The notes below the pieces were generated by a model. That model had not been told where the DNA came from. It searched no databases and saw only the letters and a program-made list of their open reading frames with translations. From the NCBI RefSeq assembly GCF_001506165.1, contig NZ_CP011427.1, positions 1 through 64,000 on the forward strand: DNA of 64,000 nt, written 5' to 3'. Within the stretch, counting starts at the first letter, position 1. Each line of letters opens with the position of its first letter. This DNA is from Pantoea vagans (lineage in GTDB: Bacteria > Pseudomonadota > Gammaproteobacteria > Enterobacterales > Enterobacteriaceae). Below are positions 1 through 64,000 of the stretch, in pieces. Both the position numbers and the translations under genes were made by a program.

Positions 1-986
1 CCATCCAGCACGCGGGTATCCACGTGTGGCACGGACATCGGCGGTGCGCCAACGCTGGCTTTACCGTACACCTTCGCCATGTGCTGTTGCACCACGTCTG
101 GGTTTTCGGTCACCAGGAAAGAGCCGCCCACCGGGAAACCGGCGTAGCCTTTCACTTCTGGAATGCCGGATTTCTGCAGCAGTGGCAGCGCTGCGCCGCC
201 CGCACCGATAAACAGCTGGCGGGTGATCAGCACGCGATTTTCACCGCTGGTGAGATTATGCAGGCTGACCTGCCAACGACCATCATTCAGGCGCTTGATA
301 TCACGCACTTCCTGGCGCAGACGCAGGCGGAAATTAGGTTTCTTCTCTAAAGAAGCAATCAGTTGGCGCGTGACTTCACCGAAGTTCACGTCAGTACCCA
401 TGTCGGTCCAGGTGGCGGCCACTTTCTGCTTACTGTCGCGTCCATTCATCACCAGTGGGATCCACTGGGTGATCTGTTCACGGTCTTCAGAATAATGCAT
501 GCCACGGAACAGAGTACTTTTTTGCAGTGCCTGGAAACGTTTGCGCAGGAATTCAACGTTATCGTCGCCCCAGACAAAGCTCATATGCGGCGTGCTGTGA
601 ATAAAGCTTTTAGGGTTGCGCAGGTTGCCCTTCTGAACGTGGTACGCCCAGAACTGACGGGAAATCTGGAAGGATTCGTTGATCGCCACCGCTTTGGCAA
701 TGTCGATGCTGCCATCCGCCTTCTGTGGCGTATAGTTCAGCTCGGCCAGCGCAGCGTGACCGGTACCGGCATTATTCCAGCCGTTGGAGGACTCCACCGC
801 GACATCATCGAGGCGTTCCACCATTTCAATCGACCAGTCTGGCTCCAGATCCTGCAGCCATGTGCCTAAGGTCGCACTCATTACGCCTGCACCAATCAGC
901 AGAACGTCAACGTCTTTTCGTTCCTGAAGTTTTGCGCTATCCATGCCAGCGGCGGCTAGCGCCAGGTTTACCGCAGTGTTGCTCAT
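1..986 (-). CDS. mqo: Malate:quinone oxidoreductase (partial, N-terminal part)
   Basis: FAD-dependent, membrane-associated enzyme that oxidises malate to oxaloacetate and passes electrons to quinone (TCA cycle). The reverse strand reads from ATG at 986 to the window edge without a stop, about 328 residues. Near residues 26-40 it shows the Rossmann FAD motif ([18 protein letters not shown]) and, soon after, the [22 protein letters not shown] stretch typical of Mqo, broken here only by the edge of what I quote. Further family blocks include [13 protein letters not shown] and [23 protein letters not shown] ribosome site lies just upstream of the start. The C-terminal third lies outside the window. 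Confidence 0.96.
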
Positions 987-1513
987 GAGGCGACATCTCC
1001 TCTCTCTGTTGACCTGAAGCTCAAGGTTCGCAGGCGAAACAGCCACGCTTCTTTCGAGCGCGTCGCGCTGTTTCTCAAAGGTTAAGACTCAGGTTTAAGT
1101 CATGGGGACGATAACGGTTAACTGCACGTTATGCATATGCATTTGAATATAACATTCTCGTATCGGAATTAAACGTTTGTTTATTTTTTAAAGGCGGAAA
1201 TGATTCAGCATAAGAATTAATCAGCTCAACCCCGCTGGTATAAGGGATTTTTATCCTTAATCAGAGAGTTATGGTAACGCAGTTGTTGCGATATTGTGAG
1301 AGGAAAAGGCATGGGATGGTTGCTTAGTGAGCTGGATCACAACTTAACACTATGATTAAATTGATTTAATGTGAAATTGATTTTTTATGCGGTTTTTCTG
1401 TTGCGCATGTTTCGCCAGGTTCTGTAAAAATAATGTTACATTCCTGTGGTTCTTAAATTATCTGCCGCGTTCTGCTTTGGTCAGAAGAAAAATGCATCAC
1501 GCAGCGGATAACA
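987..1513. other. AT-rich intergenic region upstream of mqo
   Basis: About 530 bases without a convincing gene. It must hold the mqo promoter. A perfect 12-bp palindrome, ATGCATATGCAT, sits at 1131-1142 and is flanked by GTTAT/ATAAC arms. Short ORFs are present but none has a good ribosome site or a recognisable product. No classic terminator or known RNA motif was identified by eye. Confidence 0.5.
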
Positions 1514-1756
1514 TCATGCCTTGGACCAGAGGCGCCAGGCGAAACGGATGACGAAAAATTCAATCGCGCCGAGGATCAGGAACCACAGGCAGAAGACGAT
1601 GGTGTAGAGCTGATTTACATCCTGCAAATGCAAATTCTCTTGCAGTTGTCTGGCCAGCGTGACGCCAAACTGAGGTGCTGGCAACAGCAGGGCAGAGAGA
1701 AAGCCCAGCAGCAAAATACCACCAGGGATGATTAACGTTTCAAACGGGTTTTTCAT
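1514..1756 (-). CDS. Small two-helix inner membrane protein, unidentified
   Basis: An 80-residue protein starting MKNPFETLIIPGG. I chose this ATG (1756) over the longer 113-codon reading because AGGA lies about 10 bases upstream and the longer N-terminus is polar and unlike a membrane protein. Two hydrophobic segments are visible: residues about 8-26 (IIPGGILLLGFLSALLLPAP) and about 48-70 (LYTIVFCLWFLILGAIEFFV), with a basic C-terminal tail (RFAWRLWSKA). This suggests an inner-membrane hairpin with a short amphipathic loop. I do not recognise the family and assign no function. It is transcribed away from mntP, so the two may share the intergenic control region. Confidence 0.6.
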   Translation of the reverse strand: MKNPFETLIIPGGILLLGFLSALLLPAPQFGVTLARQLQENLHLQDVNQLYTIVFCLWFLILGAIEFFVIRFAWRLWSKA

Positions 1757-1886
1757 CGCAGTTTTCCTATCAATAAGCGCGGGCATTAGCGCACAAAAGG
1801 GCGCAATGGTGCAATCCCCGTGCCGCTCAAGCCTCAGAATTTTCTTCAATTCCATTCACTTAGCGACATAAATAGCGCAAGTTAAG

Positions 1887-1908
1887 AGTTATAGCCTTTG
1901 CTATACTT
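1887..1908 (+). promoter_or_regulatory. MntR box upstream of mntP
   Basis: AGTTATAGCCTTTGCTATACTT contains the palindrome ATAGC-CTTT-GCTAT (1891-1904). Read on the other strand this is ATAGCAAAGGCTAT, the core of the enterobacterial MntR operator. A -10-like TATACT overlaps its right edge. MntR with manganese activates mntP in E. coli, so an operator here fits the downstream gene. The leader from here to the mntP start is about 130 bases; I could not find the yybP-ykoY riboswitch core in it. Confidence 0.75.
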
Positions 1909-2039
1909 AAATCCATGATTTTACTGTCTTTTTTTTGGCGTTTTTGCGTGCTAGACTGCGCGCACTTTTTTATTACTGAACAATAGATGCGGAAAATTGC
2001 CTGTTTGAACGCTTTTTCCGCGGCATTGATTGAAAACCC

Positions 2040-2594
2040 ATGACATTTATCGCAACTCTGATTCTGGATGTCGATGGAAAAGGACAAAAGCACCAAAGCA
2101 TCCTTGCATCGCCGAATTTCAAAGAAGCGCTACGCACGGGCTTAATTTTTGGTGTCATTGAAATGCTGACACCGCTGATTGGCTGGGCCATTGGTCTGGC
2201 TGCCAGCCGCTACATTATGGCTTGGGATCACTGGGTGGCATTTGGCCTGTTAACCGTACTCGGCGGCCGTATGATGATGGAAGGTTTTCGTCAGACGGCG
2301 GATGAGCCGTGTGAGGCGCCACAGCGTCATGGCTTTATGGTGCTGGCACTGACAGCGGTAGCAACCAGTCTCGATGCGTTGGCGGTGGGCGTCGGCCTCG
2401 CCTTCCTGCAGGTGAATATTATTCTGACGGCAGTTACCATTGGTGCCGCCACCACTATTATGGCAACCACCGGCGTGATGGTGGGACGTTTCATTGGCCC
2501 GGTGATGGGCAAGTGGGCAGAAGTCTTGGGCGGCGTGGTGTTAATCAGTATCGGTTGTACCATTCTCATTGAGCATCTGAATCTGTTCAGCTAA
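2040..2594 (+). CDS. mntP: Manganese exporter MntP with altered N-terminus
   Basis: MntP is an inner-membrane Mn(II) efflux pump built from six helices with conserved acidic residues. From about residue 28 onward the protein follows MntP closely: [35 protein letters not shown], then the second repeat [19 protein letters not shown] and [19 protein letters not shown], ending at 184 residues (E. coli has 188). The first helix is wrong: the expected FGMSMDAFAASIGKG block is missing and is replaced by a polar stretch (residues 10-24). Pieces such as ATGTCGATGGA and CATCGCCGAATTTC survive in other frames. This points to indels rather than a new domain; the aspartate of the first MDAFA motif is lost, so the product as read is probably inactive. 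Regulation is likely by MntR through the box at 1887-1908. Confidence 0.85.
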
Positions 2595-2596
2595 CT

Positions 2597-2786
2597 ATAC
2601 CCGTCATACTTCGAACCGCAGCTGCGTTGGCTGCGCGTGCTCACTCCAGTCACTTACTGATGTAAGCTCCTGGAGATTCACCCACTTGCCGCGTGATTCG
2701 GCCTTCGGCCTCACCTTCGGGCCAGCGCAAGCGCTGTTCAAAGCGCCGTAAGGCACTTTTGTGCTGCAATTCGAATTATTTAGGTA
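2597..2786. repeat. ERIC element, long form with internal insertion
   Basis: About 190 bp starting with CCCGTCATACTTCGAA and ending with TTCGAATTATTTAGG. The centre contains CAGTCACTTACTGATGTAAG followed by CTCCTGGAGATTCAC, the ERIC (IRU) core. An extra block of about 70 bp rich in hairpins (GCCTTCGGCC, GCGCAAGCGC) lies between the core and the right end. The same long form recurs at 13459-13648. Confidence 0.9.
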
Positions 2787-2821
2787 TTGGATCCCATTTT
2801 TGTGATCTGGTTCAAAAATAT

Positions 2822-2850
2822 TTGCGTGAAAAATGCGCGTTAGTTATACT
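2822..2850 (+). promoter_or_regulatory. Candidate promoter for the AzuC-like gene
   Basis: TTGCGT (2822-2827), a 17-base spacer, then TATACT (2845-2850). The -10 is near consensus and the -35 is weak, as expected for a regulated promoter. The start codon of the small gene is about 33 bases downstream of the predicted transcription start. Confidence 0.45.
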
Positions 2851-2889
2851 TTTCGCATATTTCTTCAACAATTTTTGAGCCAGGTAATC

Positions 2890-2964
2890 ATGAAACGCTT
2901 TTTCCGCTACGTGTTCCGCGCCTATGTCGAGACCTTTAAACACGTCCCGCCAGGCGCGCTTTAA
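2890..2964 (+). CDS. azuC: AzuC-like small protein (24 residues)
   Basis: A 24-residue ORF starting MKRFFRYVFRAYVETFK and ending HVPPGAL. It shares the pattern basic N-terminus, then Y-x-x-T-F-K-x-V-P-P-G, with the 28-residue E. coli small protein AzuC (MKLRK..., NNYCKTFKDVPPG). In E. coli AzuC is encoded on the dual-function RNA AzuCR and is membrane associated through an amphipathic helix. Here a GCCAGG ribosome site sits 5-6 bases before the ATG and a promoter-like sequence lies upstream. The stop codon abuts an ERIC remnant. The match is short, so homology rests on the conserved C-terminal half; I am fairly sure this is a real gene because the pattern is specific. Confidence 0.7.
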   Translation: MKRFFRYVFRAYVETFKHVPPGAL

Positions 2965-3032
2965 ATACCCGTCATACTTCGAACCGCAGCTGCGTTGGCT
3001 GTGCGTGCTGCGATTCGAATTATTTAGGGTAT
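2965..3032. repeat. Internally deleted ERIC element (68 bp)
   Basis: It keeps the left end (ACCCGTCATACTTCGAACCG, CAGCTGCGTTGGCTG) and the right end (GCGATTCGAATTATTTAGGG) but lacks the whole central core seen at 2597-2786. It begins directly at the stop codon of the AzuC-like gene and may act as its 3' end hairpin. Confidence 0.85.
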
Positions 3033-3242
3033 TTCACCCGTGAATGGCCCTACGATTTTCTTATCTCTCCGCCAGTTCATCCTACTTATTGCCTCAAAAA
3101 AATCCTTTCTAGCGCTGGCACCATCAGTTTTTGATCTGGCTAGCCTGACGTTATACCCCGCCACCAAACAAGCATTCGTCACCTTTTTCTCCGCATGGAA
3201 TAGTCGATTCAGGCCTCTAACCCGTCTGAAACGAGAAACATC

Positions 3243-4244
3243 ATGCTGATCCCTCAACCCTATTTACTGTTCCTTGGCGATGTCACCGATCCACTGGCTG
3301 CTAAAACCGCGCGCGCATTCATGTCTGGCGACCGGAGCAGTGCGTGGGCGAAATTAAACTGCCGGGCTGTACTGTCAGCCTGGGTCTGGACGTGCTCGAT
3401 ATTGCAACGGCAAAAGAGCGTGGGGCAAAAACCCTGGTACTGGGTACCGCTAATGCCGGTGCTATCTGCCTGAGCACTGGCTTGAAACCGTTAAAGGTGC
3501 CATTAAAGCCGGTATGAACGTGGCCAGCGGTCTGCATCATCGTCTGGTGGATGAGCCGAGCTGGTGGCGTTAGCGCAAGAGTTTGGTGTGGAACTGTTTG
3601 ACCTGCGCCATATGCGTCCAAAACTGAATGTCGGCAGCGGTAAGAAGCGTACAGGTAAGCGAGTGCTTACTGTTGGCACCGACTGCTCGGTGGGCAAAAT
3701 GTACACCTCACTGGCACTGGAAGCCGCCATGCGTGAGCGCGGCATGAAAGCTGATTTCCGTGCCACCGGCCAAACCGGCATTCTGGTGGCGGGTGAAGGG
3801 ATTGCGATTGATGCGGTGATTGCCGACTTCATCGCCGGTGCGGTTGAAGCGTTGTCACCGGCCAATGACGCCGACCACTGGATATCGTGGAAGGTCAGGG
3901 TTCCCTGTTCCATCCTTCTTATGCGGGCGTCAGCATGGGTCTGATCCATGGTGCGCAGCCGCACTGGCTGGTGATGTGTCATGAAATGGGCCGTCCACAT
4001 ATGCGTCATTTGCCGCATCAGCCGATGGTCAGCCTGAAATTGTGTTGAAGCCAACCTGCGCGCCGCTCATGTCACCAGCGACAATGTGCAACTGGCCGGT
4101 TTCGCCATCAACACCTCAAACTACAGCGAAGCGGAAGCGCGCGCCTTCTGCGCAGAAGTCAGTGCCGAATTCGGCGTGCCAGCAACCGACCCAGTGCGTT
4201 TTGGTATTGCAGATATCGCTGCACTGCTGCAGGAGCGTGGCTAA
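3243..4244 (+). pseudogene. dgcN: DgcN-like D-glutamate N-acetyltransferase (DUF1611), about five frameshifts
   Basis: Members of this P-loop family (DUF1611) are described as N-acetyltransferases that start D-glutamate breakdown. Reading across frames gives one continuous protein of about 334 residues: MLIPQPYLLFLGDVTDPLAAKTA, VWRPEQCVGEIKLPG, GTANAGG-YLPEHWLETVKGAI, ASGLHHRL, then the P-loop region RVLTVGTDCSVGKMYTSLAL and DFRATGQTGILVAGEGIAIDA, ending DPVRFGIADIAALLQERG. Frame breaks lie near 3311, 3462, 3556, 3883 and 4043; each is explained by one missing base, mostly a lost G in a GG or GGG run. The gene is followed one base later by dgcA. Either the operon head is decaying or the consensus is poor here; the uniform error type favours the latter. 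Confidence 0.75.
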
Positions 4245-4245
4245 T

Positions 4246-5212
4246 ATGCGGCGCATGCAGATTGAAGTGCTTGAGCTGCCGCTGGCGCGTCCCTTTGCGA
4301 TCTCACGTGCACACGCACGGCTGTAACCGTCATCCGCGTCACGCTGGAGCAAAACGGTTTTATTGGTCGTGGCGAATGCACACCGGACGCCCGCGCTACG
4401 ATGAAAACGCCAGACAGCGTGCAGGCCGAACTGGAAGCGCTGGCGCGAGGATGTCGAAGCTGGCTTAAGCCGTCTCGATCTGCAACGTCGTATCTCTGCC
4501 GGTTCAGCGCGAAATGCGCTGGACTGCGCGCTGTGGCGTCTGGATGCGGCACTCGGCCAAACAGACGCTGTGGCAACAGTGTGAGCGGGTTGCACCGCCT
4601 TCGGTGATTACCGCTGAACCTTAAGCCTCGATTCAAGTTGAAAACATGGCCGCGGCGGCGGCGGATGCGGTTTCACGCGGTGCCATCCTGCTGAAATTAA
4701 GCTTAATCGCGATGAGATTCTGGAAAAGGTTGCGGCGATTCGCGCCGTTGCACCGCGTGCCACGCTGATCATTGACGCAACGAAGCCTGGTCAGGTGTGG
4801 ATCTGCACAGCCTGCTCACCGCTTTGCAAGCCTACAACATCGCCATGGTCGAACAGCCACTGCCTGCCGGTCAGGATCAGGACTGCAACGTTTTCCCCAT
4901 CCCATTCCGGTGTGTGCCGACGAAAGCTGTCACACCCGTGAAGATATCGCGCAGCTGCGTAATCGCTACGAAATGATCAACATCAAGCTGGATAAATGCG
5001 GTGGTCTGACCGAAGCCTTGGCGATGGTCGAAGAAGCACAGAAGCTGGATATGCGTTTGATGGTGGGCTGCATGTTGGGCTCTTCACTGGCGATGGAAGC
5101 CGCGCTGCCGGTGGCGATTGCCGCCGAGCATGTCGATCTGGATGGCCCGATTTGGCTGGCCGCCGATAGCTCACCTTTCCTTACCTACGCTCAAGGCCGA
5201 ATCCGGCTGTAA
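4246..5212 (+). pseudogene. dgcA: DgcA-like N-acetyl-D-glutamate racemase / dipeptide epimerase, many frameshifts
   Basis: An enolase-superfamily protein of about 322 residues when frames are joined. Visible blocks are MQIEVLELPLARPFAISRA, VTVIRVTLEQNGFIGRGEC, SAGSARNALDCALWRLDAAL, LIIDA(N)EAW-SGVDLHSL, VEQPLPAG, IPVCADESCHTREDI and INIKLDKCGGLTEALAMV. These include the metal-binding D/E/D positions and the C-terminal catalytic lysine of the epimerase group. Known relatives racemise N-acetyl-Glu (DgcA) or epimerise L-Ala-D/L-Glu; both fit the peptide context. At least seven frame breaks are needed (near 4312, 4392, 4448, 4558, 4620, 4698, 4779 and 4883). Most are single missing bases; the one near 4620 could instead be a substitution making TAA. 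The last 146 codons are intact. Confidence 0.72.
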
Positions 5213-5227
5213 CCGCACGAGGCAACG

Positions 5228-7092
5228 ATGACGGACACTTTACTTACTCCCAACGCCGCCAGCGTTGCCGGTTCCGCGCCGGTCCTCGCGATTCAGGATC
5301 TCAGCGTCTCGTTTCGCGGCCGCAGCGGCGAAACCAGGCTCTCAAAGGCATCAGTTTTGCGATTCATCCGGGCGAAATTGTCGCCGTGGTGGGCGAAAGC
5401 GGCTCAGGAAAATCGGTCACGTCGCTGGCGGTGATGGGCTTACTGGCAGCATCGGGGCGCATCGATCGCGGCAGCATGCAGTTCCGCGATCGCCAAGGCA
5501 AAGCGCATGCCCTGGAGAAGCTGGATGAAACACAGCGCCGTGCGTTACGCGGCCGTGAGATGGCGATGATTTTTCAGGAGCCGATGACCTCGCTCAACCC
5601 GGTATTGCGGGTAGGCGATCAGCTCACGGAAGCGCTGCGCGATCACCAGCTGTGTGATAAACCCACGGCGGATGCACGTGCGCGTGAACTGCTGCGTCAG
5701 GTGCGTATTGCTGATGTCGATCGCATCATGAAAAGCTACCCGCATTCGCTGTCGGGTGGCATGCGTCAACGCGTGATGATCGCGCAGGCATTGGCCTGCG
5801 ATCCCCAGTTGTTAATTGCCGATGAACCGACCACCGCGCTGGACGTAACGGTTCAGGCGCGCATTCTTCACATCCTGCGCGATCTGCAACGTGAAAAGCA
5901 GATGGCGGTACTGTTTATTACCCATGACATGGGCGTGGTGGCGGAAATCGCCGACCGTGTGGTGGTAATGCTGCGCGGTGAAGTGGTAGAGGAGGGCACA
6001 GTCGATGAGATTTTCAACGCCGCTCAACATCCTTACACCCAGGCCCTGCTCGCGGCGGTGCCCAAGCTCGGCGATATGCGTGAGCACAGCTGGCCGCAGC
6101 GTTTCCCATTGCTGGGTGCGCCACACAGCCATAACGCGGAACAGCGCACCGCCCGTTATGACGAAACCCCACTGCTGGATGTGCGTGGCCTGAAAGTCTA
6201 TTACCCGATCCGCAGCGGAATCTTCTCCGCGCTGACGCATCAGGTGCACGCGGTCGAGCAGATCGACTTCAGCTTATGGCCGGGGGAAACCTTAGCGATT
6301 GTCGGCGAGAGCGGCTGTGGCAAATCCACCACGGGCCGCGCGCTGATGCGTCTGATCAACAGCCATGCCGACAGCATCCATTTTCAGGGCAGTGAAATCG
6401 CCGATCTCAAAGAGGCGCAGTTCCAGCCGCTGCGTAGTGAAATCCAGATGGTGTTTCAGGACCCGTATGCCTCACTCAATCCACGACTCACCGTTGGGTT
6501 CACCATTGCGGAGCCCCTGTTGCTGCACGGTTTGGTGAAGTCGCTGGAGGAAGCCACGCCGCAGGTGAATGCCTTGCTGAAAAGCGTCGGTCTGTTACCG
6601 GAACATGCCCAGCGTTACCCGCATGAGTTCTCTGGTGGCCAGCGTCAGCGCATCGCCATCGCGCGTGCCATGGCGTTGAAACCCAAAGTCATCATTGCCG
6701 ATGAAGCGGTGTCCGCACTGGATGTGTCGGTGCAGGCGCAGGTGGTGAATCTGATGATGGACCTGCAACAGCAAACCGGTGTGGCATGGATTTTCATCTC
6801 GCATGATATGGCGGTGGTGGAACGCATCGCTAATCGCGTGGCGGTGATGTACCTCGGCCAGATTGTTGAACTGGGGCCACGTCAGTCGGTATTTAACCAA
6901 CCGCAACATCCTTATACCCAACGTCTGCTGGCCTCGGTGCCGGTGGCCGATCCACAGAACCGTCAACCCCGCATTTTCGAAGACAGCGAGATCCCCTCGC
7001 CGCTGCGCAAAGTGGGCGAAACGGTCACAAAACCCCGTTATCGCCAGGTTGCGCCGCAACACTGGGTCGCTGACGACATTGCATCGCGTTAA
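5228..7092 (+). CDS. gsiA: GsiA-type dual ATP-binding protein of a peptide/glutathione importer (one frameshift)
   Basis: Cytoplasmic ATPase with two ABC domains fused in one chain, as in E. coli GsiA (623 residues; about 621 here once corrected). The first domain has Walker A GESGSGKS, signature LSGGMRQR and Walker [13 protein letters not shown]; the second has GESGCGKST, FSGGQRQR and VIIADEAVSALD. Each domain ends with the HPYTQ/LLA motif of oligopeptide ATPases. The true start is ATG 5228 (MTDTLLTPNAAS), 15 bases after dgcA. One base appears missing near 5335, where GAAACCAGG should read GAAACCCAG; the intact reading frame then runs from 5386. It energises the permeases encoded at 8756 and 9685. 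Confidence 0.88.
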
Positions 7093-7113
7093 CGCTCAAT
7101 ACCAGGAGATTTC

Positions 7114-8655
7114 ATGAAATCGAATTTTCGCCGTGCTTCACTGGCTGTTGGATTGACCCTCGCGCTGGCTGCTGCCGCGCAGGCGCAGGATCTGCGCATC
7201 TCAATGTATGCAGATATCACCGGGCTGGACCCGCATGATACCTCGGACAACGTCAGCTACTCCGTACAGAGCGGTATCTTTGAACGTCTGTTCCAGTTTG
7301 ATGCCAAGATGAAGCTGCAACCCTGGCTGGCGACCAGTTACACCAGCAATGACACCGCCACCGAATTTACCCTGACGCTGCGTAAAGGCGTCACCTTCCA
7401 GGACGGCACGCCTTTTGATGCCGAGGCGGTAAAAGCCAACCTTGAACGCCTGGCCGATCAAACCAAAGGGCTGAAGCGTAATAGCCTGTACAAGATGATT
7501 GCCAAGGTCACGGTGCTGGCACCGGATCAGGTGAAAATCGATCTCAACCAATCTTTTGGTGCCTTCATCAACACTCTGGCGCACCCGTCGGCGGTGATGT
7601 GGAGCCCGGCGATCCTCAAGCAGTATCCAGAAGAAGCCCAGTTGCGCTTACATCCGGTCGGCACTGGCCCGTTCAAGTTTGTCGAGTGGCAGCCAGGCAA
7701 AGCGGTTTCGCTGGTGAAGTATGACGGCTACTGGCAGAAAGGCTGGCCGAAGGTGGATAAAGTGACCTTCTCACCGAGCCCAGAAGACGCAACGCGCGTA
7801 GCGGCGCTGAAATCAGGGCAGGTCGATGCGATCTGGCCACTGCCATCGGACCTGATCGCCACCGTGCAGAGCGACAGCAAATTGGCGATCCAGCGCGATC
7901 CGAGCATTTACCTCTATTACATGGCGATTAACACCCAGCATAAACCGCTGGCCGACGTGCGAGTGCGCCAGGCGATTAACTACGCCATCGACCGCGATCT
8001 GTGGCTGAAAGTGGCGTTCGCCGGTATGGGTAAAGCGGCTACCTCTGCCATGCCAGAGGGGGTGCAGTTCTACCAGAAGCAGACTGAGCCAAACTACCGC
8101 TATTCCGTCGACCAAGCCAAAGCACTGCTAAAAGAGGCGGGATATCCGAACGGGCTGGATCTTAAACTCTGGACCACCAATGCCACCGCCAGCGTGCGTG
8201 CAGCACAGGTATTGAAAGCGCAGCTGGCGACTGTCGGCATTCGCGCCACCGTGACGCCAATGGATTCCGGCACGCGCAACGCCAAGCTGTGGGGCGTGAA
8301 AGATCCGAAGCAGGCAGAATTTGACCTTTACTACGGTGGCTGGTCAACCTCGACCGGTGATGCAGACTGGGCGCTGCGTCCGCTGTATGCCACCGAATCC
8401 TGGGTGCCAACCTCGTATAACGTTTCCTACTTCAGCAACCCGGATGTGGATAAAGCCATTGCCGGTGGTTTAGCCACGGCCGATCCGGCCAAGCGCGGCG
8501 CAGCCTATGCCGAAGCGCAGAAACTGTTGTGGAAAGATGCACCTGTCGCCTTCCTCGGCACGCCAGATAACCTGGTGGGTAAACGCAGCAACCTGAGCGG
8601 TGTGTCGATGCTGCCGGATGGCAATTTCCTCTATACCCAAGCGGCATTTAAGTAA
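7114..8655 (+). CDS. gsiB: GsiB-type periplasmic peptide/glutathione-binding protein
   Basis: Extracytoplasmic solute-binding protein family 5, 513 residues. The N-terminus is a Sec signal peptide (MKSNFRRASLAVGLTLALAA, cut after AQAQ). Family markers follow: SMYADITGLDPHDT, FTLTLRKGVTFQDGTPFDAEAVKANLERL, GTGPFKFVEWQPG, VRVRQAINYAIDR. Closest by eye to GsiB, the glutathione-binding protein, although the neighbouring D-peptidases suggest that the natural ligand may be another small gamma-glutamyl or D-residue peptide. CAGGAG precedes the ATG. A REPIN hairpin pair lies between this gene and the permease gene, a common arrangement where the binding protein must be made in excess. Confidence 0.9.
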   Translation: MKSNFRRASLAVGLTLALAAAAQAQDLRISMYADITGLDPHDTSDNVSYSVQSGIFERLFQFDAKMKLQPWLATSYTSNDTATEFTLTLRKGVTFQDGTPFDAEAVKANLERLADQTKGLKRNSLYKMIAKVTVLAPDQVKIDLNQSFGAFINTLAHPSAVMWSPAILKQYPEEAQLRLHPVGTGPFKFVEWQPGKAVSLVKYDGYWQKGWPKVDKVTFSPSPEDATRVAALKSGQVDAIWPLPSDLIATVQSDSKLAIQRDPSIYLYYMAINTQHKPLADVRVRQAINYAIDRDLWLKVAFAGMGKAATSAMPEGVQFYQKQTEPNYRYSVDQAKALLKEAGYPNGLDLKLWTTNATASVRAAQVLKAQLATVGIRATVTPMDSGTRNAKLWGVKDPKQAEFDLYYGGWSTSTGDADWALRPLYATESWVPTSYNVSYFSNPDVDKAIAGGLATADPAKRGAAYAEAQKLLWKDAPVAFLGTPDNLVGKRSNLSGVSMLPDGNFLYTQAAFK

Positions 8656-8670
8656 GGCGATGCGGGTATT

Positions 8671-8721
8671 GGTCGCCATAAATGGCGACCCTACTTTGTA
8701 GGGTGCGCATTTATGCGCACC
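8671..8721. repeat. REPIN-like hairpin pair
   Basis: GGTCGCCATAAATGGCGACC, then CTACTTTGTAG, then GGTGCGCATTTATGCGCACC: two 20-bp hairpins facing each other around a CCCTAC/GTAGGG centre. It lies between the binding-protein and permease genes and could protect the upstream mRNA end or reduce read-through. Confidence 0.85.
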
Positions 8722-8755
8722 TGAATACCGACCGCACTCACCATAAAGGAAGCGC

Positions 8756-9685
8756 ATGTTCGCATACATCATTCGTCGACTACTGGAGATGATCCCCGTC
8801 CTGCTGGTGGTCTCGTTACTGGTGTTCGGCTTTATCAAGCTGCTGCCGGGCGATCCGGCGCGCATTTACGCCGGACCTGATGCGCCGATCGAAGCGGTCG
8901 AAGCCGCACGCCAGCATCTCGGTCTCAACGATCCGTTGCCGCAGCAGTACGTTAACTGGATCGGTGGATTACTGCGTGGCGATCTTGGTGTGACCTATCG
9001 CACCCAACAGCCGGTGCTGGACGTCATCAAACAGGGCTTTATGCCTACGCTGTGGCTGGCGCTGGCAGGGTTTGCCTGGTCAGTGATCCTCGGCTTGTTC
9101 CTCGGCGTTTTCGCGGCGCTTAAACGCGGAAAATGGCAGGACTGGACGCTAATGAGCGTCGCCGTGGGCGGCATCTCAATGCCGACCTTCTGGCTGGGGT
9201 TACTGCTGATCCAGTTCGTCGCCATGCCGTTTGGTCTGTTTTCGGTCAGTGGTTTCAATAAAGCCAGTGACATCATTCTGCCCGCCATCACTCTCGGTTC
9301 CTCCGTGGCCGCCGTGATGGCGCGCTTCACCCGTTCCGCCTTCCTCGAAGTGGCACAGGAAGATTATGTGCGTACCGCCAAGGCCAAAGGGCTACGCAAC
9401 CGGCTGGTAACGTGGAAACACGTGATGCGTAACGCACTGATCCCGGTGATCACCATGTTGGGTCTACAGTTCGGTTTTCTGCTCGGTGGATCGATCGTGG
9501 TGGAGAGTGTCTTCAACTGGCCGGGATTGGGCTGGCTGTTGATCGAGTCGATCAAAGCACAGGATCAACCAGTGATTCAGGCGTTGGTGATGCTGTTCGT
9601 GTTTGAATTTATTGTGATTAACCTGCTGGTGGATCTGCTTTACGCCGTGGTCAACCCAGCCATTCGCCTGCGACAGGAGTCGTGA
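8756..9685 (+). CDS. gsiC: GsiC-type inner-membrane permease
   Basis: Oligopeptide-type permease of 309 residues (E. coli GsiC 306). It begins MFAYIIRRLLEMIPVLLVVSLLVFG, the usual first helix of DppB/GsiC proteins, and has KLLPGDPARIYAG and the EAA loop EDYVRTAKAKGLRNRLVTWKH, which docks onto the ATPase. Several further hydrophobic segments are visible, ending near VNLLVDLLYAVVNPAIR. AAGGAAG lies 4 bases before the ATG. The stop overlaps the start of the next permease gene (TGATG). Confidence 0.93.
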   Translation: MFAYIIRRLLEMIPVLLVVSLLVFGFIKLLPGDPARIYAGPDAPIEAVEAARQHLGLNDPLPQQYVNWIGGLLRGDLGVTYRTQQPVLDVIKQGFMPTLWLALAGFAWSVILGLFLGVFAALKRGKWQDWTLMSVAVGGISMPTFWLGLLLIQFVAMPFGLFSVSGFNKASDIILPAITLGSSVAAVMARFTRSAFLEVAQEDYVRTAKAKGLRNRLVTWKHVMRNALIPVITMLGLQFGFLLGGSIVVESVFNWPGLGWLLIESIKAQDQPVIQALVMLFVFEFIVINLLVDLLYAVVNPAIRLRQES

Positions 9686-10569
9686 TGAGTACACAATCTC
9701 TGTCTGCCGCATCACCTCAGAGCATTCGCTCGCCGTGGCGCGATTTTCTGCACGCCTTCGTGCGCAACCCGCTGGCGCTGGTGTCAGGCGGTTTTGTCTT
9801 GTTGCTGGTGCTGGTGGCGATTTTTGCCCCGTGGCTGGCACCCTGGGACCCGATGGCACCGGACTGGATGGCGCTGTCATCACCGCCGTCCTCGGCACAC
9901 TGGATGGGCACTGATGAACTGGGACGCGACCTGCTAAGCCGCATCATCTATGGTGCGCGCATTTCGCTCTATGTCGGCGTGCTGTCGGTGACGTTGGGCA
10001 TGGTAGTCGGTGTGTTCTTCGGCTTGCTGGCGGGCTATTACGGCCGCTGGGTGGATATGCTCATCATGCGCGGTGCTGATGTGCTGTTCGCTTTCCCGGG
10101 CATGCTGCTGGCGATTGCGGTGGTGGCGATTCTCGGTCCGGGGCTGAATAATGTGATCATTGCCGTGGCGGTGTTTAGCGTCCCGGTGTTTGCCCGCATT
10201 GTGCGTGCCTCCACCTTGTCACTAAAACAAGCGGCCTACGTGGAAGCGGTGCGCTGTGCGGGCGCGCCAGATCGGGTGATTCTGCTGCGCCATATTCTGC
10301 CGGGTACGCTCTCCAATGTGATTGTCTATTTCACCATGCGCATCGGCACCAGTATTCTGACGGCAGCGGGCTTGAGTTTTATTGGCCTCGGTCCAGAACC
10401 CGATGTGCCAGAGTGGGGGAATATCCTGGCGATGAGCCGCAGCATGATGATGGCGGGCTTATGGCACGTCAGTGTCTTCCCCGGCCTGGCGATCTTTATT
10501 ACCGTGCTGGCGTTCAACCTGCTGGGTGATGCGCTGCGCGATACGCTCGATCCTAAACTGAAGAGCTAA
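9685..10569 (+). CDS. gsiD: GsiD-type inner-membrane permease
   Basis: Second permease, 294 residues from ATG 9685 (preceded by ACAGGAG). It has the N-terminal OppC_N-like segment SPWRDFLHAFVRNPLALVSGGFV, the motif HWMGTDELGRDLLSRIIYGAR and the EAA loop AAYVEAVRCAGAPDRVILLRH. It ends with the typical NLLGDALRDTLDPKLKS. It pairs with GsiC to form the channel. A GTG three bases earlier is possible as start but has worse spacing to the ribosome site. Confidence 0.93.
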   Translation: MSTQSLSAASPQSIRSPWRDFLHAFVRNPLALVSGGFVLLLVLVAIFAPWLAPWDPMAPDWMALSSPPSSAHWMGTDELGRDLLSRIIYGARISLYVGVLSVTLGMVVGVFFGLLAGYYGRWVDMLIMRGADVLFAFPGMLLAIAVVAILGPGLNNVIIAVAVFSVPVFARIVRASTLSLKQAAYVEAVRCAGAPDRVILLRHILPGTLSNVIVYFTMRIGTSILTAAGLSFIGLGPEPDVPEWGNILAMSRSMMMAGLWHVSVFPGLAIFITVLAFNLLGDALRDTLDPKLKS

Positions 10570-10571
10570 AC

Positions 10572-11630
10572 ATGGATTTTCAACAACTGCAGCGCGATCT
10601 GCTGCTGCAACGCTGGCGCAGTGAGCGACAGCTGGGACAACCGCGCAGTGCCTGTGGCCCGACCAATCGCATCAGCGATGTGCCCGGCGTGCGCGTCGGC
10701 CATCACACCTTAGACAACGGTGAGATGCAAACTGGCGTCACGGCAATTGTGCCGCCCGGCGACAACCTGTTCCTCAACCCATTACCCTGCGGTGCGGCGG
10801 TATTTAACGGTTTCGCCAAGCCGGTTGGACTGGTGCAAGTGGAAGAGTTGGGAGTACTGCAAACGCCGATCTTACTGAGCAACACGCTGGCGGTGGGCAC
10901 GCTGTTTACCACTCTGGTGCGCGATGCTATCAGCCGCAACCCGGAACTAGGCCGCAGCCTGCCCACGGTGAACCCGTTAGCGTTGGAGTGCAATGACGGC
11001 TGGCTTAATGATATTCAGGCATTAGCGGTGACCGAAGCCATGGCGCAGCAGGCACTGGATTCCGCCCAGACCGATTTCGCGCGTGGCAGCGTCGGAGCGG
11101 GGCGCGGCATGAGCTGCTTCAGTCTGAAAGGCGGCATCGGTACCGCATCTCGCCTCATTCCTTCCCTGAATGCCACGCTCGGCGTGCTGGTGCTGGCCAA
11201 TTTTGGTGCGCTCACCGCCCTGACGCTCGACGGTGTGCGCCTTGGCGAGATGATTGCCCCATTGTTGCCAGAGCTGACACCACAGCGTGACGCCGGTTCC
11301 ATCATCATTATCATGGCCACCGATGCCGCGCTGGATGCGCGCCAGTTGAAGCGTATCGCTAAACGCGCCGGGGCGGGGTTAGGGCGTTTGGGCAGCTATT
11401 GGGGGCATGGATCCGGCGATATCGCCGTGGCCTTTTCCACCCAAACCACGCCACAGCCGCCGGAAGATGCCGCGCTGGAACCGCTGCTTGCCGCCGCCGC
11501 CGATGCTACTGAACACGCGGTGTTAGATGCCTTACTGAGCGCTGAGGCGGTCAGCGGTTTTCGCGGGCATCACCGACCGTCATTGACGGAAGTACTGGAT
11601 AAACTGGCGACGACATCTCGGTCGGCATAA
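10572..11630 (+). CDS. P1/S58-family aminopeptidase (DmpA-like)
   Basis: Cytoplasmic N-terminal-nucleophile hydrolase of 352 residues. DmpA of Ochrobactrum is an L-aminopeptidase/D-amidase that cuts itself at a Gly-Ser bond. Here RISDVPGVRVGHHTLDNGE, CGAAVFNGFAK, GRGMSCFSLKGGIGTASR and DAGSIIIIMATDA follow that family, and Gly242-Ser243 is the expected self-processing site. It starts two bases after gsiD and so belongs to the importer operon, where it would release N-terminal residues from imported peptides. The last residues (RSA) and the TAA stop come from the REP hairpin at 11620, so the original C-terminus may have been replaced. Confidence 0.88.
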   Translation: MDFQQLQRDLLLQRWRSERQLGQPRSACGPTNRISDVPGVRVGHHTLDNGEMQTGVTAIVPPGDNLFLNPLPCGAAVFNGFAKPVGLVQVEELGVLQTPILLSNTLAVGTLFTTLVRDAISRNPELGRSLPTVNPLALECNDGWLNDIQALAVTEAMAQQALDSAQTDFARGSVGAGRGMSCFSLKGGIGTASRLIPSLNATLGVLVLANFGALTALTLDGVRLGEMIAPLLPELTPQRDAGSIIIIMATDAALDARQLKRIAKRAGAGLGRLGSYWGHGSGDIAVAFSTQTTPQPPEDAALEPLLAAAADATEHAVLDALLSAEAVSGFRGHHRPSLTEVLDKLATTSRSA

Positions 11631-11684
11631 ATGCCGCCCCTACAAAAACATGTGATACCCGTAGGGTCGCCATTTATGGCGACC
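11620..11684. repeat. REPIN-like hairpin pair
   Basis: Left arm GGTCGGCATAAATGCCG followed by CCCCTAC; right arm GTAGGGTCGCCATTTATGGCGACC in two parts. The left arm overlaps the end of the DmpA-like gene and supplies its stop codon. Confidence 0.82.
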
Positions 11685-11717
11685 TTGTTCATCACCGCAC
11701 GGAACTAACATAACCTC

Positions 11718-12538
11718 ATGAAAATCTTTATCTCTGCCGATATTGAAGGTATTGCGGGCGTGATGCGTCCGGAGCAGTGCTCGCCTGGCCATGCGGAGTA
11801 CCAGCTGGCGCGTGGACTGATGGAACAAGAGGTGAATGCCGCCATTGACGGTGCCTTCGCAGGCGGAGCCACCGAAGTGGTGGTCGCAGACAGCCACGCG
11901 CACTGACCAACCTGCGTGCGGAAAACATCGATCCGCGCGCGCGTATGGTACAGGGCAAACCGCGCGGTTTATCGATGGTGGAAGGCATTGAGCAGCAGCC
12001 GTTTGATGGCCTGTTTTTTATCGGCTATCACAGCGCGGCGGGTGAACCCGGCGTACTGGCTCACACCATCAATGGTCGTGCGTTCTGGCGTATCCACATC
12101 AACGGTAAAGTGATGGGGGAAAGCGATATTTATGCCGCTGCCGCTGCCGAGCAGGGTACGCCGCTGTGGTTAGTCAGTGGCGATGATCAGTTGCAGGGCT
12201 GGATAGCGGAGCACTATCCGTCAGTGGATTATGTCTGCGTGAAACGCGCGATCTCTCATACCTGCGCCGAATCCATCAGCCCGCAGGCGGCACAGCACGC
12301 CATTCGCCATGCCGCTACGGCCGCTGTACAGCGCGCCCGCCAGGTCAGCACCACACGCCTGACGGCACCCTATGAGATGCAATTACAGGCCAGCAAACCG
12401 GTATTAGCGGATTTATTCAGTTTGATTCCCGGTGTGACGCGCATTGATGCGGTGACCGTTGGTTATCGTGCCGATCAGATGGGCACCTTGATCAGCCTGC
12501 TCAGCGCCTTCTCCTATCTGGCCAGTACGCAGTCGTAG
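11718..12538 (+). pseudogene. dppA: DppA-like D-aminopeptidase (M55), one frameshift
   Basis: M55 zinc peptidases release N-terminal D-amino acids; the B. subtilis relative DppA is a decamer. The N-terminal half reads MKIFISADIEGIAGVMRPEQC with the metal-binding D-x-E pair at residues 8 and 10, and VVVADSHAH near residue 61 with the conserved histidine. The frame then breaks at about 11903: CACTGACC should probably be CACCTGACC. The second half (LTNLRAENIDPRARMVQGKPRGL, FIGYHSAAG, GESDI) continues in another frame to 12538. Joined length is 273 residues, the normal size for the family. Only one C is missing, so a consensus error is likely and the gene may be intact in the organism. Confidence 0.82.
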
Positions 12539-12620
12539 GCATATTCTTTGCAGGTCGTACCGCATTTCCTGCTGGCTTTTGGTAACCTGCGCGCAATTTA
12601 TATATAACAACGAGGCAGTC

Positions 12621-13457
12621 ATGCAGCTCTGCAGTTTTTATCTTATTGACCGGGAAAGAAAAAGTTACGGAATCGCCTTAAATGAGGGCGTCATTGACCT
12701 CGGTTTACGCCTTGGGGGCGAATGCCCAGACCTGAAATCTTTGTTGCAACGCGGCGCGCTAAGCGACCTCGAGGCTTTTCGCACGCAGCCGGTTGATTAC
12801 CCGTTCAGCGCGATCCGCTTCCTGCCAGTGGTGGAAAATCCTGGTAAAGTGTTCTGTGTTGGCATGAACTACGCTGACAAACGCAAAGAGTTTGCGGAGA
12901 CTATCGAAGCCCCGACGCTGTTTGTCCGTTTTGCCGATTCACTGGCGGGGCATGAGCAGCCGTTGCTGAAACCGGCCACCACCCAAGAGTTCGATTACGA
13001 AGGTGAGCTGGCGGTGATCATCGGTAAAGCAGCTTATCAGGTCAAAGCTGCGGATGCCCTGCAGTACGTCGCCGGTTACAGCTGCTTTATGGATGCCACA
13101 GTGCGTGACATGCAGTTCACCTGGTTTACCGCCGGGAAAAACTGGCAGCAGACCGGCGGTTTTGGTCCGTGGATGACCACCGCGGATGAGATCCCCGATC
13201 CGCAGCAGCTGGCGATCAAAACCTGGTTAAATAAGCGCGAAGTGCAGAACGACACCACCGCCAGCATGGTGCATCCGGTGGCGAAAATCATCGAGTACAT
13301 CTCTGCGTTCAGCCCACTGTCGCCGGGCGATGTGATCATCACCGGTTCACCGGGCGGCGTGGGTAAAAAGCGTACGCCACCGCTGTTTATGTTCCCGGGT
13401 GATGAGATAGAAGTGGAAATAGAGAAGATAGGTCGTCTACATCATTACATTGCTTAA
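12621..13457 (+). CDS. Fumarylacetoacetate hydrolase family protein
   Basis: A 278-residue protein of the FAH fold, which holds C-C bond hydrolases, decarboxylases and isomerases acting on keto-acids with Mg or Ca. I chose ATG 12621 (GAGG 7 bases upstream) rather than an ATG 42 bases earlier. Residues about 77-130 read GKVFCVGMNYADKRKEF and EFDYEGELAVIIG with the paired glutamates that bind metal; MDATVRDMQFTWFTAGKNW supplies the third acidic ligand. It ends with GDVIITGSPGGVGKKRTPP. The exact substrate cannot be read from sequence. It lies 82 bases after dppA on the same strand and could be the last gene of that operon or independent. Confidence 0.88.
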   Translation: MQLCSFYLIDRERKSYGIALNEGVIDLGLRLGGECPDLKSLLQRGALSDLEAFRTQPVDYPFSAIRFLPVVENPGKVFCVGMNYADKRKEFAETIEAPTLFVRFADSLAGHEQPLLKPATTQEFDYEGELAVIIGKAAYQVKAADALQYVAGYSCFMDATVRDMQFTWFTAGKNWQQTGGFGPWMTTADEIPDPQQLAIKTWLNKREVQNDTTASMVHPVAKIIEYISAFSPLSPGDVIITGSPGGVGKKRTPPLFMFPGDEIEVEIEKIGRLHHYIA

Positions 13458-13458
13458 C

Positions 13459-13648
13459 GCCCGTCATACTTCGAGCCGCAGCTGCGTTGGCTGCGTGTGC
13501 TCACCCCAGTCACTTACTCATGTAAGCTCCTGGGGATTCTCCCACTTGCCGCGTGATTCGGCCTTCGGCCTCACCCTGCGGGCCAGCGCAAGCGCTGTTC
13601 AAAAGCGCCGTAAGGCACTTTTGTGCTGCAACTCGAATTATTTTGGGC
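13459..13648. repeat. ERIC element, long form with internal insertion
   Basis: Nearly identical to the copy at 2597-2786: CCCGTCATACTTCGAGCCG left end, CAGTCACTTACTCATGTAAG core, the same extra block of about 70 bp, and ACTCGAATTATTTTGG right end. Its right end overlaps the stop codon of the D-aminopeptidase gene. Confidence 0.9.
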
Positions 13649-15164
13649 GAGCTGTCTGTAAAAATCTCACCACGCGGCTGCGATTCAACTGCAGCCTCAG
13701 CGCCTCGCCTTCGCGCGATATCACAAACCGCTTCTCCCACGGCCCATCCTGCGCGGTGGCTAACACCCGCCCCCCACCCAGCGATTGCAAACTGGCGCGT
13801 ATCGCCGCCGGGCCGATGCCCATGATGAGACTGTCGCCTTCAATCACCATTTCACTGCGCCACGGCTGTGCAAACCAGCGGCCTTGCATTTGCTCAAGGC
13901 TGGCACGGTCTGCTTGCACCGGCACAAACCGACGTGGTGCATGACCAATTTCACCGACAATCGCTGCACCCTCATGGCGTAGTTGCATCGGGAAGGTGCT
14001 GGAGAGTGAGACCGCATCGCCATGCGCATCGGCACGCCATAAGGTTTCACCCGCACCGAGCCAGGTTGCGGTCACGCCGTTGATCTCCAGCCAGTCGGCG
14101 GCGTCCTCCGCCACATACAGGCCAGGCGTAAGATCGTGCCCTTTCTCCGGCAGGGTGCGATTGAGTAGCGCCGCCATCACGCGCAGGGCGCTTTCCGAGG
14201 TCGCGACATCCTCGCGATTCGCGACAATCGCCACACCCAGTTTCAGCTCCGGGTGCAGCAGGAAATAACTTTTATATCCGGCATGCGATCCACCGTGACC
14301 AAACAGCGTCTGGCTGCCCAACGTGGTGCTGGTGATGCCCAACCCATAGCCGCTGATGCGGCCATCATTCAGGCTGCGCGGTGCGGTCAGGCGTTGCAGC
14401 ACACCCGCGCCTGTGCCGTTGTCTGCCAGCAGGCTTTGCAGCCAGCGCGTCAGATGGTGGATGCTGCCCGTGACACTGCCAGAGGCAGAAAGATGCAAAC
14501 CGGCGCTGGCGAGCTGCCACTGTGCGCCGTTTTGCCAGTATCCCGGCACCAGCCCCGGCACGACATCAAACCAGGTTTCCGGCGCGAACAAATTGATATC
14601 CAGCGGCTCACACACATACTGTTGCAGCAGATCGTTGAACAACACGCCTTTGGCTTTGAGCGCTTCCTCCACCAGGCGATAGCCCGTGTTGGTATATGAA
14701 ATCTCGCTGCCGGGCGTGTAATTGAGGTCGCCTTCCTGCGCGATAAACTCCAGTAACTCTGCGGCGCTGGTGGCGTTGTACACCGACAATCCCAGCAGCG
14801 ACAGGGTTTCACGCACGTCGGGCAAGCCGCTACTCATATCCAGCGCCTGGCCGACGGTAATCTGGCCGTTAGCCCCGGTCAGCTGCGGCAGATGTTGGGC
14901 CAGCGTATCTTCCAGTTGCATGTAGCGACGGCCTGGCCCGGTTACCAGAGCGGCAAACAGATGCTTGGTGATCGAGGCAAAACGCACCACGCTGTCGGCG
15001 CTGAAGGGCGTTTGCTGGGCTAAATCGGCCAGCCCGGCGCAGTGGGTGGAGTGAATCTGATGGGCATCAAACAGCACCACCGCGCCGCCCGGCGCGCCTG
15101 GTTGCTGCCAGCTTTGGGTAATCTGTTGTGCCACCTCTGCGGCCTGTTGCCAGTTTGCGGTCAT
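13638..15164 (-). CDS. dap: D-aminopeptidase (serine hydrolase family S12)
   Basis: Penicillin-recognising serine hydrolase of 508 residues, matching the architecture of Ochrobactrum D-aminopeptidase (about 520): an N-terminal beta-lactamase-like domain followed by two beta-barrel domains. Ser64-x-x-Lys67 in FASITK, Tyr157-x-Asn159 in SYTNTGY and the GHGGSHAGY box correspond to the three catalytic motifs. There is no signal peptide, so it works in the cytoplasm on imported peptides, releasing N-terminal D-residues. Its start overlaps the preceding ABC ATPase gene by 4 bases. The stop codon is provided by the ERIC end (TTCGAATTA read in reverse). Confidence 0.85.
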   Translation of the reverse strand: MTANWQQAAEVAQQITQSWQQPGAPGGAVVLFDAHQIHSTHCAGLADLAQQTPFSADSVVRFASITKHLFAALVTGPGRRYMQLEDTLAQHLPQLTGANGQITVGQALDMSSGLPDVRETLSLLGLSVYNATSAAELLEFIAQEGDLNYTPGSEISYTNTGYRLVEEALKAKGVLFNDLLQQYVCEPLDINLFAPETWFDVVPGLVPGYWQNGAQWQLASAGLHLSASGSVTGSIHHLTRWLQSLLADNGTGAGVLQRLTAPRSLNDGRISGYGLGITSTTLGSQTLFGHGGSHAGYKSYFLLHPELKLGVAIVANREDVATSESALRVMAALLNRTLPEKGHDLTPGLYVAEDAADWLEINGVTATWLGAGETLWRADAHGDAVSLSSTFPMQLRHEGAAIVGEIGHAPRRFVPVQADRASLEQMQGRWFAQPWRSEMVIEGDSLIMGIGPAAIRASLQSLGGGRVLATAQDGPWEKRFVISREGEALRLQLNRSRVVRFLQTARPK

Positions 15165-15901
15165 GCCGGTTCCTCCAGCGTCATGCTGAGATCGAAGAGT
15201 TGAGCGGTATGCGGATGCTGGATGCGTCGCGCGCGCAAATCCTCTGCGCTCAGTTGCTCCACCATCTCACCCTGCTGCATCACCCCAATGCGTTGACACA
15301 GATGCGTCACCACCGCGAGGTTATGCGTCACCATAATGTAGATGAGTTTGCGCTCAGAGCGTAGATCGCTGAGTAAATTGAGGATTTCGGCCTGTACCGA
15401 CACATCCAGTGCGGAGGTCGGTTCATCCAGCAGCAGTACTTCTGGCTCGGCGATCAGGGCGCGGGCAATCGCCACACGCTGGCGCTGGCCGCCCGACAGT
15501 TGATGCGGGTAGCGGAAACGCACGGCGGCAGTCAGGCCAACTTCACTTAATGCCTGGCTGATGCGCTGCTCCGCGCGATCAAGCTGATGCACTAATAACG
15601 GCTCATGCAGAATGCGATCAATGGTTTGACGCGGATGCAGCGAACCGAACGGGTCTTGGAACACCATCTGCACCTGGCGATAGAAGGCGCGGCTGCGTTT
15701 AGCACTCAGCTGCATGCCGCCAAACTGCATACTGCCTTGCCAGTCGGCATTTAGCCCGGCAAGTGCGCGTAAAATGGTGGATTTACCCGAGCCGCTTTCG
15801 CCAACCATGCCAAAGCTTTCGCCGTTCGCGACGGCAAAGCTGACATCTTTCACCACCTGGTGCGCACCAAAGGCAATGCGTAGGTTATCGATTTGAATCA
15901 T
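15161..15901 (-). CDS. Oligopeptide ABC transporter ATPase (DppF/OppF type)
   Basis: Single ABC domain of 246 residues: Walker [11 protein letters not shown]-loop MVFQDPFGSLHPRQT, signature LSGGQRQRVAIARAL, Walker [13 protein letters not shown] and the H-loop MVTHN. It is short for DppF because the C-terminal oligopeptide-specific extension is brief (HPHTAQLF). It is the partner of the ATPase at 16043 and is separated from it by a REPIN-type repeat. It overlaps the D-aminopeptidase gene, linking the importer directly to D-peptide cleavage. Confidence 0.9.
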   Translation of the reverse strand: MIQIDNLRIAFGAHQVVKDVSFAVANGESFGMVGESGSGKSTILRALAGLNADWQGSMQFGGMQLSAKRSRAFYRQVQMVFQDPFGSLHPRQTIDRILHEPLLVHQLDRAEQRISQALSEVGLTAAVRFRYPHQLSGGQRQRVAIARALIAEPEVLLLDEPTSALDVSVQAEILNLLSDLRSERKLIYIMVTHNLAVVTHLCQRIGVMQQGEMVEQLSAEDLRARRIQHPHTAQLFDLSMTLEEPA

Positions 15902-15944
15902 GGAGTTGCCTGTTTAAATCACCTGATAAATAGGGATGCAATCG

Positions 15945-16018
15945 GTAGCGGCGCAATTTATTGCGCATCTGGCAGCCACGCCATGGCTGCCGATACGCGC
16001 GATAAATAGCGCCGCTAC
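15945..16018. repeat. REPIN-like element, second subtype
   Basis: GTAGCGGCGCAATTTATTGC at the left and GCGCGATAAATAGCGCCGC plus TAC at the right, so the two ends pair with each other (GTAGCGGCGC/GCGCCGCTAC). The middle carries another palindrome, GGCAGCCACGCCATGGCTGC. It splits the operon between two ATPase genes. The same subtype is at 58439-58497. Confidence 0.8.
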
Positions 16019-16042
16019 GGATCAATGCGGCCTGATATGACG

Positions 16043-16870
16043 CTATTCCCGCCACGCCGCATCGCGCTGTAGTACCGGTAAACGCTCGCGAGGATGTTTC
16101 AACGACGGCAAACAGGCCAGCAACCCGCGTGTATACGGATGCTGCGCCTGCTGCAATTGCCCGGCCTCCAGCAGCTCGACGATACGTCCGGCATACATCA
16201 CCGCCACGCGATCGCAAAAGTGCGACACCAGCGGCAGATCGTGACTGATCAGGATCAACCCCATACCGCGCGCCGACACCAGATCGTCAATCAACTTAAG
16301 GATCTCCGCCTGCACCGTGGCGTCCAGTGCGCTGGTGGGTTCATCCGCAATCAGCAATTCCGGGTCCGGTGCCAGCATCATGGCAATCATCACGCGCTGG
16401 CCCATGCCACCAGACACTTCATGCGGGTAGCGTTTCGCCACTGCGGCTGCATCACGAATCTTCACCTGCTCCAGCAGGTCAATCGCCGCCAGCATCGCGG
16501 CTTTGCGGCTGCCGCCCTTGTGCTCGCGCCAGGCTTCGGCAATCTGCTGTCCAATGGTCATCACCGGATTGAGCGAATATTTTGGGTCCTGCAGGATAAA
16601 GCCCACGCGCTTACCGCGAATCTGACGCAGCACTTTCTCGCTGGCACCGCGCAGATCAATACCATCGAAACGCAGCACATCGGCGTTCACTTCGGCGTTG
16701 CCGGGCAAGAGCTGCATCAGGCTGCGTGCGGTCAGGGATTTGCCCGAACCACTCTCGCCAACGATGGCGAACTTCTCGCGGCCGACGCTAAAACTCACGC
16801 CGCGGACCGCTTCAAAGGTTTCAGTGCGACTGCGAAACGCAATACGCAGGTTTTCAATTTCCACCAACAT
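16043..16870 (-). CDS. Oligopeptide ABC transporter ATPase (DppD/OppD type)
   Basis: ABC ATPase of 275 residues with Walker [10 protein letters not shown]-loop [15 protein letters not shown], signature [15 protein letters not shown] and Walker [13 protein letters not shown], then the C-terminal [14 protein letters not shown] motif of oligopeptide/nickel transporters. The signature carries GMGQR where GMRQR or GQRQR is more usual. It starts immediately after the upstream permease stop (TAA-ATG), so translation is probably coupled. Confidence 0.9.
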
Positions 16871-17770
16871 TTAGCGCTCCTTGGGATCCAGCACGTCACG
16901 CAGACCGTCGCCGAGAAAGTTAAACGCCAGTGAGGTCAGGAAAATCGCGATACATGGCATCAGCGGCACCCACCATTCGCTGAACAGGAAGCGGCGTGCG
17001 GTGGCAATCATCGTGCCCCACTCTGGCGAAGGGGGCTGTGCGCCCATACCGAGGAAGCCCAGGCTGGCGGCAGTGATGATGATGGAACTCATATCCAGCG
17101 TGATGCGCACAATCAGGCTCGGCACACACAACGGCATAATGTGGCGCAGGATAATGCGCATTGGCGAGGCACCGGTCAGCCGGCTGGCAGCGATAAAATC
17201 GCTGTGGCGGAATTGCAGGGTCTCTGCACGTGCCAGACGGGCATACGGCGGCCAGGCGGTTAAGGCAATCGCCAGAATCGCACTCTCCACGCCGGGCTTG
17301 AGGGCGGCGACAAACGCCAGCGCCAGAATCAAACGCGGAAAGGCGAGAAAGATATCGGTAATACGCATCAAGGCTTTATCGACAATGCCCCCGGCATAAC
17401 CGGCGATGCAGCCAATCAGCAGGCCGAGCGGGGCGGTCAGCAGTACCACCGCGATCACCATGCCCAGCGTGGTACGTCCGCCGTAGATAATACGCGTCCA
17501 GACATCACGGCCCAGCTCATCGGTGCCGAGCCAGTGAGCCGCAGACGGCGCAGCTAAGCGGTTTTCCAGATGCTGAACACTGGGGTCAAACGGCGTTAAC
17601 CACGGAGCAAACAGCGCCAGCAGCAGCATCACGGCAATCACCGCTAATCCGGCCATCGCCAGCGGGTTGCTGCGCAGACTGAGCCACAGGCGATAACGAC
17701 GGCCCCACACCGCCTGACGGCGATTCGCAGGTGTGTCATCCAACAACCAGTCACGAGAGAAGAAAATCAT
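16871..17770 (-). CDS. Oligopeptide ABC permease (DppC type)
   Basis: Inner-membrane permease of 299 residues. The start at 17770 (MIFFSRDWLLDD) overlaps the upstream stop as ATGA and is preferred over an ATG 18 bases earlier. Family motifs: HWLGTDELGRDVWTRIIYGGRTTLG, GASPMRIILRHIMP in the EAA loop, and the C-terminal AFNFLGDGLRDVLDPKER. Several transmembrane helices are evident. Confidence 0.92.
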   Translation of the reverse strand: MIFFSRDWLLDDTPANRRQAVWGRRYRLWLSLRSNPLAMAGLAVIAVMLLLALFAPWLTPFDPSVQHLENRLAAPSAAHWLGTDELGRDVWTRIIYGGRTTLGMVIAVVLLTAPLGLLIGCIAGYAGGIVDKALMRITDIFLAFPRLILALAFVAALKPGVESAILAIALTAWPPYARLARAETLQFRHSDFIAASRLTGASPMRIILRHIMPLCVPSLIVRITLDMSSIIITAASLGFLGMGAQPPSPEWGTMIATARRFLFSEWWVPLMPCIAIFLTSLAFNFLGDGLRDVLDPKER

Positions 17771-18777
17771 TTTACGCGCGGGTCCCAAAGTCGATAAAGA
17801 AGGTCAGCCAGCAGGTTGAGCAGCACATACACCGTGCCCACCAGGAGCGTTGCACCCACTACGGGGTTCATGTCGGCGTTCATCAGAGAAGTGGTGAGAT
17901 ACTGGCCGAGACCAGGCCAGGCAAAGACGTTTTCCGTCACCACCGCACCTTCCAGCAAACCGGCATAGGTCAGCGCCAGCACGGTCACCAGCTGCACGGC
18001 CACGGTAGGAAACGCATGCCGCCAAATCACCCGGCGTGAGGACAATCCCTTGGCCCGCGCGGTAATCACGAACTCGCCGCTCAATGCATTGAGCATGAAG
18101 GTGCGCGTCATACGCGTGATGTAGGCCATGCTGAAGTAAGCGAGGATTAACACCGGCTGGGCCATGTGCGCCAGCGCATCCCAGAAGGCATCGGTCTCAC
18201 CTGCCAGCAGTGAGTCGATGGTGAGGAATCCGGTGACCTGCGGCACCATATCCTGCCAGATGATGTCCTGCCGACCTGGACCGGGCGCGATGCCCAACAC
18301 GGCGTAGAACACCAGAAGACTGAGTAACGCCAGCACGAACACCGGCAGCGAGTGTCCTGCCAGACACACCACGCGAATGGTTTGATCCACCCAGGTGCTC
18401 TGCCGCACTGCCGCCCACACGCCGAGCGGGATGCCGATCAGTGCGGCGATAATGATTGCGGCCGTGGCTAGCTCCATGGTGGCGGGGAAGAAGCGCGCAA
18501 TATCGGTGGTGACCGGGTTCGACGTCAGAACCGATCTCCCCAGATCACCATGTAATAGCTGGTTGAGGTAATGGCCAAACTGGATGTACAGGGGCTGATC
18601 CAGCCCCATTTCCACCCGCACACGATCCACTACCGACTGCGGTGCGTTATCACCTACCGCCGCCAGCACCGGATCGGTGGGCATCACACGACCAATAAAG
18701 AAGGTCAGAACCGACAAACCAAACAGCGTCAGCACCAGGCTTCCCAAGGTGCTGACGATTTTTTTCAGTATTGGCAT
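17767..18777 (-). CDS. Oligopeptide ABC permease (DppB type)
   Basis: Inner-membrane permease of 336 residues beginning MPILKKIVSTLGSLVLTLFGLSVLTFFI, with VMPTDPVLAAVGDNAP and the EAA-type loop SGEFVITARAKGLSSRRVIWRH. The end has NLLADLLYRLWDPRVK. Its start overlaps the stop of the binding-protein gene (TGATG), so the two are co-translated in one operon. Confidence 0.92.
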   Translation of the reverse strand: MPILKKIVSTLGSLVLTLFGLSVLTFFIGRVMPTDPVLAAVGDNAPQSVVDRVRVEMGLDQPLYIQFGHYLNQLLHGDLGRSVLTSNPVTTDIARFFPATMELATAAIIIAALIGIPLGVWAAVRQSTWVDQTIRVVCLAGHSLPVFVLALLSLLVFYAVLGIAPGPGRQDIIWQDMVPQVTGFLTIDSLLAGETDAFWDALAHMAQPVLILAYFSMAYITRMTRTFMLNALSGEFVITARAKGLSSRRVIWRHAFPTVAVQLVTVLALTYAGLLEGAVVTENVFAWPGLGQYLTTSLMNADMNPVVGATLLVGTVYVLLNLLADLLYRLWDPRVK

Positions 18778-20372
18778 CAGGCTTTTTTCACCTGATCATA
18801 CGGCCACTGCTCCAGCACGGTCATGTGTACATCTTTGATATTCTTGCCGCAGGCGATATTTTTGGTTTTCTGCATCATGAAGATAAACGGACTCTTCTCA
18901 CGGCCTAACTGCTGAATCTGCTGATAGAGCGCGATGCGTTTGGCCGGATCCGGCTCGTGCAACGCCTGTTCTGTCAGCTTGTTAAACTCGTCATCAGACC
19001 AGCTGCAGCGCCATGCCAGGGTGCGTGCACGTGCGTTGTCGCTGTTATCGGTATTGACGCAGAAAGCTTCGGTGTTGGAGTTAGGATCGAAATAGTCTGC
19101 ACCCCACACGGTGAGCGCCAACTGATGCTGACGGGCACGCATTTTGGTCAACACCTGACGGTTCTCGGCGGCAATCAGCGACACTTTGATACCAATCGCA
19201 CCCAGCTGCGTCTGAATGGCCTGGGCAATATCTGGATAAGGCTGCATGGAGTAGTGGTCGAGGGTGATCTCAAAGCCATTCGGATAACCGGCTTCTGCCA
19301 GCAGTGACTTGGCTTTGGCCACATCTTTGTGGAATGGCGTGTCGTCCAGCGCGGCGGGGAAGCCACTCGGCAGGAAACTTTGATGGGTGATAAAGCTCAT
19401 CGACAGAATGTTTTTCTGGATGCTGTCGTAGTCCAGCGCCCACTTCAGGGCCTGCCACACCTGAGGTTTTTTCAGGTATTCGTTATTGGTGTTGCATGAC
19501 ATCAGCATGATGGCCGACAGCGATTGATTTACCAGAGACACGCTGCTGTCGTTTTTCAGCGGCAAAAGTTGTTCAGTGGTGAGGTCGTAGGCCGCATCGA
19601 CATCGCCTTTCTTCACCATCAACGCCTGCGCGGCTGGGTCAGCAATGTGCTTGAGGATCACGCGCTTAATCTTGCTCTGCGCGGCATATTGCGGGCTCAG
19701 TTCAAGAATCACCGTCTCACTGGCCTTCCAGGTGCGCAGAGTGAAAGCACCCGAACCGGCGCTGTGCTGCTTCAGCCAGGCATTACCAAAGTCATTGTTC
19801 TGCTGATTGGCTTCACAGGCTTTTTTCGACACGATGCTGCCCACAGTGGCGGACAGGCAATACAGCAGGAAGGTTTCTGCTGCCGGTGCGCCAAGTTTCA
19901 TTTCTACGGTATGGGCATCTTTCGCCGTCACCATCTGGGTGACGTTGTCTTTGGTGAAGCCAAATTGGTTGATGATAAAGGCCGGGCTTTTATCCAGTTT
20001 AACGATACGTTCAATCGAATAGGCGACGTCTTCTGCCGTCAGTGGCGTACCGTCGGCGAATTTTGCCGCTGGATCGAGGTGGAAGGTGTAAGTGCCGTTA
20101 TCGCTGCTGACATCCCAGCTTTTGGCCAGTTGGCCGACGATTTTTTCCGCGTGCTGCGGATCGGGCATCACCAACTTTTGGTACATGTTGCCGCAGATTT
20201 GGCCGCCAGTGGCTTCGAAGCTTTCATGCGGGTCAAGGCTGGTAATGTTGTCGAGCTGCATGGCCATCACCAACATGCTGGGTGGGGTATCGGCAAATGC
20301 AGTGTTAAGGCTGAGGTAGGAAAAAGCAGGTACGGCTGCGCATCCTGCGAGAAAACGTCTTCTGGTTACCAT
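18777..20372 (-). CDS. Peptide-binding protein with Tat-like signal
   Basis: Solute-binding protein family 5, 531 residues. The leader VTRRRFLAGCAAVPAFSYL resembles a twin-arginine signal, cut near AFA-DTPP; most relatives use Sec, so a folded export route is possible but unproven. Family blocks include ITSLDPHESFE, GTYTFHLDPAAKFADGTPLTAEDVAYSIERI and KPQVWQALKWALDY. It is the first gene of the operon that ends with the D-aminopeptidase, so the ligand is probably a peptide with D-residues. The gene lies divergent from the M19 dipeptidase, with a 199-bp AT-rich promoter region between. Confidence 0.9.
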   Translation of the reverse strand: MVTRRRFLAGCAAVPAFSYLSLNTAFADTPPSMLVMAMQLDNITSLDPHESFEATGGQICGNMYQKLVMPDPQHAEKIVGQLAKSWDVSSDNGTYTFHLDPAAKFADGTPLTAEDVAYSIERIVKLDKSPAFIINQFGFTKDNVTQMVTAKDAHTVEMKLGAPAAETFLLYCLSATVGSIVSKKACEANQQNNDFGNAWLKQHSAGSGAFTLRTWKASETVILELSPQYAAQSKIKRVILKHIADPAAQALMVKKGDVDAAYDLTTEQLLPLKNDSSVSLVNQSLSAIMLMSCNTNNEYLKKPQVWQALKWALDYDSIQKNILSMSFITHQSFLPSGFPAALDDTPFHKDVAKAKSLLAEAGYPNGFEITLDHYSMQPYPDIAQAIQTQLGAIGIKVSLIAAENRQVLTKMRARQHQLALTVWGADYFDPNSNTEAFCVNTDNSDNARARTLAWRCSWSDDEFNKLTEQALHEPDPAKRIALYQQIQQLGREKSPFIFMMQKTKNIACGKNIKDVHMTVLEQWPYDQVKKA

Positions 20373-20571
20373 GACAACTCCAAGTTATTGATTATTAAAA
20401 TTAAATTATTTTATTTTGCTGTTTTATGTCTTGACTTTCCCCGTGTGCAGGGGGATTAATAATGGGATTAAGTCATTTGTTTCACGCTTGAATGCTTGCC
20501 TCTTTTTGGTGCAACCTGCCCCGCTAATTGGCAGCGCTTGCGCTTTCTCCCGAACCTGGAACCGATACAAC

Positions 20572-21627
20572 ATGTCTGACACGCTTAACCTCGACATACC
20601 GGTCTTTGACGGTCACAACGATGTGCTCAATAAACTGTGGCAGCACCATCAGCCTGATGCGGTGCAGGCATTTCTGCAGGGCACCGGCCGTGGCCAAATG
20701 GATCTTCCCCGTATCCGCCAAGGAAATATGGTAGGTGGGATTTTTGCCACCTGGGTGCCGTCACATCCTCTGATTGCAAGAAGTGCGCCAGACCTCTCAG
20801 ATTTTCCTCAGGAAATTATTGGCGCTGCGCGTGAGGCGACTTTTTCGATGCTGGCGCTGCTGCTGCGTATTGAGCAGGCTTCTGCAGGGCAGGTGAAAAT
20901 TTGCCGCAGCGCGCGCGACATTCGCGAGTGCATGGCGAAAGGCGTGCTGGCGGTGGTGATGCATGTGGAAGGGGCCGAAGCGCTCGATACTCATGGTGAG
21001 CTGCTGGATATTCTCTATGCCAGCGGCTTACGTACCCTGGGGCCACTGTGGAGCCGTCCGAATCAGTTTGGTGATGGCGTGCCGTTCCTTTACCCCTCAT
21101 CACCGGATATCGGCAACGGTCTGACGGCAGCGGGCAAGCAATTGGTGCGCGACTGTAACCGCCGCCGCATCATGGTTGATCTGTCGCACATGGATGAAAA
21201 AGGCTTCTGGCATACCGCGGAAATCAGTGATGCACCGCTGGTGGCGAGCCACTCCAATGCCCATGTCATTAGCGCGCAATCGCGCAACCTCACCGATCGC
21301 CAGCTGGCGGCGATCAAAGAAACCCACGGCTTTGTTGGTGTCAACTTCGCGGTGCCATTCCTGCGGGAAGATGGCGACCGTCATGCGCCGACCACCGTTG
21401 ATGCCATCGTGCAGCACGTGGAATATCTGCTGGAAAAAGTGGGCGAAGATGGCGTGGGCTTTGGCTCTGATCTGGATGGCGCGACCATGCCGGGGGATAT
21501 GAAAGATGTCGCCGGTTTCCCGTTGATCGTCAACGCATTGGCGGCACGCGGTTATTCGCGTGAGCTGCTGGAAAAAATCTGCCACGGCAACTGGCTGCGA
21601 GTGCTCGAAGCCACCTGGGGCGAATAA
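20572..21627 (+). CDS. M19 (renal) dipeptidase family zinc peptidase
   Basis: Binuclear zinc dipeptidase of 351 residues from ATG 20572; the longer in-frame reading to 20416 lies in the promoter region and is unlikely. Metal and active-site positions are visible: His15-x-Asp17 (DGHNDVL), bridging Glu133 (HVEGAEAL), His206 (DLSHMD), His227 (ASHSNAH) and Asp300 (GFGSDLDG). Enzymes of this family cleave X-D-amino-acid dipeptides as well as L,L ones. There is no signal peptide, so action is cytoplasmic. It is followed two bases later by a LysR gene and is divergent from the second peptide importer. Confidence 0.92.
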   Translation: MSDTLNLDIPVFDGHNDVLNKLWQHHQPDAVQAFLQGTGRGQMDLPRIRQGNMVGGIFATWVPSHPLIARSAPDLSDFPQEIIGAAREATFSMLALLLRIEQASAGQVKICRSARDIRECMAKGVLAVVMHVEGAEALDTHGELLDILYASGLRTLGPLWSRPNQFGDGVPFLYPSSPDIGNGLTAAGKQLVRDCNRRRIMVDLSHMDEKGFWHTAEISDAPLVASHSNAHVISAQSRNLTDRQLAAIKETHGFVGVNFAVPFLREDGDRHAPTTVDAIVQHVEYLLEKVGEDGVGFGSDLDGATMPGDMKDVAGFPLIVNALAARGYSRELLEKICHGNWLRVLEATWGE

Positions 21628-21629
21628 TC

Positions 21630-22544
21630 ATGCGGCTGCGTCATATTGAGGTGTTTCAGGCGATTGTGCAGACCGGCAGCATCAGTGCGGCGGCGCGATT
21701 GCTGAATGTGTCGCAGCCGAATGTCAGCCGGGTGCTGAATCATGCAGAACAGCAACTGGGTTTCGCGCTGTTTGAGCGGCGGGCGCAAGGGATGATTGTT
21801 ACCGCAGAAGGGCGGCGTTTGTTACCGGAAGTGGAAGATCTCTACCAGCGTTTGCAGTCGATTACCCAGCTAACCGAGCAGCTGCGACGCGGCGAGGGAC
21901 AAATTGTCCGTGTCGGTGCGGCACATGCTTTTGGTCAGATGGTGTTAGCCCCGGCGCTGGTGAACTGGCGTCAACAAGCGGCGTCGGTGAGCGTGGAGTT
22001 AGTGACTGAGCACTTCAGTACGCTGTGCCAGATGATCATGGATAATCAGCTCGATTTTGCACTGGTGTTTGGTCAGCAGGTGGATGCCGATTTGCTCGCG
22101 GAGCCGCTGTTTCAATCCTCAATGGTGGCGTTATTGCCGCAGCACCACACACATAACGCCCCCGCCACGCTGGAGTGGCTGTGCGCCAATAACCTGTTGA
22201 TGATGCAGAATCATGACCCGCTGGGCCGCGTGTTGCATCGCGCCCTGCGTGATAAAGGTCTGGACCCGGCGGTGTCACTGTCGATTAAAACCTACTCGGT
22301 GATTGCGGATATGGTGCTGGCGGGCGGCGGTGTCGGCGTGGTGGATCTGTTCACCGCCTGCCGCTATGCCGACCAACTGAAATTACTGCCAGTGGCACAG
22401 CCGCTGCCGTTTGAAGTGATGCTGATCAGCCGCCGCGATCAGCCGCAATCGCAGTCAACGTTGCAGTTAAAGCAGGTGATTCGCAATAAGTTATGGGAAA
22501 TTGCACGTCAGTGTGAAACGCGGTTTTTTACCAGGTCGGCATAA
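21630..22544 (+). CDS. LysR-type regulator
   Basis: Transcription factor of 304 residues with an N-terminal winged helix (MRLRHIEVFQAIVQTGSISA, AARLLNVSQPNVSRVLNHAE) and the LysR effector domain. It is co-transcribed with the dipeptidase and lies beside the divergent importer operon, so it is the best candidate to control both. The last residues (RSA) and the stop are contributed by the REP hairpin at 22534, as in the DmpA-like gene. Confidence 0.92.
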   Translation: MRLRHIEVFQAIVQTGSISAAARLLNVSQPNVSRVLNHAEQQLGFALFERRAQGMIVTAEGRRLLPEVEDLYQRLQSITQLTEQLRRGEGQIVRVGAAHAFGQMVLAPALVNWRQQAASVSVELVTEHFSTLCQMIMDNQLDFALVFGQQVDADLLAEPLFQSSMVALLPQHHTHNAPATLEWLCANNLLMMQNHDPLGRVLHRALRDKGLDPAVSLSIKTYSVIADMVLAGGGVGVVDLFTACRYADQLKLLPVAQPLPFEVMLISRRDQPQSQSTLQLKQVIRNKLWEIARQCETRFFTRSA

Positions 22545-22600
22545 ATGCCGACCCTACGAAATCACGTGAGATCGCTGTAGGGTGCGCATTAATGCGCACC
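22534..22600. repeat. REPIN-like hairpin pair
   Basis: Left arm GGTCGGCATAAATGCCGACC with CTAC; right arm GTAG with GGTGCGCATTAATGCGCACC. It lies between two converging genes and overlaps the LysR stop codon, so it may serve as a two-way transcription end. Confidence 0.85.
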
Positions 22601-22604
22601 TGGA

Positions 22605-23957
22605 TTACACCCCATCCGTAATCGGTTTACGCACTAACACCAAATACGCCAGCGCACCTACCACCGCCACACCGGCACAGATCATCAGCGCCAGGCTAAA
22701 CGACTTCGTGGTATCCAGCACCCAACCGGTGATCACCGGGGCGAACGAGGCGAAGACAAAGCTGGCGAAGTTCTGGATGCTGCCTACTGAAGCCGTCATA
22801 CGCGCGGTGACGTTGGCGTGAATCAAGCCCCAGCACGATGTCCCGGCAAAGTGGATACAGAACAGGGCCATACCGATCAAGGTAACGGCGCTGGTGGTAT
22901 CTGTGGCGCGGGTGACGAAAGTCGTGAAGGCCGCAGACAGCAGCATGCCGCTGACAATCGACACCTTACGTACTTTCACCGCATCCATGCCGCGACGCAC
23001 CAGTGCATCCACCACATAGCCATTCAAGAGCATGCCAGCTGCACCAAACAGGAATGGAATCGCCGCCAGCAAACCGGTGCTTTTCAGATCCAGATGATAA
23101 GTGGATTGCAGATAACCCGGCAGCCAGGCAATGTACAGCCAAGCGGTGTAGTTAATGCCGCTGAAGCCAATCATCATGCCCCACATGGTGCGCTGCTTAA
23201 ACAGGCCACGCCACTCGGCAAAGCTCAGCGGCTCTTTGCGTGAGGCCACGCTGCCCGCCTGCAAATAGTGGATCTCTTCCGCGCTCAGCTTGCTGTTATC
23301 GCGGTTGCGATACATCAGATACCAGCCGATGGCGAGGAACATGCCGAGCACGCCGATGGTGACGAACATGCCGCGCCAGCCCATTACCAACATCATGGCG
23401 GCCAGAATCGGAGGCGCAACGGATAAGCCGATCATCGAGGCGGCGTTAAACATGCCCATCGGCATACCGCGATCTTTGATGTTGAACCAGTCGTTGATTA
23501 CTTTAACGCCGCACGGGTTCATCGGCGCTTCACCGATACCGAGCCCGATACGCACCAGCACAAACTGGGTGAAGTTATGCACCAGACCGGCCGCCGCCTG
23601 GAACAGTGACCAGATAAACATCCCCAGTGCCAGCATGATGCGTGGCCCTTTGCGATCAAGCAGTGCACCACAGGGCAGCTGCGCTAAACCGTAAGCCAGC
23701 GAAAAGGCTGACAGCAGCACGCCAATCTCGGTGGCTGACAGCCCCAGTTCACCCCGGATGGTCATATTTGCCACCGACAGCGAGCTGCGGTCGAGATAGT
23801 TAATGATGGCGGCAAATAGCAGCAGCAACATCGCCGTCACCTGAATCTTTTTAATGCGCGGTGAGCGCACCACGTCACTGCGCGCCGGGACAAAATCTTG
23901 TCCGTCGGCGACGGGTGCGGGTGCGGTATCACGACCACGTGCGGATGTATTTTCCAT
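22605..23957 (-). CDS. lgoT: L-galactonate transporter (MFS, ACS family)
   Basis: Major facilitator of 450 residues from ATG 23957 (GGGAGG upstream), twelve predicted helices. It shows AAIINYLDRSSLSVAN in helix 1, the loop motif GALLDRKGPRIMLALG and IGLGIGEAPMNPCGVKVINDW, all typical of hexuronate/aldonate (GudP, LgoT, DgoT) transporters. The neighbouring lgoR and lgoD matches identify the substrate as L-galactonate by context. The start codon lies 172 bases downstream of lgoR on the same strand. Confidence 0.87.
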   Translation of the reverse strand: MENTSARGRDTAPAPVADGQDFVPARSDVVRSPRIKKIQVTAMLLLLFAAIINYLDRSSLSVANMTIRGELGLSATEIGVLLSAFSLAYGLAQLPCGALLDRKGPRIMLALGMFIWSLFQAAAGLVHNFTQFVLVRIGLGIGEAPMNPCGVKVINDWFNIKDRGMPMGMFNAASMIGLSVAPPILAAMMLVMGWRGMFVTIGVLGMFLAIGWYLMYRNRDNSKLSAEEIHYLQAGSVASRKEPLSFAEWRGLFKQRTMWGMMIGFSGINYTAWLYIAWLPGYLQSTYHLDLKSTGLLAAIPFLFGAAGMLLNGYVVDALVRRGMDAVKVRKVSIVSGMLLSAAFTTFVTRATDTTSAVTLIGMALFCIHFAGTSCWGLIHANVTARMTASVGSIQNFASFVFASFAPVITGWVLDTTKSFSLALMICAGVAVVGALAYLVLVRKPITDGV

Positions 23958-24129
23958 TGCAACCTCCCAGGTATGGGGTCTTATCGTTATCAACTGTTGG
24001 GATCCTGCGGCAGCGAAACGGTGCTGCCACAATGGATTGCTTTGGAGACTAGAAGTAAACCGATCGGGATGTTGCGAGGATGTTTCAGATTCGTGCGGGC
24101 GCTTATGCTTTGTGGTTTTTAATCGGTTT

Positions 24130-25032
24130 TTAATTGTACTGACGAATACAGCGGATCATCGATGACTTCGCCGTGCCGAGATGGTTATGTAAGGCGCATA
24201 ACGCCTCCACATCCCGGCGGCTGATCAAGGCTGTCAGAATCGCCATATGCTCCTCAAGTGCCACAATATTCCGCTGCTTCAAATCGGTCTCATCCCATTG
24301 ATAATGCGAATGAAAAATCACCGATATAATCTCCAGTGACTGATTGAAAAACGGGTTGTTAGCGGCGGAAAGAATCAGCGTGTGCATCTCCTTATCCAGT
24401 GCAGCAAAGTGGCGATAGTTGCTGGCAATGGTGTCGCGCATCGCCCGGTGGCGATCTAGCAGGTCACGTGCCTGAATCCAGCGCTCATCTTCTGAAGGCA
24501 GATTAAGAAAGCGCGTCAGGGCATGGGTTTCCAGCATCTCACGCAGCTCGAACAGGTTTTCGGCGTAAGTCTGATCAAACTTTTTCATGCGCCAGTGCCC
24601 GCGTTTAACGGGTTCCAGCAGATCGTAACGCATAAAGCGCAGCAGAAATTCGCGCACCACCACCGGGCTGGCTTTCACCTGCTGTGCCAGCTGCAACTCG
24701 CTAAAGCTGTCGCCGGGCATCAGCTGGCGCTGGTTTATCAGGTTAAAAAACGTCTGCTCGAACTGCAGCGCCTGCTGATCGATCGGCGGGCTGAGGGCGC
24801 TAAAACCATCGTCTTCGCTGGGATCGCGTACGATAACGTAGGTCTCTTCGACTTTATCCAGTACACCACGTTCATGCAGATGTTGCAGGGTGTGGCGCAC
24901 GGTGGTGCGGCTGATATTAAACATTTCAGCCAGCGCTGCTTGCGGTGGCAATGGAGAACGGATGTGACGTTTGGCGATGCCCTCCAGCATTTGATTAATG
25001 ACATTCTGGCGCAAATTTTGGCTTCGACTCAT
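24130..25032 (-). CDS. lgoR: GntR-family regulator LgoR
   Basis: DNA-binding regulator of 300 residues from ATG 25032 (GGAGAA upstream). It starts MSRSQNLRQNVINQ, almost the same as E. coli LgoR, followed by the GntR helix-turn-helix (ALAEMFNISRTTVRHTLQHL) and an FCD effector domain (SPVVVREFLLRFMRYDLL, FELREMLETHALTRFLNL, IISVIFHSHYQWDETDLKQRN in part). In E. coli LgoR controls L-galactonate use. It lies divergent to lgoD with 135 bases between. Confidence 0.92.
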   Translation of the reverse strand: MSRSQNLRQNVINQMLEGIAKRHIRSPLPPQAALAEMFNISRTTVRHTLQHLHERGVLDKVEETYVIVRDPSEDDGFSALSPPIDQQALQFEQTFFNLINQRQLMPGDSFSELQLAQQVKASPVVVREFLLRFMRYDLLEPVKRGHWRMKKFDQTYAENLFELREMLETHALTRFLNLPSEDERWIQARDLLDRHRAMRDTIASNYRHFAALDKEMHTLILSAANNPFFNQSLEIISVIFHSHYQWDETDLKQRNIVALEEHMAILTALISRRDVEALCALHNHLGTAKSSMIRCIRQYN

Positions 25033-25167
25033 CGTGTTCTCCGGTTTTTTATTTATTAAAAACCACACAAAGCCCAAAAAAATGGCGCTGCTTCACACTT
25101 CCGCAGGTGCAAAAAGCGGTTATCGCCGATTTTCGCCATAACTGCGACATCAGCACAGGAGAAGCCC

Positions 25168-26196
25168 ATGACAACAATGAAAACCCTGGTGGTTGCCGAG
25201 CCGCGCAACATGGTGTGGCAGCAGCGTGAGAAACCTACGCCCGCCGCGCACGAGATTTTGATTAAACCCATCGCCGCCGGTATTTGTGGTACCGATATCC
25301 ACGCCTGGGCGGGAAATCAGCCGTTCTTCAGCTACCCACGCGTGTTGGGTCATGAACTCTGTGGTGAAGTGGTTGAACTGGGCAACCGGGCAAACGGCTT
25401 TAAGGTGGGGCAGCGTGTGGCGCTGATTCCCTATGTGTCATGCCAGCAATGCGATGCCTGCCTGAGCGGAAAAACCAACTGCTGCGAAAATATCTCGGTG
25501 ATTGGTGTGCACCAGGACGGCGGCTTCTGTGAGTTTCTCAGTGTGCCGGCCAGTAATCTGCTGGCCGTGGATGAGGTGGAGCCGGAAGCGGCGGCATTGA
25601 TTGAACCCTTTGCCATCAGCGCCCATGCGGTGCGCCGCGCAGCGGTAGCAGCGGATGAGCAGGTGCTGGTGGTAGGTGCTGGGCCAATCGGTTTGGGCGT
25701 CGCGGCGATTGCAGCGGCGGCGGGCGCGCAGGTGGTGGTCGCAGATACCAGTGAACCGCGCCGTCAGCATGTGGCGCAAAAACTGGGGTTAGCGACGATC
25801 AATCCCCTGGCAGACAATTTTGACGCGGCTTTGCGGGCAGAGTTTGGCGGGCGACTGGCGGCGAAAGTGATTGATGCCACCGGCAGCCCGGCAGCGATGA
25901 ACGGTGCGGTGAAGTTGATTCGTCACGGTGGCACCATCGTGTTTGTTGGCTTGCACAAAGGCGATCTGGTGATCCCGGATATTGAGTTTCATAAACGCGA
26001 AGCCAGCGTATTGGGCAGTCGCAACGCCACCCATGAAGATTTCGCTAAAGTCGGCGAACTGATGGCTTCTGGGCAGTTACGTGCCGACATCATGCTAAAT
26101 CGCCATTACAATTTTTCGACCCTGGCGGAAACCTTCGAGTCTGAAGTGATTAACAATCGCGAGCTGATTAAGGGTGTGATTCAATTCGCACGCTGA
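25168..26196 (+). CDS. lgoD: L-galactonate 5-dehydrogenase
   Basis: Zinc-dependent medium-chain dehydrogenase of 342 residues that oxidises L-galactonate to tagaturonate with NAD. It matches E. coli LgoD over long blocks (GICGTDIHAW, GNQPFFSYPRVLGHELCGE, SVIGVHQDGGF, ALIEPFAISAHAVRRAA, VINNRELIKGVI). Catalytic zinc ligands are Cys40 and His62-Glu63; the CQQCDACLSGKTNCC loop binds the structural zinc; the NAD-binding motif is VGAGPIGLG. The product joins the glucuronate/galacturonate pathway through tagaturonate. Confidence 0.94.
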   Translation: MTTMKTLVVAEPRNMVWQQREKPTPAAHEILIKPIAAGICGTDIHAWAGNQPFFSYPRVLGHELCGEVVELGNRANGFKVGQRVALIPYVSCQQCDACLSGKTNCCENISVIGVHQDGGFCEFLSVPASNLLAVDEVEPEAAALIEPFAISAHAVRRAAVAADEQVLVVGAGPIGLGVAAIAAAAGAQVVVADTSEPRRQHVAQKLGLATINPLADNFDAALRAEFGGRLAAKVIDATGSPAAMNGAVKLIRHGGTIVFVGLHKGDLVIPDIEFHKREASVLGSRNATHEDFAKVGELMASGQLRADIMLNRHYNFSTLAETFESEVINNRELIKGVIQFAR

Positions 26197-26247
26197 GATT
26201 GGGCGTATCGGGGTTACAGCTTGCTACTTTTGTCTATGAGATATCGT

Positions 26248-26274
26248 CAGCCGGGGCCGCTTTGGGTCCGGCTG
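26248..26274. terminator. Hairpin between converging genes
   Basis: CAGCCGG at 26248-26254 pairs with CCGGCTG at 26268-26274, with a G/C-rich loop. No clear T-run follows on either strand, so termination is possible but not certain. Confidence 0.35.
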
Positions 26275-26334
26275 GCTTCGTAGCTAAGGTGCGGAGTGGT
26301 GAAGGGCATTGTGAGGCTACATCTATTCGGTACC

Positions 26335-27252
26335 CTACATTTGCAGTGCCGCAAAAAAGTGTTCCCGTACCGCTTCGGCATCCACGCCGAGGCACAAGCG
26401 CTGTGGGCGGAGTCCGGCAAACGGATCTTCACGCGAGGCGAGGGCGCTCAGGCGTCGTACTGTTTGACCGCGGCTAATGCCTTCGGTCACCACCCGCACT
26501 GGCGCTTCTGTCACCGTAAAAGCCTGCGGCAATGCCAGCCATGACAGCGTCAAGGTGTCATGCAGCGCCATCCCCTCAAAGCCCTCTTTTTGCAAGCTGT
26601 AAGCCAGATACGGACGGCAAATCGCGCTCAGCACTGGCTGATTTAACTGCCGCACTTCCTCTCCGGTGATCAACACCTTATGGGTAACATCCAGCGGCAC
26701 CACCACCACCGGTAGCGCCGAGGCCAGTACCTGATCGGCAGCATGCGGATCTTTCCAGATATTGAACTCGGCGAAGGGCGATACATTGCCGGAGTGGCCG
26801 TCGGTGCCGAATGCACCGCCCATGATCACCAACTCCTTCACCAGCGGGATAATATCGGGCGCCTGGTTGATGGCACTGGCGATATTGGTCAGCGGCCCAA
26901 TCGCCACAATCGTGATGGCATGCGGCTGCGCACGCACGCTGTCGATAATGAACTGCACCGCGCTGGGGGCCTCTTCGCTGTGCGGATTGTCGAAGGCATC
27001 ACCCAGTCCATCGATGCCGTGCAGCGTGGCGGGCGCAGAGGGGGCCAGTGCCAGCGGACGCGAACAGCCGCGATACACCGGCGCATCAATGCCCATCTTC
27101 TGGCAAAACAGGCGGGCATTTTTCACCGCCTGGCCAACCGCCACATTGCCAAACACTGTGGTAATCCCCAGCAACTGCTGAGTTTTCGCCGCGTAGGCCA
27201 GCGCAAAGGCATCGTCCACACCGATGTCCGTGTCAAAAATCAGGGTACGCAT
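26335..27252 (-). CDS. Inosine-uridine preferring nucleoside hydrolase
   Basis: Ribonucleoside N-ribohydrolase of 305 residues from ATG 27252 (GGAG upstream). The calcium-binding cluster DTDIGVDDAFAL is at residues 7-18, and the family block VIMGGAFGTDGHSGNVSPFAEFNIWKDPHAA is intact over residues about 145-175. It splits nucleosides into base and ribose. Which of the Rih classes it belongs to cannot be decided by eye. Confidence 0.92.
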   Translation of the reverse strand: MRTLIFDTDIGVDDAFALAYAAKTQQLLGITTVFGNVAVGQAVKNARLFCQKMGIDAPVYRGCSRPLALAPSAPATLHGIDGLGDAFDNPHSEEAPSAVQFIIDSVRAQPHAITIVAIGPLTNIASAINQAPDIIPLVKELVIMGGAFGTDGHSGNVSPFAEFNIWKDPHAADQVLASALPVVVVPLDVTHKVLITGEEVRQLNQPVLSAICRPYLAYSLQKEGFEGMALHDTLTLSWLALPQAFTVTEAPVRVVTEGISRGQTVRRLSALASREDPFAGLRPQRLCLGVDAEAVREHFFAALQM

Positions 27253-27365
27253 TGGGATCTCCTCTCTCATGATGGCTCCACGTTAAAACATAATCGTATG
27301 CAAAGGTAAGCCAATCGTTGCCCGATATTGTCACCCCCGCTGTGCCAGCGTATTATCATGCCGCT

Positions 27366-27428
27366 AAGGTGATGGCGTGCCACCTTCCCCAACCGCCGTT
27401 CTGGAAACAGACGGCTGATGACGCCTGA
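27366..27428 (+). ncRNA. Fluoride riboswitch (crcB motif aptamer)
   Basis: The motif reads GGTGATGGCGTGCCACC, then TTCCCCAACCGCC, a variable stem (GTTCTGGAAACAGAC) and GGCTGATGACGCCT. These are the conserved parts of the fluoride aptamer. It lies 98 bases before crcB, its usual partner. Confidence 0.93.
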
Positions 27429-27476
27429 CAACACTCGTATCCCTGCGCGGGAGACGGCGGTGTGTCAGGCGTTTTT
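27421..27476 (+). terminator. Riboswitch-controlled terminator
   Basis: ACGCCTGACA (27421-27430) pairs exactly with TGTCAGGCGT (27463-27472), followed by a T-run. The left arm includes the closing bases of the fluoride aptamer, so ligand binding should block this hairpin and allow crcB transcription. Confidence 0.82.
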
Positions 27477-27525
27477 CTGTCCTGCCGCGGCCCTGCGCGT
27501 AACTCATTTCAGGAGCTCCAAAAGT

Positions 27526-27903
27526 ATGTTGAAGTCGTTACTGGCTGTTGTGCTCGGTGGTGCCGTGGGCTGTTCGCTGCGCTGGCTGATCTCGCTGCGT
27601 TTTAATGCGCTATTCCCTAATCTGCCGCCGGGCACTTTGATGGTAAACCTGGTGGGCGGCTTTATCATTGGCGCGGCGCTGGCCTTTTTTGTGCGTAACC
27701 CGCACATCGATCCTTTCTGGAAGTTACTGATTGTCACCGGCCTGTGCGGCGGCTTAACCACGTTCTCCACCTTCTCCGCAGAAATTGTCGGCTTGCTGCA
27801 AACCGGGAAGTACCTCTGGGCGATGTCGAGCGTAATGGTGCATGTTATCGGTTCACTGTTGATGACTTTTGCCGGTTTTGCCGTGGTCAATTTGCTGGGA
27901 TAA
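27526..27903 (+). CDS. crcB: Fluoride ion channel CrcB/Fluc
   Basis: Small inner-membrane channel of 125 residues, four helices, working as an antiparallel dimer that exports fluoride. Start at ATG 27526 with CAGGAGC upstream. Diagnostic segments: GGAVGCSLRWLIS, GTLMVNLVGGFIIG, and GGLTTFSTFSAE, which includes the phenylalanine box and the central sodium site. A riboswitch and terminator directly upstream indicate induction by fluoride. Confidence 0.96.
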   Translation: MLKSLLAVVLGGAVGCSLRWLISLRFNALFPNLPPGTLMVNLVGGFIIGAALAFFVRNPHIDPFWKLLIVTGLCGGLTTFSTFSAEIVGLLQTGKYLWAMSSVMVHVIGSLLMTFAGFAVVNLLG

Positions 27904-28021
27904 ATCCCCGGCGCATCACGGGCTTGAAATAACGCCTAAGAGGTAGATACTGGTCGGTGTTCTGTTTGCGTGACAAGCAGAACCTGTCACCGATTTATCC
28001 GGACGATTAGGGAGCCCGTTG

Positions 28022-28819
28022 ATGCGAAGTAACCCCAAATTCCTTAACCTGGTGTTGTTAAACGGTGAACCTGAGCAAAAGCTGCGTGCCGCACGTGCAG
28101 CGGGTTTCGAGCAGGTTGAGATCTGGCGGGAAGACGTTGAAGCCAATACAGCGCCGCTGGCGCAACAGTTAGCCCTCGGCTTTACCAATCTGCAGGTGCT
28201 GCGCGATTTCACGGGTGCGCCGGATCATCTGCGGCTGCAAAAGCGCGAGGAAATGCGGCAGTTCATCCAGATTGCACAGGCGATGGGCTGCAACACGCTG
28301 CAGGCACCTGCCACCACTCGCACAGACTGCGTGGCCGAACGTATCGATGAAGATTTGCGCTGGATGGCATCCGAAGCCGCACGCTACAACATGCGCATCA
28401 TGTATGAGCCGATGGCGTGGTGCAGCGTCGACAATACGCTGCCGCTGGCATGGGAACGTTTGCAGCGACTGGATCAGCCGAATATCGGGCTGGTGGTCGA
28501 TCTTTTCCACATCTGTGCGTTAGGCGGTGATGCCTCGCAACTGGATGGTATACCCGCCGATCGGATTTACGAGGTGCAACTGTGTGATATGGCGGAGATG
28601 CCGCCGCAAGAGCCGGGTGCGCTCAGTGACTATGCGCGCCACCAGCGTTTACTGCCCGGCGACGGCATCATTGAAGTCGAACGCTTTATCGATAAGCTGA
28701 AAAGTGGCGGCTACAGTGGGCCGGTAGGCATTGAAGTGTTCAACGATGCATTAAAAGCGCAGCCGCCGGAAGTGGCTGCGCAACAAGCCTGGCAGGCACT
28801 AAACCGTTACTGGCCTTAA
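28022..28819 (+). CDS. TIM-barrel sugar isomerase/epimerase
   Basis: AP-endonuclease-2/xylose-isomerase-like TIM barrel, 265 residues. GGAG lies 7 bases before ATG 28022. Visible parts are VEIWREDVEANT, MGCNTLQAPATT, RIMYEPMAWCSVDN with the metal-binding glutamate, IGLVVDLFHICALGG and GPVGIEVFND. Such proteins isomerise hydroxypyruvate, inosose or keto-sugars; I cannot choose. It overlaps the converging esterase gene by 4 bases. Confidence 0.85.
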   Translation: MRSNPKFLNLVLLNGEPEQKLRAARAAGFEQVEIWREDVEANTAPLAQQLALGFTNLQVLRDFTGAPDHLRLQKREEMRQFIQIAQAMGCNTLQAPATTRTDCVAERIDEDLRWMASEAARYNMRIMYEPMAWCSVDNTLPLAWERLQRLDQPNIGLVVDLFHICALGGDASQLDGIPADRIYEVQLCDMAEMPPQEPGALSDYARHQRLLPGDGIIEVERFIDKLKSGGYSGPVGIEVFNDALKAQPPEVAAQQAWQALNRYWP

Positions 28820-29421
28820 TCCTGCAGGCACTGAGCGATAAAGGTCGCGGCCTGCATGGCACCCTGTGAAGAGAGGGTATGCCCGGTAGTGGCTTCATAA
28901 CGCGCTTCGACCGCCAAACCCGCTGCCTGCAGACGCTGCGCGGCGGATTCAGTCTCGCTGTAGGGAATCACGCCATCTGCTTTGCCGTGAATCAGCAGTG
29001 CCGGGGTATGGGCTTGTGGGGTTAATGTACCGTCAAAAGAGAGGCGGCCTGAAAACGCCACCACGCCTGCTAATGGGTAGCGTCCCGATGCCAGCGCATC
29101 CAGCGCCATAATCGAGCCCTGCGAAAAGCCCACCAGAATCACTTTATCCCACGCATCAGCCATCCCGTGCTGCGCCATCAACTGCTGTAACGTCGCATCA
29201 AAGGCCGCACGCGCTTCGCGTACGCGCGCCGGACGGTTTTCTGTCGTGATCCCCGTCAGGCTAAACCACTGGTAACCCATTGCATGTTCAAACGGAAAAG
29301 GCGCATTCGGCGAGGCAAAAGCCACATCTGGCAGCAGACTGGACCAATGCTGACCCAGCACCGCCAGATCGTCGCCATTACTGCCTACACCGTGTAAAAA
29401 AATCACTAATGCTTTTGCCAT
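28816..29421 (-). CDS. Serine esterase (YpfH-like carboxylesterase)
   Basis: Alpha/beta hydrolase of 201 residues. It begins with the oxyanion motif IFLHGVGSNGDDL; the nucleophile is Ser100 in VGFSQGSIMAL; the acid is in the LLIHGKADGVIP region; the histidine is in TTGHTLSSQG. It resembles the phospholipase/carboxylesterase group that includes E. coli YpfH but is about 30 residues shorter at the C-terminus. No signal peptide. Confidence 0.85.
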   Translation of the reverse strand: MAKALVIFLHGVGSNGDDLAVLGQHWSSLLPDVAFASPNAPFPFEHAMGYQWFSLTGITTENRPARVREARAAFDATLQQLMAQHGMADAWDKVILVGFSQGSIMALDALASGRYPLAGVVAFSGRLSFDGTLTPQAHTPALLIHGKADGVIPYSETESAAQRLQAAGLAVEARYEATTGHTLSSQGAMQAATFIAQCLQD

Positions 29422-29432
29422 GCCACTGCTCC

Positions 29433-30374
29433 TTAAAAACCGTAATCCGCCATATCGGGGCCAACCGGCACAATACCGTTGGGATTCAACGCTTTGATTG
29501 AGTAATAACCCTGTTTGATATGGTCAATGTTAACTGTCTGACGCACACCCGAAACCGCCAGCATACTCTTCAGATAGCGATCGAGCAGCGGATAGTCGCG
29601 CAGACGGCGCAGGTTACATTTGAACAGGCCGTGGTAGGCCACGTCAAAGCGGATCAGCGTGACAAACAGACGAATATCCGCTTCGGTCAGGCGCTCGCCC
29701 AACAGGAAGGTGCGACCATCCTGCAAGCGTTGCTCCAGTTCATCGAGCTGGCTGAATACGTCGTTGAACGCCTGCTGATAGCTCACCTGAGTGGTGGCAA
29801 AACCGGTGCGATAGACGCCATTGTTCAGACGGGGATAGACCGATTCGTTGATCGCGTCGATCTCGGCACGCAGATCCTCGGGATAAAGATCGAGGCTATT
29901 GTTCGCCAGATCGCCAAATCCACTGTTCAGCATGCGCAGGATATCCGCTGACTCGTTGTTCACTATGGTCTGCGTCTTTTTATCCCACAGCACCGGGACG
30001 GTGGCGCGACCGGTAAAGTCGGCATCTGCGCGGGTATACAATTCGTGAATGTATTCGGCCTTATTCAGCCAGTCGCGGTCGGCACCGGGATAGTCGCCGA
30101 AATGCCAGCCCTGTGCGCCCAACTGCGGTTCCACCACCGATACGCTGATGACATCCTCCAGTCCCTTCAGACTCCGCGCCACCAAGGTGCGGGAAGCCCA
30201 CGGGCAAATCAGCGCCACATACAGATGATAGCGATCCGGCTCGGCTGCAAATTCGCTGGAGCCGTCTGCGGTGATCCAGTGGCGAAAACTGGACGTCTGA
30301 CGGACAAAACCGCCTTGTTTATCGGTGGCTTGTACCGGATGCCACTCTGCGCTCCACTTACCGTTTACCAACAT
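29433..30374 (-). CDS. Glutathionyl-hydroquinone reductase (Xi-class GST)
   Basis: Cytoplasmic enzyme of 313 residues that removes glutathione from glutathionyl-hydroquinones. The start at 30374 (MLVNGKWSAEWHP) matches the family N-terminus; a longer reading is less likely. The catalytic Cys57 lies in LICPWASR; VPVLWDKKTQTIVNNESADILRM and LTEADIRLFVTLIRFD belong to the thioredoxin-like and helical domains. Same family as E. coli YqjG. The upstream LysR gene is transcribed in the same direction, 98 bases away. Confidence 0.9.
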   Translation of the reverse strand: MLVNGKWSAEWHPVQATDKQGGFVRQTSSFRHWITADGSSEFAAEPDRYHLYVALICPWASRTLVARSLKGLEDVISVSVVEPQLGAQGWHFGDYPGADRDWLNKAEYIHELYTRADADFTGRATVPVLWDKKTQTIVNNESADILRMLNSGFGDLANNSLDLYPEDLRAEIDAINESVYPRLNNGVYRTGFATTQVSYQQAFNDVFSQLDELEQRLQDGRTFLLGERLTEADIRLFVTLIRFDVAYHGLFKCNLRRLRDYPLLDRYLKSMLAVSGVRQTVNIDHIKQGYYSIKALNPNGIVPVGPDMADYGF

Positions 30375-30472
30375 CGCTCTGCTCCTCTGTGGTGATAGAG
30401 TCAGCATATCGCGCTGCTGGTTGGGTGATAATCCGGGCAAAATGACAATCATTGCTTCCAAATTGGAAGGAA

Positions 30473-31372
30473 TCAGCCGGGTGGTTGCTGCTGGAAATGT
30501 TCGGCGAGGAAATCAATCAGCAAGCGGGTCTTTTGCGCCAGATGGCGGGCGGGCGGATAGAGGGCAAACAGGCCCAGCGGTGGCGTGGCAAAGTTTTCCA
30601 GTAGCGAGACGATTTCACCCCGCTGTAGCGCAGGCGCGGCGATAAAACCGGGCAAACGCGCGATGCCCAAACCAGCAATCGCCGCCTGCAAACAGGCTTC
30701 GGTATTGGAAAAACATAAACGGCCGCGAATCGGCATGCTGACGCTATCGCCGCAAGGTGTGACAAACGGCCAGTGCCAGGGATCGCGAAAATTGGTGTCG
30801 CTGATACATTGATGAGCGGCCAGATCGCGCCAGTGCTGTGGCGTGCCTTGTTGCAGCAAGTAGGCGGGCGATGCCGCCACGCGAATCGGCACATCACCCA
30901 GACGGCGCGCAATCAGGCTGCTGTCATCCAGCTTGCCAATGCGAATCGCCATGTCGAAGCCTTCATCCACGATGTTGACTGCACGATCGGAGAAATTAAC
31001 GTCCAGTTCAATCAACGGATAGTGGCGAGCGAAAGCCACTAACACGCTGGCGAGCACCGCCGTACCGAAAGTGCCAGGTGCGCTGATTTTCAGGCGGCCG
31101 GTGGGGGTGGTGGCGTTTTCACGTACCGTGGCATCCAGCGTATCGAAGGCTTCCAGCAAGGTTTTCACCCGTTCGTAATAGGCCCGACCCACTTCCGTGG
31201 GCGACAGTGCACGCGTGCTGCGTTTAAACAGCTGCACCCCCAGCTCCTGCTCCAGCCGTGACACCAGCTTTGAAGCCTGGCCGCTACTGGTGCCAAGACG
31301 CTCAGCGGCGCCAGCAAAACTGCCCACTTCCAGCACCGCGACAAACATGCGGTCACAATCGAGACGATCCAT
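30473..31372 (-). CDS. LysR-type regulator
   Basis: Regulator of 299 residues, start MDRLDCDRMFVAVLEVGSFA. The helix-turn-helix is AAERLGTSSGQASKLVSRLEQ and the effector domain contains GRLKISAPGTFGTAVL, typical of the AaeR/DsdC-like aromatic or quinone-responsive group. Its likely target is the hydroquinone reductase gene immediately downstream. Confidence 0.9.
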   Translation of the reverse strand: MDRLDCDRMFVAVLEVGSFAGAAERLGTSSGQASKLVSRLEQELGVQLFKRSTRALSPTEVGRAYYERVKTLLEAFDTLDATVRENATTPTGRLKISAPGTFGTAVLASVLVAFARHYPLIELDVNFSDRAVNIVDEGFDMAIRIGKLDDSSLIARRLGDVPIRVAASPAYLLQQGTPQHWRDLAAHQCISDTNFRDPWHWPFVTPCGDSVSMPIRGRLCFSNTEACLQAAIAGLGIARLPGFIAAPALQRGEIVSLLENFATPPLGLFALYPPARHLAQKTRLLIDFLAEHFQQQPPG

Positions 31373-31449
31373 GGCGGTTCCAGTCAAGGGAAAAGGGTGA
31401 GTATACGTGATTGATTGAAATTTCTGTGGTTACGTGCACTGATTAAAGC

Positions 31450-31501
31450 GGTCGCCATAAATGGCGACCCTACATTTGTAGGGTGCGCATTCATGCGCAT
31501 C
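31450..31501. repeat. REPIN-like hairpin pair
   Basis: GGTCGCCATAAATGGCGACC, CTACATTTGTAG, GGTGCGCATTCATGCGCATC. The last position of the right arm is mismatched. It lies in the intergenic region between a LysR gene and an acetyltransferase-like gene. Confidence 0.83.
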
Positions 31502-31625
31502 TGGTTAAAGGCCGCATGAACTTTAATCGTATCTGATCCATTAGGCATTCAGTGCGCCGCCTCTTTTCCCCTGCCGCAAAACCTGTTGAACTAGGCTTTC
31601 GCCTCAAGCTGGCCGGGAGCCATCA

Positions 31626-32750
31626 ATGTCTTTGCTTCACCTGTCATCGCTGACGGAGATTTCCGCTCTCGAATGGGATGCGCTGTTACCTGACGATCAA
31701 CCTTTTCTACGCCACGCCTTTCTGCTCACGCTTGAAGAGAGCGGTTGCGTGCGGCCAGAAAATGGCTGGCAGCCCGATCACCTGCTGTGGCGTGAAAATG
31801 GCACGCTCAGCGCCGCACTACCGGGCTATCGAAAACGCAATTCTCAGGGCGAGTATGTGTTCGACCACGCCTGGGCGGATGCTTGCCACCGTGCGGGCAT
31901 TCAGTATTACCCGAAATGGCTGGGCGCGATTCCCTTCAGCCCGGTGACCGGTGCCCGTTTGTTGGGGGATCATACTGCCATTACCCAACTGCTGGCGGCA
32001 TTGCCTGACCATTTACAGCAGCACAGCCTGAGCGGCGCGCATATCAACTTCACCACGCCGTTCGCCAACGATGTTATGGCGCAGCAACCCGACTGGCTGG
32101 CACGCCTTGGCATTCAGTATCACTGGCACAACAAAGGCTACCGGGATTTTCAGGATTTCCTCGACACCCTGATGTCGCGCAAGCGTAAACAGCTGCGTAA
32201 AGAGCGTGAACAGGTGGCGAGCAGCGGCTTTGAATTTCATTGGTATCGCGGTGATGAGCTGAGCGAAGATCAGTGGGATTTCGTCTACACCTGTTATGCC
32301 AACACCTACGCGGTGCGCGGGCAGCGTCCCTATCTGACGCGCCAGTTCTTCAGTTTGCTGGCCGAACGTATGCCGCGATCGATACGGGTGACCATCGCCA
32401 GCGTGCAGGGCCAGCCGGCCGCCATGGCCTTTTATCTGGTGGATGGTAATACGCTCTACGGGCGCTACTGGGGCTGTCTGGCGGAGTTTGACCGCCTGCA
32501 CTTTGAAACCTGCTTCTATCAGGGGATGGATTTCGCCATTGCCGAAGGGTTGCAGCGCTTTGATGCCGGAGCACAAGGTGAGCACAAACTGGTGCGCGGC
32601 TTCGAACCGCAAATTACCCACTCATGGCACTACCTGTGCCATCCGGGATTGCGTGCAGCGGTGGAGGAATATCTGGTGCAGGAGCGGGCAGGGATGCGCG
32701 CCTGGGCGATTGAAGCGCGCGATGCCCTGCCGTATCGACGTGGCGATTAA
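31626..32750 (+). CDS. FemAB-like GNAT-fold protein (PF04339 family)
   Basis: Cytoplasmic protein of 374 residues of the DUF482/COG3146 family of peptidogalycan biosynthesis-like acyltransferases. Characteristic segments are LPDDQPFLRHAFLLTLEESG, YVFDHAWADACHRAGIQYYPKW, RKRKQLRKEREQV, YGRYWGCLAEFDRLHFETCFYQG and FDAGAQGEHKLVRGFEP. The family is common in proteobacteria but its substrate is not established. Its last four bases overlap the converging ABC exporter gene. Confidence 0.85.
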   Translation: MSLLHLSSLTEISALEWDALLPDDQPFLRHAFLLTLEESGCVRPENGWQPDHLLWRENGTLSAALPGYRKRNSQGEYVFDHAWADACHRAGIQYYPKWLGAIPFSPVTGARLLGDHTAITQLLAALPDHLQQHSLSGAHINFTTPFANDVMAQQPDWLARLGIQYHWHNKGYRDFQDFLDTLMSRKRKQLRKEREQVASSGFEFHWYRGDELSEDQWDFVYTCYANTYAVRGQRPYLTRQFFSLLAERMPRSIRVTIASVQGQPAAMAFYLVDGNTLYGRYWGCLAEFDRLHFETCFYQGMDFAIAEGLQRFDAGAQGEHKLVRGFEPQITHSWHYLCHPGLRAAVEEYLVQERAGMRAWAIEARDALPYRRGD

Positions 32751-34579
32751 TCCGCGCCGACAAAACCACCGGTCTGATGCTGCCACAAACGCGCGTACAA
32801 GCCGCCGTGTGCCAGCAGCTCGCGGTGGTTGCCCATCTCGACAATTTCACCTTTCTCCAGCACCACCAGGCGATCCATTTTGGCGATAGTGGAAAGACGG
32901 TGCGCGATGGCAATCACCGTTTTGCCCTGCATCAGGGTTTCCAGGCTCTCCTGAATCGCTGCTTCCACTTCGGAATCCAGTGCTGACGTGGCCTCATCCA
33001 TGATCAGAATCGGCGCATCTTTCAGCAGCACGCGGGCGATAGCGATACGCTGACGCTGGCCGCCAGACAATTTCACCCCGCGCTCACCGACATGTGCATC
33101 CAACCCGGTACGGCCTTGTGGATCGGACAGCAGCGGAATGAACTCATCAGCACGGGCGCGGATAATCGCCGCTTGCAGCTCATCCTCAGTGGCATCCGGA
33201 CGCCCGTACAGCAGGTTTTCACGAATCGAACGGTGCAGCAGCGAGGTGTCTTGGGTGATCATACCAATCTGCCCGCGTAGGCTCTCTTGTGTCACCTCGG
33301 CGATGTTCTGGTCATCTATCAGGATGCGCCCGCCGTTGATGTCATAGAGACGCAGCAGTAGATTGACCATCGTGGATTTACCGGCACCGGACGGCCCGAT
33401 CAAACCGATTTTCTCGCCGGGTTTGATGGTGAGATTGAGGCGATTGATCACCTGGCGACTGCCACCGTAATCAAAGCGCACATCTTCAAAACGAATCTGG
33501 CCGCGTGAGACCTGTAGCTTTTTCGCCTGCGGCTCATCCTGCACGCTCAGCGGCTGGGCAATGGTGTTCAAACCATCTTGCACCATACCGATGTTTTCGA
33601 AGATGCCGTTGACCACCCACATGATCCAGCCTGACATATTCACCAGGCGAATCACCAACCCGGTGGCCAGCGCAATGGCGCCCACGCTGATCAGGGACTG
33701 GCTCCACAACCACAATGCCAGCGCTGAGGTGCTGACAATCAGCAGGCCGTTCAGTGTCGACAGCGTGATATCCATGGTGGTGACCATGCGGCTGGCGTGC
33801 TGGGTTTTGTCGGTCTGCTCCTGAATCGCTTCACGCGCATAGCGCTTCTCCAGATCGTTGTGGGCAAATAATTTGATGGTGGCGATATTGGTGTAGCCAT
33901 CCACAATGGTGCCCATCAGTTTCGAGCGCGCCTCGGAAGAGACCACGGAACGCTGCTTCACGCGCGGCACAAAGAAGCTCAGCGACACGCTATAAGCGAC
34001 GATCCAGATAATCAGCGGAATCATTAAGCGCCAGTCGGCTTCGGCGAACAGCACCAGCGAGGTCACGGCGTAAATCACCACATGCCAGATGGCATCCACT
34101 AACTGCACCGCGGAATCGCGCAGTGAGTTGCCGGTTTGCATGATGCGTTGGGCGATGCGCCCGGCGAAGTCATTCTGGAAGAAGTTCAGGCTCTGGCGCA
34201 GCACGTAGTTGTGATGCTGCCAACGGATCATGCTGGTCATGCTTGGGTTAATGCTTTGGTGCACCAGCATATCGTGCAAGGCGATGATCACTGGCCGTAA
34301 GATTAGGGCGACAAAGCCCATCCACAGCAGCACCGGCCAGTTATCGGTAAAAAGGGTGGCGGGTGTGGAGTGATTCACCAGGTCGATAATACGGCTGAGA
34401 TAGCTAAACAGCGCCACTTCAATCAGCGCCTGCGCCAGCCCGACAATCAGCAGGGCGACAAAGCTTGGCCACACCTGACGCAGGTAGTAGAGATAGAACG
34501 GCCATACGCTGGCGGGTGGAGAATCGGTTGGTGCATCCTGGAAAATATTGATAAAACGTTCAAAACGACGATACAACAT
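32747..34579 (-). CDS. ABC exporter, fused permease and ATPase
   Basis: Half-transporter of 610 residues expected to act as a homodimer. An N-terminal membrane domain of about six helices spans residues 25-330; the ATPase domain follows with Walker A GPSGAGKST, Q-loop ITQDTSLLHRSIRENLLYG, signature LSGGQRQRIAIARVL, Walker B ILIMDEATSALDSEVE and IAHRLSTI. It belongs to the lipid/multidrug exporter group. No dedicated partner gene lies beside it, and the substrate is unknown. Confidence 0.92.
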   Translation of the reverse strand: MLYRRFERFINIFQDAPTDSPPASVWPFYLYYLRQVWPSFVALLIVGLAQALIEVALFSYLSRIIDLVNHSTPATLFTDNWPVLLWMGFVALILRPVIIALHDMLVHQSINPSMTSMIRWQHHNYVLRQSLNFFQNDFAGRIAQRIMQTGNSLRDSAVQLVDAIWHVVIYAVTSLVLFAEADWRLMIPLIIWIVAYSVSLSFFVPRVKQRSVVSSEARSKLMGTIVDGYTNIATIKLFAHNDLEKRYAREAIQEQTDKTQHASRMVTTMDITLSTLNGLLIVSTSALALWLWSQSLISVGAIALATGLVIRLVNMSGWIMWVVNGIFENIGMVQDGLNTIAQPLSVQDEPQAKKLQVSRGQIRFEDVRFDYGGSRQVINRLNLTIKPGEKIGLIGPSGAGKSTMVNLLLRLYDINGGRILIDDQNIAEVTQESLRGQIGMITQDTSLLHRSIRENLLYGRPDATEDELQAAIIRARADEFIPLLSDPQGRTGLDAHVGERGVKLSGGQRQRIAIARVLLKDAPILIMDEATSALDSEVEAAIQESLETLMQGKTVIAIAHRLSTIAKMDRLVVLEKGEIVEMGNHRELLAHGGLYARLWQHQTGGFVGAD

Positions 34580-34642
34580 AAAGTCACTCTTTCCGTTTGG
34601 TGAGAGTTAACAGCTTAGTGCAACTAAATAGGGATTACCGAC

Positions 34643-35137
34643 ATGGATCTGATCATTCGCGGTCGCGAACCAGCCGATGCTGCCGCTTATCAACGCCTTT
34701 ACAGCCACCCTGAGGTGTACAGCTGGACCACACAGCTGCCGTTTCCCAGCGTGCAGACGTGGCAGAAGAAATTCGAGAATATGGATGCACTGGGTTATAT
34801 CGGCTTTGTGGCTGAGCTGGATGGGCAGATGGTGGGCGAACTGACGCTATTTGTGGAACAACGTCCACGTACGCGTCACAGCATCAGCTTCGGCATCAGC
34901 GTTGATCCAGCGTTTGGTGGGCGTGGGATTGGCGAGAAACTGATCCGCAACGCCATCGATTATGCGTTCAACTGGCTGGGCGTGATGCGCATTGAGCTGG
35001 AAGCGTTTCACGATAATGCGCGTGCGATACGGCTCTATCAGCGCCTGGGTTTTGAGCATGAGGGCGTGAAGCGTAAAGCCTGCCTGCGTAACGGCGAATA
35101 TCACGACATCGTGATGATGGCGAAACTGCGGGAGTAA
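34643..35137 (+). CDS. GNAT N-acetyltransferase (AaaT/YhhY-like)
   Basis: GNAT enzyme of 164 residues. MDLIIRGREPADAAAYQRLY starts the fold; HSISFGISVDPAFGGRGIGEKLIR contains the acetyl-CoA binding R/Q-x-x-G-x-G/A motif as GGRGIG; RIELEAFHDNARAIRLYQRLGFEHEG and LRNGEYHDIVMMAKL complete it. It resembles E. coli AaaT, which acylates some L-amino acids. Possible alternatives are RimL-like or antibiotic acetyltransferases. Confidence 0.85.
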   Translation: MDLIIRGREPADAAAYQRLYSHPEVYSWTTQLPFPSVQTWQKKFENMDALGYIGFVAELDGQMVGELTLFVEQRPRTRHSISFGISVDPAFGGRGIGEKLIRNAIDYAFNWLGVMRIELEAFHDNARAIRLYQRLGFEHEGVKRKACLRNGEYHDIVMMAKLRE

Positions 35138-35158
35138 ATGAGGGGCGGTCTTGGAAAC

Positions 35159-35213
35159 GGTGCGCATAAATGCGCACCCAACAGGGGTTGTAGGGTCGCC
35201 ATTGATGGCGACC
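35159..35213. repeat. REPIN-like hairpin pair
   Basis: GGTGCGCATAAATGCGCACC at the left and GTAGGGTCGCCATTGATGGC plus GACC at the right, spaced by AACAGGGGTT. It is inverted in orientation relative to the copy at 31450, with the TGCGC arm first. It lies between two converging genes. Confidence 0.83.
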
Positions 35214-35222
35214 ACGAAACCG

Positions 35223-36137
35223 TTACTGACTTTTTTCAACGTACTTCTGCATATTCTCTTTGGTCACCAGCTCGAACGGGATCCACACGTGTGAATCAAT
35301 CTTCTCGCCTTTAATCAGCTTCTGCGCCGCATCCACGGACGCTTTGCCTTGACCGACGGCATCCTGGAACACCGTGACCTGCATTTTGCCTTGCGCCATC
35401 GCTTTCAGCCCATCCGGCGTGGCATCAATCCCGCCCACCAGCACCTTTTTGTTGTTTTTCGCCAGCGCCATGGCAGCCCCGATCGCCATCTCGTCGTTGT
35501 TGGCGGCGACAATATCAATCGCTTCGCCGTTGCCGATCCAATTGTTCATCAGGTCCATGCCTTCGTTACGCGCATAGTTGGCAGGCTGCTTTTGTACCAC
35601 TTTCATCCCCGGATATTTTGCCACTACCTGTTCCACATCCTTGGTGCGTTGCAGCGCGCCGGCATCGGTCAGGTTGCCGATCATGATCGCCACGTTGCCT
35701 TTGTAATTGGCCATTTTCGCCAGCGCTTCCATCTGTAAAGTGCCGGACTCGCGTTCGTCAGAACCGACAAACACCACACCTGCGGGCAAGGTTTTATCGC
35801 CTGGCGTGCGGTTGACATACACCAGCGGAATCTTCGCCTGCTGCGCCAGCTTGGTCAGTTGTGGGGTGCTGGCGGAATCAACCGGATCGACAATGATGGC
35901 ATCCACACCCGCGCCGATAAAACTCTGTACCTGATCGGTCTGGCGACCGACATCACCGCGTGCATCTTCAAACTGCACATCGAGTCCGCGCGCTTTGGCT
36001 TCTTTATCAATGGAGTGACGAATAATGGTTAAAAAGTTCTGATCGAAGTAAGCCATCGACACGCCAATTTTTTCTGCCAGCGCAGAGGCTGAACTGGACA
36101 GCAGGCCAAGCAACAGTATTGCCTTGAGGGTTTTCAT
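35223..36137 (-). CDS. Periplasmic sugar-binding protein (RbsB type), orphan
   Basis: Pentose/inositol-type binding protein of 304 residues. The start at 36137 (GGAG upstream) gives a clean Sec signal, MKTLKAILLLGLLSSSASALA, cut before EKIGVSM. Family blocks are FDQNFLTIIRHSIDKEAKARG, VDAIIVDPVDSASTPQL, VVFVGSDERESGTLQ and IVAANNDEMAIGAAMA. It resembles rhizopine/inositol binding proteins. No ABC permease or sugar ATPase gene is nearby, so it must either work with a transporter encoded elsewhere or be a remnant. An inverted repeat lies in its leader. Confidence 0.9.
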   Translation of the reverse strand: MKTLKAILLLGLLSSSASALAEKIGVSMAYFDQNFLTIIRHSIDKEAKARGLDVQFEDARGDVGRQTDQVQSFIGAGVDAIIVDPVDSASTPQLTKLAQQAKIPLVYVNRTPGDKTLPAGVVFVGSDERESGTLQMEALAKMANYKGNVAIMIGNLTDAGALQRTKDVEQVVAKYPGMKVVQKQPANYARNEGMDLMNNWIGNGEAIDIVAANNDEMAIGAAMALAKNNKKVLVGGIDATPDGLKAMAQGKMQVTVFQDAVGQGKASVDAAQKLIKGEKIDSHVWIPFELVTKENMQKYVEKSQ

Positions 36138-36571
36138 CGCGGACTCCAGGGTAAGCTTGTTATTAGAATGAATATTCCAATGAAAATTAAAATGGTTCAT
36201 TGGAATCATTTTCAGCCTACGAGGCGGCCAGCATACTGACAATCGACATGAATGGATTTTGCTGCGCAGCGCACACTTTGCTCGCGGGTGCATCACGATT
36301 TGCAGGCTCATAGTTATGTTGCGAAGTTTTTTCTCAGGGCTGGCGCACATTCCAGAGCAAAAGCACCAGGTTATTTGGGAATCTGTGCAGCGCCGCACCT
36401 CGTGTTGTGGCAGATGCCAAAACTCAGGTGAAATCAACCTGTGGATTCCTCCATTCGCACAATGACCAGCTTGCATCAGGCTCTCTATAGTGGCTGAACA
36501 GCGAAATTTAAGCGGTATTCCTGATCATCATCGCTTCGGAGCAGGAGGCTCCCTTATTGAGGAATTCAGCC
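36138..36571. other. Divergent promoter region
   Basis: About 430 bases between the binding-protein gene and the MFS gene. The first 70 bases are AT-rich and carry the inverted repeat at 36174-36206. No convincing gene is present; the ORFs on both strands lack ribosome sites and family similarity. A GAGG ribosome site for the MFS gene is at 36559. Confidence 0.5.
36174..36206. promoter_or_regulatory. Inverted repeat, candidate operator
   Basis: ATTCCAATGA (36174-36183) and TCATTGGAAT (36197-36206) are perfect 10-bp inverted copies, 13 bases apart, starting 37 bases upstream of the binding-protein ATG. Size and place fit a repressor or activator site. Confidence 0.55.
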
Positions 36572-37966
36572 ATGTTGCAGAGTCAAAACCCTAAACAGAA
36601 CAGTCATGTGCGAATCTGGATCCTCTGTCTGATCCTGTTTTTATCCGTGGTGGCCTATGCCGACCGCTCGATCCTGTCGATCTCTGGATCGGCGATCAAA
36701 GAGGAGTTTGGTCTTTCGGCGATCCAGCTTGGGCTGATCTTGTCAGCATTTAGCTGGGCGTATGTGATCGGTCAGATCCCCGGCGGCCTGTTCCTCGACC
36801 GTTTCGGCACCAAAAAAGTCTATGGCGTGACGCTGGCGCTGTGGTCAGTTTCCACCATTCTAATGGGCTTTATTGGGGAGTTCTCCAACGGCATGACCAT
36901 GGCGCTGGTATTGATGTTTGCGCTGCGCTTTGCGTTGGGCCTGATTGAAGCACCCAGTTTCCCGGCCAATGCGCGTGCGGTGATCATGTGGTTTCCCGGC
37001 GCGGAACGCGGGCGCGCATCGTCTCTGTTTGCTTCGGCGCAATACTTTGCTGTGGCAATTTTCTCGCCGCTGTCAGGCTGGCTGGTATCACGCTTCGGCT
37101 GGGAGTGGCCGTTCTTTGTGCTGGGCGGTATTGGCGTGCTGGCAGTGTTCATCTGGGGCTGGTACATGCGCAGCCCCAAACAGCATCCGCATGTCTCCGC
37201 CAGTGAGTTGCAATACATCGAGGAGGGCGGTGCGCTGGTGGACATCGACTCTGCGCAAACCCTCAAGGCACGACCGCCGTTAAGTAAAGCGATGTTTAAA
37301 ACTCTGCTCAGCAACCGCATGCTGTGGTGCGCCTACATTGGGCAGTACTGCATCATTGCGCTCAGCTACTTCTTTATCACCTGGTTCCCGATCTATCTGG
37401 TGCAGGCACGTGGCATGAACATTATGGAAGCCGGTTTCGCCACTATTGCGCCGGCGCTGTTTGGTTTCCTCGGCGGCATCAGCGGGGGATACATCTCTGA
37501 CAAGCTGCTGGCAAACGGCTGGAGCCTGTCCTGGGCGCGTAAAACTCCCTACATCGTCGGTATGCTGATGGCAGCCTCGCTGATTCTGGCTGCCGTGATC
37601 CCGACCAATGCGGGCATTATCGCCATTATGTCGTTTGCCTTCTTCGGTAAGGGCGTGGCGGCCGGCGCAGGCACCTGGACCATTGTCAGTGACACCGCAC
37701 CGAAAGAAGCGGTAGGTCTGGCGGGCGCGATTTTCAACGGCATCGGCAATATGGCCGGGTTCATCACGCCGCTGCTGTTCGGCATCATCGTCGGTTTGAC
37801 CGGCAGCTACAGTATTGGCTTGGTGTTCGTTGGTGCACACTGCATTGTCGCAGCACTGCTGTTCTTGCTGGTGATGGGCCCCATCGAGCGTGTCGGTGAT
37901 GAACAAGATTCGTCGGTAGCATCCTATAAAACACAGGGGAAACATGATGGTATCAAAGCCGTTTAA
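36572..37966 (+). CDS. MFS transporter (ACS family, sugar-acid type)
   Basis: Twelve-helix transporter of 464 residues from ATG 36572; a TTG 15 bases earlier is possible but lacks spacing. Helix 1 has SVVAYADRSILSISGSAI, the first loop has GGLFLDRFGTKKVYG, and LGLIEAPSFPANARAVIMWF matches the glucarate/galactonate transporter group. Its stop overlaps the dehydrogenase gene by 23 bases, so the pair probably imports and then reduces or oxidises a hydroxy- or keto-acid. Confidence 0.9.
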   Translation: MLQSQNPKQNSHVRIWILCLILFLSVVAYADRSILSISGSAIKEEFGLSAIQLGLILSAFSWAYVIGQIPGGLFLDRFGTKKVYGVTLALWSVSTILMGFIGEFSNGMTMALVLMFALRFALGLIEAPSFPANARAVIMWFPGAERGRASSLFASAQYFAVAIFSPLSGWLVSRFGWEWPFFVLGGIGVLAVFIWGWYMRSPKQHPHVSASELQYIEEGGALVDIDSAQTLKARPPLSKAMFKTLLSNRMLWCAYIGQYCIIALSYFFITWFPIYLVQARGMNIMEAGFATIAPALFGFLGGISGGYISDKLLANGWSLSWARKTPYIVGMLMAASLILAAVIPTNAGIIAIMSFAFFGKGVAAGAGTWTIVSDTAPKEAVGLAGAIFNGIGNMAGFITPLLFGIIVGLTGSYSIGLVFVGAHCIVAALLFLLVMGPIERVGDEQDSSVASYKTQGKHDGIKAV

Positions 37967-38906
37967 CGTATTGCTGAAAGGCCCGTTGTTGCCGCAGCGG
38001 CTGCAGGACAACCTTGATGCGCATTTCGCCACCTCGCGTTTGTGGCAGCAGGATGACCAGGCCGCGTGGCTGGCACAGCACGGTGCCAGTATTGATGCGC
38101 TGGTGACCAGCGGCAATGCCCTGATGGGCGCAAACGCGGCGTTGCTGGCGCAACTGCCGAATCTGAAAGTGATTTGCAGTAACGGCGTTGGCTATGACGC
38201 GATTGACATCGCCGCTGCCGAAGCGCGTGGCATTGTGGTGACCAACACGCCGGGGGTGTTGAACAGCTGTGTGGCGGATACCGGTATGGCGCTGCTACTG
38301 GATGTGGCGCGCCGCATCAGCGCATCCGACCGCTATGTGCGCGCCGGGGAGTGGCTCGCGAAGGGGCGTTATCCACTGACCACCAAAGTGGGCGGGAAGG
38401 TGTGCGGCATTGTTGGGCTGGGCGGTATCGGTAAAGAGTTGGCAAAGCGCGCGCAGGTATTTGATATGGATGTGCATTTTTACAACCCACGTTCGCGCCC
38501 GGATGTGCCTTATACCCGCCACGATTCGTTGCTGTCACTGGCAAAGCAGGCTGATTTCCTGGTGCTGACCCTGCCGGGCGGTGCCTCGACCCATCATCTG
38601 GTGAATGCCGAGGTGCTGCGTGCGCTGGGGCCAAAGGGCTTCCTGATCAATATCGCGCGCGGCAGCGTAGTGGATGAGCAGGCGTTAATCGCGGCCCTTG
38701 AAGCGGGTGAGATTGCCGGTGCCGGTCTGGATGTGTTTGAGCAGGAACCGTCAGTGCCAGCGGCGTTATTAACGCGTGATGACGTGGTGATCACCCCCCA
38801 CCTCGCCAGCAGCACCGTTGAAACCATGGCAGCGATGGCCGACCTGGTATTTGAAAACCTGCTGGCGTTCTCGCAGGGCGAAGCGGTGCTGACGCGGGTG
38901 GTGTAA
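37944..38906 (+). CDS. D-2-hydroxyacid dehydrogenase
   Basis: NAD(P)-dependent dehydrogenase of 320 residues. The nucleotide-binding motif is GIVGLGGIGKELAKRA (about residue 154); catalytic residues are Arg in NIARGSVVDEQ, Glu in FEQEP and His in VVITPHLAS. This is the GhrB/2-ketogluconate reductase/phosphoglycerate dehydrogenase group. GGGGAAAC lies before the ATG. It is translationally linked to the MFS gene. Confidence 0.9.
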   Translation: MMVSKPFNVLLKGPLLPQRLQDNLDAHFATSRLWQQDDQAAWLAQHGASIDALVTSGNALMGANAALLAQLPNLKVICSNGVGYDAIDIAAAEARGIVVTNTPGVLNSCVADTGMALLLDVARRISASDRYVRAGEWLAKGRYPLTTKVGGKVCGIVGLGGIGKELAKRAQVFDMDVHFYNPRSRPDVPYTRHDSLLSLAKQADFLVLTLPGGASTHHLVNAEVLRALGPKGFLINIARGSVVDEQALIAALEAGEIAGAGLDVFEQEPSVPAALLTRDDVVITPHLASSTVETMAAMADLVFENLLAFSQGEAVLTRVV

Positions 38907-38969
38907 GGCTTGCAGGTCGCCATTATTGGCAGAATGCTCGTCAGTTAAGCGACTGACGATAACGCCGTC

Positions 38970-39157
38970 TGGGGTCGCACCGGGGCTGGCGGTCCTCACG
39001 CCGCTACGCGGTACCTTCACTTCATTCGTCTGCCTTACGGACCGGTGCAGATGGAACATCTATGTTCCAGCGCCACCTTTCGCCCGCGTCCTGCGGGCTC
39101 TCCTGGCATACTCACGCCGTTCAGCGCTGCGGATGCCTGCCCCGGTGCGACCCCAGC
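38970..39157. repeat. 188-bp element with 22-bp terminal inverted repeats (MITE-like)
   Basis: The left end CTGGGGTCGCACCGGGGCTG and the right end CAGGC/GCCCCGGTGCGACCCCAG are inverted copies over 22 bp with one mismatch. Weaker inverted similarity (GTTAAGCGACTGA against CTTAAGCTAATGA) extends outward to about 38945 and 39172. It holds no plausible protein. It matches none of the ERIC or REP repeats in this window. Confidence 0.65.
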
Positions 39158-39346
39158 CTGCTCATTAGCTTAAGTGCGCGTTGTCAAAAAGGGCACATTG
39201 TCTGAGGCCATGACGCCTCTACGACTATCGTGTCTGGTTTTAGTAGGGTGAGCACAGATTTAACTCTTCACACCAAGGCGCAATTTATTGCGTCATGCGA
39301 GTCTGCGCACGCTTCTCATGATGTTTTACTGAATCCCAAAATCTTT

Positions 39347-39376
39347 TTGTAATCCCGTTCAAATACTGACTATAAT
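39347..39376 (+). promoter_or_regulatory. Promoter for higBA
   Basis: TTGTAA (39347-39352), an 18-base spacer and a perfect TATAAT (39371-39376). It lies about 75 bases upstream of higB. The area between the 188-bp element and this promoter holds only repeat fragments and no gene. Confidence 0.6.
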
Positions 39377-39451
39377 GTTAAATTATGCACTTGATTGCTG
39401 TGCAATCTGTCATTAGCTTTCCCGCAAGTTTTACTTTCAGGCAGGAAGCAA

Positions 39452-39760
39452 ATGACGGGTGCAATTAAACATTTTAGAGATGATTGGCTTCAGCAATTTT
39501 TTATCTATGCCACACCGCACAGACATCTCCCCAAGTCGATTGAATCCGCACTGGCGCGCAAACTCGACATTATCAATGCCGCCAAAACGTATCATGATCT
39601 GCGATCGCCACCCGGGAACCGTCTGGAAACTCTAAAACCCCCCTTGCAGGGTTATTACGCTATCCGCGTAAATGAGCAATATCGGCTTATTTTTCGTTGG
39701 ATAAATGGAGAAGCCAGCGATCTTTATCTCGATCCGCATAGTTACAGACACTACCAATAA
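39452..39760 (+). CDS. higB: HigB-type toxin (RelE superfamily)
   Basis: Toxin of 102 residues, a ribosome-dependent mRNA endonuclease by family. Start at ATG 39452 with AGGAAG upstream. It shows RDDWLQQFFIYATPHRHLPKSI, LARKLDIINAAKTYHDLRSPPGNRLE, LKPPLQGYYAIRVNEQYRLIFRW and ASDLYLDPHSYRHYQ, the typical HigB (Plasmid_killer) pattern. The antitoxin gene follows 42 bases later; toxin-first order is the hallmark of higBA. Confidence 0.9.
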   Translation: MTGAIKHFRDDWLQQFFIYATPHRHLPKSIESALARKLDIINAAKTYHDLRSPPGNRLETLKPPLQGYYAIRVNEQYRLIFRWINGEASDLYLDPHSYRHYQ

Positions 39761-39802
39761 CGACTGTATGTGGTCGGAAACCAACAGTGAAGAGAAGCCG
39801 AA

Positions 39803-40135
39803 ATGAATCAGGCAAAGCGTAAGCCCACCAGTGTAGGTGATGTGCTGCAATATGAGTTCCTCGAACCCCTCCATCTTAAAGTCAATGACTTGGCTGAGAT
39901 GCTGAATGTACACAGAAATACGGCCAGCGCATTGGTCAATAACAACCGCAAAATGACCACTGAGATGGCGTACCGTTTAGCGGCGGTTTTTGCGACCTCT
40001 GTCGATTTTTGGCTTAACCTGCAACGCTATCAGGACCAGTGGGAAGTGGAAAATGATGCCCGCACCCAAGAAGAGTTAAGTCGTGTCACGCCGTTAAATA
40101 CCTTTTTAGCGCAGCGTGGGATTCAGGTTGCCTGA
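39803..40135 (+). CDS. higA: HigA-type antitoxin
   Basis: Antitoxin and autorepressor of 110 residues with an XRE-type helix-turn-helix (LKVNDLAEMLNVHRNTASALVNNNRKMTTEMAYRLAAVF in pieces) followed by TSVDFWLNLQRYQDQWE. It neutralises HigB and likely binds the promoter at 39347-39376. Both proteins are full length, so the module is probably active. Confidence 0.92.
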   Translation: MNQAKRKPTSVGDVLQYEFLEPLHLKVNDLAEMLNVHRNTASALVNNNRKMTTEMAYRLAAVFATSVDFWLNLQRYQDQWEVENDARTQEELSRVTPLNTFLAQRGIQVA

Positions 40136-40166
40136 CAAGCACCAGACACACATGCCTACATAAAAC

Positions 40167-40210
40167 GTAGCGGTGCAATTCATGAAGTGAACCCCCCACA
40201 CTGCCGCTAC
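40167..40210. repeat. Degenerate REP-like element
   Basis: GTAGCGGTGCAATTCATGAA at the left and CTGCCGCTAC at the right resemble the second REPIN subtype (GTAGCGGCGCAATTTATTGC) with several changes. It lies between higA and the HD-GYP gene. Confidence 0.5.
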
Positions 40211-40321
40211 CGCTATGCGCGACATCACGCCGCGACCCGATAGCACAAATCACTCCTGAAGATTATTTGCTCAGCTGCCGATACCTCTCCTTACCATCCA
40301 CTGATATTAAGGAGAGATATC

Positions 40322-41485
40322 GTGATAAAGCTGATTACCGTTGACGAACTGCGGCAAGGAATGTTCATCCACAAACTGGAGGTTTGGTGGCTCAAGGACA
40401 AACGCATTCGTAACCAAATGCTGATCACTGATAAGCGCCAGATCGCGATGATCCGCAATGAGGGGATCCAGCAGTTATGGATCGATCTCGACAAATCGGT
40501 ACAGGCACCCGCGAAGCCTGAACCGAAAAAAGAGATTCCTCAAACTCCATTTTTCAAAGAGCTGGATCAGGCGCAGACCCTCTTCAAGCAAGGTAAACCG
40601 CAAGTGCTGGCGATGTTCAACGAAGCGCGTATGGGGCAGGGGCTGGATCTCGACTACATGCTGGACCTGGTTGATGACATCGCCGGTTCCATCACGCGTG
40701 AACCCACGGCACTGCTCAGCGTGGCGCGCCTGAAGAATCATGATGATTACACCTATCTGCACTCGATGGCGGTGTGCGGACTGATGATCTCGCTGGGCAA
40801 GAAAATCGGTCTGGATGAGCACCAACAGCGCCGTGTAGGCATGGGCGGATTGTTGCACGATGTCGGCAAAGCCGCCGTGCCGCTGGAAATCCTCAACAAG
40901 CCGGGCAAACTCACCGAAGAAGAGTTCACCATCATGCGCCAGCACCCGATTACCGGGGCGCAATTGTTGATGGAGGCCGATGCCGGTGAAGACCTGTTAG
41001 ATATCGCGCTGCACCATCATGAAAAAGTCGATGGCAGTGGCTATCCGCATGGCCTCAAAGGCGAGGAAATTTCGCTGTTCTCGCGGATGGCCGCAGTGTG
41101 TGATGTTTACGATGCGGTGACCTCCAATCGCCCTTACCGTAAGGGATGGACGCCCGCAGAGGCGATGCACAACATGCTGAGCTGGCGTGGTCACTTCGAC
41201 AACACGCTGCTGCATGCCTTTGTGCGTACCATCGGTATCTATCCGGTAGGGTCGCTGGTGCGGCTGGCTTCTGGGCGCGTGGCGCTGGTGGTCAAGGCCG
41301 GGGAAAAATCTCTGCTGAAACCGAAAGTCCATGTGTTCTGGTCGCTGCATGCGCAGCGCGAAGTCAAACCGGAAGAGTTGGATCTCGGTGACTCATTCTG
41401 TACCGACAGCATCACCGGTGCAGAGGACAGCGGCCTGTGGCAAAACGTCGATCTTAATCGCATCTGGGCGCTGGAAACCGCTTAA
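40322..41485 (+). CDS. HD-GYP cyclic-di-GMP phosphodiesterase
   Basis: Protein of 387 residues starting with GTG; AAGGAGAG lies 6 bases upstream and no ATG fits. The N-terminal DUF3391 domain (MIKLITVDELRQGMFIHKLEVWW) is followed by an HD-GYP domain with His179-Asp180 in LLHDVGKAAVP and HHHEKVDGSGYPHGL (His231-233, Gly240-Tyr241-Pro242). Metal and GYP residues are all present, so it is probably active in breaking down cyclic-di-GMP, which affects motility and biofilm. No transmembrane segment is visible. Confidence 0.93.
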   Translation: MIKLITVDELRQGMFIHKLEVWWLKDKRIRNQMLITDKRQIAMIRNEGIQQLWIDLDKSVQAPAKPEPKKEIPQTPFFKELDQAQTLFKQGKPQVLAMFNEARMGQGLDLDYMLDLVDDIAGSITREPTALLSVARLKNHDDYTYLHSMAVCGLMISLGKKIGLDEHQQRRVGMGGLLHDVGKAAVPLEILNKPGKLTEEEFTIMRQHPITGAQLLMEADAGEDLLDIALHHHEKVDGSGYPHGLKGEEISLFSRMAAVCDVYDAVTSNRPYRKGWTPAEAMHNMLSWRGHFDNTLLHAFVRTIGIYPVGSLVRLASGRVALVVKAGEKSLLKPKVHVFWSLHAQREVKPEELDLGDSFCTDSITGAEDSGLWQNVDLNRIWALETA

Positions 41486-41495
41486 TTCCACAGCA

Positions 41496-41516
41496 TTTTT
41501 ATACTTTCTTTACGCC
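41496..41516 (+). promoter_or_regulatory. KdpE binding site upstream of kdpFABC
   Basis: TTTTTATACTTTCTTTACGC matches the E. coli KdpE operator (TTTATACTTTTTTTACA) at nearly every position. It lies about 80 bases before kdpF, as in E. coli. Confidence 0.8.
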
Positions 41517-41593
41517 AGATTCCTGCCTTTTTACCCCTTCTTTATGCCGCGCCGCGCATGCTTGCAGCACTACCAAATCCTCTGGAGGTTGCT

Positions 41594-41683
41594 GTGAGCG
41601 TGGGCGTGATTGCCGGCATCGTGCTGGTGTTTATTCTACTGGGCTACCTGATTTATGCCCTGCTTAATGCGGAGGCATTCTGA
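41594..41683 (+). CDS. kdpF: KdpF, small subunit of the potassium pump
   Basis: A 29-residue one-helix peptide starting with GTG ([20 protein letters not shown], ending ALLNAEAF), almost the same as E. coli KdpF. It stabilises the KdpABC complex in the inner membrane. GGAGG lies 7 bases upstream, and its stop overlaps the kdpA start (TGATG). Confidence 0.95.
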
Positions 41684-43362
41684 TGGCTGCGAATGCATTT
41701 TTACTGATTGCGGTATTCCTGCTGGTGCTGATGGTGCTGGCGCAACCGCTCGGGCGTTTTCTGGTGCTGCTGGTGGCCGACAAGCCGTTGCTGCCGCGCA
41801 CCGAACGCGCGCTGTGGCGACTGGCGGGTGTGGAGAGGGGGGCCATGCGCTGGCCACACTATCTGCTGGCAATCCTGCTGTTCAATGCGCTTGGATTTGG
41901 GGTGCTGTTGGCGATTCTGATGCTGCAAGGCACGCTGCCGCTCAACCCGCAGCACTTGCCTAATCTCAGTTGGGATTTGGCACTGAACACCGCGATCAGC
42001 TTTGTCACCAACACCAACTGGCAGGCTTATGCGGGCGAAAGTACGGTGAGCTATTTCAGCCAGATGGCGGGGCTCACGGTGCAAAACTTCCTGTCGGCGG
42101 CGACCGGTATCGCGGTGGCGTTTGCGCTGATCCGTGGCTTTGCCAATCGCTCACTGGATACGCTGGGCAACGCCTGGCGTGATTTGACGCGTATCATCCT
42201 CTACGTGCTGCTGCCGATCAGCCTGGTGATGGCGCTGTTTTTTGTCTCTCAGGGCAGCATCCAGACCTTTGAACCTTACCATGCCCTTACCACGCTGGAA
42301 GGGGCGCAGCAAACGCTGCCGCTCGGTCCGGTGGCCTCGCAGGAGGCGATTAAAATGCTGGGCACCAACGGCGGTGGCTTCTTCAACGTTAACTCAGCCC
42401 ACCCGTTTGAGAACCCAACTGCACTGACCAACTTTGTGCAAATGCTGAGTATTTTCCTGATCCCGGCTGCGCTGTGCTTCACCTTCGGCCAGCATCTGAG
42501 CGACCGTCGTCAGGGCCATATGCTGCTGTGGGCGATGACCATTATGTTCGTACTGGCGGTGATCACGGTGATGTGGGCTGAGGTTCGCGGCAATCCACAC
42601 TTCCTGACGCTGGGGGCGGACAGCGCCATCAACATGGAAGGCAAAGAGACGCGCTTCGGTATTCTCAACTCCAGCCTGTTTGCCGTGATCACCACCGCTG
42701 CTTCATGTGGTGCGGTCAACGCCATGCATGACTCCTTCACCGCGCTCGGCGGTATGGTGCCGATGTGGTTGATGCAGTTGGGTGAAGTGGTGTTCGGCGG
42801 CGTGGGGGCGGGTCTGTACGGCATGCTGCTGTTCGTGCTGCTCGGGGTATTTATCGCCGGGTTAATGATCGGTCGCACGCCGGAGTACATGGGGAAAAAA
42901 ATCGACGTGTGGGAGATGAAAATGACCGCACTGGCGATTCTGGTGACCCCTACCCTGGTCCTGCTGGGCACCGCGCTGGCGATGATGACGGACGCCGGAC
43001 GCGCCGGGATGGCCAACCCAGGCATTCACGGTTTCAGCGAAGTGTTGTACGCCGTCTCGTCGGCTGCCAACAACAACGGCAGTGCCTTTGCTGGTTTAAG
43101 TGCCAATACCCCGTTCTGGAACCTGCTGCTGGCCTTCTGCATGTTGGTGGGGCGCTTCGGCATCATCATTCCGGTGATGGCGATTGCCGGTTCGCTGGCG
43201 GCGAAGAAAATCCAGCCGGTGGGCAACGGTACGCTGCCGACCCACGGCCCACTGTTTATCGCGCTGCTGATTGGCACCGTATTGCTGGTGGGGGCACTGA
43301 CCTTTATCCCCGCGCTGGCACTCGGCCCGGTAGCGGAACATCTGCAACTCATTCAGGGATAA
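41683..43362 (+). CDS. kdpA: Potassium-transporting ATPase subunit A
   Basis: Potassium-binding channel-like subunit of 559 residues (E. coli 557). Motifs of the selectivity loops are visible: [56 protein letters not shown] and [14 protein letters not shown]. About ten helices. It works with KdpB, which supplies energy, in the high-affinity K+ pump used at low potassium. Confidence 0.97.
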
Positions 43363-43369
43363 CGGAATC

Positions 43370-45418
43370 ATGAGTCGTCAACAACTGGCGCTGTTTGATG
43401 CGGCGTTAACGCGCACCGCCGTGTTCGATGCGGTGAAAAAACTCGACCCGCGTGTACAGGTGCGCAACCCGGTGATGTTTCTGGTGTGGCTCGGCAGCGT
43501 GCTGACCTCGCTGCTGGCCATCGGTATGCTGAGCGGCCATTTAAGCGGCAATGCCGGCTTTACCGCCGGTGTTGCGATCTGGCTGTGGTTCACCGTGCTG
43601 TTTGCCAACTTCGCCGAAGCGCTGGCGGAAGGACGCAGCAAGGCGCAGGCCAACAGTTTGAAAGGCATCAGTAAAACCAGTGATGCGAAAAAGCTGGCGG
43701 AAGCGCGTTACGGTGCCCAATGGCATAACGTGGCGGCCGATACGCTGCGTAAAGGTGATGTGGTGCTGGTGGAAGCCGGTGACATCATTCCCTGTGACGG
43801 TGAAGTGCTGGAGGGCGGCGCATCAGTGGATGAGAGCGCGATTACCGGGGAGTCTGCCCCGGTCATTCGTGAATCCGGCGGCGATTTTTCTTCAGTCACT
43901 GGTGGTACGCGCATTCTTTCTGACTGGCTGGTGATCCAATGCAGCGTCAATCCTGGCGAGACCTTCCTCGATCGCATGATCGCCATGGTGGAAGGCGCTA
44001 AACGCCGCAAAACGCCGAACGAGATTGCGCTGACTATTCTGCTGGTGTCACTGACCATCGTGTTCTTGCTGGCGACCGCGACCTTGTGGCCATTTTCCGC
44101 CTATGGCGGCACACCGGTCAGCGTGACGGTACTGGTGGCATTGCTGGTGTGCCTGATTCCGACCACCATCGGTGGCCTGCTGTCGGCGATTGGTGTAGCG
44201 GGGATGAGCCGCATGCTGGGTGCTAACGTGATAGCCACCAGCGGGCGCGCGGTGGAAGCCGCTGGTGACGTGGATGTGTTGATGCTGGACAAAACCGGCA
44301 CCATCACCTTGGGTAACCGTCAGGCCACGCAGTTTATGCCTGCGCCGGGCGTTACTGAGCAGCAGTTGGCGGATGCCGCACAGCTGGCTTCGCTGGCGGA
44401 TGAAACCCCGGAAGGGCGCAGTATCGTGGTGCTGGCGAAGCAGAAATTTAACCTGCGCGAGCGCGATCTCAGCAGCATGGGAGCCAGCTTTATTCCGTTC
44501 TCGGCGCAGACACGTATGAGTGGCGTCAACGTGCAGGATCGTCTGATTCGCAAAGGCGCAGTCGACGCGGTTCGCCGCCATATCGAAGCTAATCACGGTC
44601 GTTTCCCGGCAGAAGTCAACGCCAGCGTGGAAGAAGTGGCACGTGCCGGGGGCACACCGCTGGTGGTGGCGGAAGGTGCGCAGGTGCTGGGCGTGGTGGC
44701 GCTGAAAGATATCGTCAAAGGCGGTATCAAAGAGCGTTTCGCCGAACTGCGCAAAATGGGCATCAAAACCGTGATGATCACCGGTGACAACCCGCTAACG
44801 GCGGCAGCGATTGCGGCGGAAGCGGGGGTGGATGATTTCCTTTCGGAAGCTACGCCGGAAGCCAAGCTGGCGCTGATTCGCCAGTATCAGGCCGAAGGGC
44901 GGTTAGTGGCGATGACCGGTGACGGCACCAACGATGCGCCTGCGCTGGCGCAAGCGGATGTGGCGGTGGCGATGAACTCGGGTACCCAGGCGGCGAAAGA
45001 GGCGGGCAACATGGTCGATCTCGACTCCAACCCGACCAAATTGCTGGAAGTGGTGCACATCGGTAAACAGATGCTGATGACACGCGGCTCGCTCACCACC
45101 TTCAGTATTGCCAACGACGTGGCGAAGTACTTCGCCATCATCCCTGCGGCGTTTGCTGCCACCTATCCGCAGCTCAATATGCTGAACGTGATGGCACTGC
45201 ACTCTCCGAATTCGGCGATTCTGTCAGCGGTGATTTTCAACGCGCTGGTGATTGTGTTCCTGATTCCGCTGGCACTAAAAGGCGTGAGTTATCGCCCGAT
45301 GAGTGCCGCTGCACTGCTGCGTCGCAACCTGTGGATCTACGGGGTCGGCGGATTAGTGGTGCCGTTTGTGGGTATTAAAGCCATCGACCTGCTGCTGACG
45401 CTGTTTGGCCTGGTTTAA
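43370..45418 (+). CDS. kdpB: Potassium-transporting ATPase subunit B (P-type)
   Basis: P-type ATPase catalytic subunit of 682 residues. The phosphorylated aspartate is Asp307 in [11 protein letters not shown]; the actuator loop is ITGESAPV; the hinge motif is [16 protein letters not shown]. The length matches E. coli KdpB (682). It starts 7 bases after kdpA. Confidence 0.97.
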
Positions 45419-45429
45419 GGAGAAGAGAA

Positions 45430-46002
45430 ATGAGTCAGTTACGTCCGGCTATTGTATTGTTAATACTGCTCACCTTGTTGACCGGTGCGGTCTATCCGCT
45501 GCTCACCACCGGCTTAGCGCAGTGGTGGTTCCCGGCGCAGGCCAACGGGTCATTGATTAAGCAAGATGGCGCAGTGCGCGGCTCCGATGTGATCGGGCAG
45601 CTCTTTAATCAACCGGGGCACTTTTGGGGCCGCCCGTCAGCGACGGGCGATACGCCTTACAACGCACTGGCCTCCAGTGGCAGCAATCTGGCGGCGAGTA
45701 ATCCGGCGCTGGATAAAGCGGTGGCGGAACGGGTGGCCGCGCTGCGCAGCGCTAATCCCCAGGCGCCCGCTGCGGTGCCCGTGGAGTTGGTCACCGCTTC
45801 GGCGAGTGGTTTAGATCCGGATATTTCACCCGAAGCAGCACTGTGGCAGGCGCCACGTATCGCCGCGGCGCGCAATATGGCGCTGAAGGATGTCGAAGCG
45901 CTAATTGCCCGCAACACCGAACGTCCGCTGCTGCCGTTTATCGGTGAAGAGACGGTAAACGTGCTGCGATTGAATATGGCGCTAGATGCGTTGCAGGGAT
46001 AA
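45430..46002 (+). CDS. kdpC: Potassium-transporting ATPase subunit C
   Basis: Single-helix periplasm-facing subunit of 190 residues that raises potassium affinity. It begins [25 protein letters not shown] and shows [17 protein letters not shown] and [10 protein letters not shown], standard for KdpC. AAGGAGAAG precedes the ATG. Confidence 0.97.
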
Positions 46003-46023
46003 TGACGCAAAAATGGATAACTG

Positions 46024-48699
46024 ATGAACGACGACATCACCCGCCCTGACCCCGATGCGCTGCTGCTTAACCATAGCGACAGCCATCGCGGTAAGCTGAA
46101 AATCTACTTCGGCGCCTGTGCAGGCGTAGGGAAAACCTTTGCCATGCTGCAGGAGGCACAGCGCTTACGCACGCAAGGCCTCGATGTGCTGGCGGGCGTG
46201 GTGGAAACCCATGGACGTGAAGAGACTGCCGCGCTGCTCAGCGGTCTGGCGGTGCTTCCCCGTCGCGCCACCGGGCGCTCACGCCATGCCGAATTCGATC
46301 TCGATGCAGCGCTGGCACGCCATCCGGCGGTGATCCTGATGGACGAACTGGCGCACACTAATGTGCAAGGCTCGCGCCATCCCAAACGCTGGCAGGACAT
46401 CGAAGAGCTGCTGGAAGCGGGCATTGATGTGATTACCACCGTTAATGTGCAACATCTGGAGAGCCTCAACGATGTGGTCGGCGGGGTGACCGGCATTCAG
46501 GTGCGGGAAACCGTGCCCGATCCGTTTTTCGATAGCGCCGATGAAGTGGTGCTGGTGGATCTGCCTCCGGACGATCTGCGCCAGCGGCTGAAAGAGGGCA
46601 AGGTCTACGTGGGCGATCGCGCCGAACGTGCGATTGAAAACTTCTTCCGTAAAGGCAACCTGTTTGCCCTGCGAGAACTGGCGCTGCGCCGCACGGCAGA
46701 CCGCGTGGATGACCAGATGCGCGCCTGGCGCGATCAGCAGGGCCGCGACAAAGTGTGGCACACGCGTGACGCCATCCTGCTGTGCATTGGTGATGACACC
46801 GGCAGCGAGAAACTGGTGCGTACTGCGGCCCGTTTAGCGGCGCGCCTCGGCAGCGAATGGCATGCGGTCTATGTTGAAACGCCACGCCTGAATCGCCTGC
46901 CGGAAGCGCGTCGGCGCGGGATTTTGCGCACCCTGCAACTGGCACAGGAGCTGGGGGCTGAAACCGCCACCTTGTCCGATCCTGATGAAGCGCGAGCGGT
47001 GCTGCGCTACGCTCGCGAGCACAACCTCGGCAAAATTGTTACCGGACGCCAGCCGCAGCGGCGCTGGCGACGCGACAGTTTTGCGCAGCGTCTGGGCCAA
47101 CTCGGCCCCGATCTCGATTTGCTGGTGGTTGCCTTAGATGAACCGGTGCGCGATGCACCGCATCCGCTGGGCGGGAAACCGGCCAGCAGCGATAAGTGGC
47201 GGCTGCATCTGCGTGGCTGCCTGATGGCGATTGCGCTGTGCATTTTGGTCACCCTTGTGGGGCGCAGGCTGCTGGTGGAGTTCGATCCAGCCAATGCAGT
47301 GATGATTTACCTGCTGGCGGTGGTGCTGGTGGCGTTGCGCTTCGGGCGCTGGCCGTCGGTGTTTGCCACGGTAATCAACATCCTCGCCTTCGACCTGTTC
47401 TTTGTGGCCCCCACCGGCACGGTGGCGGTGTCGGATTTGCAGTATCTGGTGACCTTCGCAGTGATGCTGGCAGTGGGGGTGATTGTCGGTAACCTGACCG
47501 CTGGCGTGCGTTATCAGGCCAAAGTGGCGCGCTATCGTGAACAGCGTGCGCGACACCTGTATGAGATGGCGAAATCCCTGGGCAGCGCGCTCACCCCGCA
47601 GGATATCGCCGCCACCAGCCAGCGGGTGATTGATGTCACCCTGCAGGCGCGCAGCCAGCTGTTGCTGCCGGATGAGCAGGGCGAGTTGCAGGCGGTCGGT
47701 GAGAGCAGCATCGGCACACCGCCGGATCTCGGCATCGCGAAATGGAGTTTCAGCAAGGCGCAACCGGCGGGAGCGGGCACGGATACGCTGCCCGCCGTGC
47801 CTTATCAAATCCTGCCGTTGAAGAGCGGCAATCACTGTCGTGGCTTGCTGGTAGTGGAACCGGAAAACCTGCGCCAGTTGATGATCCCAGAACAGCAGCG
47901 TCTGGTGGAAACCTTCACCGTGCTGATCGCCAACGCGCTAGAACGTATGGCGCTCTCACAGAGTGAGGCGGCTTCACGCCTGGCAGCAGAGCGTGAGCAA
48001 CTGCGCAATGCCTTGCTGTCTGCGCTGTCGCACGACCTGCGCACGCCGCTAACGGTGCTGTTTGGCCAGGCGGAGATGCTGATGCTCGATTTGGCGGGGG
48101 AAGACTCAAAATATGTCGGACAAGCCAATCAAATTCGCGAACAGACGCTCAGCACCATTCGGCTGGTAAGCAACATGCTGGATATGGCGCGTATCCAGTC
48201 CGGTGGCCTCAACCTGCGTGATGAGTGGGTGGCGCTGGATGAGGTGATTGGCGGTGCGTTAAGCAGCATGGGACCGTCGCTGAAAGGGCACGATTTTACA
48301 CTCGATCTGCCGCCAGAGCTGGTGCTAATCAAAGGCGACAGCGCCATGCTGGAACGCGTGTTTACCAACCTGATTGAAAACAGTCTGAAGTATGCTGGCA
48401 ACGCGGCCCAGCACGGTATTCGTGCATGGCGTGATAACGAGCGGCTGGAGATTGCGGTGTGGGACAACGGTCCGGGTATCGCGGCGGAAAACCTGACGCG
48501 TATTTTCGATAAATTCGCGCGTGGGGATAAGGAGTCCGCTGTGCCGGGTGTCGGGCTGGGTTTGGCGATCAGCAAAACCATCATTGAATCCCATCGTGGG
48601 CGTATCTGGGCGGAAAACCGCCCGGCAGGCGGCGCGGAGTTTCGTCTGTCGCTGCCGCTGCCTGCGGCCCCTGAAATTTCTGAAGAAGGGCTGAAATAA
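46024..48699 (+). CDS. kdpD: Potassium sensor histidine kinase KdpD
   Basis: Sensor kinase of 891 residues (E. coli 894). Domain order: N-terminal KdpD domain with Walker A GACAGVGKTFAML, universal-stress-like domain (about 250-370), four helices (about 400-500), GAF-like region, then HisKA with His670 in LSHDLRTPLTVL and HATPase boxes NLIENSLKYA, DNGPGI and GVGLGLAISKTI. In almost all relatives kdpE follows, often overlapping, but here the next gene is yqhA 54 bases later. The partner response regulator must therefore be elsewhere or lost. Confidence 0.96.
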   Translation: MNDDITRPDPDALLLNHSDSHRGKLKIYFGACAGVGKTFAMLQEAQRLRTQGLDVLAGVVETHGREETAALLSGLAVLPRRATGRSRHAEFDLDAALARHPAVILMDELAHTNVQGSRHPKRWQDIEELLEAGIDVITTVNVQHLESLNDVVGGVTGIQVRETVPDPFFDSADEVVLVDLPPDDLRQRLKEGKVYVGDRAERAIENFFRKGNLFALRELALRRTADRVDDQMRAWRDQQGRDKVWHTRDAILLCIGDDTGSEKLVRTAARLAARLGSEWHAVYVETPRLNRLPEARRRGILRTLQLAQELGAETATLSDPDEARAVLRYAREHNLGKIVTGRQPQRRWRRDSFAQRLGQLGPDLDLLVVALDEPVRDAPHPLGGKPASSDKWRLHLRGCLMAIALCILVTLVGRRLLVEFDPANAVMIYLLAVVLVALRFGRWPSVFATVINILAFDLFFVAPTGTVAVSDLQYLVTFAVMLAVGVIVGNLTAGVRYQAKVARYREQRARHLYEMAKSLGSALTPQDIAATSQRVIDVTLQARSQLLLPDEQGELQAVGESSIGTPPDLGIAKWSFSKAQPAGAGTDTLPAVPYQILPLKSGNHCRGLLVVEPENLRQLMIPEQQRLVETFTVLIANALERMALSQSEAASRLAAEREQLRNALLSALSHDLRTPLTVLFGQAEMLMLDLAGEDSKYVGQANQIREQTLSTIRLVSNMLDMARIQSGGLNLRDEWVALDEVIGGALSSMGPSLKGHDFTLDLPPELVLIKGDSAMLERVFTNLIENSLKYAGNAAQHGIRAWRDNERLEIAVWDNGPGIAAENLTRIFDKFARGDKESAVPGVGLGLAISKTIIESHRGRIWAENRPAGGAEFRLSLPLPAAPEISEEGLK

Positions 48700-48753
48700 C
48701 TTCACACAAGTTCGGTTATACTCGACCACTTGTTTGTTGATTAATGGGAAATT

Positions 48754-49251
48754 ATGGAACGTTTTATCGAAAACCTGATGTATACATCGCGCTGGTTGTT
48801 GGCCCCGGTTTACATTGGACTTTCGCTGGGGCTGCTGGCGCTGACCATCAAATTTTTCCAGGAAATTATTCACCTGTTGCCCAATATTTTCAGCATTGCG
48901 GAAAACGATTTGATTCTGCTGCTGCTGTCACTGGTGGATATGACGCTGGTCGGCGGATTGCTGGTGATGGTGATGCTCTCTGGCTATGAGAACTTTGTTT
49001 CTAAGCTGGATATTGATGAGAACAAAGAGAAGCTGAGCTGGCTGGGCAAAATGGATTCCGGCTCGCTGAAGAACAAAGTCGCGGCCTCGATTGTGGCGAT
49101 TTCATCGATCCACCTGCTGCGTATCTTTATGGACGCGCGCAACGTCGATAACAGCAAACTGATGTGGTACGTGATTATTCACCTGACCTTTGTGCTGTCG
49201 GCCTTTGTGATGGGCTGGCTGGATAATATGTCGAAGGTGGAGAAGAAGTAA
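48754..49251 (+). CDS. yqhA: UPF0114 membrane protein YqhA
   Basis: Inner-membrane protein of 165 residues (E. coli YqhA 164). It begins [25 protein letters not shown] and contains [46 protein letters not shown] and [14 protein letters not shown]. Four hydrophobic segments. Function is not established in the family. It is not a normal part of the kdp operon and occupies the position of kdpE. Confidence 0.95.
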
Positions 49252-49279
49252 GCAGGTGGGGGCCATTCGCTCGCCCCCA

Positions 49280-50212
49280 TCATTTCAACACCGGTTGTGT
49301 CCCCGCCAGTTTCGGCATCACATCTCTGATCATCGCGAAAAAATGCCGCATCCTCGCGGGATAATAACTGGCCCACGGATAGATCAGCCACACCGGCAGC
49401 GGCGGGGCTTGCCACTCGGGCACCAACTGAACCAACGCCCCTTTCGCTAAATCCTCCTGCACTACCCACGAAGAAAGAATCGCTGCGCCCATACCGGCGA
49501 GTGCCGCCTTGCGGATGGCGTACAGGCTGTCGCTGGCGAGACGCGGAGCAATCGCCAGATTCACTGCCTGGCTATCGCTGCGCCGCTGCAGCATCAGTTC
49601 ATTACGGTAGAAGCTGGTCAGTGCCAGCCAGGGGAGTTCGGTGAGCTGTGTCACCTCGTCAATCGGCGGATGCTGCGCCAGCAGTGACGGGGAGGCGACC
49701 ACAAAACGCGGTACTTCAGCCAGCAAAATCGCCACCAGGGAGGGATCGCTCACCACGCCGACCTGGATGGCGCAGTCAACGTTCTCACTAATGAAATCTG
49801 GCGTGCGGTCATTGAGCATCCACTCCACCGTCAGGCGCGGATAGCGCTGGAGATAATCTACCAGCGGATCAATCAACTGATCCTGACCAAAGGCGTGCGG
49901 TGCACGGACCCGCAGCGTGCCTATTGGATCGTCACTGGAACCGGTGAGTTCATCCTCCAGTGCATGCCAGGTTGCCAGTAACTGCCGGGCCTGTGCATAA
50001 CAGCGCTCACCATCGTCAGTGAGTTTCAGAGCGTGCGTGGTGCGCAGGATCAACTTCAGCCCCAACCGTTGTTCCAGCGCCTGTAATCGACGGCTGATGG
50101 TGGGCTGCGTGGTGCCCAGCTGCACGGCGGCTGCGGAAAGCGAGCCGCTCTCGACAATACGTATAAAAGTTTGCATCAGTTCAATGCGGTCAATACTGGC
50201 TGAATTGCTCAT
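49280..50212 (-). CDS. LysR-type regulator
   Basis: Regulator of 310 residues; I chose ATG 50212 (MSNSASIDRIELMQTFIRIVE). The helix-turn-helix is AAVQLGTTQPTISRRLQALEQ and the effector domain starts near GTLRVRAPHAFGQDQL. It is divergent from the MFS gene at 50305 and probably controls it. Confidence 0.9.
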   Translation of the reverse strand: MSNSASIDRIELMQTFIRIVESGSLSAAAVQLGTTQPTISRRLQALEQRLGLKLILRTTHALKLTDDGERCYAQARQLLATWHALEDELTGSSDDPIGTLRVRAPHAFGQDQLIDPLVDYLQRYPRLTVEWMLNDRTPDFISENVDCAIQVGVVSDPSLVAILLAEVPRFVVASPSLLAQHPPIDEVTQLTELPWLALTSFYRNELMLQRRSDSQAVNLAIAPRLASDSLYAIRKAALAGMGAAILSSWVVQEDLAKGALVQLVPEWQAPPLPVWLIYPWASYYPARMRHFFAMIRDVMPKLAGTQPVLK

Positions 50213-50304
50213 ACACACCATGCATAACAGTTCTGTGTTTGAGCAGTCTACCGCGTATGGCGGCAACGCGCTTTAATAAGCGCACTTTCACGGGGGAAAC
50301 CAAT

Positions 50305-51513
50305 ATGTCAGCCATTTCGCAATCTTCTGCCATGCCAGCGGAAAAACTACCGGCACCGCTGGTGTTTACGCTCGCGGCGGGTGCCGGGCTCAGCGTGGCA
50401 TCGATTTACTACAGCCAACCGATGCTGGATATCATCAGTAAACAATTTAACGTCGGTATCGGCAGCGTGGGCATGGTGCCGATGCTGACTCAGGCCGGAT
50501 ACGCGCTCGGCATCCTGTTGCTGGCACCGCTCGGTGACCGCCATGACCGCCGCACCATCATCCTGATTAAAGGACTGCTGCTGATGGCCGCGCTGCTGCT
50601 GTGCGGCTTTTCTGGTGGCTTGAATGCATTGTTGATTGCCAGCTTTGTCACCGGCTTAACCGCCACCGTGGCGCAGGATATCGTCCCGGCGTCAGCCGCC
50701 TTAGCGCCGGAGCGCAGTCGCGGGAAAACCGTTGGCACCGTCATGACTGGCTTGCTGGTGGGGATTCTGCTGTCACGCGTCGTCAGTGGCGTGGTGGCGG
50801 AGTATTTTGGCTGGCGCACCATGTACCTGGTGGCGGCAGGCGCGGTGTTGTTGATCAGCCTGGCGTTGTGGCGGGTACTGCCCAGCTTTAAACCCGGCAC
50901 ATCGGTGAGCTACCCGCGTCTGCTGCTGTCGCTGGCGCACCTGTGGCAGCATCACCAGACACTGCGTCGTGCCGCAATAGCGCAAGGGCTGCTGTCGGTA
51001 GGCTTTAGCGCTTTCTGGTCAACGCTGGCGTTGATGCTGAGTGATAAATTCCATTTTGACAGCGCCGTGGCGGGGGCATTCGGCCTGGCAGGCGCAGCAG
51101 GTGCGCTGGCAGCGCCGTTGGCGGGCAGTGTGGCGGACCGCATTGGTCCAGCGCGTGTCACGCAGTACGGTGCCTCGCTGGTGATGGTGTCATTTGCCTT
51201 GATGTTCCTGCTGCCAGTTTTACCGGTTCCGGCACAGATTGGTCTGATTATCATCAGTACGGTGGGCTTCGATTTAGGTGTACAGGCCACGCTGGTGGCG
51301 CATCAGACGCTGGTGTACAGCCTGGCTCCTGAAGCGCGTAGCCGCCTGAATGCGCTGATGTTTACCGTGGTGTTTATCGGCATGGCAACGGGCGCGGCAC
51401 TCGGCAGCCTGGCGCTGGCTCACTTTGGCTGGACCGGCGTGGTGACGCTCTCAACCTTGGCTGCTGCGCTGGCTTTGATGATCCGTCTGGCGAGCCGCCA
51501 CCTGAAAAACTGA
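50305..51513 (+). CDS. MFS transporter (drug/sugar exporter type)
   Basis: Twelve-helix transporter of 402 residues from ATG 50305 (GGGGGAAAC upstream). YYSQPMLDIISKQFNVG, LLAPLGDRHDRRTIILIKG (loop motif with two acidic/basic positions) and DIVPASAALAPERSRGKTVGTVM place it with YgaY/AraJ-like exporters. The LysR gene on the other side of the promoter suggests induction by a small molecule. Confidence 0.88.
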   Translation: MSAISQSSAMPAEKLPAPLVFTLAAGAGLSVASIYYSQPMLDIISKQFNVGIGSVGMVPMLTQAGYALGILLLAPLGDRHDRRTIILIKGLLLMAALLLCGFSGGLNALLIASFVTGLTATVAQDIVPASAALAPERSRGKTVGTVMTGLLVGILLSRVVSGVVAEYFGWRTMYLVAAGAVLLISLALWRVLPSFKPGTSVSYPRLLLSLAHLWQHHQTLRRAAIAQGLLSVGFSAFWSTLALMLSDKFHFDSAVAGAFGLAGAAGALAAPLAGSVADRIGPARVTQYGASLVMVSFALMFLLPVLPVPAQIGLIIISTVGFDLGVQATLVAHQTLVYSLAPEARSRLNALMFTVVFIGMATGAALGSLALAHFGWTGVVTLSTLAAALALMIRLASRHLKN

Positions 51514-51566
51514 TTGGTATTCCTGTGCCAGGCTTAAGGGAGGATATGATTTAAAAACGGAGCGTT

Positions 51567-52916
51567 ATGAACTTCCTGGCCTGGACTGCCGCCACCGGTG
51601 GTCTGCTACTTCTGATGTCACTGGCTTCCGGTTGGATTCACCGTGGGCCAGTGACTGCGTTTGGGCTTTACCTGTTCGCGGGCATCTTGTGCGGCCCGTG
51701 GATGTTCAATCTGTTGCAACTCGACATTATCGGCCACGCCAGTCTGGCCGCCCACCTGACCGAAATCGCCATGGCCGCCTCGCTGTTTATCACCGGGCTC
51801 AAGCTACGTTTGCCGCTTAAGGCGCATGCCTGGAGAGTGGGGGTGCGTTTAGCCTTTCCGGCCATGCTGCTCACCGTGGGGGGCATGACGTTGCTGGTAC
51901 ACTGGATCACCGGTTTTGACTGGGCGCTGTCGCTGGCATTTGGCGCGATTGTTGCGCCGACCGATCCGGTGCTCGCCAGCCTGATATCGGTTAACGATGC
52001 GCGTGATGATGATGCTCTGCGCGTGGCCCTCTCCAGTGAAGCGGGCATGAACGATGGCTCAGCGTTGCCGTTATTGATGCTGGCGCTGTTAATGCTCGCG
52101 CCTGAATCGTTGAATGTCAGCAACCTCAGCGCATGGGCAATGAAAGATGTGTTATGGGCCATCGCGGGCGGGCTGGGCATTGGTTATCTGCTGGGACGCG
52201 TCATCGGCCAGTTAACGACTCATCTGCGCAGTGCCCATCAAGACATCGCTCCCAATGACTTCCTCGCTCTGGCGTTAATTGCACTGAGCTATGCGGCAGC
52301 ACAAGCGGTGGATGCCTCTGGCTTTCTGGCGACGTTCGCGGCGGGTGTCGGTTTGCGACGCGCAGAATTGCGGGTGGTGAAGCACTATCCGCAAGAGGCG
52401 GTGTCAGAAGAAGAGCAATACCTGCCTGCTGAGGCACGCGTCAATCCTAACCAGCGTCTGGCGCACGGCGGCAGCGGCATGGTGAAATCAGTGGGTTTGG
52501 TGATCGGTGATGCGTTGTCATTTGGTGATACCATCGAGCGCCTGCTGGCGGCGGGCATGATGGTGGTGCTGGGTATCACGCTGGCGCAGCACTGGAACCT
52601 GACAGGCATTGGCCTGGCGCTGCTGCTGTTTGTGGTGGTGCGGCCGCTGGCGGTGTGGATCACCACCTGGCGCTGTGAAATCCCCTTGATGCGCCGCTTG
52701 TTAATTGGCTGGCTGGGCATTCGCGGCATCGGTAGTATCAACTACATCGCTTACGCCTGGGTGCATGGTCTTCATGGCCCGCAGGCGGAGCAAATGGTGG
52801 ATATGGCGTTGACGTTAGTGGTGTGCAGCATTGTGCTGCACGGCATCACGGTGACGCCGTTATTAAACTGGCGTGCAGCCCGTCAGGCGGCACGCGCACA
52901 ACACAATCAAAAGTGA
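51567..52916 (+). CDS. Cation:proton antiporter (NhaP/CPA1 type)
   Basis: Membrane antiporter of 449 residues with about twelve helices. FGAIVAPTDPVLASLI carries the conserved TDP motif and SSEAGMNDGSALPLL carries the ion-binding acidic/asparagine positions (ND rather than DD), typical of electroneutral CPA1 sodium or potassium/proton exchangers. RLLIGWLGIRGIGSINYIAY is the late conserved helix. No regulatory cytoplasmic tail beyond about 15 residues. Confidence 0.9.
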   Translation: MNFLAWTAATGGLLLLMSLASGWIHRGPVTAFGLYLFAGILCGPWMFNLLQLDIIGHASLAAHLTEIAMAASLFITGLKLRLPLKAHAWRVGVRLAFPAMLLTVGGMTLLVHWITGFDWALSLAFGAIVAPTDPVLASLISVNDARDDDALRVALSSEAGMNDGSALPLLMLALLMLAPESLNVSNLSAWAMKDVLWAIAGGLGIGYLLGRVIGQLTTHLRSAHQDIAPNDFLALALIALSYAAAQAVDASGFLATFAAGVGLRRAELRVVKHYPQEAVSEEEQYLPAEARVNPNQRLAHGGSGMVKSVGLVIGDALSFGDTIERLLAAGMMVVLGITLAQHWNLTGIGLALLLFVVVRPLAVWITTWRCEIPLMRRLLIGWLGIRGIGSINYIAYAWVHGLHGPQAEQMVDMALTLVVCSIVLHGITVTPLLNWRAARQAARAQHNQK

Positions 52917-52942
52917 TTTTCTGGAAATTACTGGAGCCTGTT

Positions 52943-53290
52943 ATGAAAGCGTTTCTGTTTGCTCTTGTGGGACTTTCCCTGTCCGCCAGCGTGCTGGCTG
53001 CCGAGGGTGATGATAATCAGATGGAAAATGTCTACGCCAGCCAGCTGTGCCATATCGTTAGCACGGAAAAAAAGACCAGCGACCTGGATACTTACACCGC
53101 GAAGATGAAGTCTCAGCTGGCGGCCAGCCAGTCTTCATCCGCTGTAGATAAGCCTGAATTCAATGAAGAGACGGCGCAGGAAGTGATCAGCGCCTGGATG
53201 GAGTTGGGTGATGATGAGCGCGCGCAGCTGCGGCACAACCAGCAGCAATGCGAGCAAACTGTTATGACCCAATTCCAGCAGCAAGACTAA
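52943..53290 (+). CDS. Small periplasmic protein of unknown function
   Basis: A protein of 115 residues with a Sec signal (MKAFLFALVGLSLSASVLAA, cut before EGDDNQ). The mature part of about 95 residues is acidic and glutamine-rich, has two cysteines (SQLCHIV and QQCEQTV) that could form a disulfide, and is probably helical. GGAG lies 7 bases before the chosen ATG; a longer reading overlaps the antiporter gene and is unlikely. I do not recognise the family. The stop codon abuts the first of two tandem ERICs. Confidence 0.7.
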   Translation: MKAFLFALVGLSLSASVLAAEGDDNQMENVYASQLCHIVSTEKKTSDLDTYTAKMKSQLAASQSSSAVDKPEFNEETAQEVISAWMELGDDERAQLRHNQQQCEQTVMTQFQQQD

Positions 53291-53416
53291 ATCCCCGTCA
53301 TACTTCAAGCTGTCGCGGCGTTGGCTGCGGATGCTCGCCCCAGTCACTTACTTGTGTAAGCTCCTGGGGACTCTCATCCTTGCCGCCTTGCCACAGCTCG
53401 AATTATTTAGGGGATT
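53290..53416. repeat. ERIC element (standard 127 bp), first of a tandem pair
   Basis: Starts AATCCCCGTCATACTTCAAG, has CCCCAGTCACTTACTTGTG and TAAGCTCCTGGGGACTC in the centre, and ends CTCGAATTATTTAGGGGATT. It lacks the 70-bp insert seen in the copies at 2597 and 13459. Confidence 0.92.
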
Positions 53417-53545
53417 AAATCCCCGTCATACTTCAAGCTGTCGCGGCGTTGGCTGCGGATGCTCGCCCCAGTCACTTACTGGAGTAAGCTCCTGGAAACT
53501 CTCATCCTTGCCGCCTTGCTACAACTTGAATTATTTAGGGGATTT
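53417..53545. repeat. ERIC element, second of a tandem pair
   Basis: A direct repeat of the preceding element, starting at its last base and in the same orientation. About eight scattered differences (for example TGGAG for TTGTG, GGAAACT for GGGGACT) show that the duplication is not brand new or that two related copies were inserted. Confidence 0.92.
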
Positions 53546-53590
53546 GAGCTGAGTAGATAATTAAAAGAATTTTTGGATTAGCTATAAAAC

Positions 53591-53616
53591 AAGCGCTTTT
53601 TTAGGCGCTTTTTTTA
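53591..53616 (+). terminator. Rho-independent terminator
   Basis: AAGCGC and GCGCTT form a short stem around TTTTTTAG, followed by a run of T. It probably ends transcription of the periplasmic-protein gene after the ERIC pair. Confidence 0.75.
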
Positions 53617-53625
53617 TGGATTTTT

Positions 53626-53642
53626 TGTACAAAATGCGTACA
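53626..53642. promoter_or_regulatory. Short inverted repeat near a -10 box
   Basis: TGTAC-AAAATGC-GTACA, with a CATAAT at 53641-53646, lies about 90 bases before the hydrolase gene. It could be an operator at that promoter. Confidence 0.35.
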
Positions 53643-53730
53643 TAATCGCCAGCGTTGAAATACGACACGCATCACATAACGAGACTCAGCCCGCAAGGCT
53701 GACAAATATCTTCAATACTGGCGACTGGGC

Positions 53731-54630
53731 ATGAAACTTTCACGGCGTCACTTTTTGCTGGCTACCGGGGCTACCGTCCTCTCAATGACCACGGGCAAAC
53801 TCTTTGCGCGTGATGACATCATTCCATTATGGCCCGATGATCCACCGGGCGGCGGCGGGCCGTCTGGTCTGTTGAAAGTCAGTATGAACGGCTCCTGGAC
53901 CAACATCGTTTCTCCAGCGATTCAACGTTTCCGCCCGGAAAATCCCAATGGCGAAGCGGTGATTGTGGCGGCTGGCGGCGGTTATCGTTTTATCGGTATG
54001 GGCCGTGAAGCCTGGCCCGTGGCGCGCTGGTTAAATGCCAATGGTTATACCGTGTATGTGCTGAGTTATCGTTTGCCGGGTGAGAAATGGCAGGCGGGCA
54101 ATCTCGCGCCACTGCAGGATGCCCAACGCGCTATCCGTCTGGTGCGTTCGATGGAGCGTAAAGTGCATCTGCTCGGATTTTCTGCCGGTGGACACCTGCT
54201 CGGCATGGCGGCAGCACGCCCCGACTTCACGACCTATCCTGCGCAGGACCCGCTCGATCAAATTCGCCCAACCGCCGACAGCGTGGGCCTGATCTATCCG
54301 GTGATCACTCTTGAAGCACCGTATCAGAACACCAAAACGCACCTGATGATGGTGGGCGACCACGCGACGCCAACCCAGGAAGCGAACTGGTCAGTGCAAA
54401 ACTATGTGACCCGCGCCTATCCGCCCACCTTCCTGGCGCAGGCGGAAGACGATCACACCTCCAATCCCCATAACACTGAAATGATGCGTGATGCCTGCCG
54501 CCGTATGCGCGTGCCGGTGGAACTGATTGAACTCAGCAGCGGCGGACACGGTTTTGGTCTGGGTAAAGCGGGTACGCCATCCGCGCTCTGGGATCAGGCG
54601 TATGTGCGGTGGCTGGATAAGCAGAATTAA
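53731..54630 (+). CDS. Tat-exported alpha/beta hydrolase (acetyl-esterase type)
   Basis: Exported esterase of 299 residues. The leader SRRHFLLATGATVLSM carries a twin-arginine motif. GEAVIVAAGGGYRFI is the oxyanion region (GGGY in place of HGGG), the nucleophile is Ser in LLGFSAGGHLLGMAAA, the acid is near AQAEDDHTSNP and the histidine in SGGHGFGLG. It resembles sugar acetyl-esterases that act on plant polysaccharides, which fits a plant-associated host, but substrate is not proven. Confidence 0.87.
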   Translation: MKLSRRHFLLATGATVLSMTTGKLFARDDIIPLWPDDPPGGGGPSGLLKVSMNGSWTNIVSPAIQRFRPENPNGEAVIVAAGGGYRFIGMGREAWPVARWLNANGYTVYVLSYRLPGEKWQAGNLAPLQDAQRAIRLVRSMERKVHLLGFSAGGHLLGMAAARPDFTTYPAQDPLDQIRPTADSVGLIYPVITLEAPYQNTKTHLMMVGDHATPTQEANWSVQNYVTRAYPPTFLAQAEDDHTSNPHNTEMMRDACRRMRVPVELIELSSGGHGFGLGKAGTPSALWDQAYVRWLDKQN

Positions 54631-54639
54631 CGCGTGTCA

Positions 54640-54693
54640 GGTCGCCATAAATGGCGACCCTATAACAGCGTTGGGTGCGCATTTATGCGCACC
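54640..54693. repeat. REPIN-like hairpin pair
   Basis: GGTCGCCATAAATGGCGACC at the left and GGTGCGCATTTATGCGCACC at the right, separated by CTATAACAGCGTT; the central CTAC/GTAG tags are partly lost. It sits between two converging genes. Confidence 0.83.
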
Positions 54694-54708
54694 AGGCGGG
54701 CCATCTCG

Positions 54709-55626
54709 TTACGTCAAATTAAAATGCTTATCCGGCTGGTGCGGTTCCGGCAACGGAAAATCATTATTCATCGCCTTCAAATTACGTTCGATATTCACGC
54801 ACAGCGCATCCAGCGGCAGATGATTTGGCGCGGTGCCGAACGGATCTTCTAACTCCTCTGCCAGCGACTCCAGTGACAGGAAGGTGTAAGAAATAAACAC
54901 CGATACCAATGGCGTCATCAGATGCAAATCCGCCACCAGCGCGAACGGCAATAAGGTACAGAACAGATAAACCGTGCGATGCAGAATCAAGCTGTAGGCG
55001 AAAGGAATCGGTGTACCCGCCAGACGATCGCAGCCTCCCAGATAAGCCGACAGATGACTGAGATTCTCATCAATACTCTGCCAGACAATATCCGACACCA
55101 GACCTTCATCACGCCGCTGCGCCAGCCATTCACCCATGCACAACAACGTTTGAGAGGTGGGCATTGGATGGCCCAGCACCGCGTTGTGCCATTTTTCTGG
55201 CAGCAAACGCGCTAAGTCAGCCTTTGCATCAGTTTCACGTAAGCGATGTTTCAGCGCCCAACTAAAGGCCAGTTGCAGCCCGATAAATTCCTGCACCTGC
55301 GCTTCACTGATGCCGCGCAGGCATTTTATCTGGCGCAGCAATGAACGCTGGGTGATATGCATATTGCCCCACAGCGTACGGGCCTCGATAAAGCGTGCAT
55401 AGCTGGCGTTGTTGCGAAAGCCGAGGAAGATGGCGATCGATACCCCAATCAGGCTAAAGGGGGCGGTAGTGAGGTGAATGCCGAAGGTGGAGTACCACGG
55501 ATAGCCGATGATGGCGGCCACCGACATCAGTAAGTTGAGCGACAGGCGAAAGACAATGCTACTCAGCACCGAGCCGTGCCAGTCAAACAGCCGGAGGAAC
55601 CAGTGTTGATGAGGACGTACGATCAT
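54709..55626 (-). CDS. yneE: Bestrophin-family anion channel YneE
   Basis: Inner-membrane protein of 305 residues (E. coli YneE 304), bestrophin homologue. The start at 55626, MIVRPHQHWFLRLFDWHGSVLS, agrees with YneE; an upstream reading of 24 more codons is not conserved. FSLIGVSIAIFLGFRNNASYARFIEARTLWG, IPFAYSLILHRTVYLFC and SLAEELEDPFGTAPNHLPLDALC are the bestrophin hallmarks. Probably a homopentameric ion channel. Confidence 0.94.
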   Translation of the reverse strand: MIVRPHQHWFLRLFDWHGSVLSSIVFRLSLNLLMSVAAIIGYPWYSTFGIHLTTAPFSLIGVSIAIFLGFRNNASYARFIEARTLWGNMHITQRSLLRQIKCLRGISEAQVQEFIGLQLAFSWALKHRLRETDAKADLARLLPEKWHNAVLGHPMPTSQTLLCMGEWLAQRRDEGLVSDIVWQSIDENLSHLSAYLGGCDRLAGTPIPFAYSLILHRTVYLFCTLLPFALVADLHLMTPLVSVFISYTFLSLESLAEELEDPFGTAPNHLPLDALCVNIERNLKAMNNDFPLPEPHQPDKHFNLT

Positions 55627-55880
55627 TTTTGCGATGGTGTTTTTTATGATTTTGTCTGCACAGGTTACGCCCGTTTTTGCCGTCGAGGCAATGTGCATAT
55701 CGGGTATTTTTACGCTAAAAATGGCGTGTTTATGGTGTATTTATTCTTGTAAATCAACCTTCTAAAAACAGTTTGAACAAGTTGTAAAATTCTTTGCGTT
55801 ATCTCTTCCTCGACCCTTTCTCTAAAGTTTATTCCAGCAGCACAACACACAAATTTAACGATACCTTTGAGGAATAAATC

Positions 55881-56522
55881 ATGTCTAAACTCGACCTGCT
55901 CGACCCACAGAACTCAACTCTGATCTTCATCGACCATCAACCGCAGATGTCTTTTGGTGTCGCTAACATTGATCGCCAGCAGCTCAAAAATAACACCGTT
56001 GCCCTGGCCAAAGCGGGCAAGATTTTCGACGTGCCGGTGATTTATACCTCCGTAGAAACCGAAAGCTTCAGCGGCTACATCTGGCCAGAACTGCTGGCGG
56101 TGCACCCGGAATCGAAACCGATTGAGCGTACTTCTATGAACTCATGGGAAGATGCCAAATTCGTTGAGGCGGTGAAGAAAACCGGTCGCAAGAAGCTGAT
56201 TATCTCCGCGCTCTGGACCGAAGTGTGCCTGACCTTCCCGGCCCTGATGGCGCTGAAAGAGGGCTACGAAGTTTACGTAGTGACCGATACTTCTGGCGGC
56301 ACCAGCGTCGATGCCCACGAACGTTCTGTGCAGCGTATGGTGCAGGCGGGTGCAGTGCCAGTGACCTGGCAGCAAGTGCTGCTGGAGTACCAGCGCGACT
56401 GGTCACGTAAAGAGACCTACGACGCAGTGATGGATCTGGTGCGCGAACACAGCGGTGCTTACGGCATGGGCGTGGATTACGCTTACACCATGGTGCACAA
56501 AGCGCCACAGCGTCAGGCTTGA
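55881..56522 (+). CDS. Isochorismatase-fold cysteine hydrolase (YcaC-like)
   Basis: Hydrolase of 213 residues. The triad is visible: Asp in FIDHQPQM (residue 18), Lys in the KKLIISALWTEVCL region and Cys116. The cis-peptide pattern precedes TEVCL. The closest E. coli protein by eye is YcaC, of unknown substrate. GAGGAATAA lies before the ATG. It converges with a LysR gene. Confidence 0.9.
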   Translation: MSKLDLLDPQNSTLIFIDHQPQMSFGVANIDRQQLKNNTVALAKAGKIFDVPVIYTSVETESFSGYIWPELLAVHPESKPIERTSMNSWEDAKFVEAVKKTGRKKLIISALWTEVCLTFPALMALKEGYEVYVVTDTSGGTSVDAHERSVQRMVQAGAVPVTWQQVLLEYQRDWSRKETYDAVMDLVREHSGAYGMGVDYAYTMVHKAPQRQA

Positions 56523-56523
56523 G

Positions 56524-57426
56524 TCACGACCGGCGCGGCAGGCTGATTTTCAGCGCATCGATAAACAGCCGCAGCGCCATCGACTGATGCTGGTTGGGCG
56601 GGAACCACAATGCCATACCTGCCGACTGCACCCGCCAGTCGGCCAGTAGCTCGACTAACTGACCGGATTGCAGCGCTGTTTCGGCGTAAAGCGACGGCAC
56701 ATAAGCAATGCCCAATCCGCTGATGGCCGCACTGGTCATCAGCGCGTTGTTGTCCAGGGTGATAATGCCTGGCACCTCGATCTCACATCTTTCTCCTGCT
56801 TTCTCATACTCCCAGCGATAGCGTTTTCCACTGGGCAAACGATGCCGAATACACTGCTGTTGCAATAAATCCTGCGGTTGCTGCACCAACGGATGCGCAG
56901 CCAGATAGGCTGGTGAAGCGACCGTCATAAAGCTCAGCGGGCCGCCTAAATGAATCGCCACCATATCCTGCGGCACATCTTCCACTAAGCGAATGCCGGC
57001 ATCGAATCCGGCTGCGGTGATATCCACCAGTGCACCTTGGGCGGCGAAGTCGAGCTGGATGTTGGGATAGTCACGGCTGAAATTGGGCACCACTTTTTCC
57101 AGCAGGATACTGATTGCCGCATCGCTGGCGCTGATGCGCAATATGCCCGCATGCTGCTGGCGGCGCGCGCTGACATCATGCAGTACCTCATCCATCTCAT
57201 TCAGCAGTGGGGCGAGCCGATCGAGTAACTGTTGCCCGGCATCGGTGAGCGACACGCTACGCGTGGTGCGTTGAAACAGCTGCACCCCAAGGTTGTGTTC
57301 CAGCGTTTTCACCAGATGGCTAAGTGAAGAGCGTTTCAGGCCAAGCATCTCAGCGGCACGGCGAAAGCTGCGCTGTTCACCCAGCGTTTTAATGGCCTGC
57401 AGTTCATGCCAGGAGGGTCTTCTCAT
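56524..57426 (-). CDS. LysR-type regulator
   Basis: Regulator of 300 residues. It starts MRRPSWHELQAIKTLGEQRSF; the helix-turn-helix is AAEMLGLKRSSLSHLVKTLE; the effector domain is of the AphB/DsdC-like group (GILRISASDAAISILLEKVV). It is divergent from the SDR gene at 57522, with 95 bases between, and likely controls it. Confidence 0.92.
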   Translation of the reverse strand: MRRPSWHELQAIKTLGEQRSFRRAAEMLGLKRSSLSHLVKTLEHNLGVQLFQRTTRSVSLTDAGQQLLDRLAPLLNEMDEVLHDVSARRQQHAGILRISASDAAISILLEKVVPNFSRDYPNIQLDFAAQGALVDITAAGFDAGIRLVEDVPQDMVAIHLGGPLSFMTVASPAYLAAHPLVQQPQDLLQQQCIRHRLPSGKRYRWEYEKAGERCEIEVPGIITLDNNALMTSAAISGLGIAYVPSLYAETALQSGQLVELLADWRVQSAGMALWFPPNQHQSMALRLFIDALKISLPRRS

Positions 57427-57521
57427 TGGTGGTTTTTCCTCACCAGGTCATGCGCGATTGGGGAGATTATGACCACCAGTAAAGCGATCTACTATCAGGT
57501 TTTCAATAAGAGGAGGTCAAA

Positions 57522-58349
57522 ATGAAAACCTGGTTAATCACTGGTGCCAGCAGCGGGCTGGGCCGTTTAATGAGTGAAGATCTGTTGGCGCGCGGCGATC
57601 GCGTGCTGGCCTGCGTGCGCCGCACCGCTGCAATGGCGGATCTGCAGGCGCGATATGGCGAGCAGTTACAGGTCATCTCGCTGGACCTGGCTAACACCGC
57701 CAGCATCGCGCCGGCGGTTGCTCAAGCCTTTGCACAAGTGGAGCGCGTTGACGTGGTGGTGAGTAATGCCGCCTACGGTTTGTTTGGCGCGGCGGAAGAG
57801 CTGAGTGATGCGCAGATTGATCGCCAGATCGCCACCAATCTCACCGGCTCCATTCAGTTGATTCGCGCGGTAATTCCGCTGCTGCGCCAGCAGGGCGGAG
57901 GACGCATCGCGCAGGTTTCTTCTGAAGGTGGGCAGGTGGCTTATCCTAACTTCAGTTTGTATCACGCCAGCAAATGGGGCATCGAAGGCTTTGTTGAGGC
58001 GGTGCGTCAGGAGGTGGCCAGTTTTGGCATCGATTTCCTGCTGGTTGAGCCGGGTCCAACGGCGACTAACTTTGGCGCAGGGCTGGATATTGCGGATGCG
58101 CTGGAGGCTTATCACGACTCGGCGTCTGGTCAGTTGCGCCGTGCGATCTTGTCGGGCGATTTCGCTATCAAAGGGGATGCTGCAAAATCGGTGACCGCGA
58201 TGATCGCCACGCTGGATCAAGCAGACATGCCACTGCGTTTAGCCCTTGGCAGCACGGCTTACGACAACATCGAAGCGGCGCTGGAGCGTCGGTTGGCGGA
58301 GCTGCGCGCGCAAAAAGCGATCGCCTATGGCGCGGATGTTTCGAGTTAA
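57522..58349 (+). CDS. Short-chain dehydrogenase/reductase
   Basis: Oxidoreductase of 275 residues. The cofactor motif is ITGASSGLGRLMSEDL (residues 6-21), followed by SNAAYGLFG (NAA-x-G variant of NNAG) and the catalytic Ser (QVSSEGGQ) with Tyr-x-x-x-Lys (YHASKWG). AGGAGG lies upstream. Ends near IAYGADVSS. It is controlled, by position, by the divergent LysR protein; an alcohol dehydrogenase gene follows after a REPIN element. Confidence 0.93.
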   Translation: MKTWLITGASSGLGRLMSEDLLARGDRVLACVRRTAAMADLQARYGEQLQVISLDLANTASIAPAVAQAFAQVERVDVVVSNAAYGLFGAAEELSDAQIDRQIATNLTGSIQLIRAVIPLLRQQGGGRIAQVSSEGGQVAYPNFSLYHASKWGIEGFVEAVRQEVASFGIDFLLVEPGPTATNFGAGLDIADALEAYHDSASGQLRRAILSGDFAIKGDAAKSVTAMIATLDQADMPLRLALGSTAYDNIEAALERRLAELRAQKAIAYGADVSS

Positions 58350-58438
58350 CACGCCGAGGCGCAAACCGCACATTGTAGCAGGCAAGGAGCGGGCATCACT
58401 GCCACACTAAGCACACAGTTTAAAGGCCTGCACGAAAA

Positions 58439-58497
58439 GTAGCGGCGCAATTTATTGCGCGTTTTTTTAAACCCAGCGCGATAAATCGCGCCGCTAC
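58439..58497. repeat. REPIN-like element, second subtype
   Basis: GTAGCGGCGCAATTTATTGC at the left; GCGCGATAAATCGCGCCGC plus TAC at the right. The two ends can pair over the full length. Same subtype as 15945-16018. Confidence 0.83.
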
Positions 58498-58548
58498 AAC
58501 AACGGTGCGAAGTCAGTTATGCGTGCTTCAATAAGGAGAACAGCAACC

Positions 58549-59565
58549 ATGCAAGCGATGATCCTCAAACAACCTGGCGGCTTAGATCAGCTGAAACTCA
58601 CCGATCTGCCCGATCCCGGCAGACCGGGTGCTGGCGAGATCCGTGTAGCGATCCACGCGACCTCACTCAATTTCCACGATCTGCTGGTGGCTAACGGATC
58701 GATCCCTACTGCGCAAGATCGCATCATGATGGCGGACGGTGCGGGCGTGGTGGAAGAAGTCGGCGCAGGCGTCACCGAATTTAAGCCTGGCGACCACGTG
58801 GTTTCCTGCTTCTTTCCGCAGTGGCAAGACGGTTTGCCTTTCGCACAGGTTGGCAATTTTGCCCAGACGCCGGGCGATGGCGCTGAGGGCTTTGCGGCGG
58901 AAGTGGTGGTGCGTTCGGCTCAGCACTTCACCCTGGCACCCCGTGGCTGGCGGCATGCGGAAGCGGCAACCATCACCACCTCCGGCCTGACGGCATGGCG
59001 CGCGCTGGTGGGTGATGCACAGATCAAAGCAGGGGACACCATCGTGACGCTGGGCACTGGCGGTGTGTCGATTACCGCACTGCAAATCGCGAAGGCGATG
59101 GGCGCACGCGTAATCGTCACCTCCTCTTCAGATGAGAAGCTGGCGAGGGCGCAAGAGTTGGGTGCTGATGCAGGTATCAACTATCGCAGCACACCGGAGT
59201 GGGGCAAAGCCGTGCAACAACTCACTGACGGCAGAGGGGCGGATGCGGTGATTGAGCTCGGCGGACCGGGCACCATGGCGCAGTCGATTGAGGCAGTGCG
59301 CGTGGGTGGCCATATTGCTTTGATTGGGGTGTTAACCGGATTCGAAGGTTCCGTGCCGACCGCACAACTGATGGCGAAACAGGCGCGTATCCAGGGGTTG
59401 ATTGTCGGACATCGCCGCCAGCAGCAGGACTTTGTGCGGGCTCTGGAACAAACCGGTATTCGCCCGGTGATCAGCGACAGCTACGGTGCGTTGGGTGAAT
59501 TGCCTGCGGCCTTCCAGCATCAGCAAGCTGCGGGTCACTTCGGCAAAATTACCGTCGAGTGGTAA
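58549..59565 (+). CDS. NAD(P)-dependent alcohol dehydrogenase / quinone oxidoreductase-like
   Basis: Medium-chain dehydrogenase of 338 residues from ATG 58549 (AAGGAGAA upstream). It lacks the zinc-ligand cysteines: position GICGTD of zinc enzymes is SLNFHDLL here, a pattern of the quinone-reductase branch. The cofactor motif is TLGTGGVSITALQIAKAMG and VVEEVGAGVTEFKPGDHVV lies in the catalytic domain. Substrate unknown. Confidence 0.9.
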   Translation: MQAMILKQPGGLDQLKLTDLPDPGRPGAGEIRVAIHATSLNFHDLLVANGSIPTAQDRIMMADGAGVVEEVGAGVTEFKPGDHVVSCFFPQWQDGLPFAQVGNFAQTPGDGAEGFAAEVVVRSAQHFTLAPRGWRHAEAATITTSGLTAWRALVGDAQIKAGDTIVTLGTGGVSITALQIAKAMGARVIVTSSSDEKLARAQELGADAGINYRSTPEWGKAVQQLTDGRGADAVIELGGPGTMAQSIEAVRVGGHIALIGVLTGFEGSVPTAQLMAKQARIQGLIVGHRRQQQDFVRALEQTGIRPVISDSYGALGELPAAFQHQQAAGHFGKITVEW

Positions 59566-59573
59566 CCCGTGTC

Positions 59574-59600
59574 GCCTGTTTCCTCTTGGAGGAAACAGGC
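59574..59600. terminator. Perfect 12-bp hairpin between converging genes
   Basis: GCCTGTTTCCTC and GAGGAAACAGGC are exact inverted copies around TTG. No strong T-run follows, but position between two converging genes suggests a two-way terminator. Confidence 0.6.
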
Positions 59601-59609
59601 TTCAACACA

Positions 59610-60389
59610 TCAGTAGTAATCACCGTGGCGGTAATCCCATGATGGGAAGATATCTGACAGCAGCGCCATGATTTTATCGACATCCAGACCTTTGCGGATC
59701 AGAACCGGGCACGGCGTGATTTTGCGTTCACCGTTTTGTTGCGGGATCAGGCGGCCTTCGCTATCCACCATCGACACCATCACGCCTTGTTCGTAGCGCA
59801 CTTTATTGGCGTCGTTAGGCTGAATCGATTTCACGTAATCATTGGCTTCGATAATTAAATCAGCACGCGATGCAATACGCTCACCAATCCCCTCAACTAA
59901 ACCACGGTTACCCTGACCCGATGGATTGGCTGAACTGGCGAAAGAGAATTTCCCGTGATCTTCCCACAGCGCTTTCGCAATATTTTCACCGGGACGACCA
60001 AATTTAATCACGAAGCAGCTGGTCTGGCGTCCGTCCATCATCAGCTCTTTTGAGCCATCATCCGGAATACGCGAAAGCGCATCTTCGCGCCACGGTAAAA
60101 TACAGCCCAGTAAAATATCTTGATCCCAATGTTGCTGATAAAGCTGATCAATTTCTGGCGTTAATTGCGCCAGTGAACGCAGTTGTTCCAGTGAGCCGCA
60201 CAGCACCACGCCAGGCTTGTTGCGCTTGCGCTGCTTGGCTTCAAACTTGCGCTCCAGCCCGGCTTTATCGGAGGTCATAATGATGTAACCCACCTTGGTT
60301 GGGCTCACAATCATGCCACCGTCCTGTGACAAAATCTCGATGGCTTCAGGCTGTAACCCGCCATTCCAGGTTATTTGTTTACCGCTCAT
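59610..60389 (-). CDS. Stand-alone YrdC/Sua5-like domain protein
   Basis: A protein of 259 residues consisting mainly of one YrdC domain. The substrate-binding motif is SPTKVGYIIM (PTDTVYGL in TsaC), then KQRKRNKPG (the K-R-x-x-K-P motif) and FSFASSANPSGQG. These are the positions that bind threonine, bicarbonate and ATP in TsaC/Sua5. The Sua5 C-terminal domain is absent. The host should have its own tsaC elsewhere, so this may carbamoylate or adenylate another molecule. It lies downstream of a gate-domain membrane protein on the same strand. Confidence 0.8.
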   Translation of the reverse strand: MSGKQITWNGGLQPEAIEILSQDGGMIVSPTKVGYIIMTSDKAGLERKFEAKQRKRNKPGVVLCGSLEQLRSLAQLTPEIDQLYQQHWDQDILLGCILPWREDALSRIPDDGSKELMMDGRQTSCFVIKFGRPGENIAKALWEDHGKFSFASSANPSGQGNRGLVEGIGERIASRADLIIEANDYVKSIQPNDANKVRYEQGVMVSMVDSEGRLIPQQNGERKITPCPVLIRKGLDVDKIMALLSDIFPSWDYRHGDYY

Positions 60390-60614
60390 GGATCTACCCT
60401 ATCTGCGTATCAATAGTGAATATGCAGGACGATTACCTGCAATGAAATTAAGGTATTAATTAACCCTTTAATGGATCTGGATTAATTATTTTTGGAAAGC
60501 CATGCTGGGGATAATAGTACGATAATTAAAAGTTTTGCAACTGATGAAAATAACGATGGAATGTATAGGGTTAATTTTAAATAACGCCTGAAAACTGTAG
60601 TGTTATTTAAAATT

Positions 60615-60641
60615 TGGCGCTGAAAAGCCTTTTCAGCGCCA
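60615..60641 (-). terminator. Hairpin after the gate-domain gene
   Basis: TGGCGCTGAAAA and TTTTCAGCGCCA pair perfectly around GCC. On the reverse strand it follows the gate-domain stop by 8 bases and is followed by AAATTTTAAAT. It probably ends that transcript, separating it from the YrdC-like gene. The 230 bases beyond it up to the YrdC-like start are AT-rich and hold no gene. Confidence 0.6.
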
Positions 60642-60648
60642 GGGATAA

Positions 60649-61581
60649 TTAAAACAGCATGGCGTGCGCCACACCGCGCAGTGCGATACCGAGGATGATA
60701 CCCGGCACCGCGAAGCGGAACAGGCGAGGGAAACGGCTCGATAGCCCAAGGAAGATGCCAATGCCGGGCAGGTCAAAAGTCTGAATCAGCAAACCGGCCG
60801 ACGCATTGATGTTGTGGGCGCTGTACAGACCTTTCTCCACCAATCCCGCTACCACGCCGTAGTAGGCGGTACCCCCTGCCAGACATTTGGTCAGCGCGGG
60901 CAATATGTAGACTTCGGAGATGTTGAGTTTATCCAGCAGCGGTGAGACCAGACGCGTGAGCATTTCAATGCCGCCGGATTCTTTCAAAATGCCCACCACG
61001 GACAGCGAGAGAATCAACATCGGCAGCGAGCCCAGCGCCAGACGGATGGCATCGGCGCCTGAGCTGTTGATAATCGCAATCAGCCCCATTTTGCTTTCGT
61101 TGTTGGCGACCGCTTCGTCTTCATTCAACAGTGCGGCATCGGAGAGCTTGCGACCAAAGCAGTGATAGGTCGCCGCTGCTGCCAGCACACCGCCACAGAT
61201 GGAGATCAGCAGTGCCGCGCTCCAGTTCAGTCCTGCGGGTATCAACGGATAAAAGGCGTTGGCCTGACCCATGGCGAACAGCATGGCTAGCGTCGCCGCC
61301 ATATGACGATCCGAGGTGCCGCGTTTTTCCATAATCGCTAATGCCGCCAGCGGTGCCGCGAAGCTGACGAAATTAAGCTGAATTAAGGCAAATAATGCCA
61401 GCCCGGTAATACCTAACGGTTTTAATAACGGCGTGGAATGACGTACGACAAAATCCAGTACGCCTTTCACTTCCAGATATTTCATGATGAATAACATCAC
61501 CACCATGATCGGAATAAGCGTATACAGTGCAACATCCACGGAAGCTTTGCCCGCGGACATAATAATAGTGATGATATTCAT
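60649..61581 (-). CDS. Nucleoside-recognition (gate) domain membrane protein
   Basis: Inner-membrane protein of 310 residues with two gate-type halves and about eight to ten helices. The start at 61581 (MNIITIIMSAGKASVDVALYT) is chosen over an ATG 24 bases earlier. Features: PIMVVMLFIMKYLEVKGVLDF, GQANAFYPLIPAGLNW, ADAIRLALGSLPMLILSLSVVG and KCLAGGTAYYGVVAGLVEKG. Relatives include YjiG/YjiH and SpmAB; transported compound unknown. It is downstream of the ribitol genes, with 216 bases between. Confidence 0.85.
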   Translation of the reverse strand: MNIITIIMSAGKASVDVALYTLIPIMVVMLFIMKYLEVKGVLDFVVRHSTPLLKPLGITGLALFALIQLNFVSFAAPLAALAIMEKRGTSDRHMAATLAMLFAMGQANAFYPLIPAGLNWSAALLISICGGVLAAAATYHCFGRKLSDAALLNEDEAVANNESKMGLIAIINSSGADAIRLALGSLPMLILSLSVVGILKESGGIEMLTRLVSPLLDKLNISEVYILPALTKCLAGGTAYYGVVAGLVEKGLYSAHNINASAGLLIQTFDLPGIGIFLGLSSRFPRLFRFAVPGIILGIALRGVAHAMLF

Positions 61582-61797
61582 GCCGGTTCCCGACGCCAAA
61601 TCCACTGCTCACCCTGCGTCAACATTGTGCTCACGCTCCCCTTTCTGCCATCAAAAAACGCCAGCGCGAAGGGCGCCAGCAAAGGCTGAAATATTAGCCC
61701 GGCAGACTACGCTTGAGTAGTGAAGAAAATGGATTTTATCTTGCGGGAAATGGGAGGAATAGGTCATTGAGCGCCGGACAATTTCCGGCGCGCAATA

Positions 61798-63411
61798 TTA
61801 GTCTTCCTGCTGGCGAATATTACGCGCCGTGCTTTGCAGTAATTTAAATGCGTCATATCGGTGATGATGCAGTGCCGAAACTAATGGTTCGGGATGCCAG
61901 CTATTTTCCTGGGTGGTCATGCTTTGCATCGCTGAGGTAACGTCGCTATACAGTCCGCTGGCGGTGGCGGCCAGAATCGCTGAGCCCAGTAATACCGGTT
62001 CCGGGCACAGGGTCGATTGCACCGGAAGTTGGCAGCTGTCGGCTAACAGTTGGCGCACCAGCGGATGCTGCCCGGCACCGCCGCTGATCACGATTGAGCG
62101 GGTGACAATGCCTTTGCTGGTTTGGGCTTCAATGATCTGCCGCAGGCCATAGCCAAGGCTGCACAAGCCTGCGATATACAGCGAGATGAGACTCGCGACA
62201 TCATTATCCATGCCTAAACCGCAAATCACCGCGCGGGCATAAGGATCGCCAAAGGGGGCACGATTGCCGGCGAACTCCGGCACGATATGCAGGCCTTCCA
62301 CCAGCCGCACGGTTTCTGAGTCGCTGGGGGCGTTTTGCCGGGCCTGCTCCGCGAGATACACCGGCAGTGAGAGGCCCGCTGCATCAGCGGCCTGCTGCGC
62401 GATGACCGCAGCAGGATGCATTTCCAGCAGGCGATCGATGGCCGCGCCCGCCGCGCTTTGTCCTCCTTCGCTTAACCACAAGCCGGGCACCATCGCTGAG
62501 TAGTAAGGCCCCCACACGCCGGGCACAAAAGCTGCTTCGTGGGTCGGCGTCATGGTGCAGGATGAGGTGCCAAACACGTAAGCGAGTTTCTCTTCCGGTC
62601 GGCCATCCGCGCCCAGCGTTCCCACGCCGCCTGCATGGGCATCAATTAAGCCTGCGGCAATCGGTGTACCCACGGGTAAACCAAAATCGGCGGCGGCTTG
62701 CGTGGTCAAGCCATTACCGCAAGGCGTACCCGGTTCAACGATGCGCTGCCCAATACGGGCAAAGTTTTCCTGCGCGAATTCCGGCAGCCCGATGACATTG
62801 AAGTAGTCCGCATCCCAACGCTGCTCATGCGCCAGATAGTTCCATTTACAGGTCACCGTGCAGGAGGAGCGCGCCGTATCGCCGGTGGCGCGCCAACTGA
62901 GGTAGTCGGTGAGGTCAAAGAAGTGGGCCGCCTGCTGGAATGTCTGCGGATTGTGGGTCTTCAGCCACAGCAGTTTTGGCATCTCCATTTCCGGCGAGAT
63001 GCGGCCACCAACGTAGTCGAGTACCGGGTGTGCAGTGGCATTGATGGCGTCGGCCTGCTGTGTAGCGCGATGGTCCATCCACACGATGATATTGCGTTCG
63101 GCATCGCCCTGCGGGCTGACGGGCAGCGGATGGCCATTGTCATCGATCGCCACCAGCGAACAGGTGGCGTCAAAACCGATACCGGCTACAGTTGCGGGAT
63201 CAATGGCGGCTGTTGCGATGGCCTCACGGATGCAGTGGCTCACCGCCTGCCAAATCTCATTGGCGGATTGCTCCACCACATTACCGTGCGCCCGGAAGGT
63301 GGTGATGCGCTGTTTTGCATGTCCCAACAGATTGCCCGCCCGATCAAACACCCCGGCACGGGCACTGGCAGAACCGACATCCACACCAATCAGATATTTT
63401 TCGTTGCTCAT
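61798..63411 (-). CDS. rbtK: D-ribulokinase (FGGY family)
   Basis: FGGY-type sugar kinase of 537 residues that phosphorylates D-ribulose, the product of ribitol oxidation. It begins MSNEKYLIGVDVGSASARAGVFD, the phosphate loop of the sugar-kinase/actin fold; GIGFDATCSLVAID, WMDHRATQQADAIN, GLIDAHAGGVGTLG and VISGGAGQHPLVRQLLAD are the remaining family blocks, and the length matches FGGY pentulose kinases. GAGGTGAA lies 5 bases before the ATG. It follows rbtD after 19 bases, which fixes the substrate. Confidence 0.92.
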   Translation of the reverse strand: MSNEKYLIGVDVGSASARAGVFDRAGNLLGHAKQRITTFRAHGNVVEQSANEIWQAVSHCIREAIATAAIDPATVAGIGFDATCSLVAIDDNGHPLPVSPQGDAERNIIVWMDHRATQQADAINATAHPVLDYVGGRISPEMEMPKLLWLKTHNPQTFQQAAHFFDLTDYLSWRATGDTARSSCTVTCKWNYLAHEQRWDADYFNVIGLPEFAQENFARIGQRIVEPGTPCGNGLTTQAAADFGLPVGTPIAAGLIDAHAGGVGTLGADGRPEEKLAYVFGTSSCTMTPTHEAAFVPGVWGPYYSAMVPGLWLSEGGQSAAGAAIDRLLEMHPAAVIAQQAADAAGLSLPVYLAEQARQNAPSDSETVRLVEGLHIVPEFAGNRAPFGDPYARAVICGLGMDNDVASLISLYIAGLCSLGYGLRQIIEAQTSKGIVTRSIVISGGAGQHPLVRQLLADSCQLPVQSTLCPEPVLLGSAILAATASGLYSDVTSAMQSMTTQENSWHPEPLVSALHHHRYDAFKLLQSTARNIRQQED

Positions 63412-63430
63412 GCTGCTTCACCTCGAACGG

Positions 63431-64000
63431 TTACAGGTCAACACTGTTAGGGAGAATAACGATATCGCGCACGGTCACGCCAGGCGATCGCGTCACCATA
63501 AACAGCACCGATTCCGCGACTTCAATGGGCTGCATCAGGCTGCCATTGGCTAGTGCGTCATCCAGCTTCTCTTGCGGCCAGTCATCGAGCAGGGCAGTGA
63601 CCACCGGGCCGGGCAACACCGCGCCGACTCGCACGCCATACTGCGCTACCTGACGACGCGTGGAATGCACAAAGGCCTGCACCGCGAACTTCGATGCGGT
63701 ATAGATGGGTTCCCAGACCACCGGCACCACGCCCGCAATGGAACTGGTGAAAATGATGTCACCCGATTTCTGGGCGATAAGATGCGGCAGCACCGAACGC
63801 ACACAACGGAAGGCGGCGCTGGTGTTGAGTTTCAGTACACGATCCCAGATATCGGGATCGCCTTCCGCCACCGGCCCGCCGATATAGGCCCCTGCGTTGG
63901 CGTGGAAAATATCCAGACGACCCGCCAGCTTGAGAATGTCATTGAGAATGCCGTCAACCTGTTTGCCGTCCATCAGGTCAATCTGCAGCGCGAGTGCCTG
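63431..64000 (-). CDS. rbtD: Ribitol 2-dehydrogenase (partial, 5' end outside)
   Basis: Short-chain dehydrogenase that oxidises ribitol to D-ribulose. The visible 189 residues at the C-terminal side match Klebsiella RbtD almost without gaps: [40 protein letters not shown], then the catalytic Ser in FTSSIAG and Tyr-x-x-x-Lys in [11 protein letters not shown], and the terminus [14 protein letters not shown]. The N-terminal cofactor-binding motif lies beyond the window. It heads an operon with rbtK. Confidence 0.94.

What the first reader, a model, noticed from the sequence alone, without database searches (positions are those of the whole stretch)
3243..22544. A 19-kb gene neighbourhood for import and breakdown of D-amino-acid-containing peptides
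Two peptide ABC importers are interleaved with six enzymes whose families act on D-residues or mixed peptides: DgcN-like and DgcA-like (D-Glu to L-Glu through N-acetyl forms), DmpA-like S58 peptidase, M55 D-aminopeptidase, S12 D-aminopeptidase and M19 dipeptidase. One LysR gene sits beside the divergent promoter. Each family is known; I do not know of a description of them together as one system. A natural substrate could be muropeptides, poly-gamma-D-glutamate fragments or D-residue siderophores/lipopeptides. The joint role is inference.
Basis: partly seen in the sequence, partly recalled or inferred. Interest (0 to 1): 0.72.

Follow-up and report, generated by a model that had tools for sequence, protein, structure and literature searches.

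The report
D-glutamate peptide uptake gene cluster
A bacterium of the Pantoea group carries a conserved set of genes that probably imports small peptides containing mirror-image amino acids, cuts them up and turns the freed D-glutamate into normal glutamate, with a second, optional importer-and-peptidase set next to it.

Summary
The neighbourhood is real and conserved, but it is two modules. Module A is dgcN-dgcA, a Gsi-like importer, an S58 and an M55 peptidase, plus a LysR gene. Module B is an S12 D-aminopeptidase-like protein with a second importer, divergent from an M19 dipeptidase, lying between M55 and LysR. In 59 other genomes of the genus, 39 have both M55 and DgcN, none has M55 alone, and 38 of the 39 have them 2.9-7.7 kb apart on one strand. 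The S12 marker of module B occurs in 27, always with M55. New here: the LysR is the probable ortholog of the regulator beside plain dgcN-dgcA pairs (sole hit in 16 of 16 such genomes). A palindrome mostly 90-110 bp before the operon recurs before those pairs (15 of 16 with that LysR, 0 of 14 without). I read module A as a D-glutamate-type regulon with peptide import and peptidases added. The window begins at a contig end repeated at the other end with indels, so dgcN and dgcA look broken only in this copy. Substrates are not shown. No enzyme family is new; the combination is a new variant of a known kind.

The parts
3141..3155 (+). Remnant of the operator-like palindrome before dgcN; this copy lacks two bases relative to the tail copy, which reads as a near-palindrome at L005:10542-10558, centred 97 bp before dgcN
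3243..4244 (+). dgcN, D-Glu N-acetyltransferase family (NF041892); several frame breaks in this copy, intact 335 aa in the tail copy
4246..5212 (+). dgcA, N-acetyl-D-Glu racemase / dipeptide-epimerase family (passes both NF042940 and PRK15129); frame-broken here, intact 321 aa in the tail copy
5228..7092 (+). Fused double ATPase, GsiA-like; frame broken before 5386 in this copy
7114..8655 (+). Periplasmic binding protein, GsiB-like (SBP_bac_5)
8756..9685 (+). Permease, GsiC-like
9682..10569 (+). Permease, GsiD-like
10572..11630 (+). S58 (DmpA/BapA-type) aminopeptidase, intact; the GSII stretch that holds DmpA's nucleophile (recalled) is kept
11718..12538 (+). M55 D-aminopeptidase (DppA-like); frame slip near 11903
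12621..13457 (+). FAA-hydrolase-family protein (PF01557), seen in 15 of 61 loci; not in the finding; start codon inferred
13638..15164 (-). S12 D-aminopeptidase-like protein, whole-length fold like 1EI5
15161..15901 (-). Importer 2 ATPase
16043..16870 (-). Importer 2 ATPase
16871..17788 (-). Importer 2 permease (OppC/DppC type)
17767..18777 (-). Importer 2 permease (DppB type)
18777..20372 (-). Importer 2 binding protein (SBP_bac_5)
20373..20571 (.). Divergent intergenic region; no copy of the dgcN-type palindrome (best match 6 mismatches)
20572..21627 (+). M19 dipeptidase (start codon inferred; longest open frame starts at 20416)
21630..22544 (+). LysR regulator, probable ortholog of the LysR beside plain dgcN-dgcA pairs

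Best explanation
Module A is a D-glutamate-type catabolic regulon (dgcN-dgcA under a dgcN-associated LysR) that has gained a peptide importer and two cytoplasmic peptidases. Proposed working: the Gsi-like importer brings short peptides rich in D-residues or D-Glu into the cell, most likely peptidoglycan-derived ones. S58 and M55 remove N-terminal L- and D-residues. Freed D-Glu is acetylated by DgcN and racemised by DgcA to N-acetyl-L-Glu. The LysR, sensing D-Glu or a derivative, acts at the palindrome before dgcN. Module B is an optional companion that widens the range: a second importer, a D-aminopeptidase (S12) and an L,D-dipeptidase (M19). Shown: gene content, conserved order, co-occurrence, LysR orthology by a one-way best-hit test, recurrence of the palindrome, conserved catalytic motifs. 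Inferred: every substrate, LysR binding and its ligand, and joint function of A and B.
For: DgcN passes its curated cut-off, 526 vs 480 bits, as does DgcA, 427 vs 400. Order conserved in 61 loci. Genus co-occurrence 39 of 59 with 0 M55-only. M55 beside S58 in 5 of 6 order-wide genomes. LysR: in 16 of 16 genomes chosen for having a LysR beside a plain dgcN pair, the sole hit at E<=1e-25 is that gene. Palindrome within 300 bp, up to 3 mismatches: 64 of 65 module-A loci of the Enterobacterales-type set, 15 of 16 plain pairs with the LysR, 0 of 14 without, 8 of 5300 shuffles. DgcA's fate follows dgcN: the loop arginine is kept in 45 of 45 module-A rows with dgcN and in 2 of 20 without it, and the DANE motif in 45 of 45 against 4 of 19 readable. 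The module-A pair coexists with a second, plain pair in G153 and G175. The genome has a separate YcjG-type epimerase (600 bits vs cut-off 343) next to MpaA, so dgcA need not be the housekeeping murein epimerase. M55 metal-site residues align with DppA. The S12 model aligns with D-aminopeptidase 1EI5 over 453 residues. Module B's marker never occurs without M55 in the genus sample (27 of 27, 26 within 2 kb).
Against: The DgcA cut-off does not discriminate: the genome's own YcjG also passes it (426 vs 400 bits), and the window's DgcA also passes the L-Ala-D/L-Glu epimerase model (361 vs 343); the DLDGP motif does not tell them apart either. So DgcA's role rests on its place beside dgcN. A clade of 20 loci has module A without dgcN in the operon, and 8 of the 14 such genomes searched have no DgcN at all. 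L060 and L063 have dgcN without an adjacent dgcA. Six Burkholderiales-type loci have importer-S58-M55 with neither gene (a seventh, L078, ends too soon to tell). Nine of 14 order-wide S58 genomes lack a full-length M55, and two S58-M55 genomes lack DgcN. The importer falls below the Gsi cut-offs, so its substrate is open. No dgcN-type palindrome was found before module B, so joint regulation is unsupported. The palindrome was first seen in module-A loci, so only the plain pairs test it independently, and those are related lineages; the Fisher values assume independent genomes.
Confidence: 0.6

Rival explanations
1. The operon scavenges murein dipeptides and DgcA works as an L-Ala-D-Glu epimerase, as YkfB does in Bacillus; DgcN is a secondary addition.
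For: DgcA passes the epimerase model and aligns over its whole length with E. coli 1JPD; the DgcA model does not exclude a YcjG; dgcN-less operons persist; importer-S58-M55 exist without dgcN and dgcA; B. subtilis ykfA-D lie beside the dpp importer (PMC2954226 passages).
Against: The genome already has YcjG and MpaA. In the dgcN-less clade the loop arginine is lost in 18 of 20 rows but kept in 45 of 45 with dgcN, which suggests that dgcA lost its original constraint once dgcN was gone; that this arginine binds the Glu side chain is recalled. The operon's LysR and palindrome are those of plain dgcN-dgcA pairs.
Confidence: 0.25
2. Modules A and B are independent systems that merely sit together; B imports and cleaves other peptides under other control.
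For: B's S12 marker is absent from 12 of 39 module-A genomes of the genus sample and 34 of 61 loci; no dgcN-type palindrome before B in the window or 26 loci.
Against: The S12 marker was never found without M55 in the genus sample (27 of 27) and lies within 2 kb of M55 in 26 of 27; 0 of 196 other order-wide genomes have the S12 protein at E<=1e-30, so B has no independent existence in that sample.
Confidence: 0.35
3. The real substrates are glutathione-like gamma-glutamyl peptides, or beta- or isopeptides, rather than D-peptides.
For: The binding protein's best solved relative is YliB (GsiB), 1UQW, at 403 bits; S58 also includes beta-peptidyl aminopeptidases.
Against: All importer-1 subunits fall below the glutathione-specific cut-offs; M55, S12 and dgcN-dgcA are D-oriented families.
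Confidence: 0.12
4. The broken dgcN, dgcA and M55 frames mean the cluster is decaying in this strain.
For: Frames are broken in the window copy; the M55 slip is shared by both copies.
Against: The tail copy has intact dgcN, dgcA and ATPase genes; bases missing from the window copy lie mostly between 1 and 6 kb; the S58 gene and the module-B, M19 and LysR genes are open frames.
Confidence: 0.07

Closest known systems
dgcN-dgcA D-glutamate pathway (Yu et al. 2023 ISME J; the paper is not held, known here through citing passages)
   Same: Same two enzyme families over curated cut-offs; probable ortholog of the LysR beside such pairs and recurring palindrome before dgcN
   Different: Here the pair heads an operon with a peptide importer, S58 and M55; 30 of 33 order-wide full-length dgcN loci lack these
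Bacillus subtilis dppA-E / ykfA-D murein-peptide cluster (passages of PMC2954226 and PMC3305447; dppA as the M55 member is recalled, with 1HI9 named DppA)
   Same: Peptide importer beside an M55 D-aminopeptidase and a YcjG-family epimerase
   Different: No YkfA or YkfC family among the neighbourhood proteins scanned; extra DgcN, S58, S12 and M19; Gsi-type importer; LysR
E. coli gsiABCD glutathione importer
   Same: Same subunit make-up, with a fused double ATPase; nearest relatives by model
   Different: All four subunits fall below the Gsi equivalog cut-offs
Ochrobactrum anthropi S12 D-aminopeptidase (1EI5)
   Different: About 19% identity; far below the NCBIfam cut-off, 94 vs 443 bits

Membership tests
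dgcN-dgcA D-glutamate pathway | DgcN at curated equivalog cut-off | tested here: met
   526 vs 480 bits, tail copy
dgcN-dgcA D-glutamate pathway | DgcA at curated equivalog cut-off, next to dgcN | tested here: met
   427 vs 400 bits, adjacent; weak test, since the own YcjG also scores 426
dgcN-dgcA D-glutamate pathway | N-acetylation of D-Glu and racemisation of N-acetyl-D-Glu | not testable with these tools
   enzyme assays needed
dgcN-dgcA D-glutamate pathway | Same LysR and site as plain dgcN-dgcA pairs (a feature found here, not taken from a definition) | tested here: met
   16 of 16 sole-hit test; palindrome counts; binding itself not tested
Glutathione importer Gsi | GsiA-D equivalog cut-offs | tested here: not met
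   831/1077, 462/594, 397/463, 409/484 bits
M55 D-aminopeptidase | Pfam M55 cut-off and DppA metal-site residues (residue list recalled) | tested here: met
   over cut-off; D8, E10, H60, H104, H115, E133 of 1HI9 aligned identically in relative L009
M55 D-aminopeptidase | DppA equivalog of NCBIfam | tested here: not met
   167 vs 430 bits with the full-length relative
S12 D-aminopeptidase (DAP) | Beta-lactamase-like domain plus two C-terminal barrels | tested here: met
   model pLDDT 78 with strand runs at 348-415 and 428-503; 1EI5 aligned 2..506, though 2QMI is tied in Z with fewer residues and rmsd 11.8; barrel shape not inspected
S12 D-aminopeptidase (DAP) | NCBIfam NF009622 cut-off | tested here: not met
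   94 vs 443 bits
S58 DmpA/BapA | Pfam S58 and the GSII stretch around the autoprocessing serine (recalled for DmpA) | tested here: met
M19 dipeptidase | Pfam M19 over cut-off, metal-site motifs aligned with 3LY0 | tested here: met
   which residues bind metal is recalled
B. subtilis dpp/ykf murein-peptide cluster | gamma-D-Glu-diamino-acid endopeptidase (YkfC) and LD-carboxypeptidase (YkfA) | tested here: not met
   no such Pfam family among the 20 window proteins scanned or the tail-copy DgcN, DgcA and ATPase; the rest of the genome was not searched for them

The most novel reading that the evidence does not exclude
Module A is a dedicated, mobile regulon for eating peptidoglycan peptides. 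A D-Glu-sensing LysR controls import, peptidase cleavage and D-Glu-to-L-Glu conversion in one operon. It has also entered Klebsiella plasmids and a few E. coli chromosomes, so the D-Glu pathway described in marine bacteria has a peptide-fed counterpart in plant- and host-associated enterobacteria.
Probability: 0.4. Interest if true: 0.6.

Novelty: new variant of a known kind. Interest (0 to 1): 0.45.

Why it matters
The DgcN-DgcA route was described in marine bacteria and haloarchaea (title cited). If the reading is right, a common enterobacterial gene set couples uptake of D-peptides to that route, and it gives a defined promoter site and regulator with which to test what signal turns it on. 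It would also give a role to plasmid genes now annotated as a glutathione importer and generic peptidases beside dgcN and dgcA.

Tried and rejected
A shared LysR site before module B: none in the window or in 26 loci with SBP2 and M19 (best 5-8 mismatches). Using the DLDGP motif or the NF042940 cut-off to separate epimerase from DgcA: neither discriminates. A simple link 'no DgcN anywhere means changed loop': Brenneria and Symbiopectobacterium-type genomes have DgcN elsewhere, yet most of their dgcA rows have lost the arginine too. Reading the tail M55 and S58 hits as second gene copies: rejected, because they are the overlapping contig end. Chance expectation of the palindrome: 0.15 per 21 kb at up to 3 mismatches in 20 shuffles of one locus; 8 of 5300 upstream shuffles.

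Literature: ten searches. No listed paper, by title and abstract start, describes dgcN-dgcA together with this importer and these peptidases; one search returned none at all, one search listed 20 of 577 and one search listed 10 of 59. The library is open-access only, and the original DgcN paper is not held. Papers were seen as search listings, and as passages for PMC12363236, PMC10845958, PMC2954226 and PMC3305447.

Sampling limits: the 80 loci (the best 80 of 110) were chosen by S58, so they cannot show how often the other genes lack S58; the order and genus samples were used for that. In one search three loci without room were dropped (L007, L058, L065) and 16 of the 80 were set aside as outside the Enterobacterales-type group. 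Of the hits, ten at 157-166 bits were not followed. In the tree L091 was dropped as a short hit; L084 and L097 gave identical DgcA. L039 could not be searched. In one search, 21 loci plus the window were aligned. In one search, 11 loci outside the set had no site, but L070, L072, L076 and L078 are not proper tests (importer elsewhere or contig end), and loci such as L058, L065 and L067 gave no first gene to measure from. One search's distances include G209, whose dgcN and M55 are decayed.


Full report
What is there. The window is the start of a single 4,313,264-base contig. The closest S58 relative found is in Pantoea rwandensis, 96%. From 3.2 to 22.5 kb there are two gene sets. Module A (+ strand) is dgcN, dgcA, a fused double ATPase, a binding protein, two permeases, an S58 peptidase and an M55 peptidase. 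An FAA-hydrolase-family gene, not in the finding, follows. Module B (- strand) is an S12 protein, two ATPases, two permeases and a binding protein, divergent from an M19 dipeptidase gene and the LysR gene.

Assembly artefact. The contig's last 12.6 kb repeat window 1-12594 at 99.46% identity with 41 gap openings. Bases missing from the window copy lie mostly in its first 6 kb. In the window copy dgcN, dgcA and the start of the ATPase gene are frame-broken; in the tail copy they read 335, 321 and 621 aa. The M55 gene is slipped near 11903 in both copies, so a real lesion there is not excluded. In the genus sample 38 of the 39 other M55 genomes match 261 or 262 of the family's 264 positions with no stop inside, and L009 reads 273 aa.

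Conservation. Of 80 S58-anchored loci, 64 belong to the Enterobacterales-type group and 61 have room on both sides: 58 have all four importer-1 genes, 59 dgcA, 59 M55, 41 dgcN, 27 module B (26 with M19), 15 FAA. Without S58 as anchor: in 59 other genomes of the genus, DgcN is in 41 (two only as pieces without M55), M55 in 39, both in 39, M55 alone in none; 38 of 39 lie 2.9-7.7 kb apart on one strand and the 39th is split between contigs. The S12 protein is in 27, all with M55, 26 within 2 kb. In the order-wide sample of 197 genomes (the own one included), 33 full-length dgcN loci outside this genome all have dgcA in the stretch, but only 3 carry module A. Two of these genomes have both a plain pair and a module-A pair. 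M55 is full length in 6 others, and in 5 it adjoins S58; S58 itself is in 14 others, 9 of them without full-length M55.

History of dgcA. In a 95-row tree, module-A DgcA forms one supported clade (except Halotalea L075, a long branch), and the 20 dgcN-less loci form one supported clade inside it, so one loss of dgcN suffices. In L026 the operon starts with dgcA next to rph and pyrE. Of 14 such genomes searched, 8 have no DgcN anywhere and 6 have one elsewhere. The loop arginine is kept in 45 of 45 module-A rows with dgcN but in 2 of 20 without, and the DANE motif in 45 of 45 against 4 of 19 readable. This suggests that dgcA's original specificity was tied to dgcN and relaxed or shifted once dgcN left; the rows are related, so it is few events.

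Regulator. The window's LysR was searched in 16 genomes chosen because a LysR lies beside a plain dgcN pair. Each gave one hit at E<=1e-25, and in 16 of 16 it was that gene (31-38% identity). Aligned upstream regions showed a palindrome, TATAACCTNAGGTTATA, mostly centred 90-110 bp before the first gene, farther (up to about 260 bp) in some Lonsdalea and Brenneria loci. Counting up to 3 mismatches within 300 bp: 64 of 65 module-A loci of the Enterobacterales-type set, 15 of 16 plain pairs with the LysR, 0 of 14 plain pairs without it, 0 of 11 loci outside that set (four of them not proper tests), and 8 of 5300 shuffles. The pattern was derived from module-A loci, so only the plain pairs are an independent test, and they share ancestry. 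No such site lies before module B. This moves the regulator's likely target from the divergent promoter named in the finding to dgcN, 18 kb away.

Spread. S58 relatives at 80-90% identity lie on 35 plasmid records; Klebsiella accounts for 20 of all 166 records matched. pKPN_CZ (typed conjugative) has the whole of module A, with the palindrome (3 mismatches) at the same distance. Five of 5,426 E. coli genomes match the 3.9-kb importer-S58 stretch over at least 80% of its length; the one opened (AH04) carries the same unit on the chromosome.

Judgement. What I add is the split into two modules, the LysR and palindrome link to plain dgcN pairs, the single loss of dgcN with decay of dgcA's motifs, and the assembly artefact. 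The substrate is still inference.

Noticed in passing
window 1-12594 and L005:7376-20000: Apparent untrimmed circular overlap at the contig ends with many indels; genes near the contig start appear falsely broken.
   Followed up: yes
window 2597-2641, 2965-3009, 13460-13643; L005:9997-10180: A repeat of up to 184 bp between genes (92.9-97.8% identity between copies) occurs before dgcN and between the FAA and S12 genes.
   Followed up: no
L138 and L139 (Klebsiella plasmid pKPN_CZ, E. coli AH04): Module A with a tautomerase gene and a second, divergent LysR gene upstream of dgcN, and insertion sequences nearby.
   Followed up: partly
L130-L132 (Pectobacterium genomes G260, G255, G264): A second DgcA scoring 497-502 bits in genomes with no DgcN hit anywhere; its partner is unknown.
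   Followed up: no
dgcN-less module-A loci, e.g. L026, L031, L034: Eleven of 19 readable dgcA rows have DAR in place of the DAN of the DANE motif, and 18 of 20 have lost the loop arginine; function may have shifted.
   Followed up: partly
L041 and L062: dgcN-dgcA-S58 without importer 1 and M55; in L062 module B follows directly, as if its importer had taken over.
   Followed up: no
L060 and L063: dgcN followed directly by the importer ATPase with no adjacent dgcA; one DgcA over the cut-off lies elsewhere in each genome.
   Followed up: partly
L026, L031, L034, L049, L053 near 13.0-13.3 kb: Pectobacterium loci have a weaker palindrome (3 mismatches) just before the LysR gene, perhaps self-regulation.
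   Followed up: no
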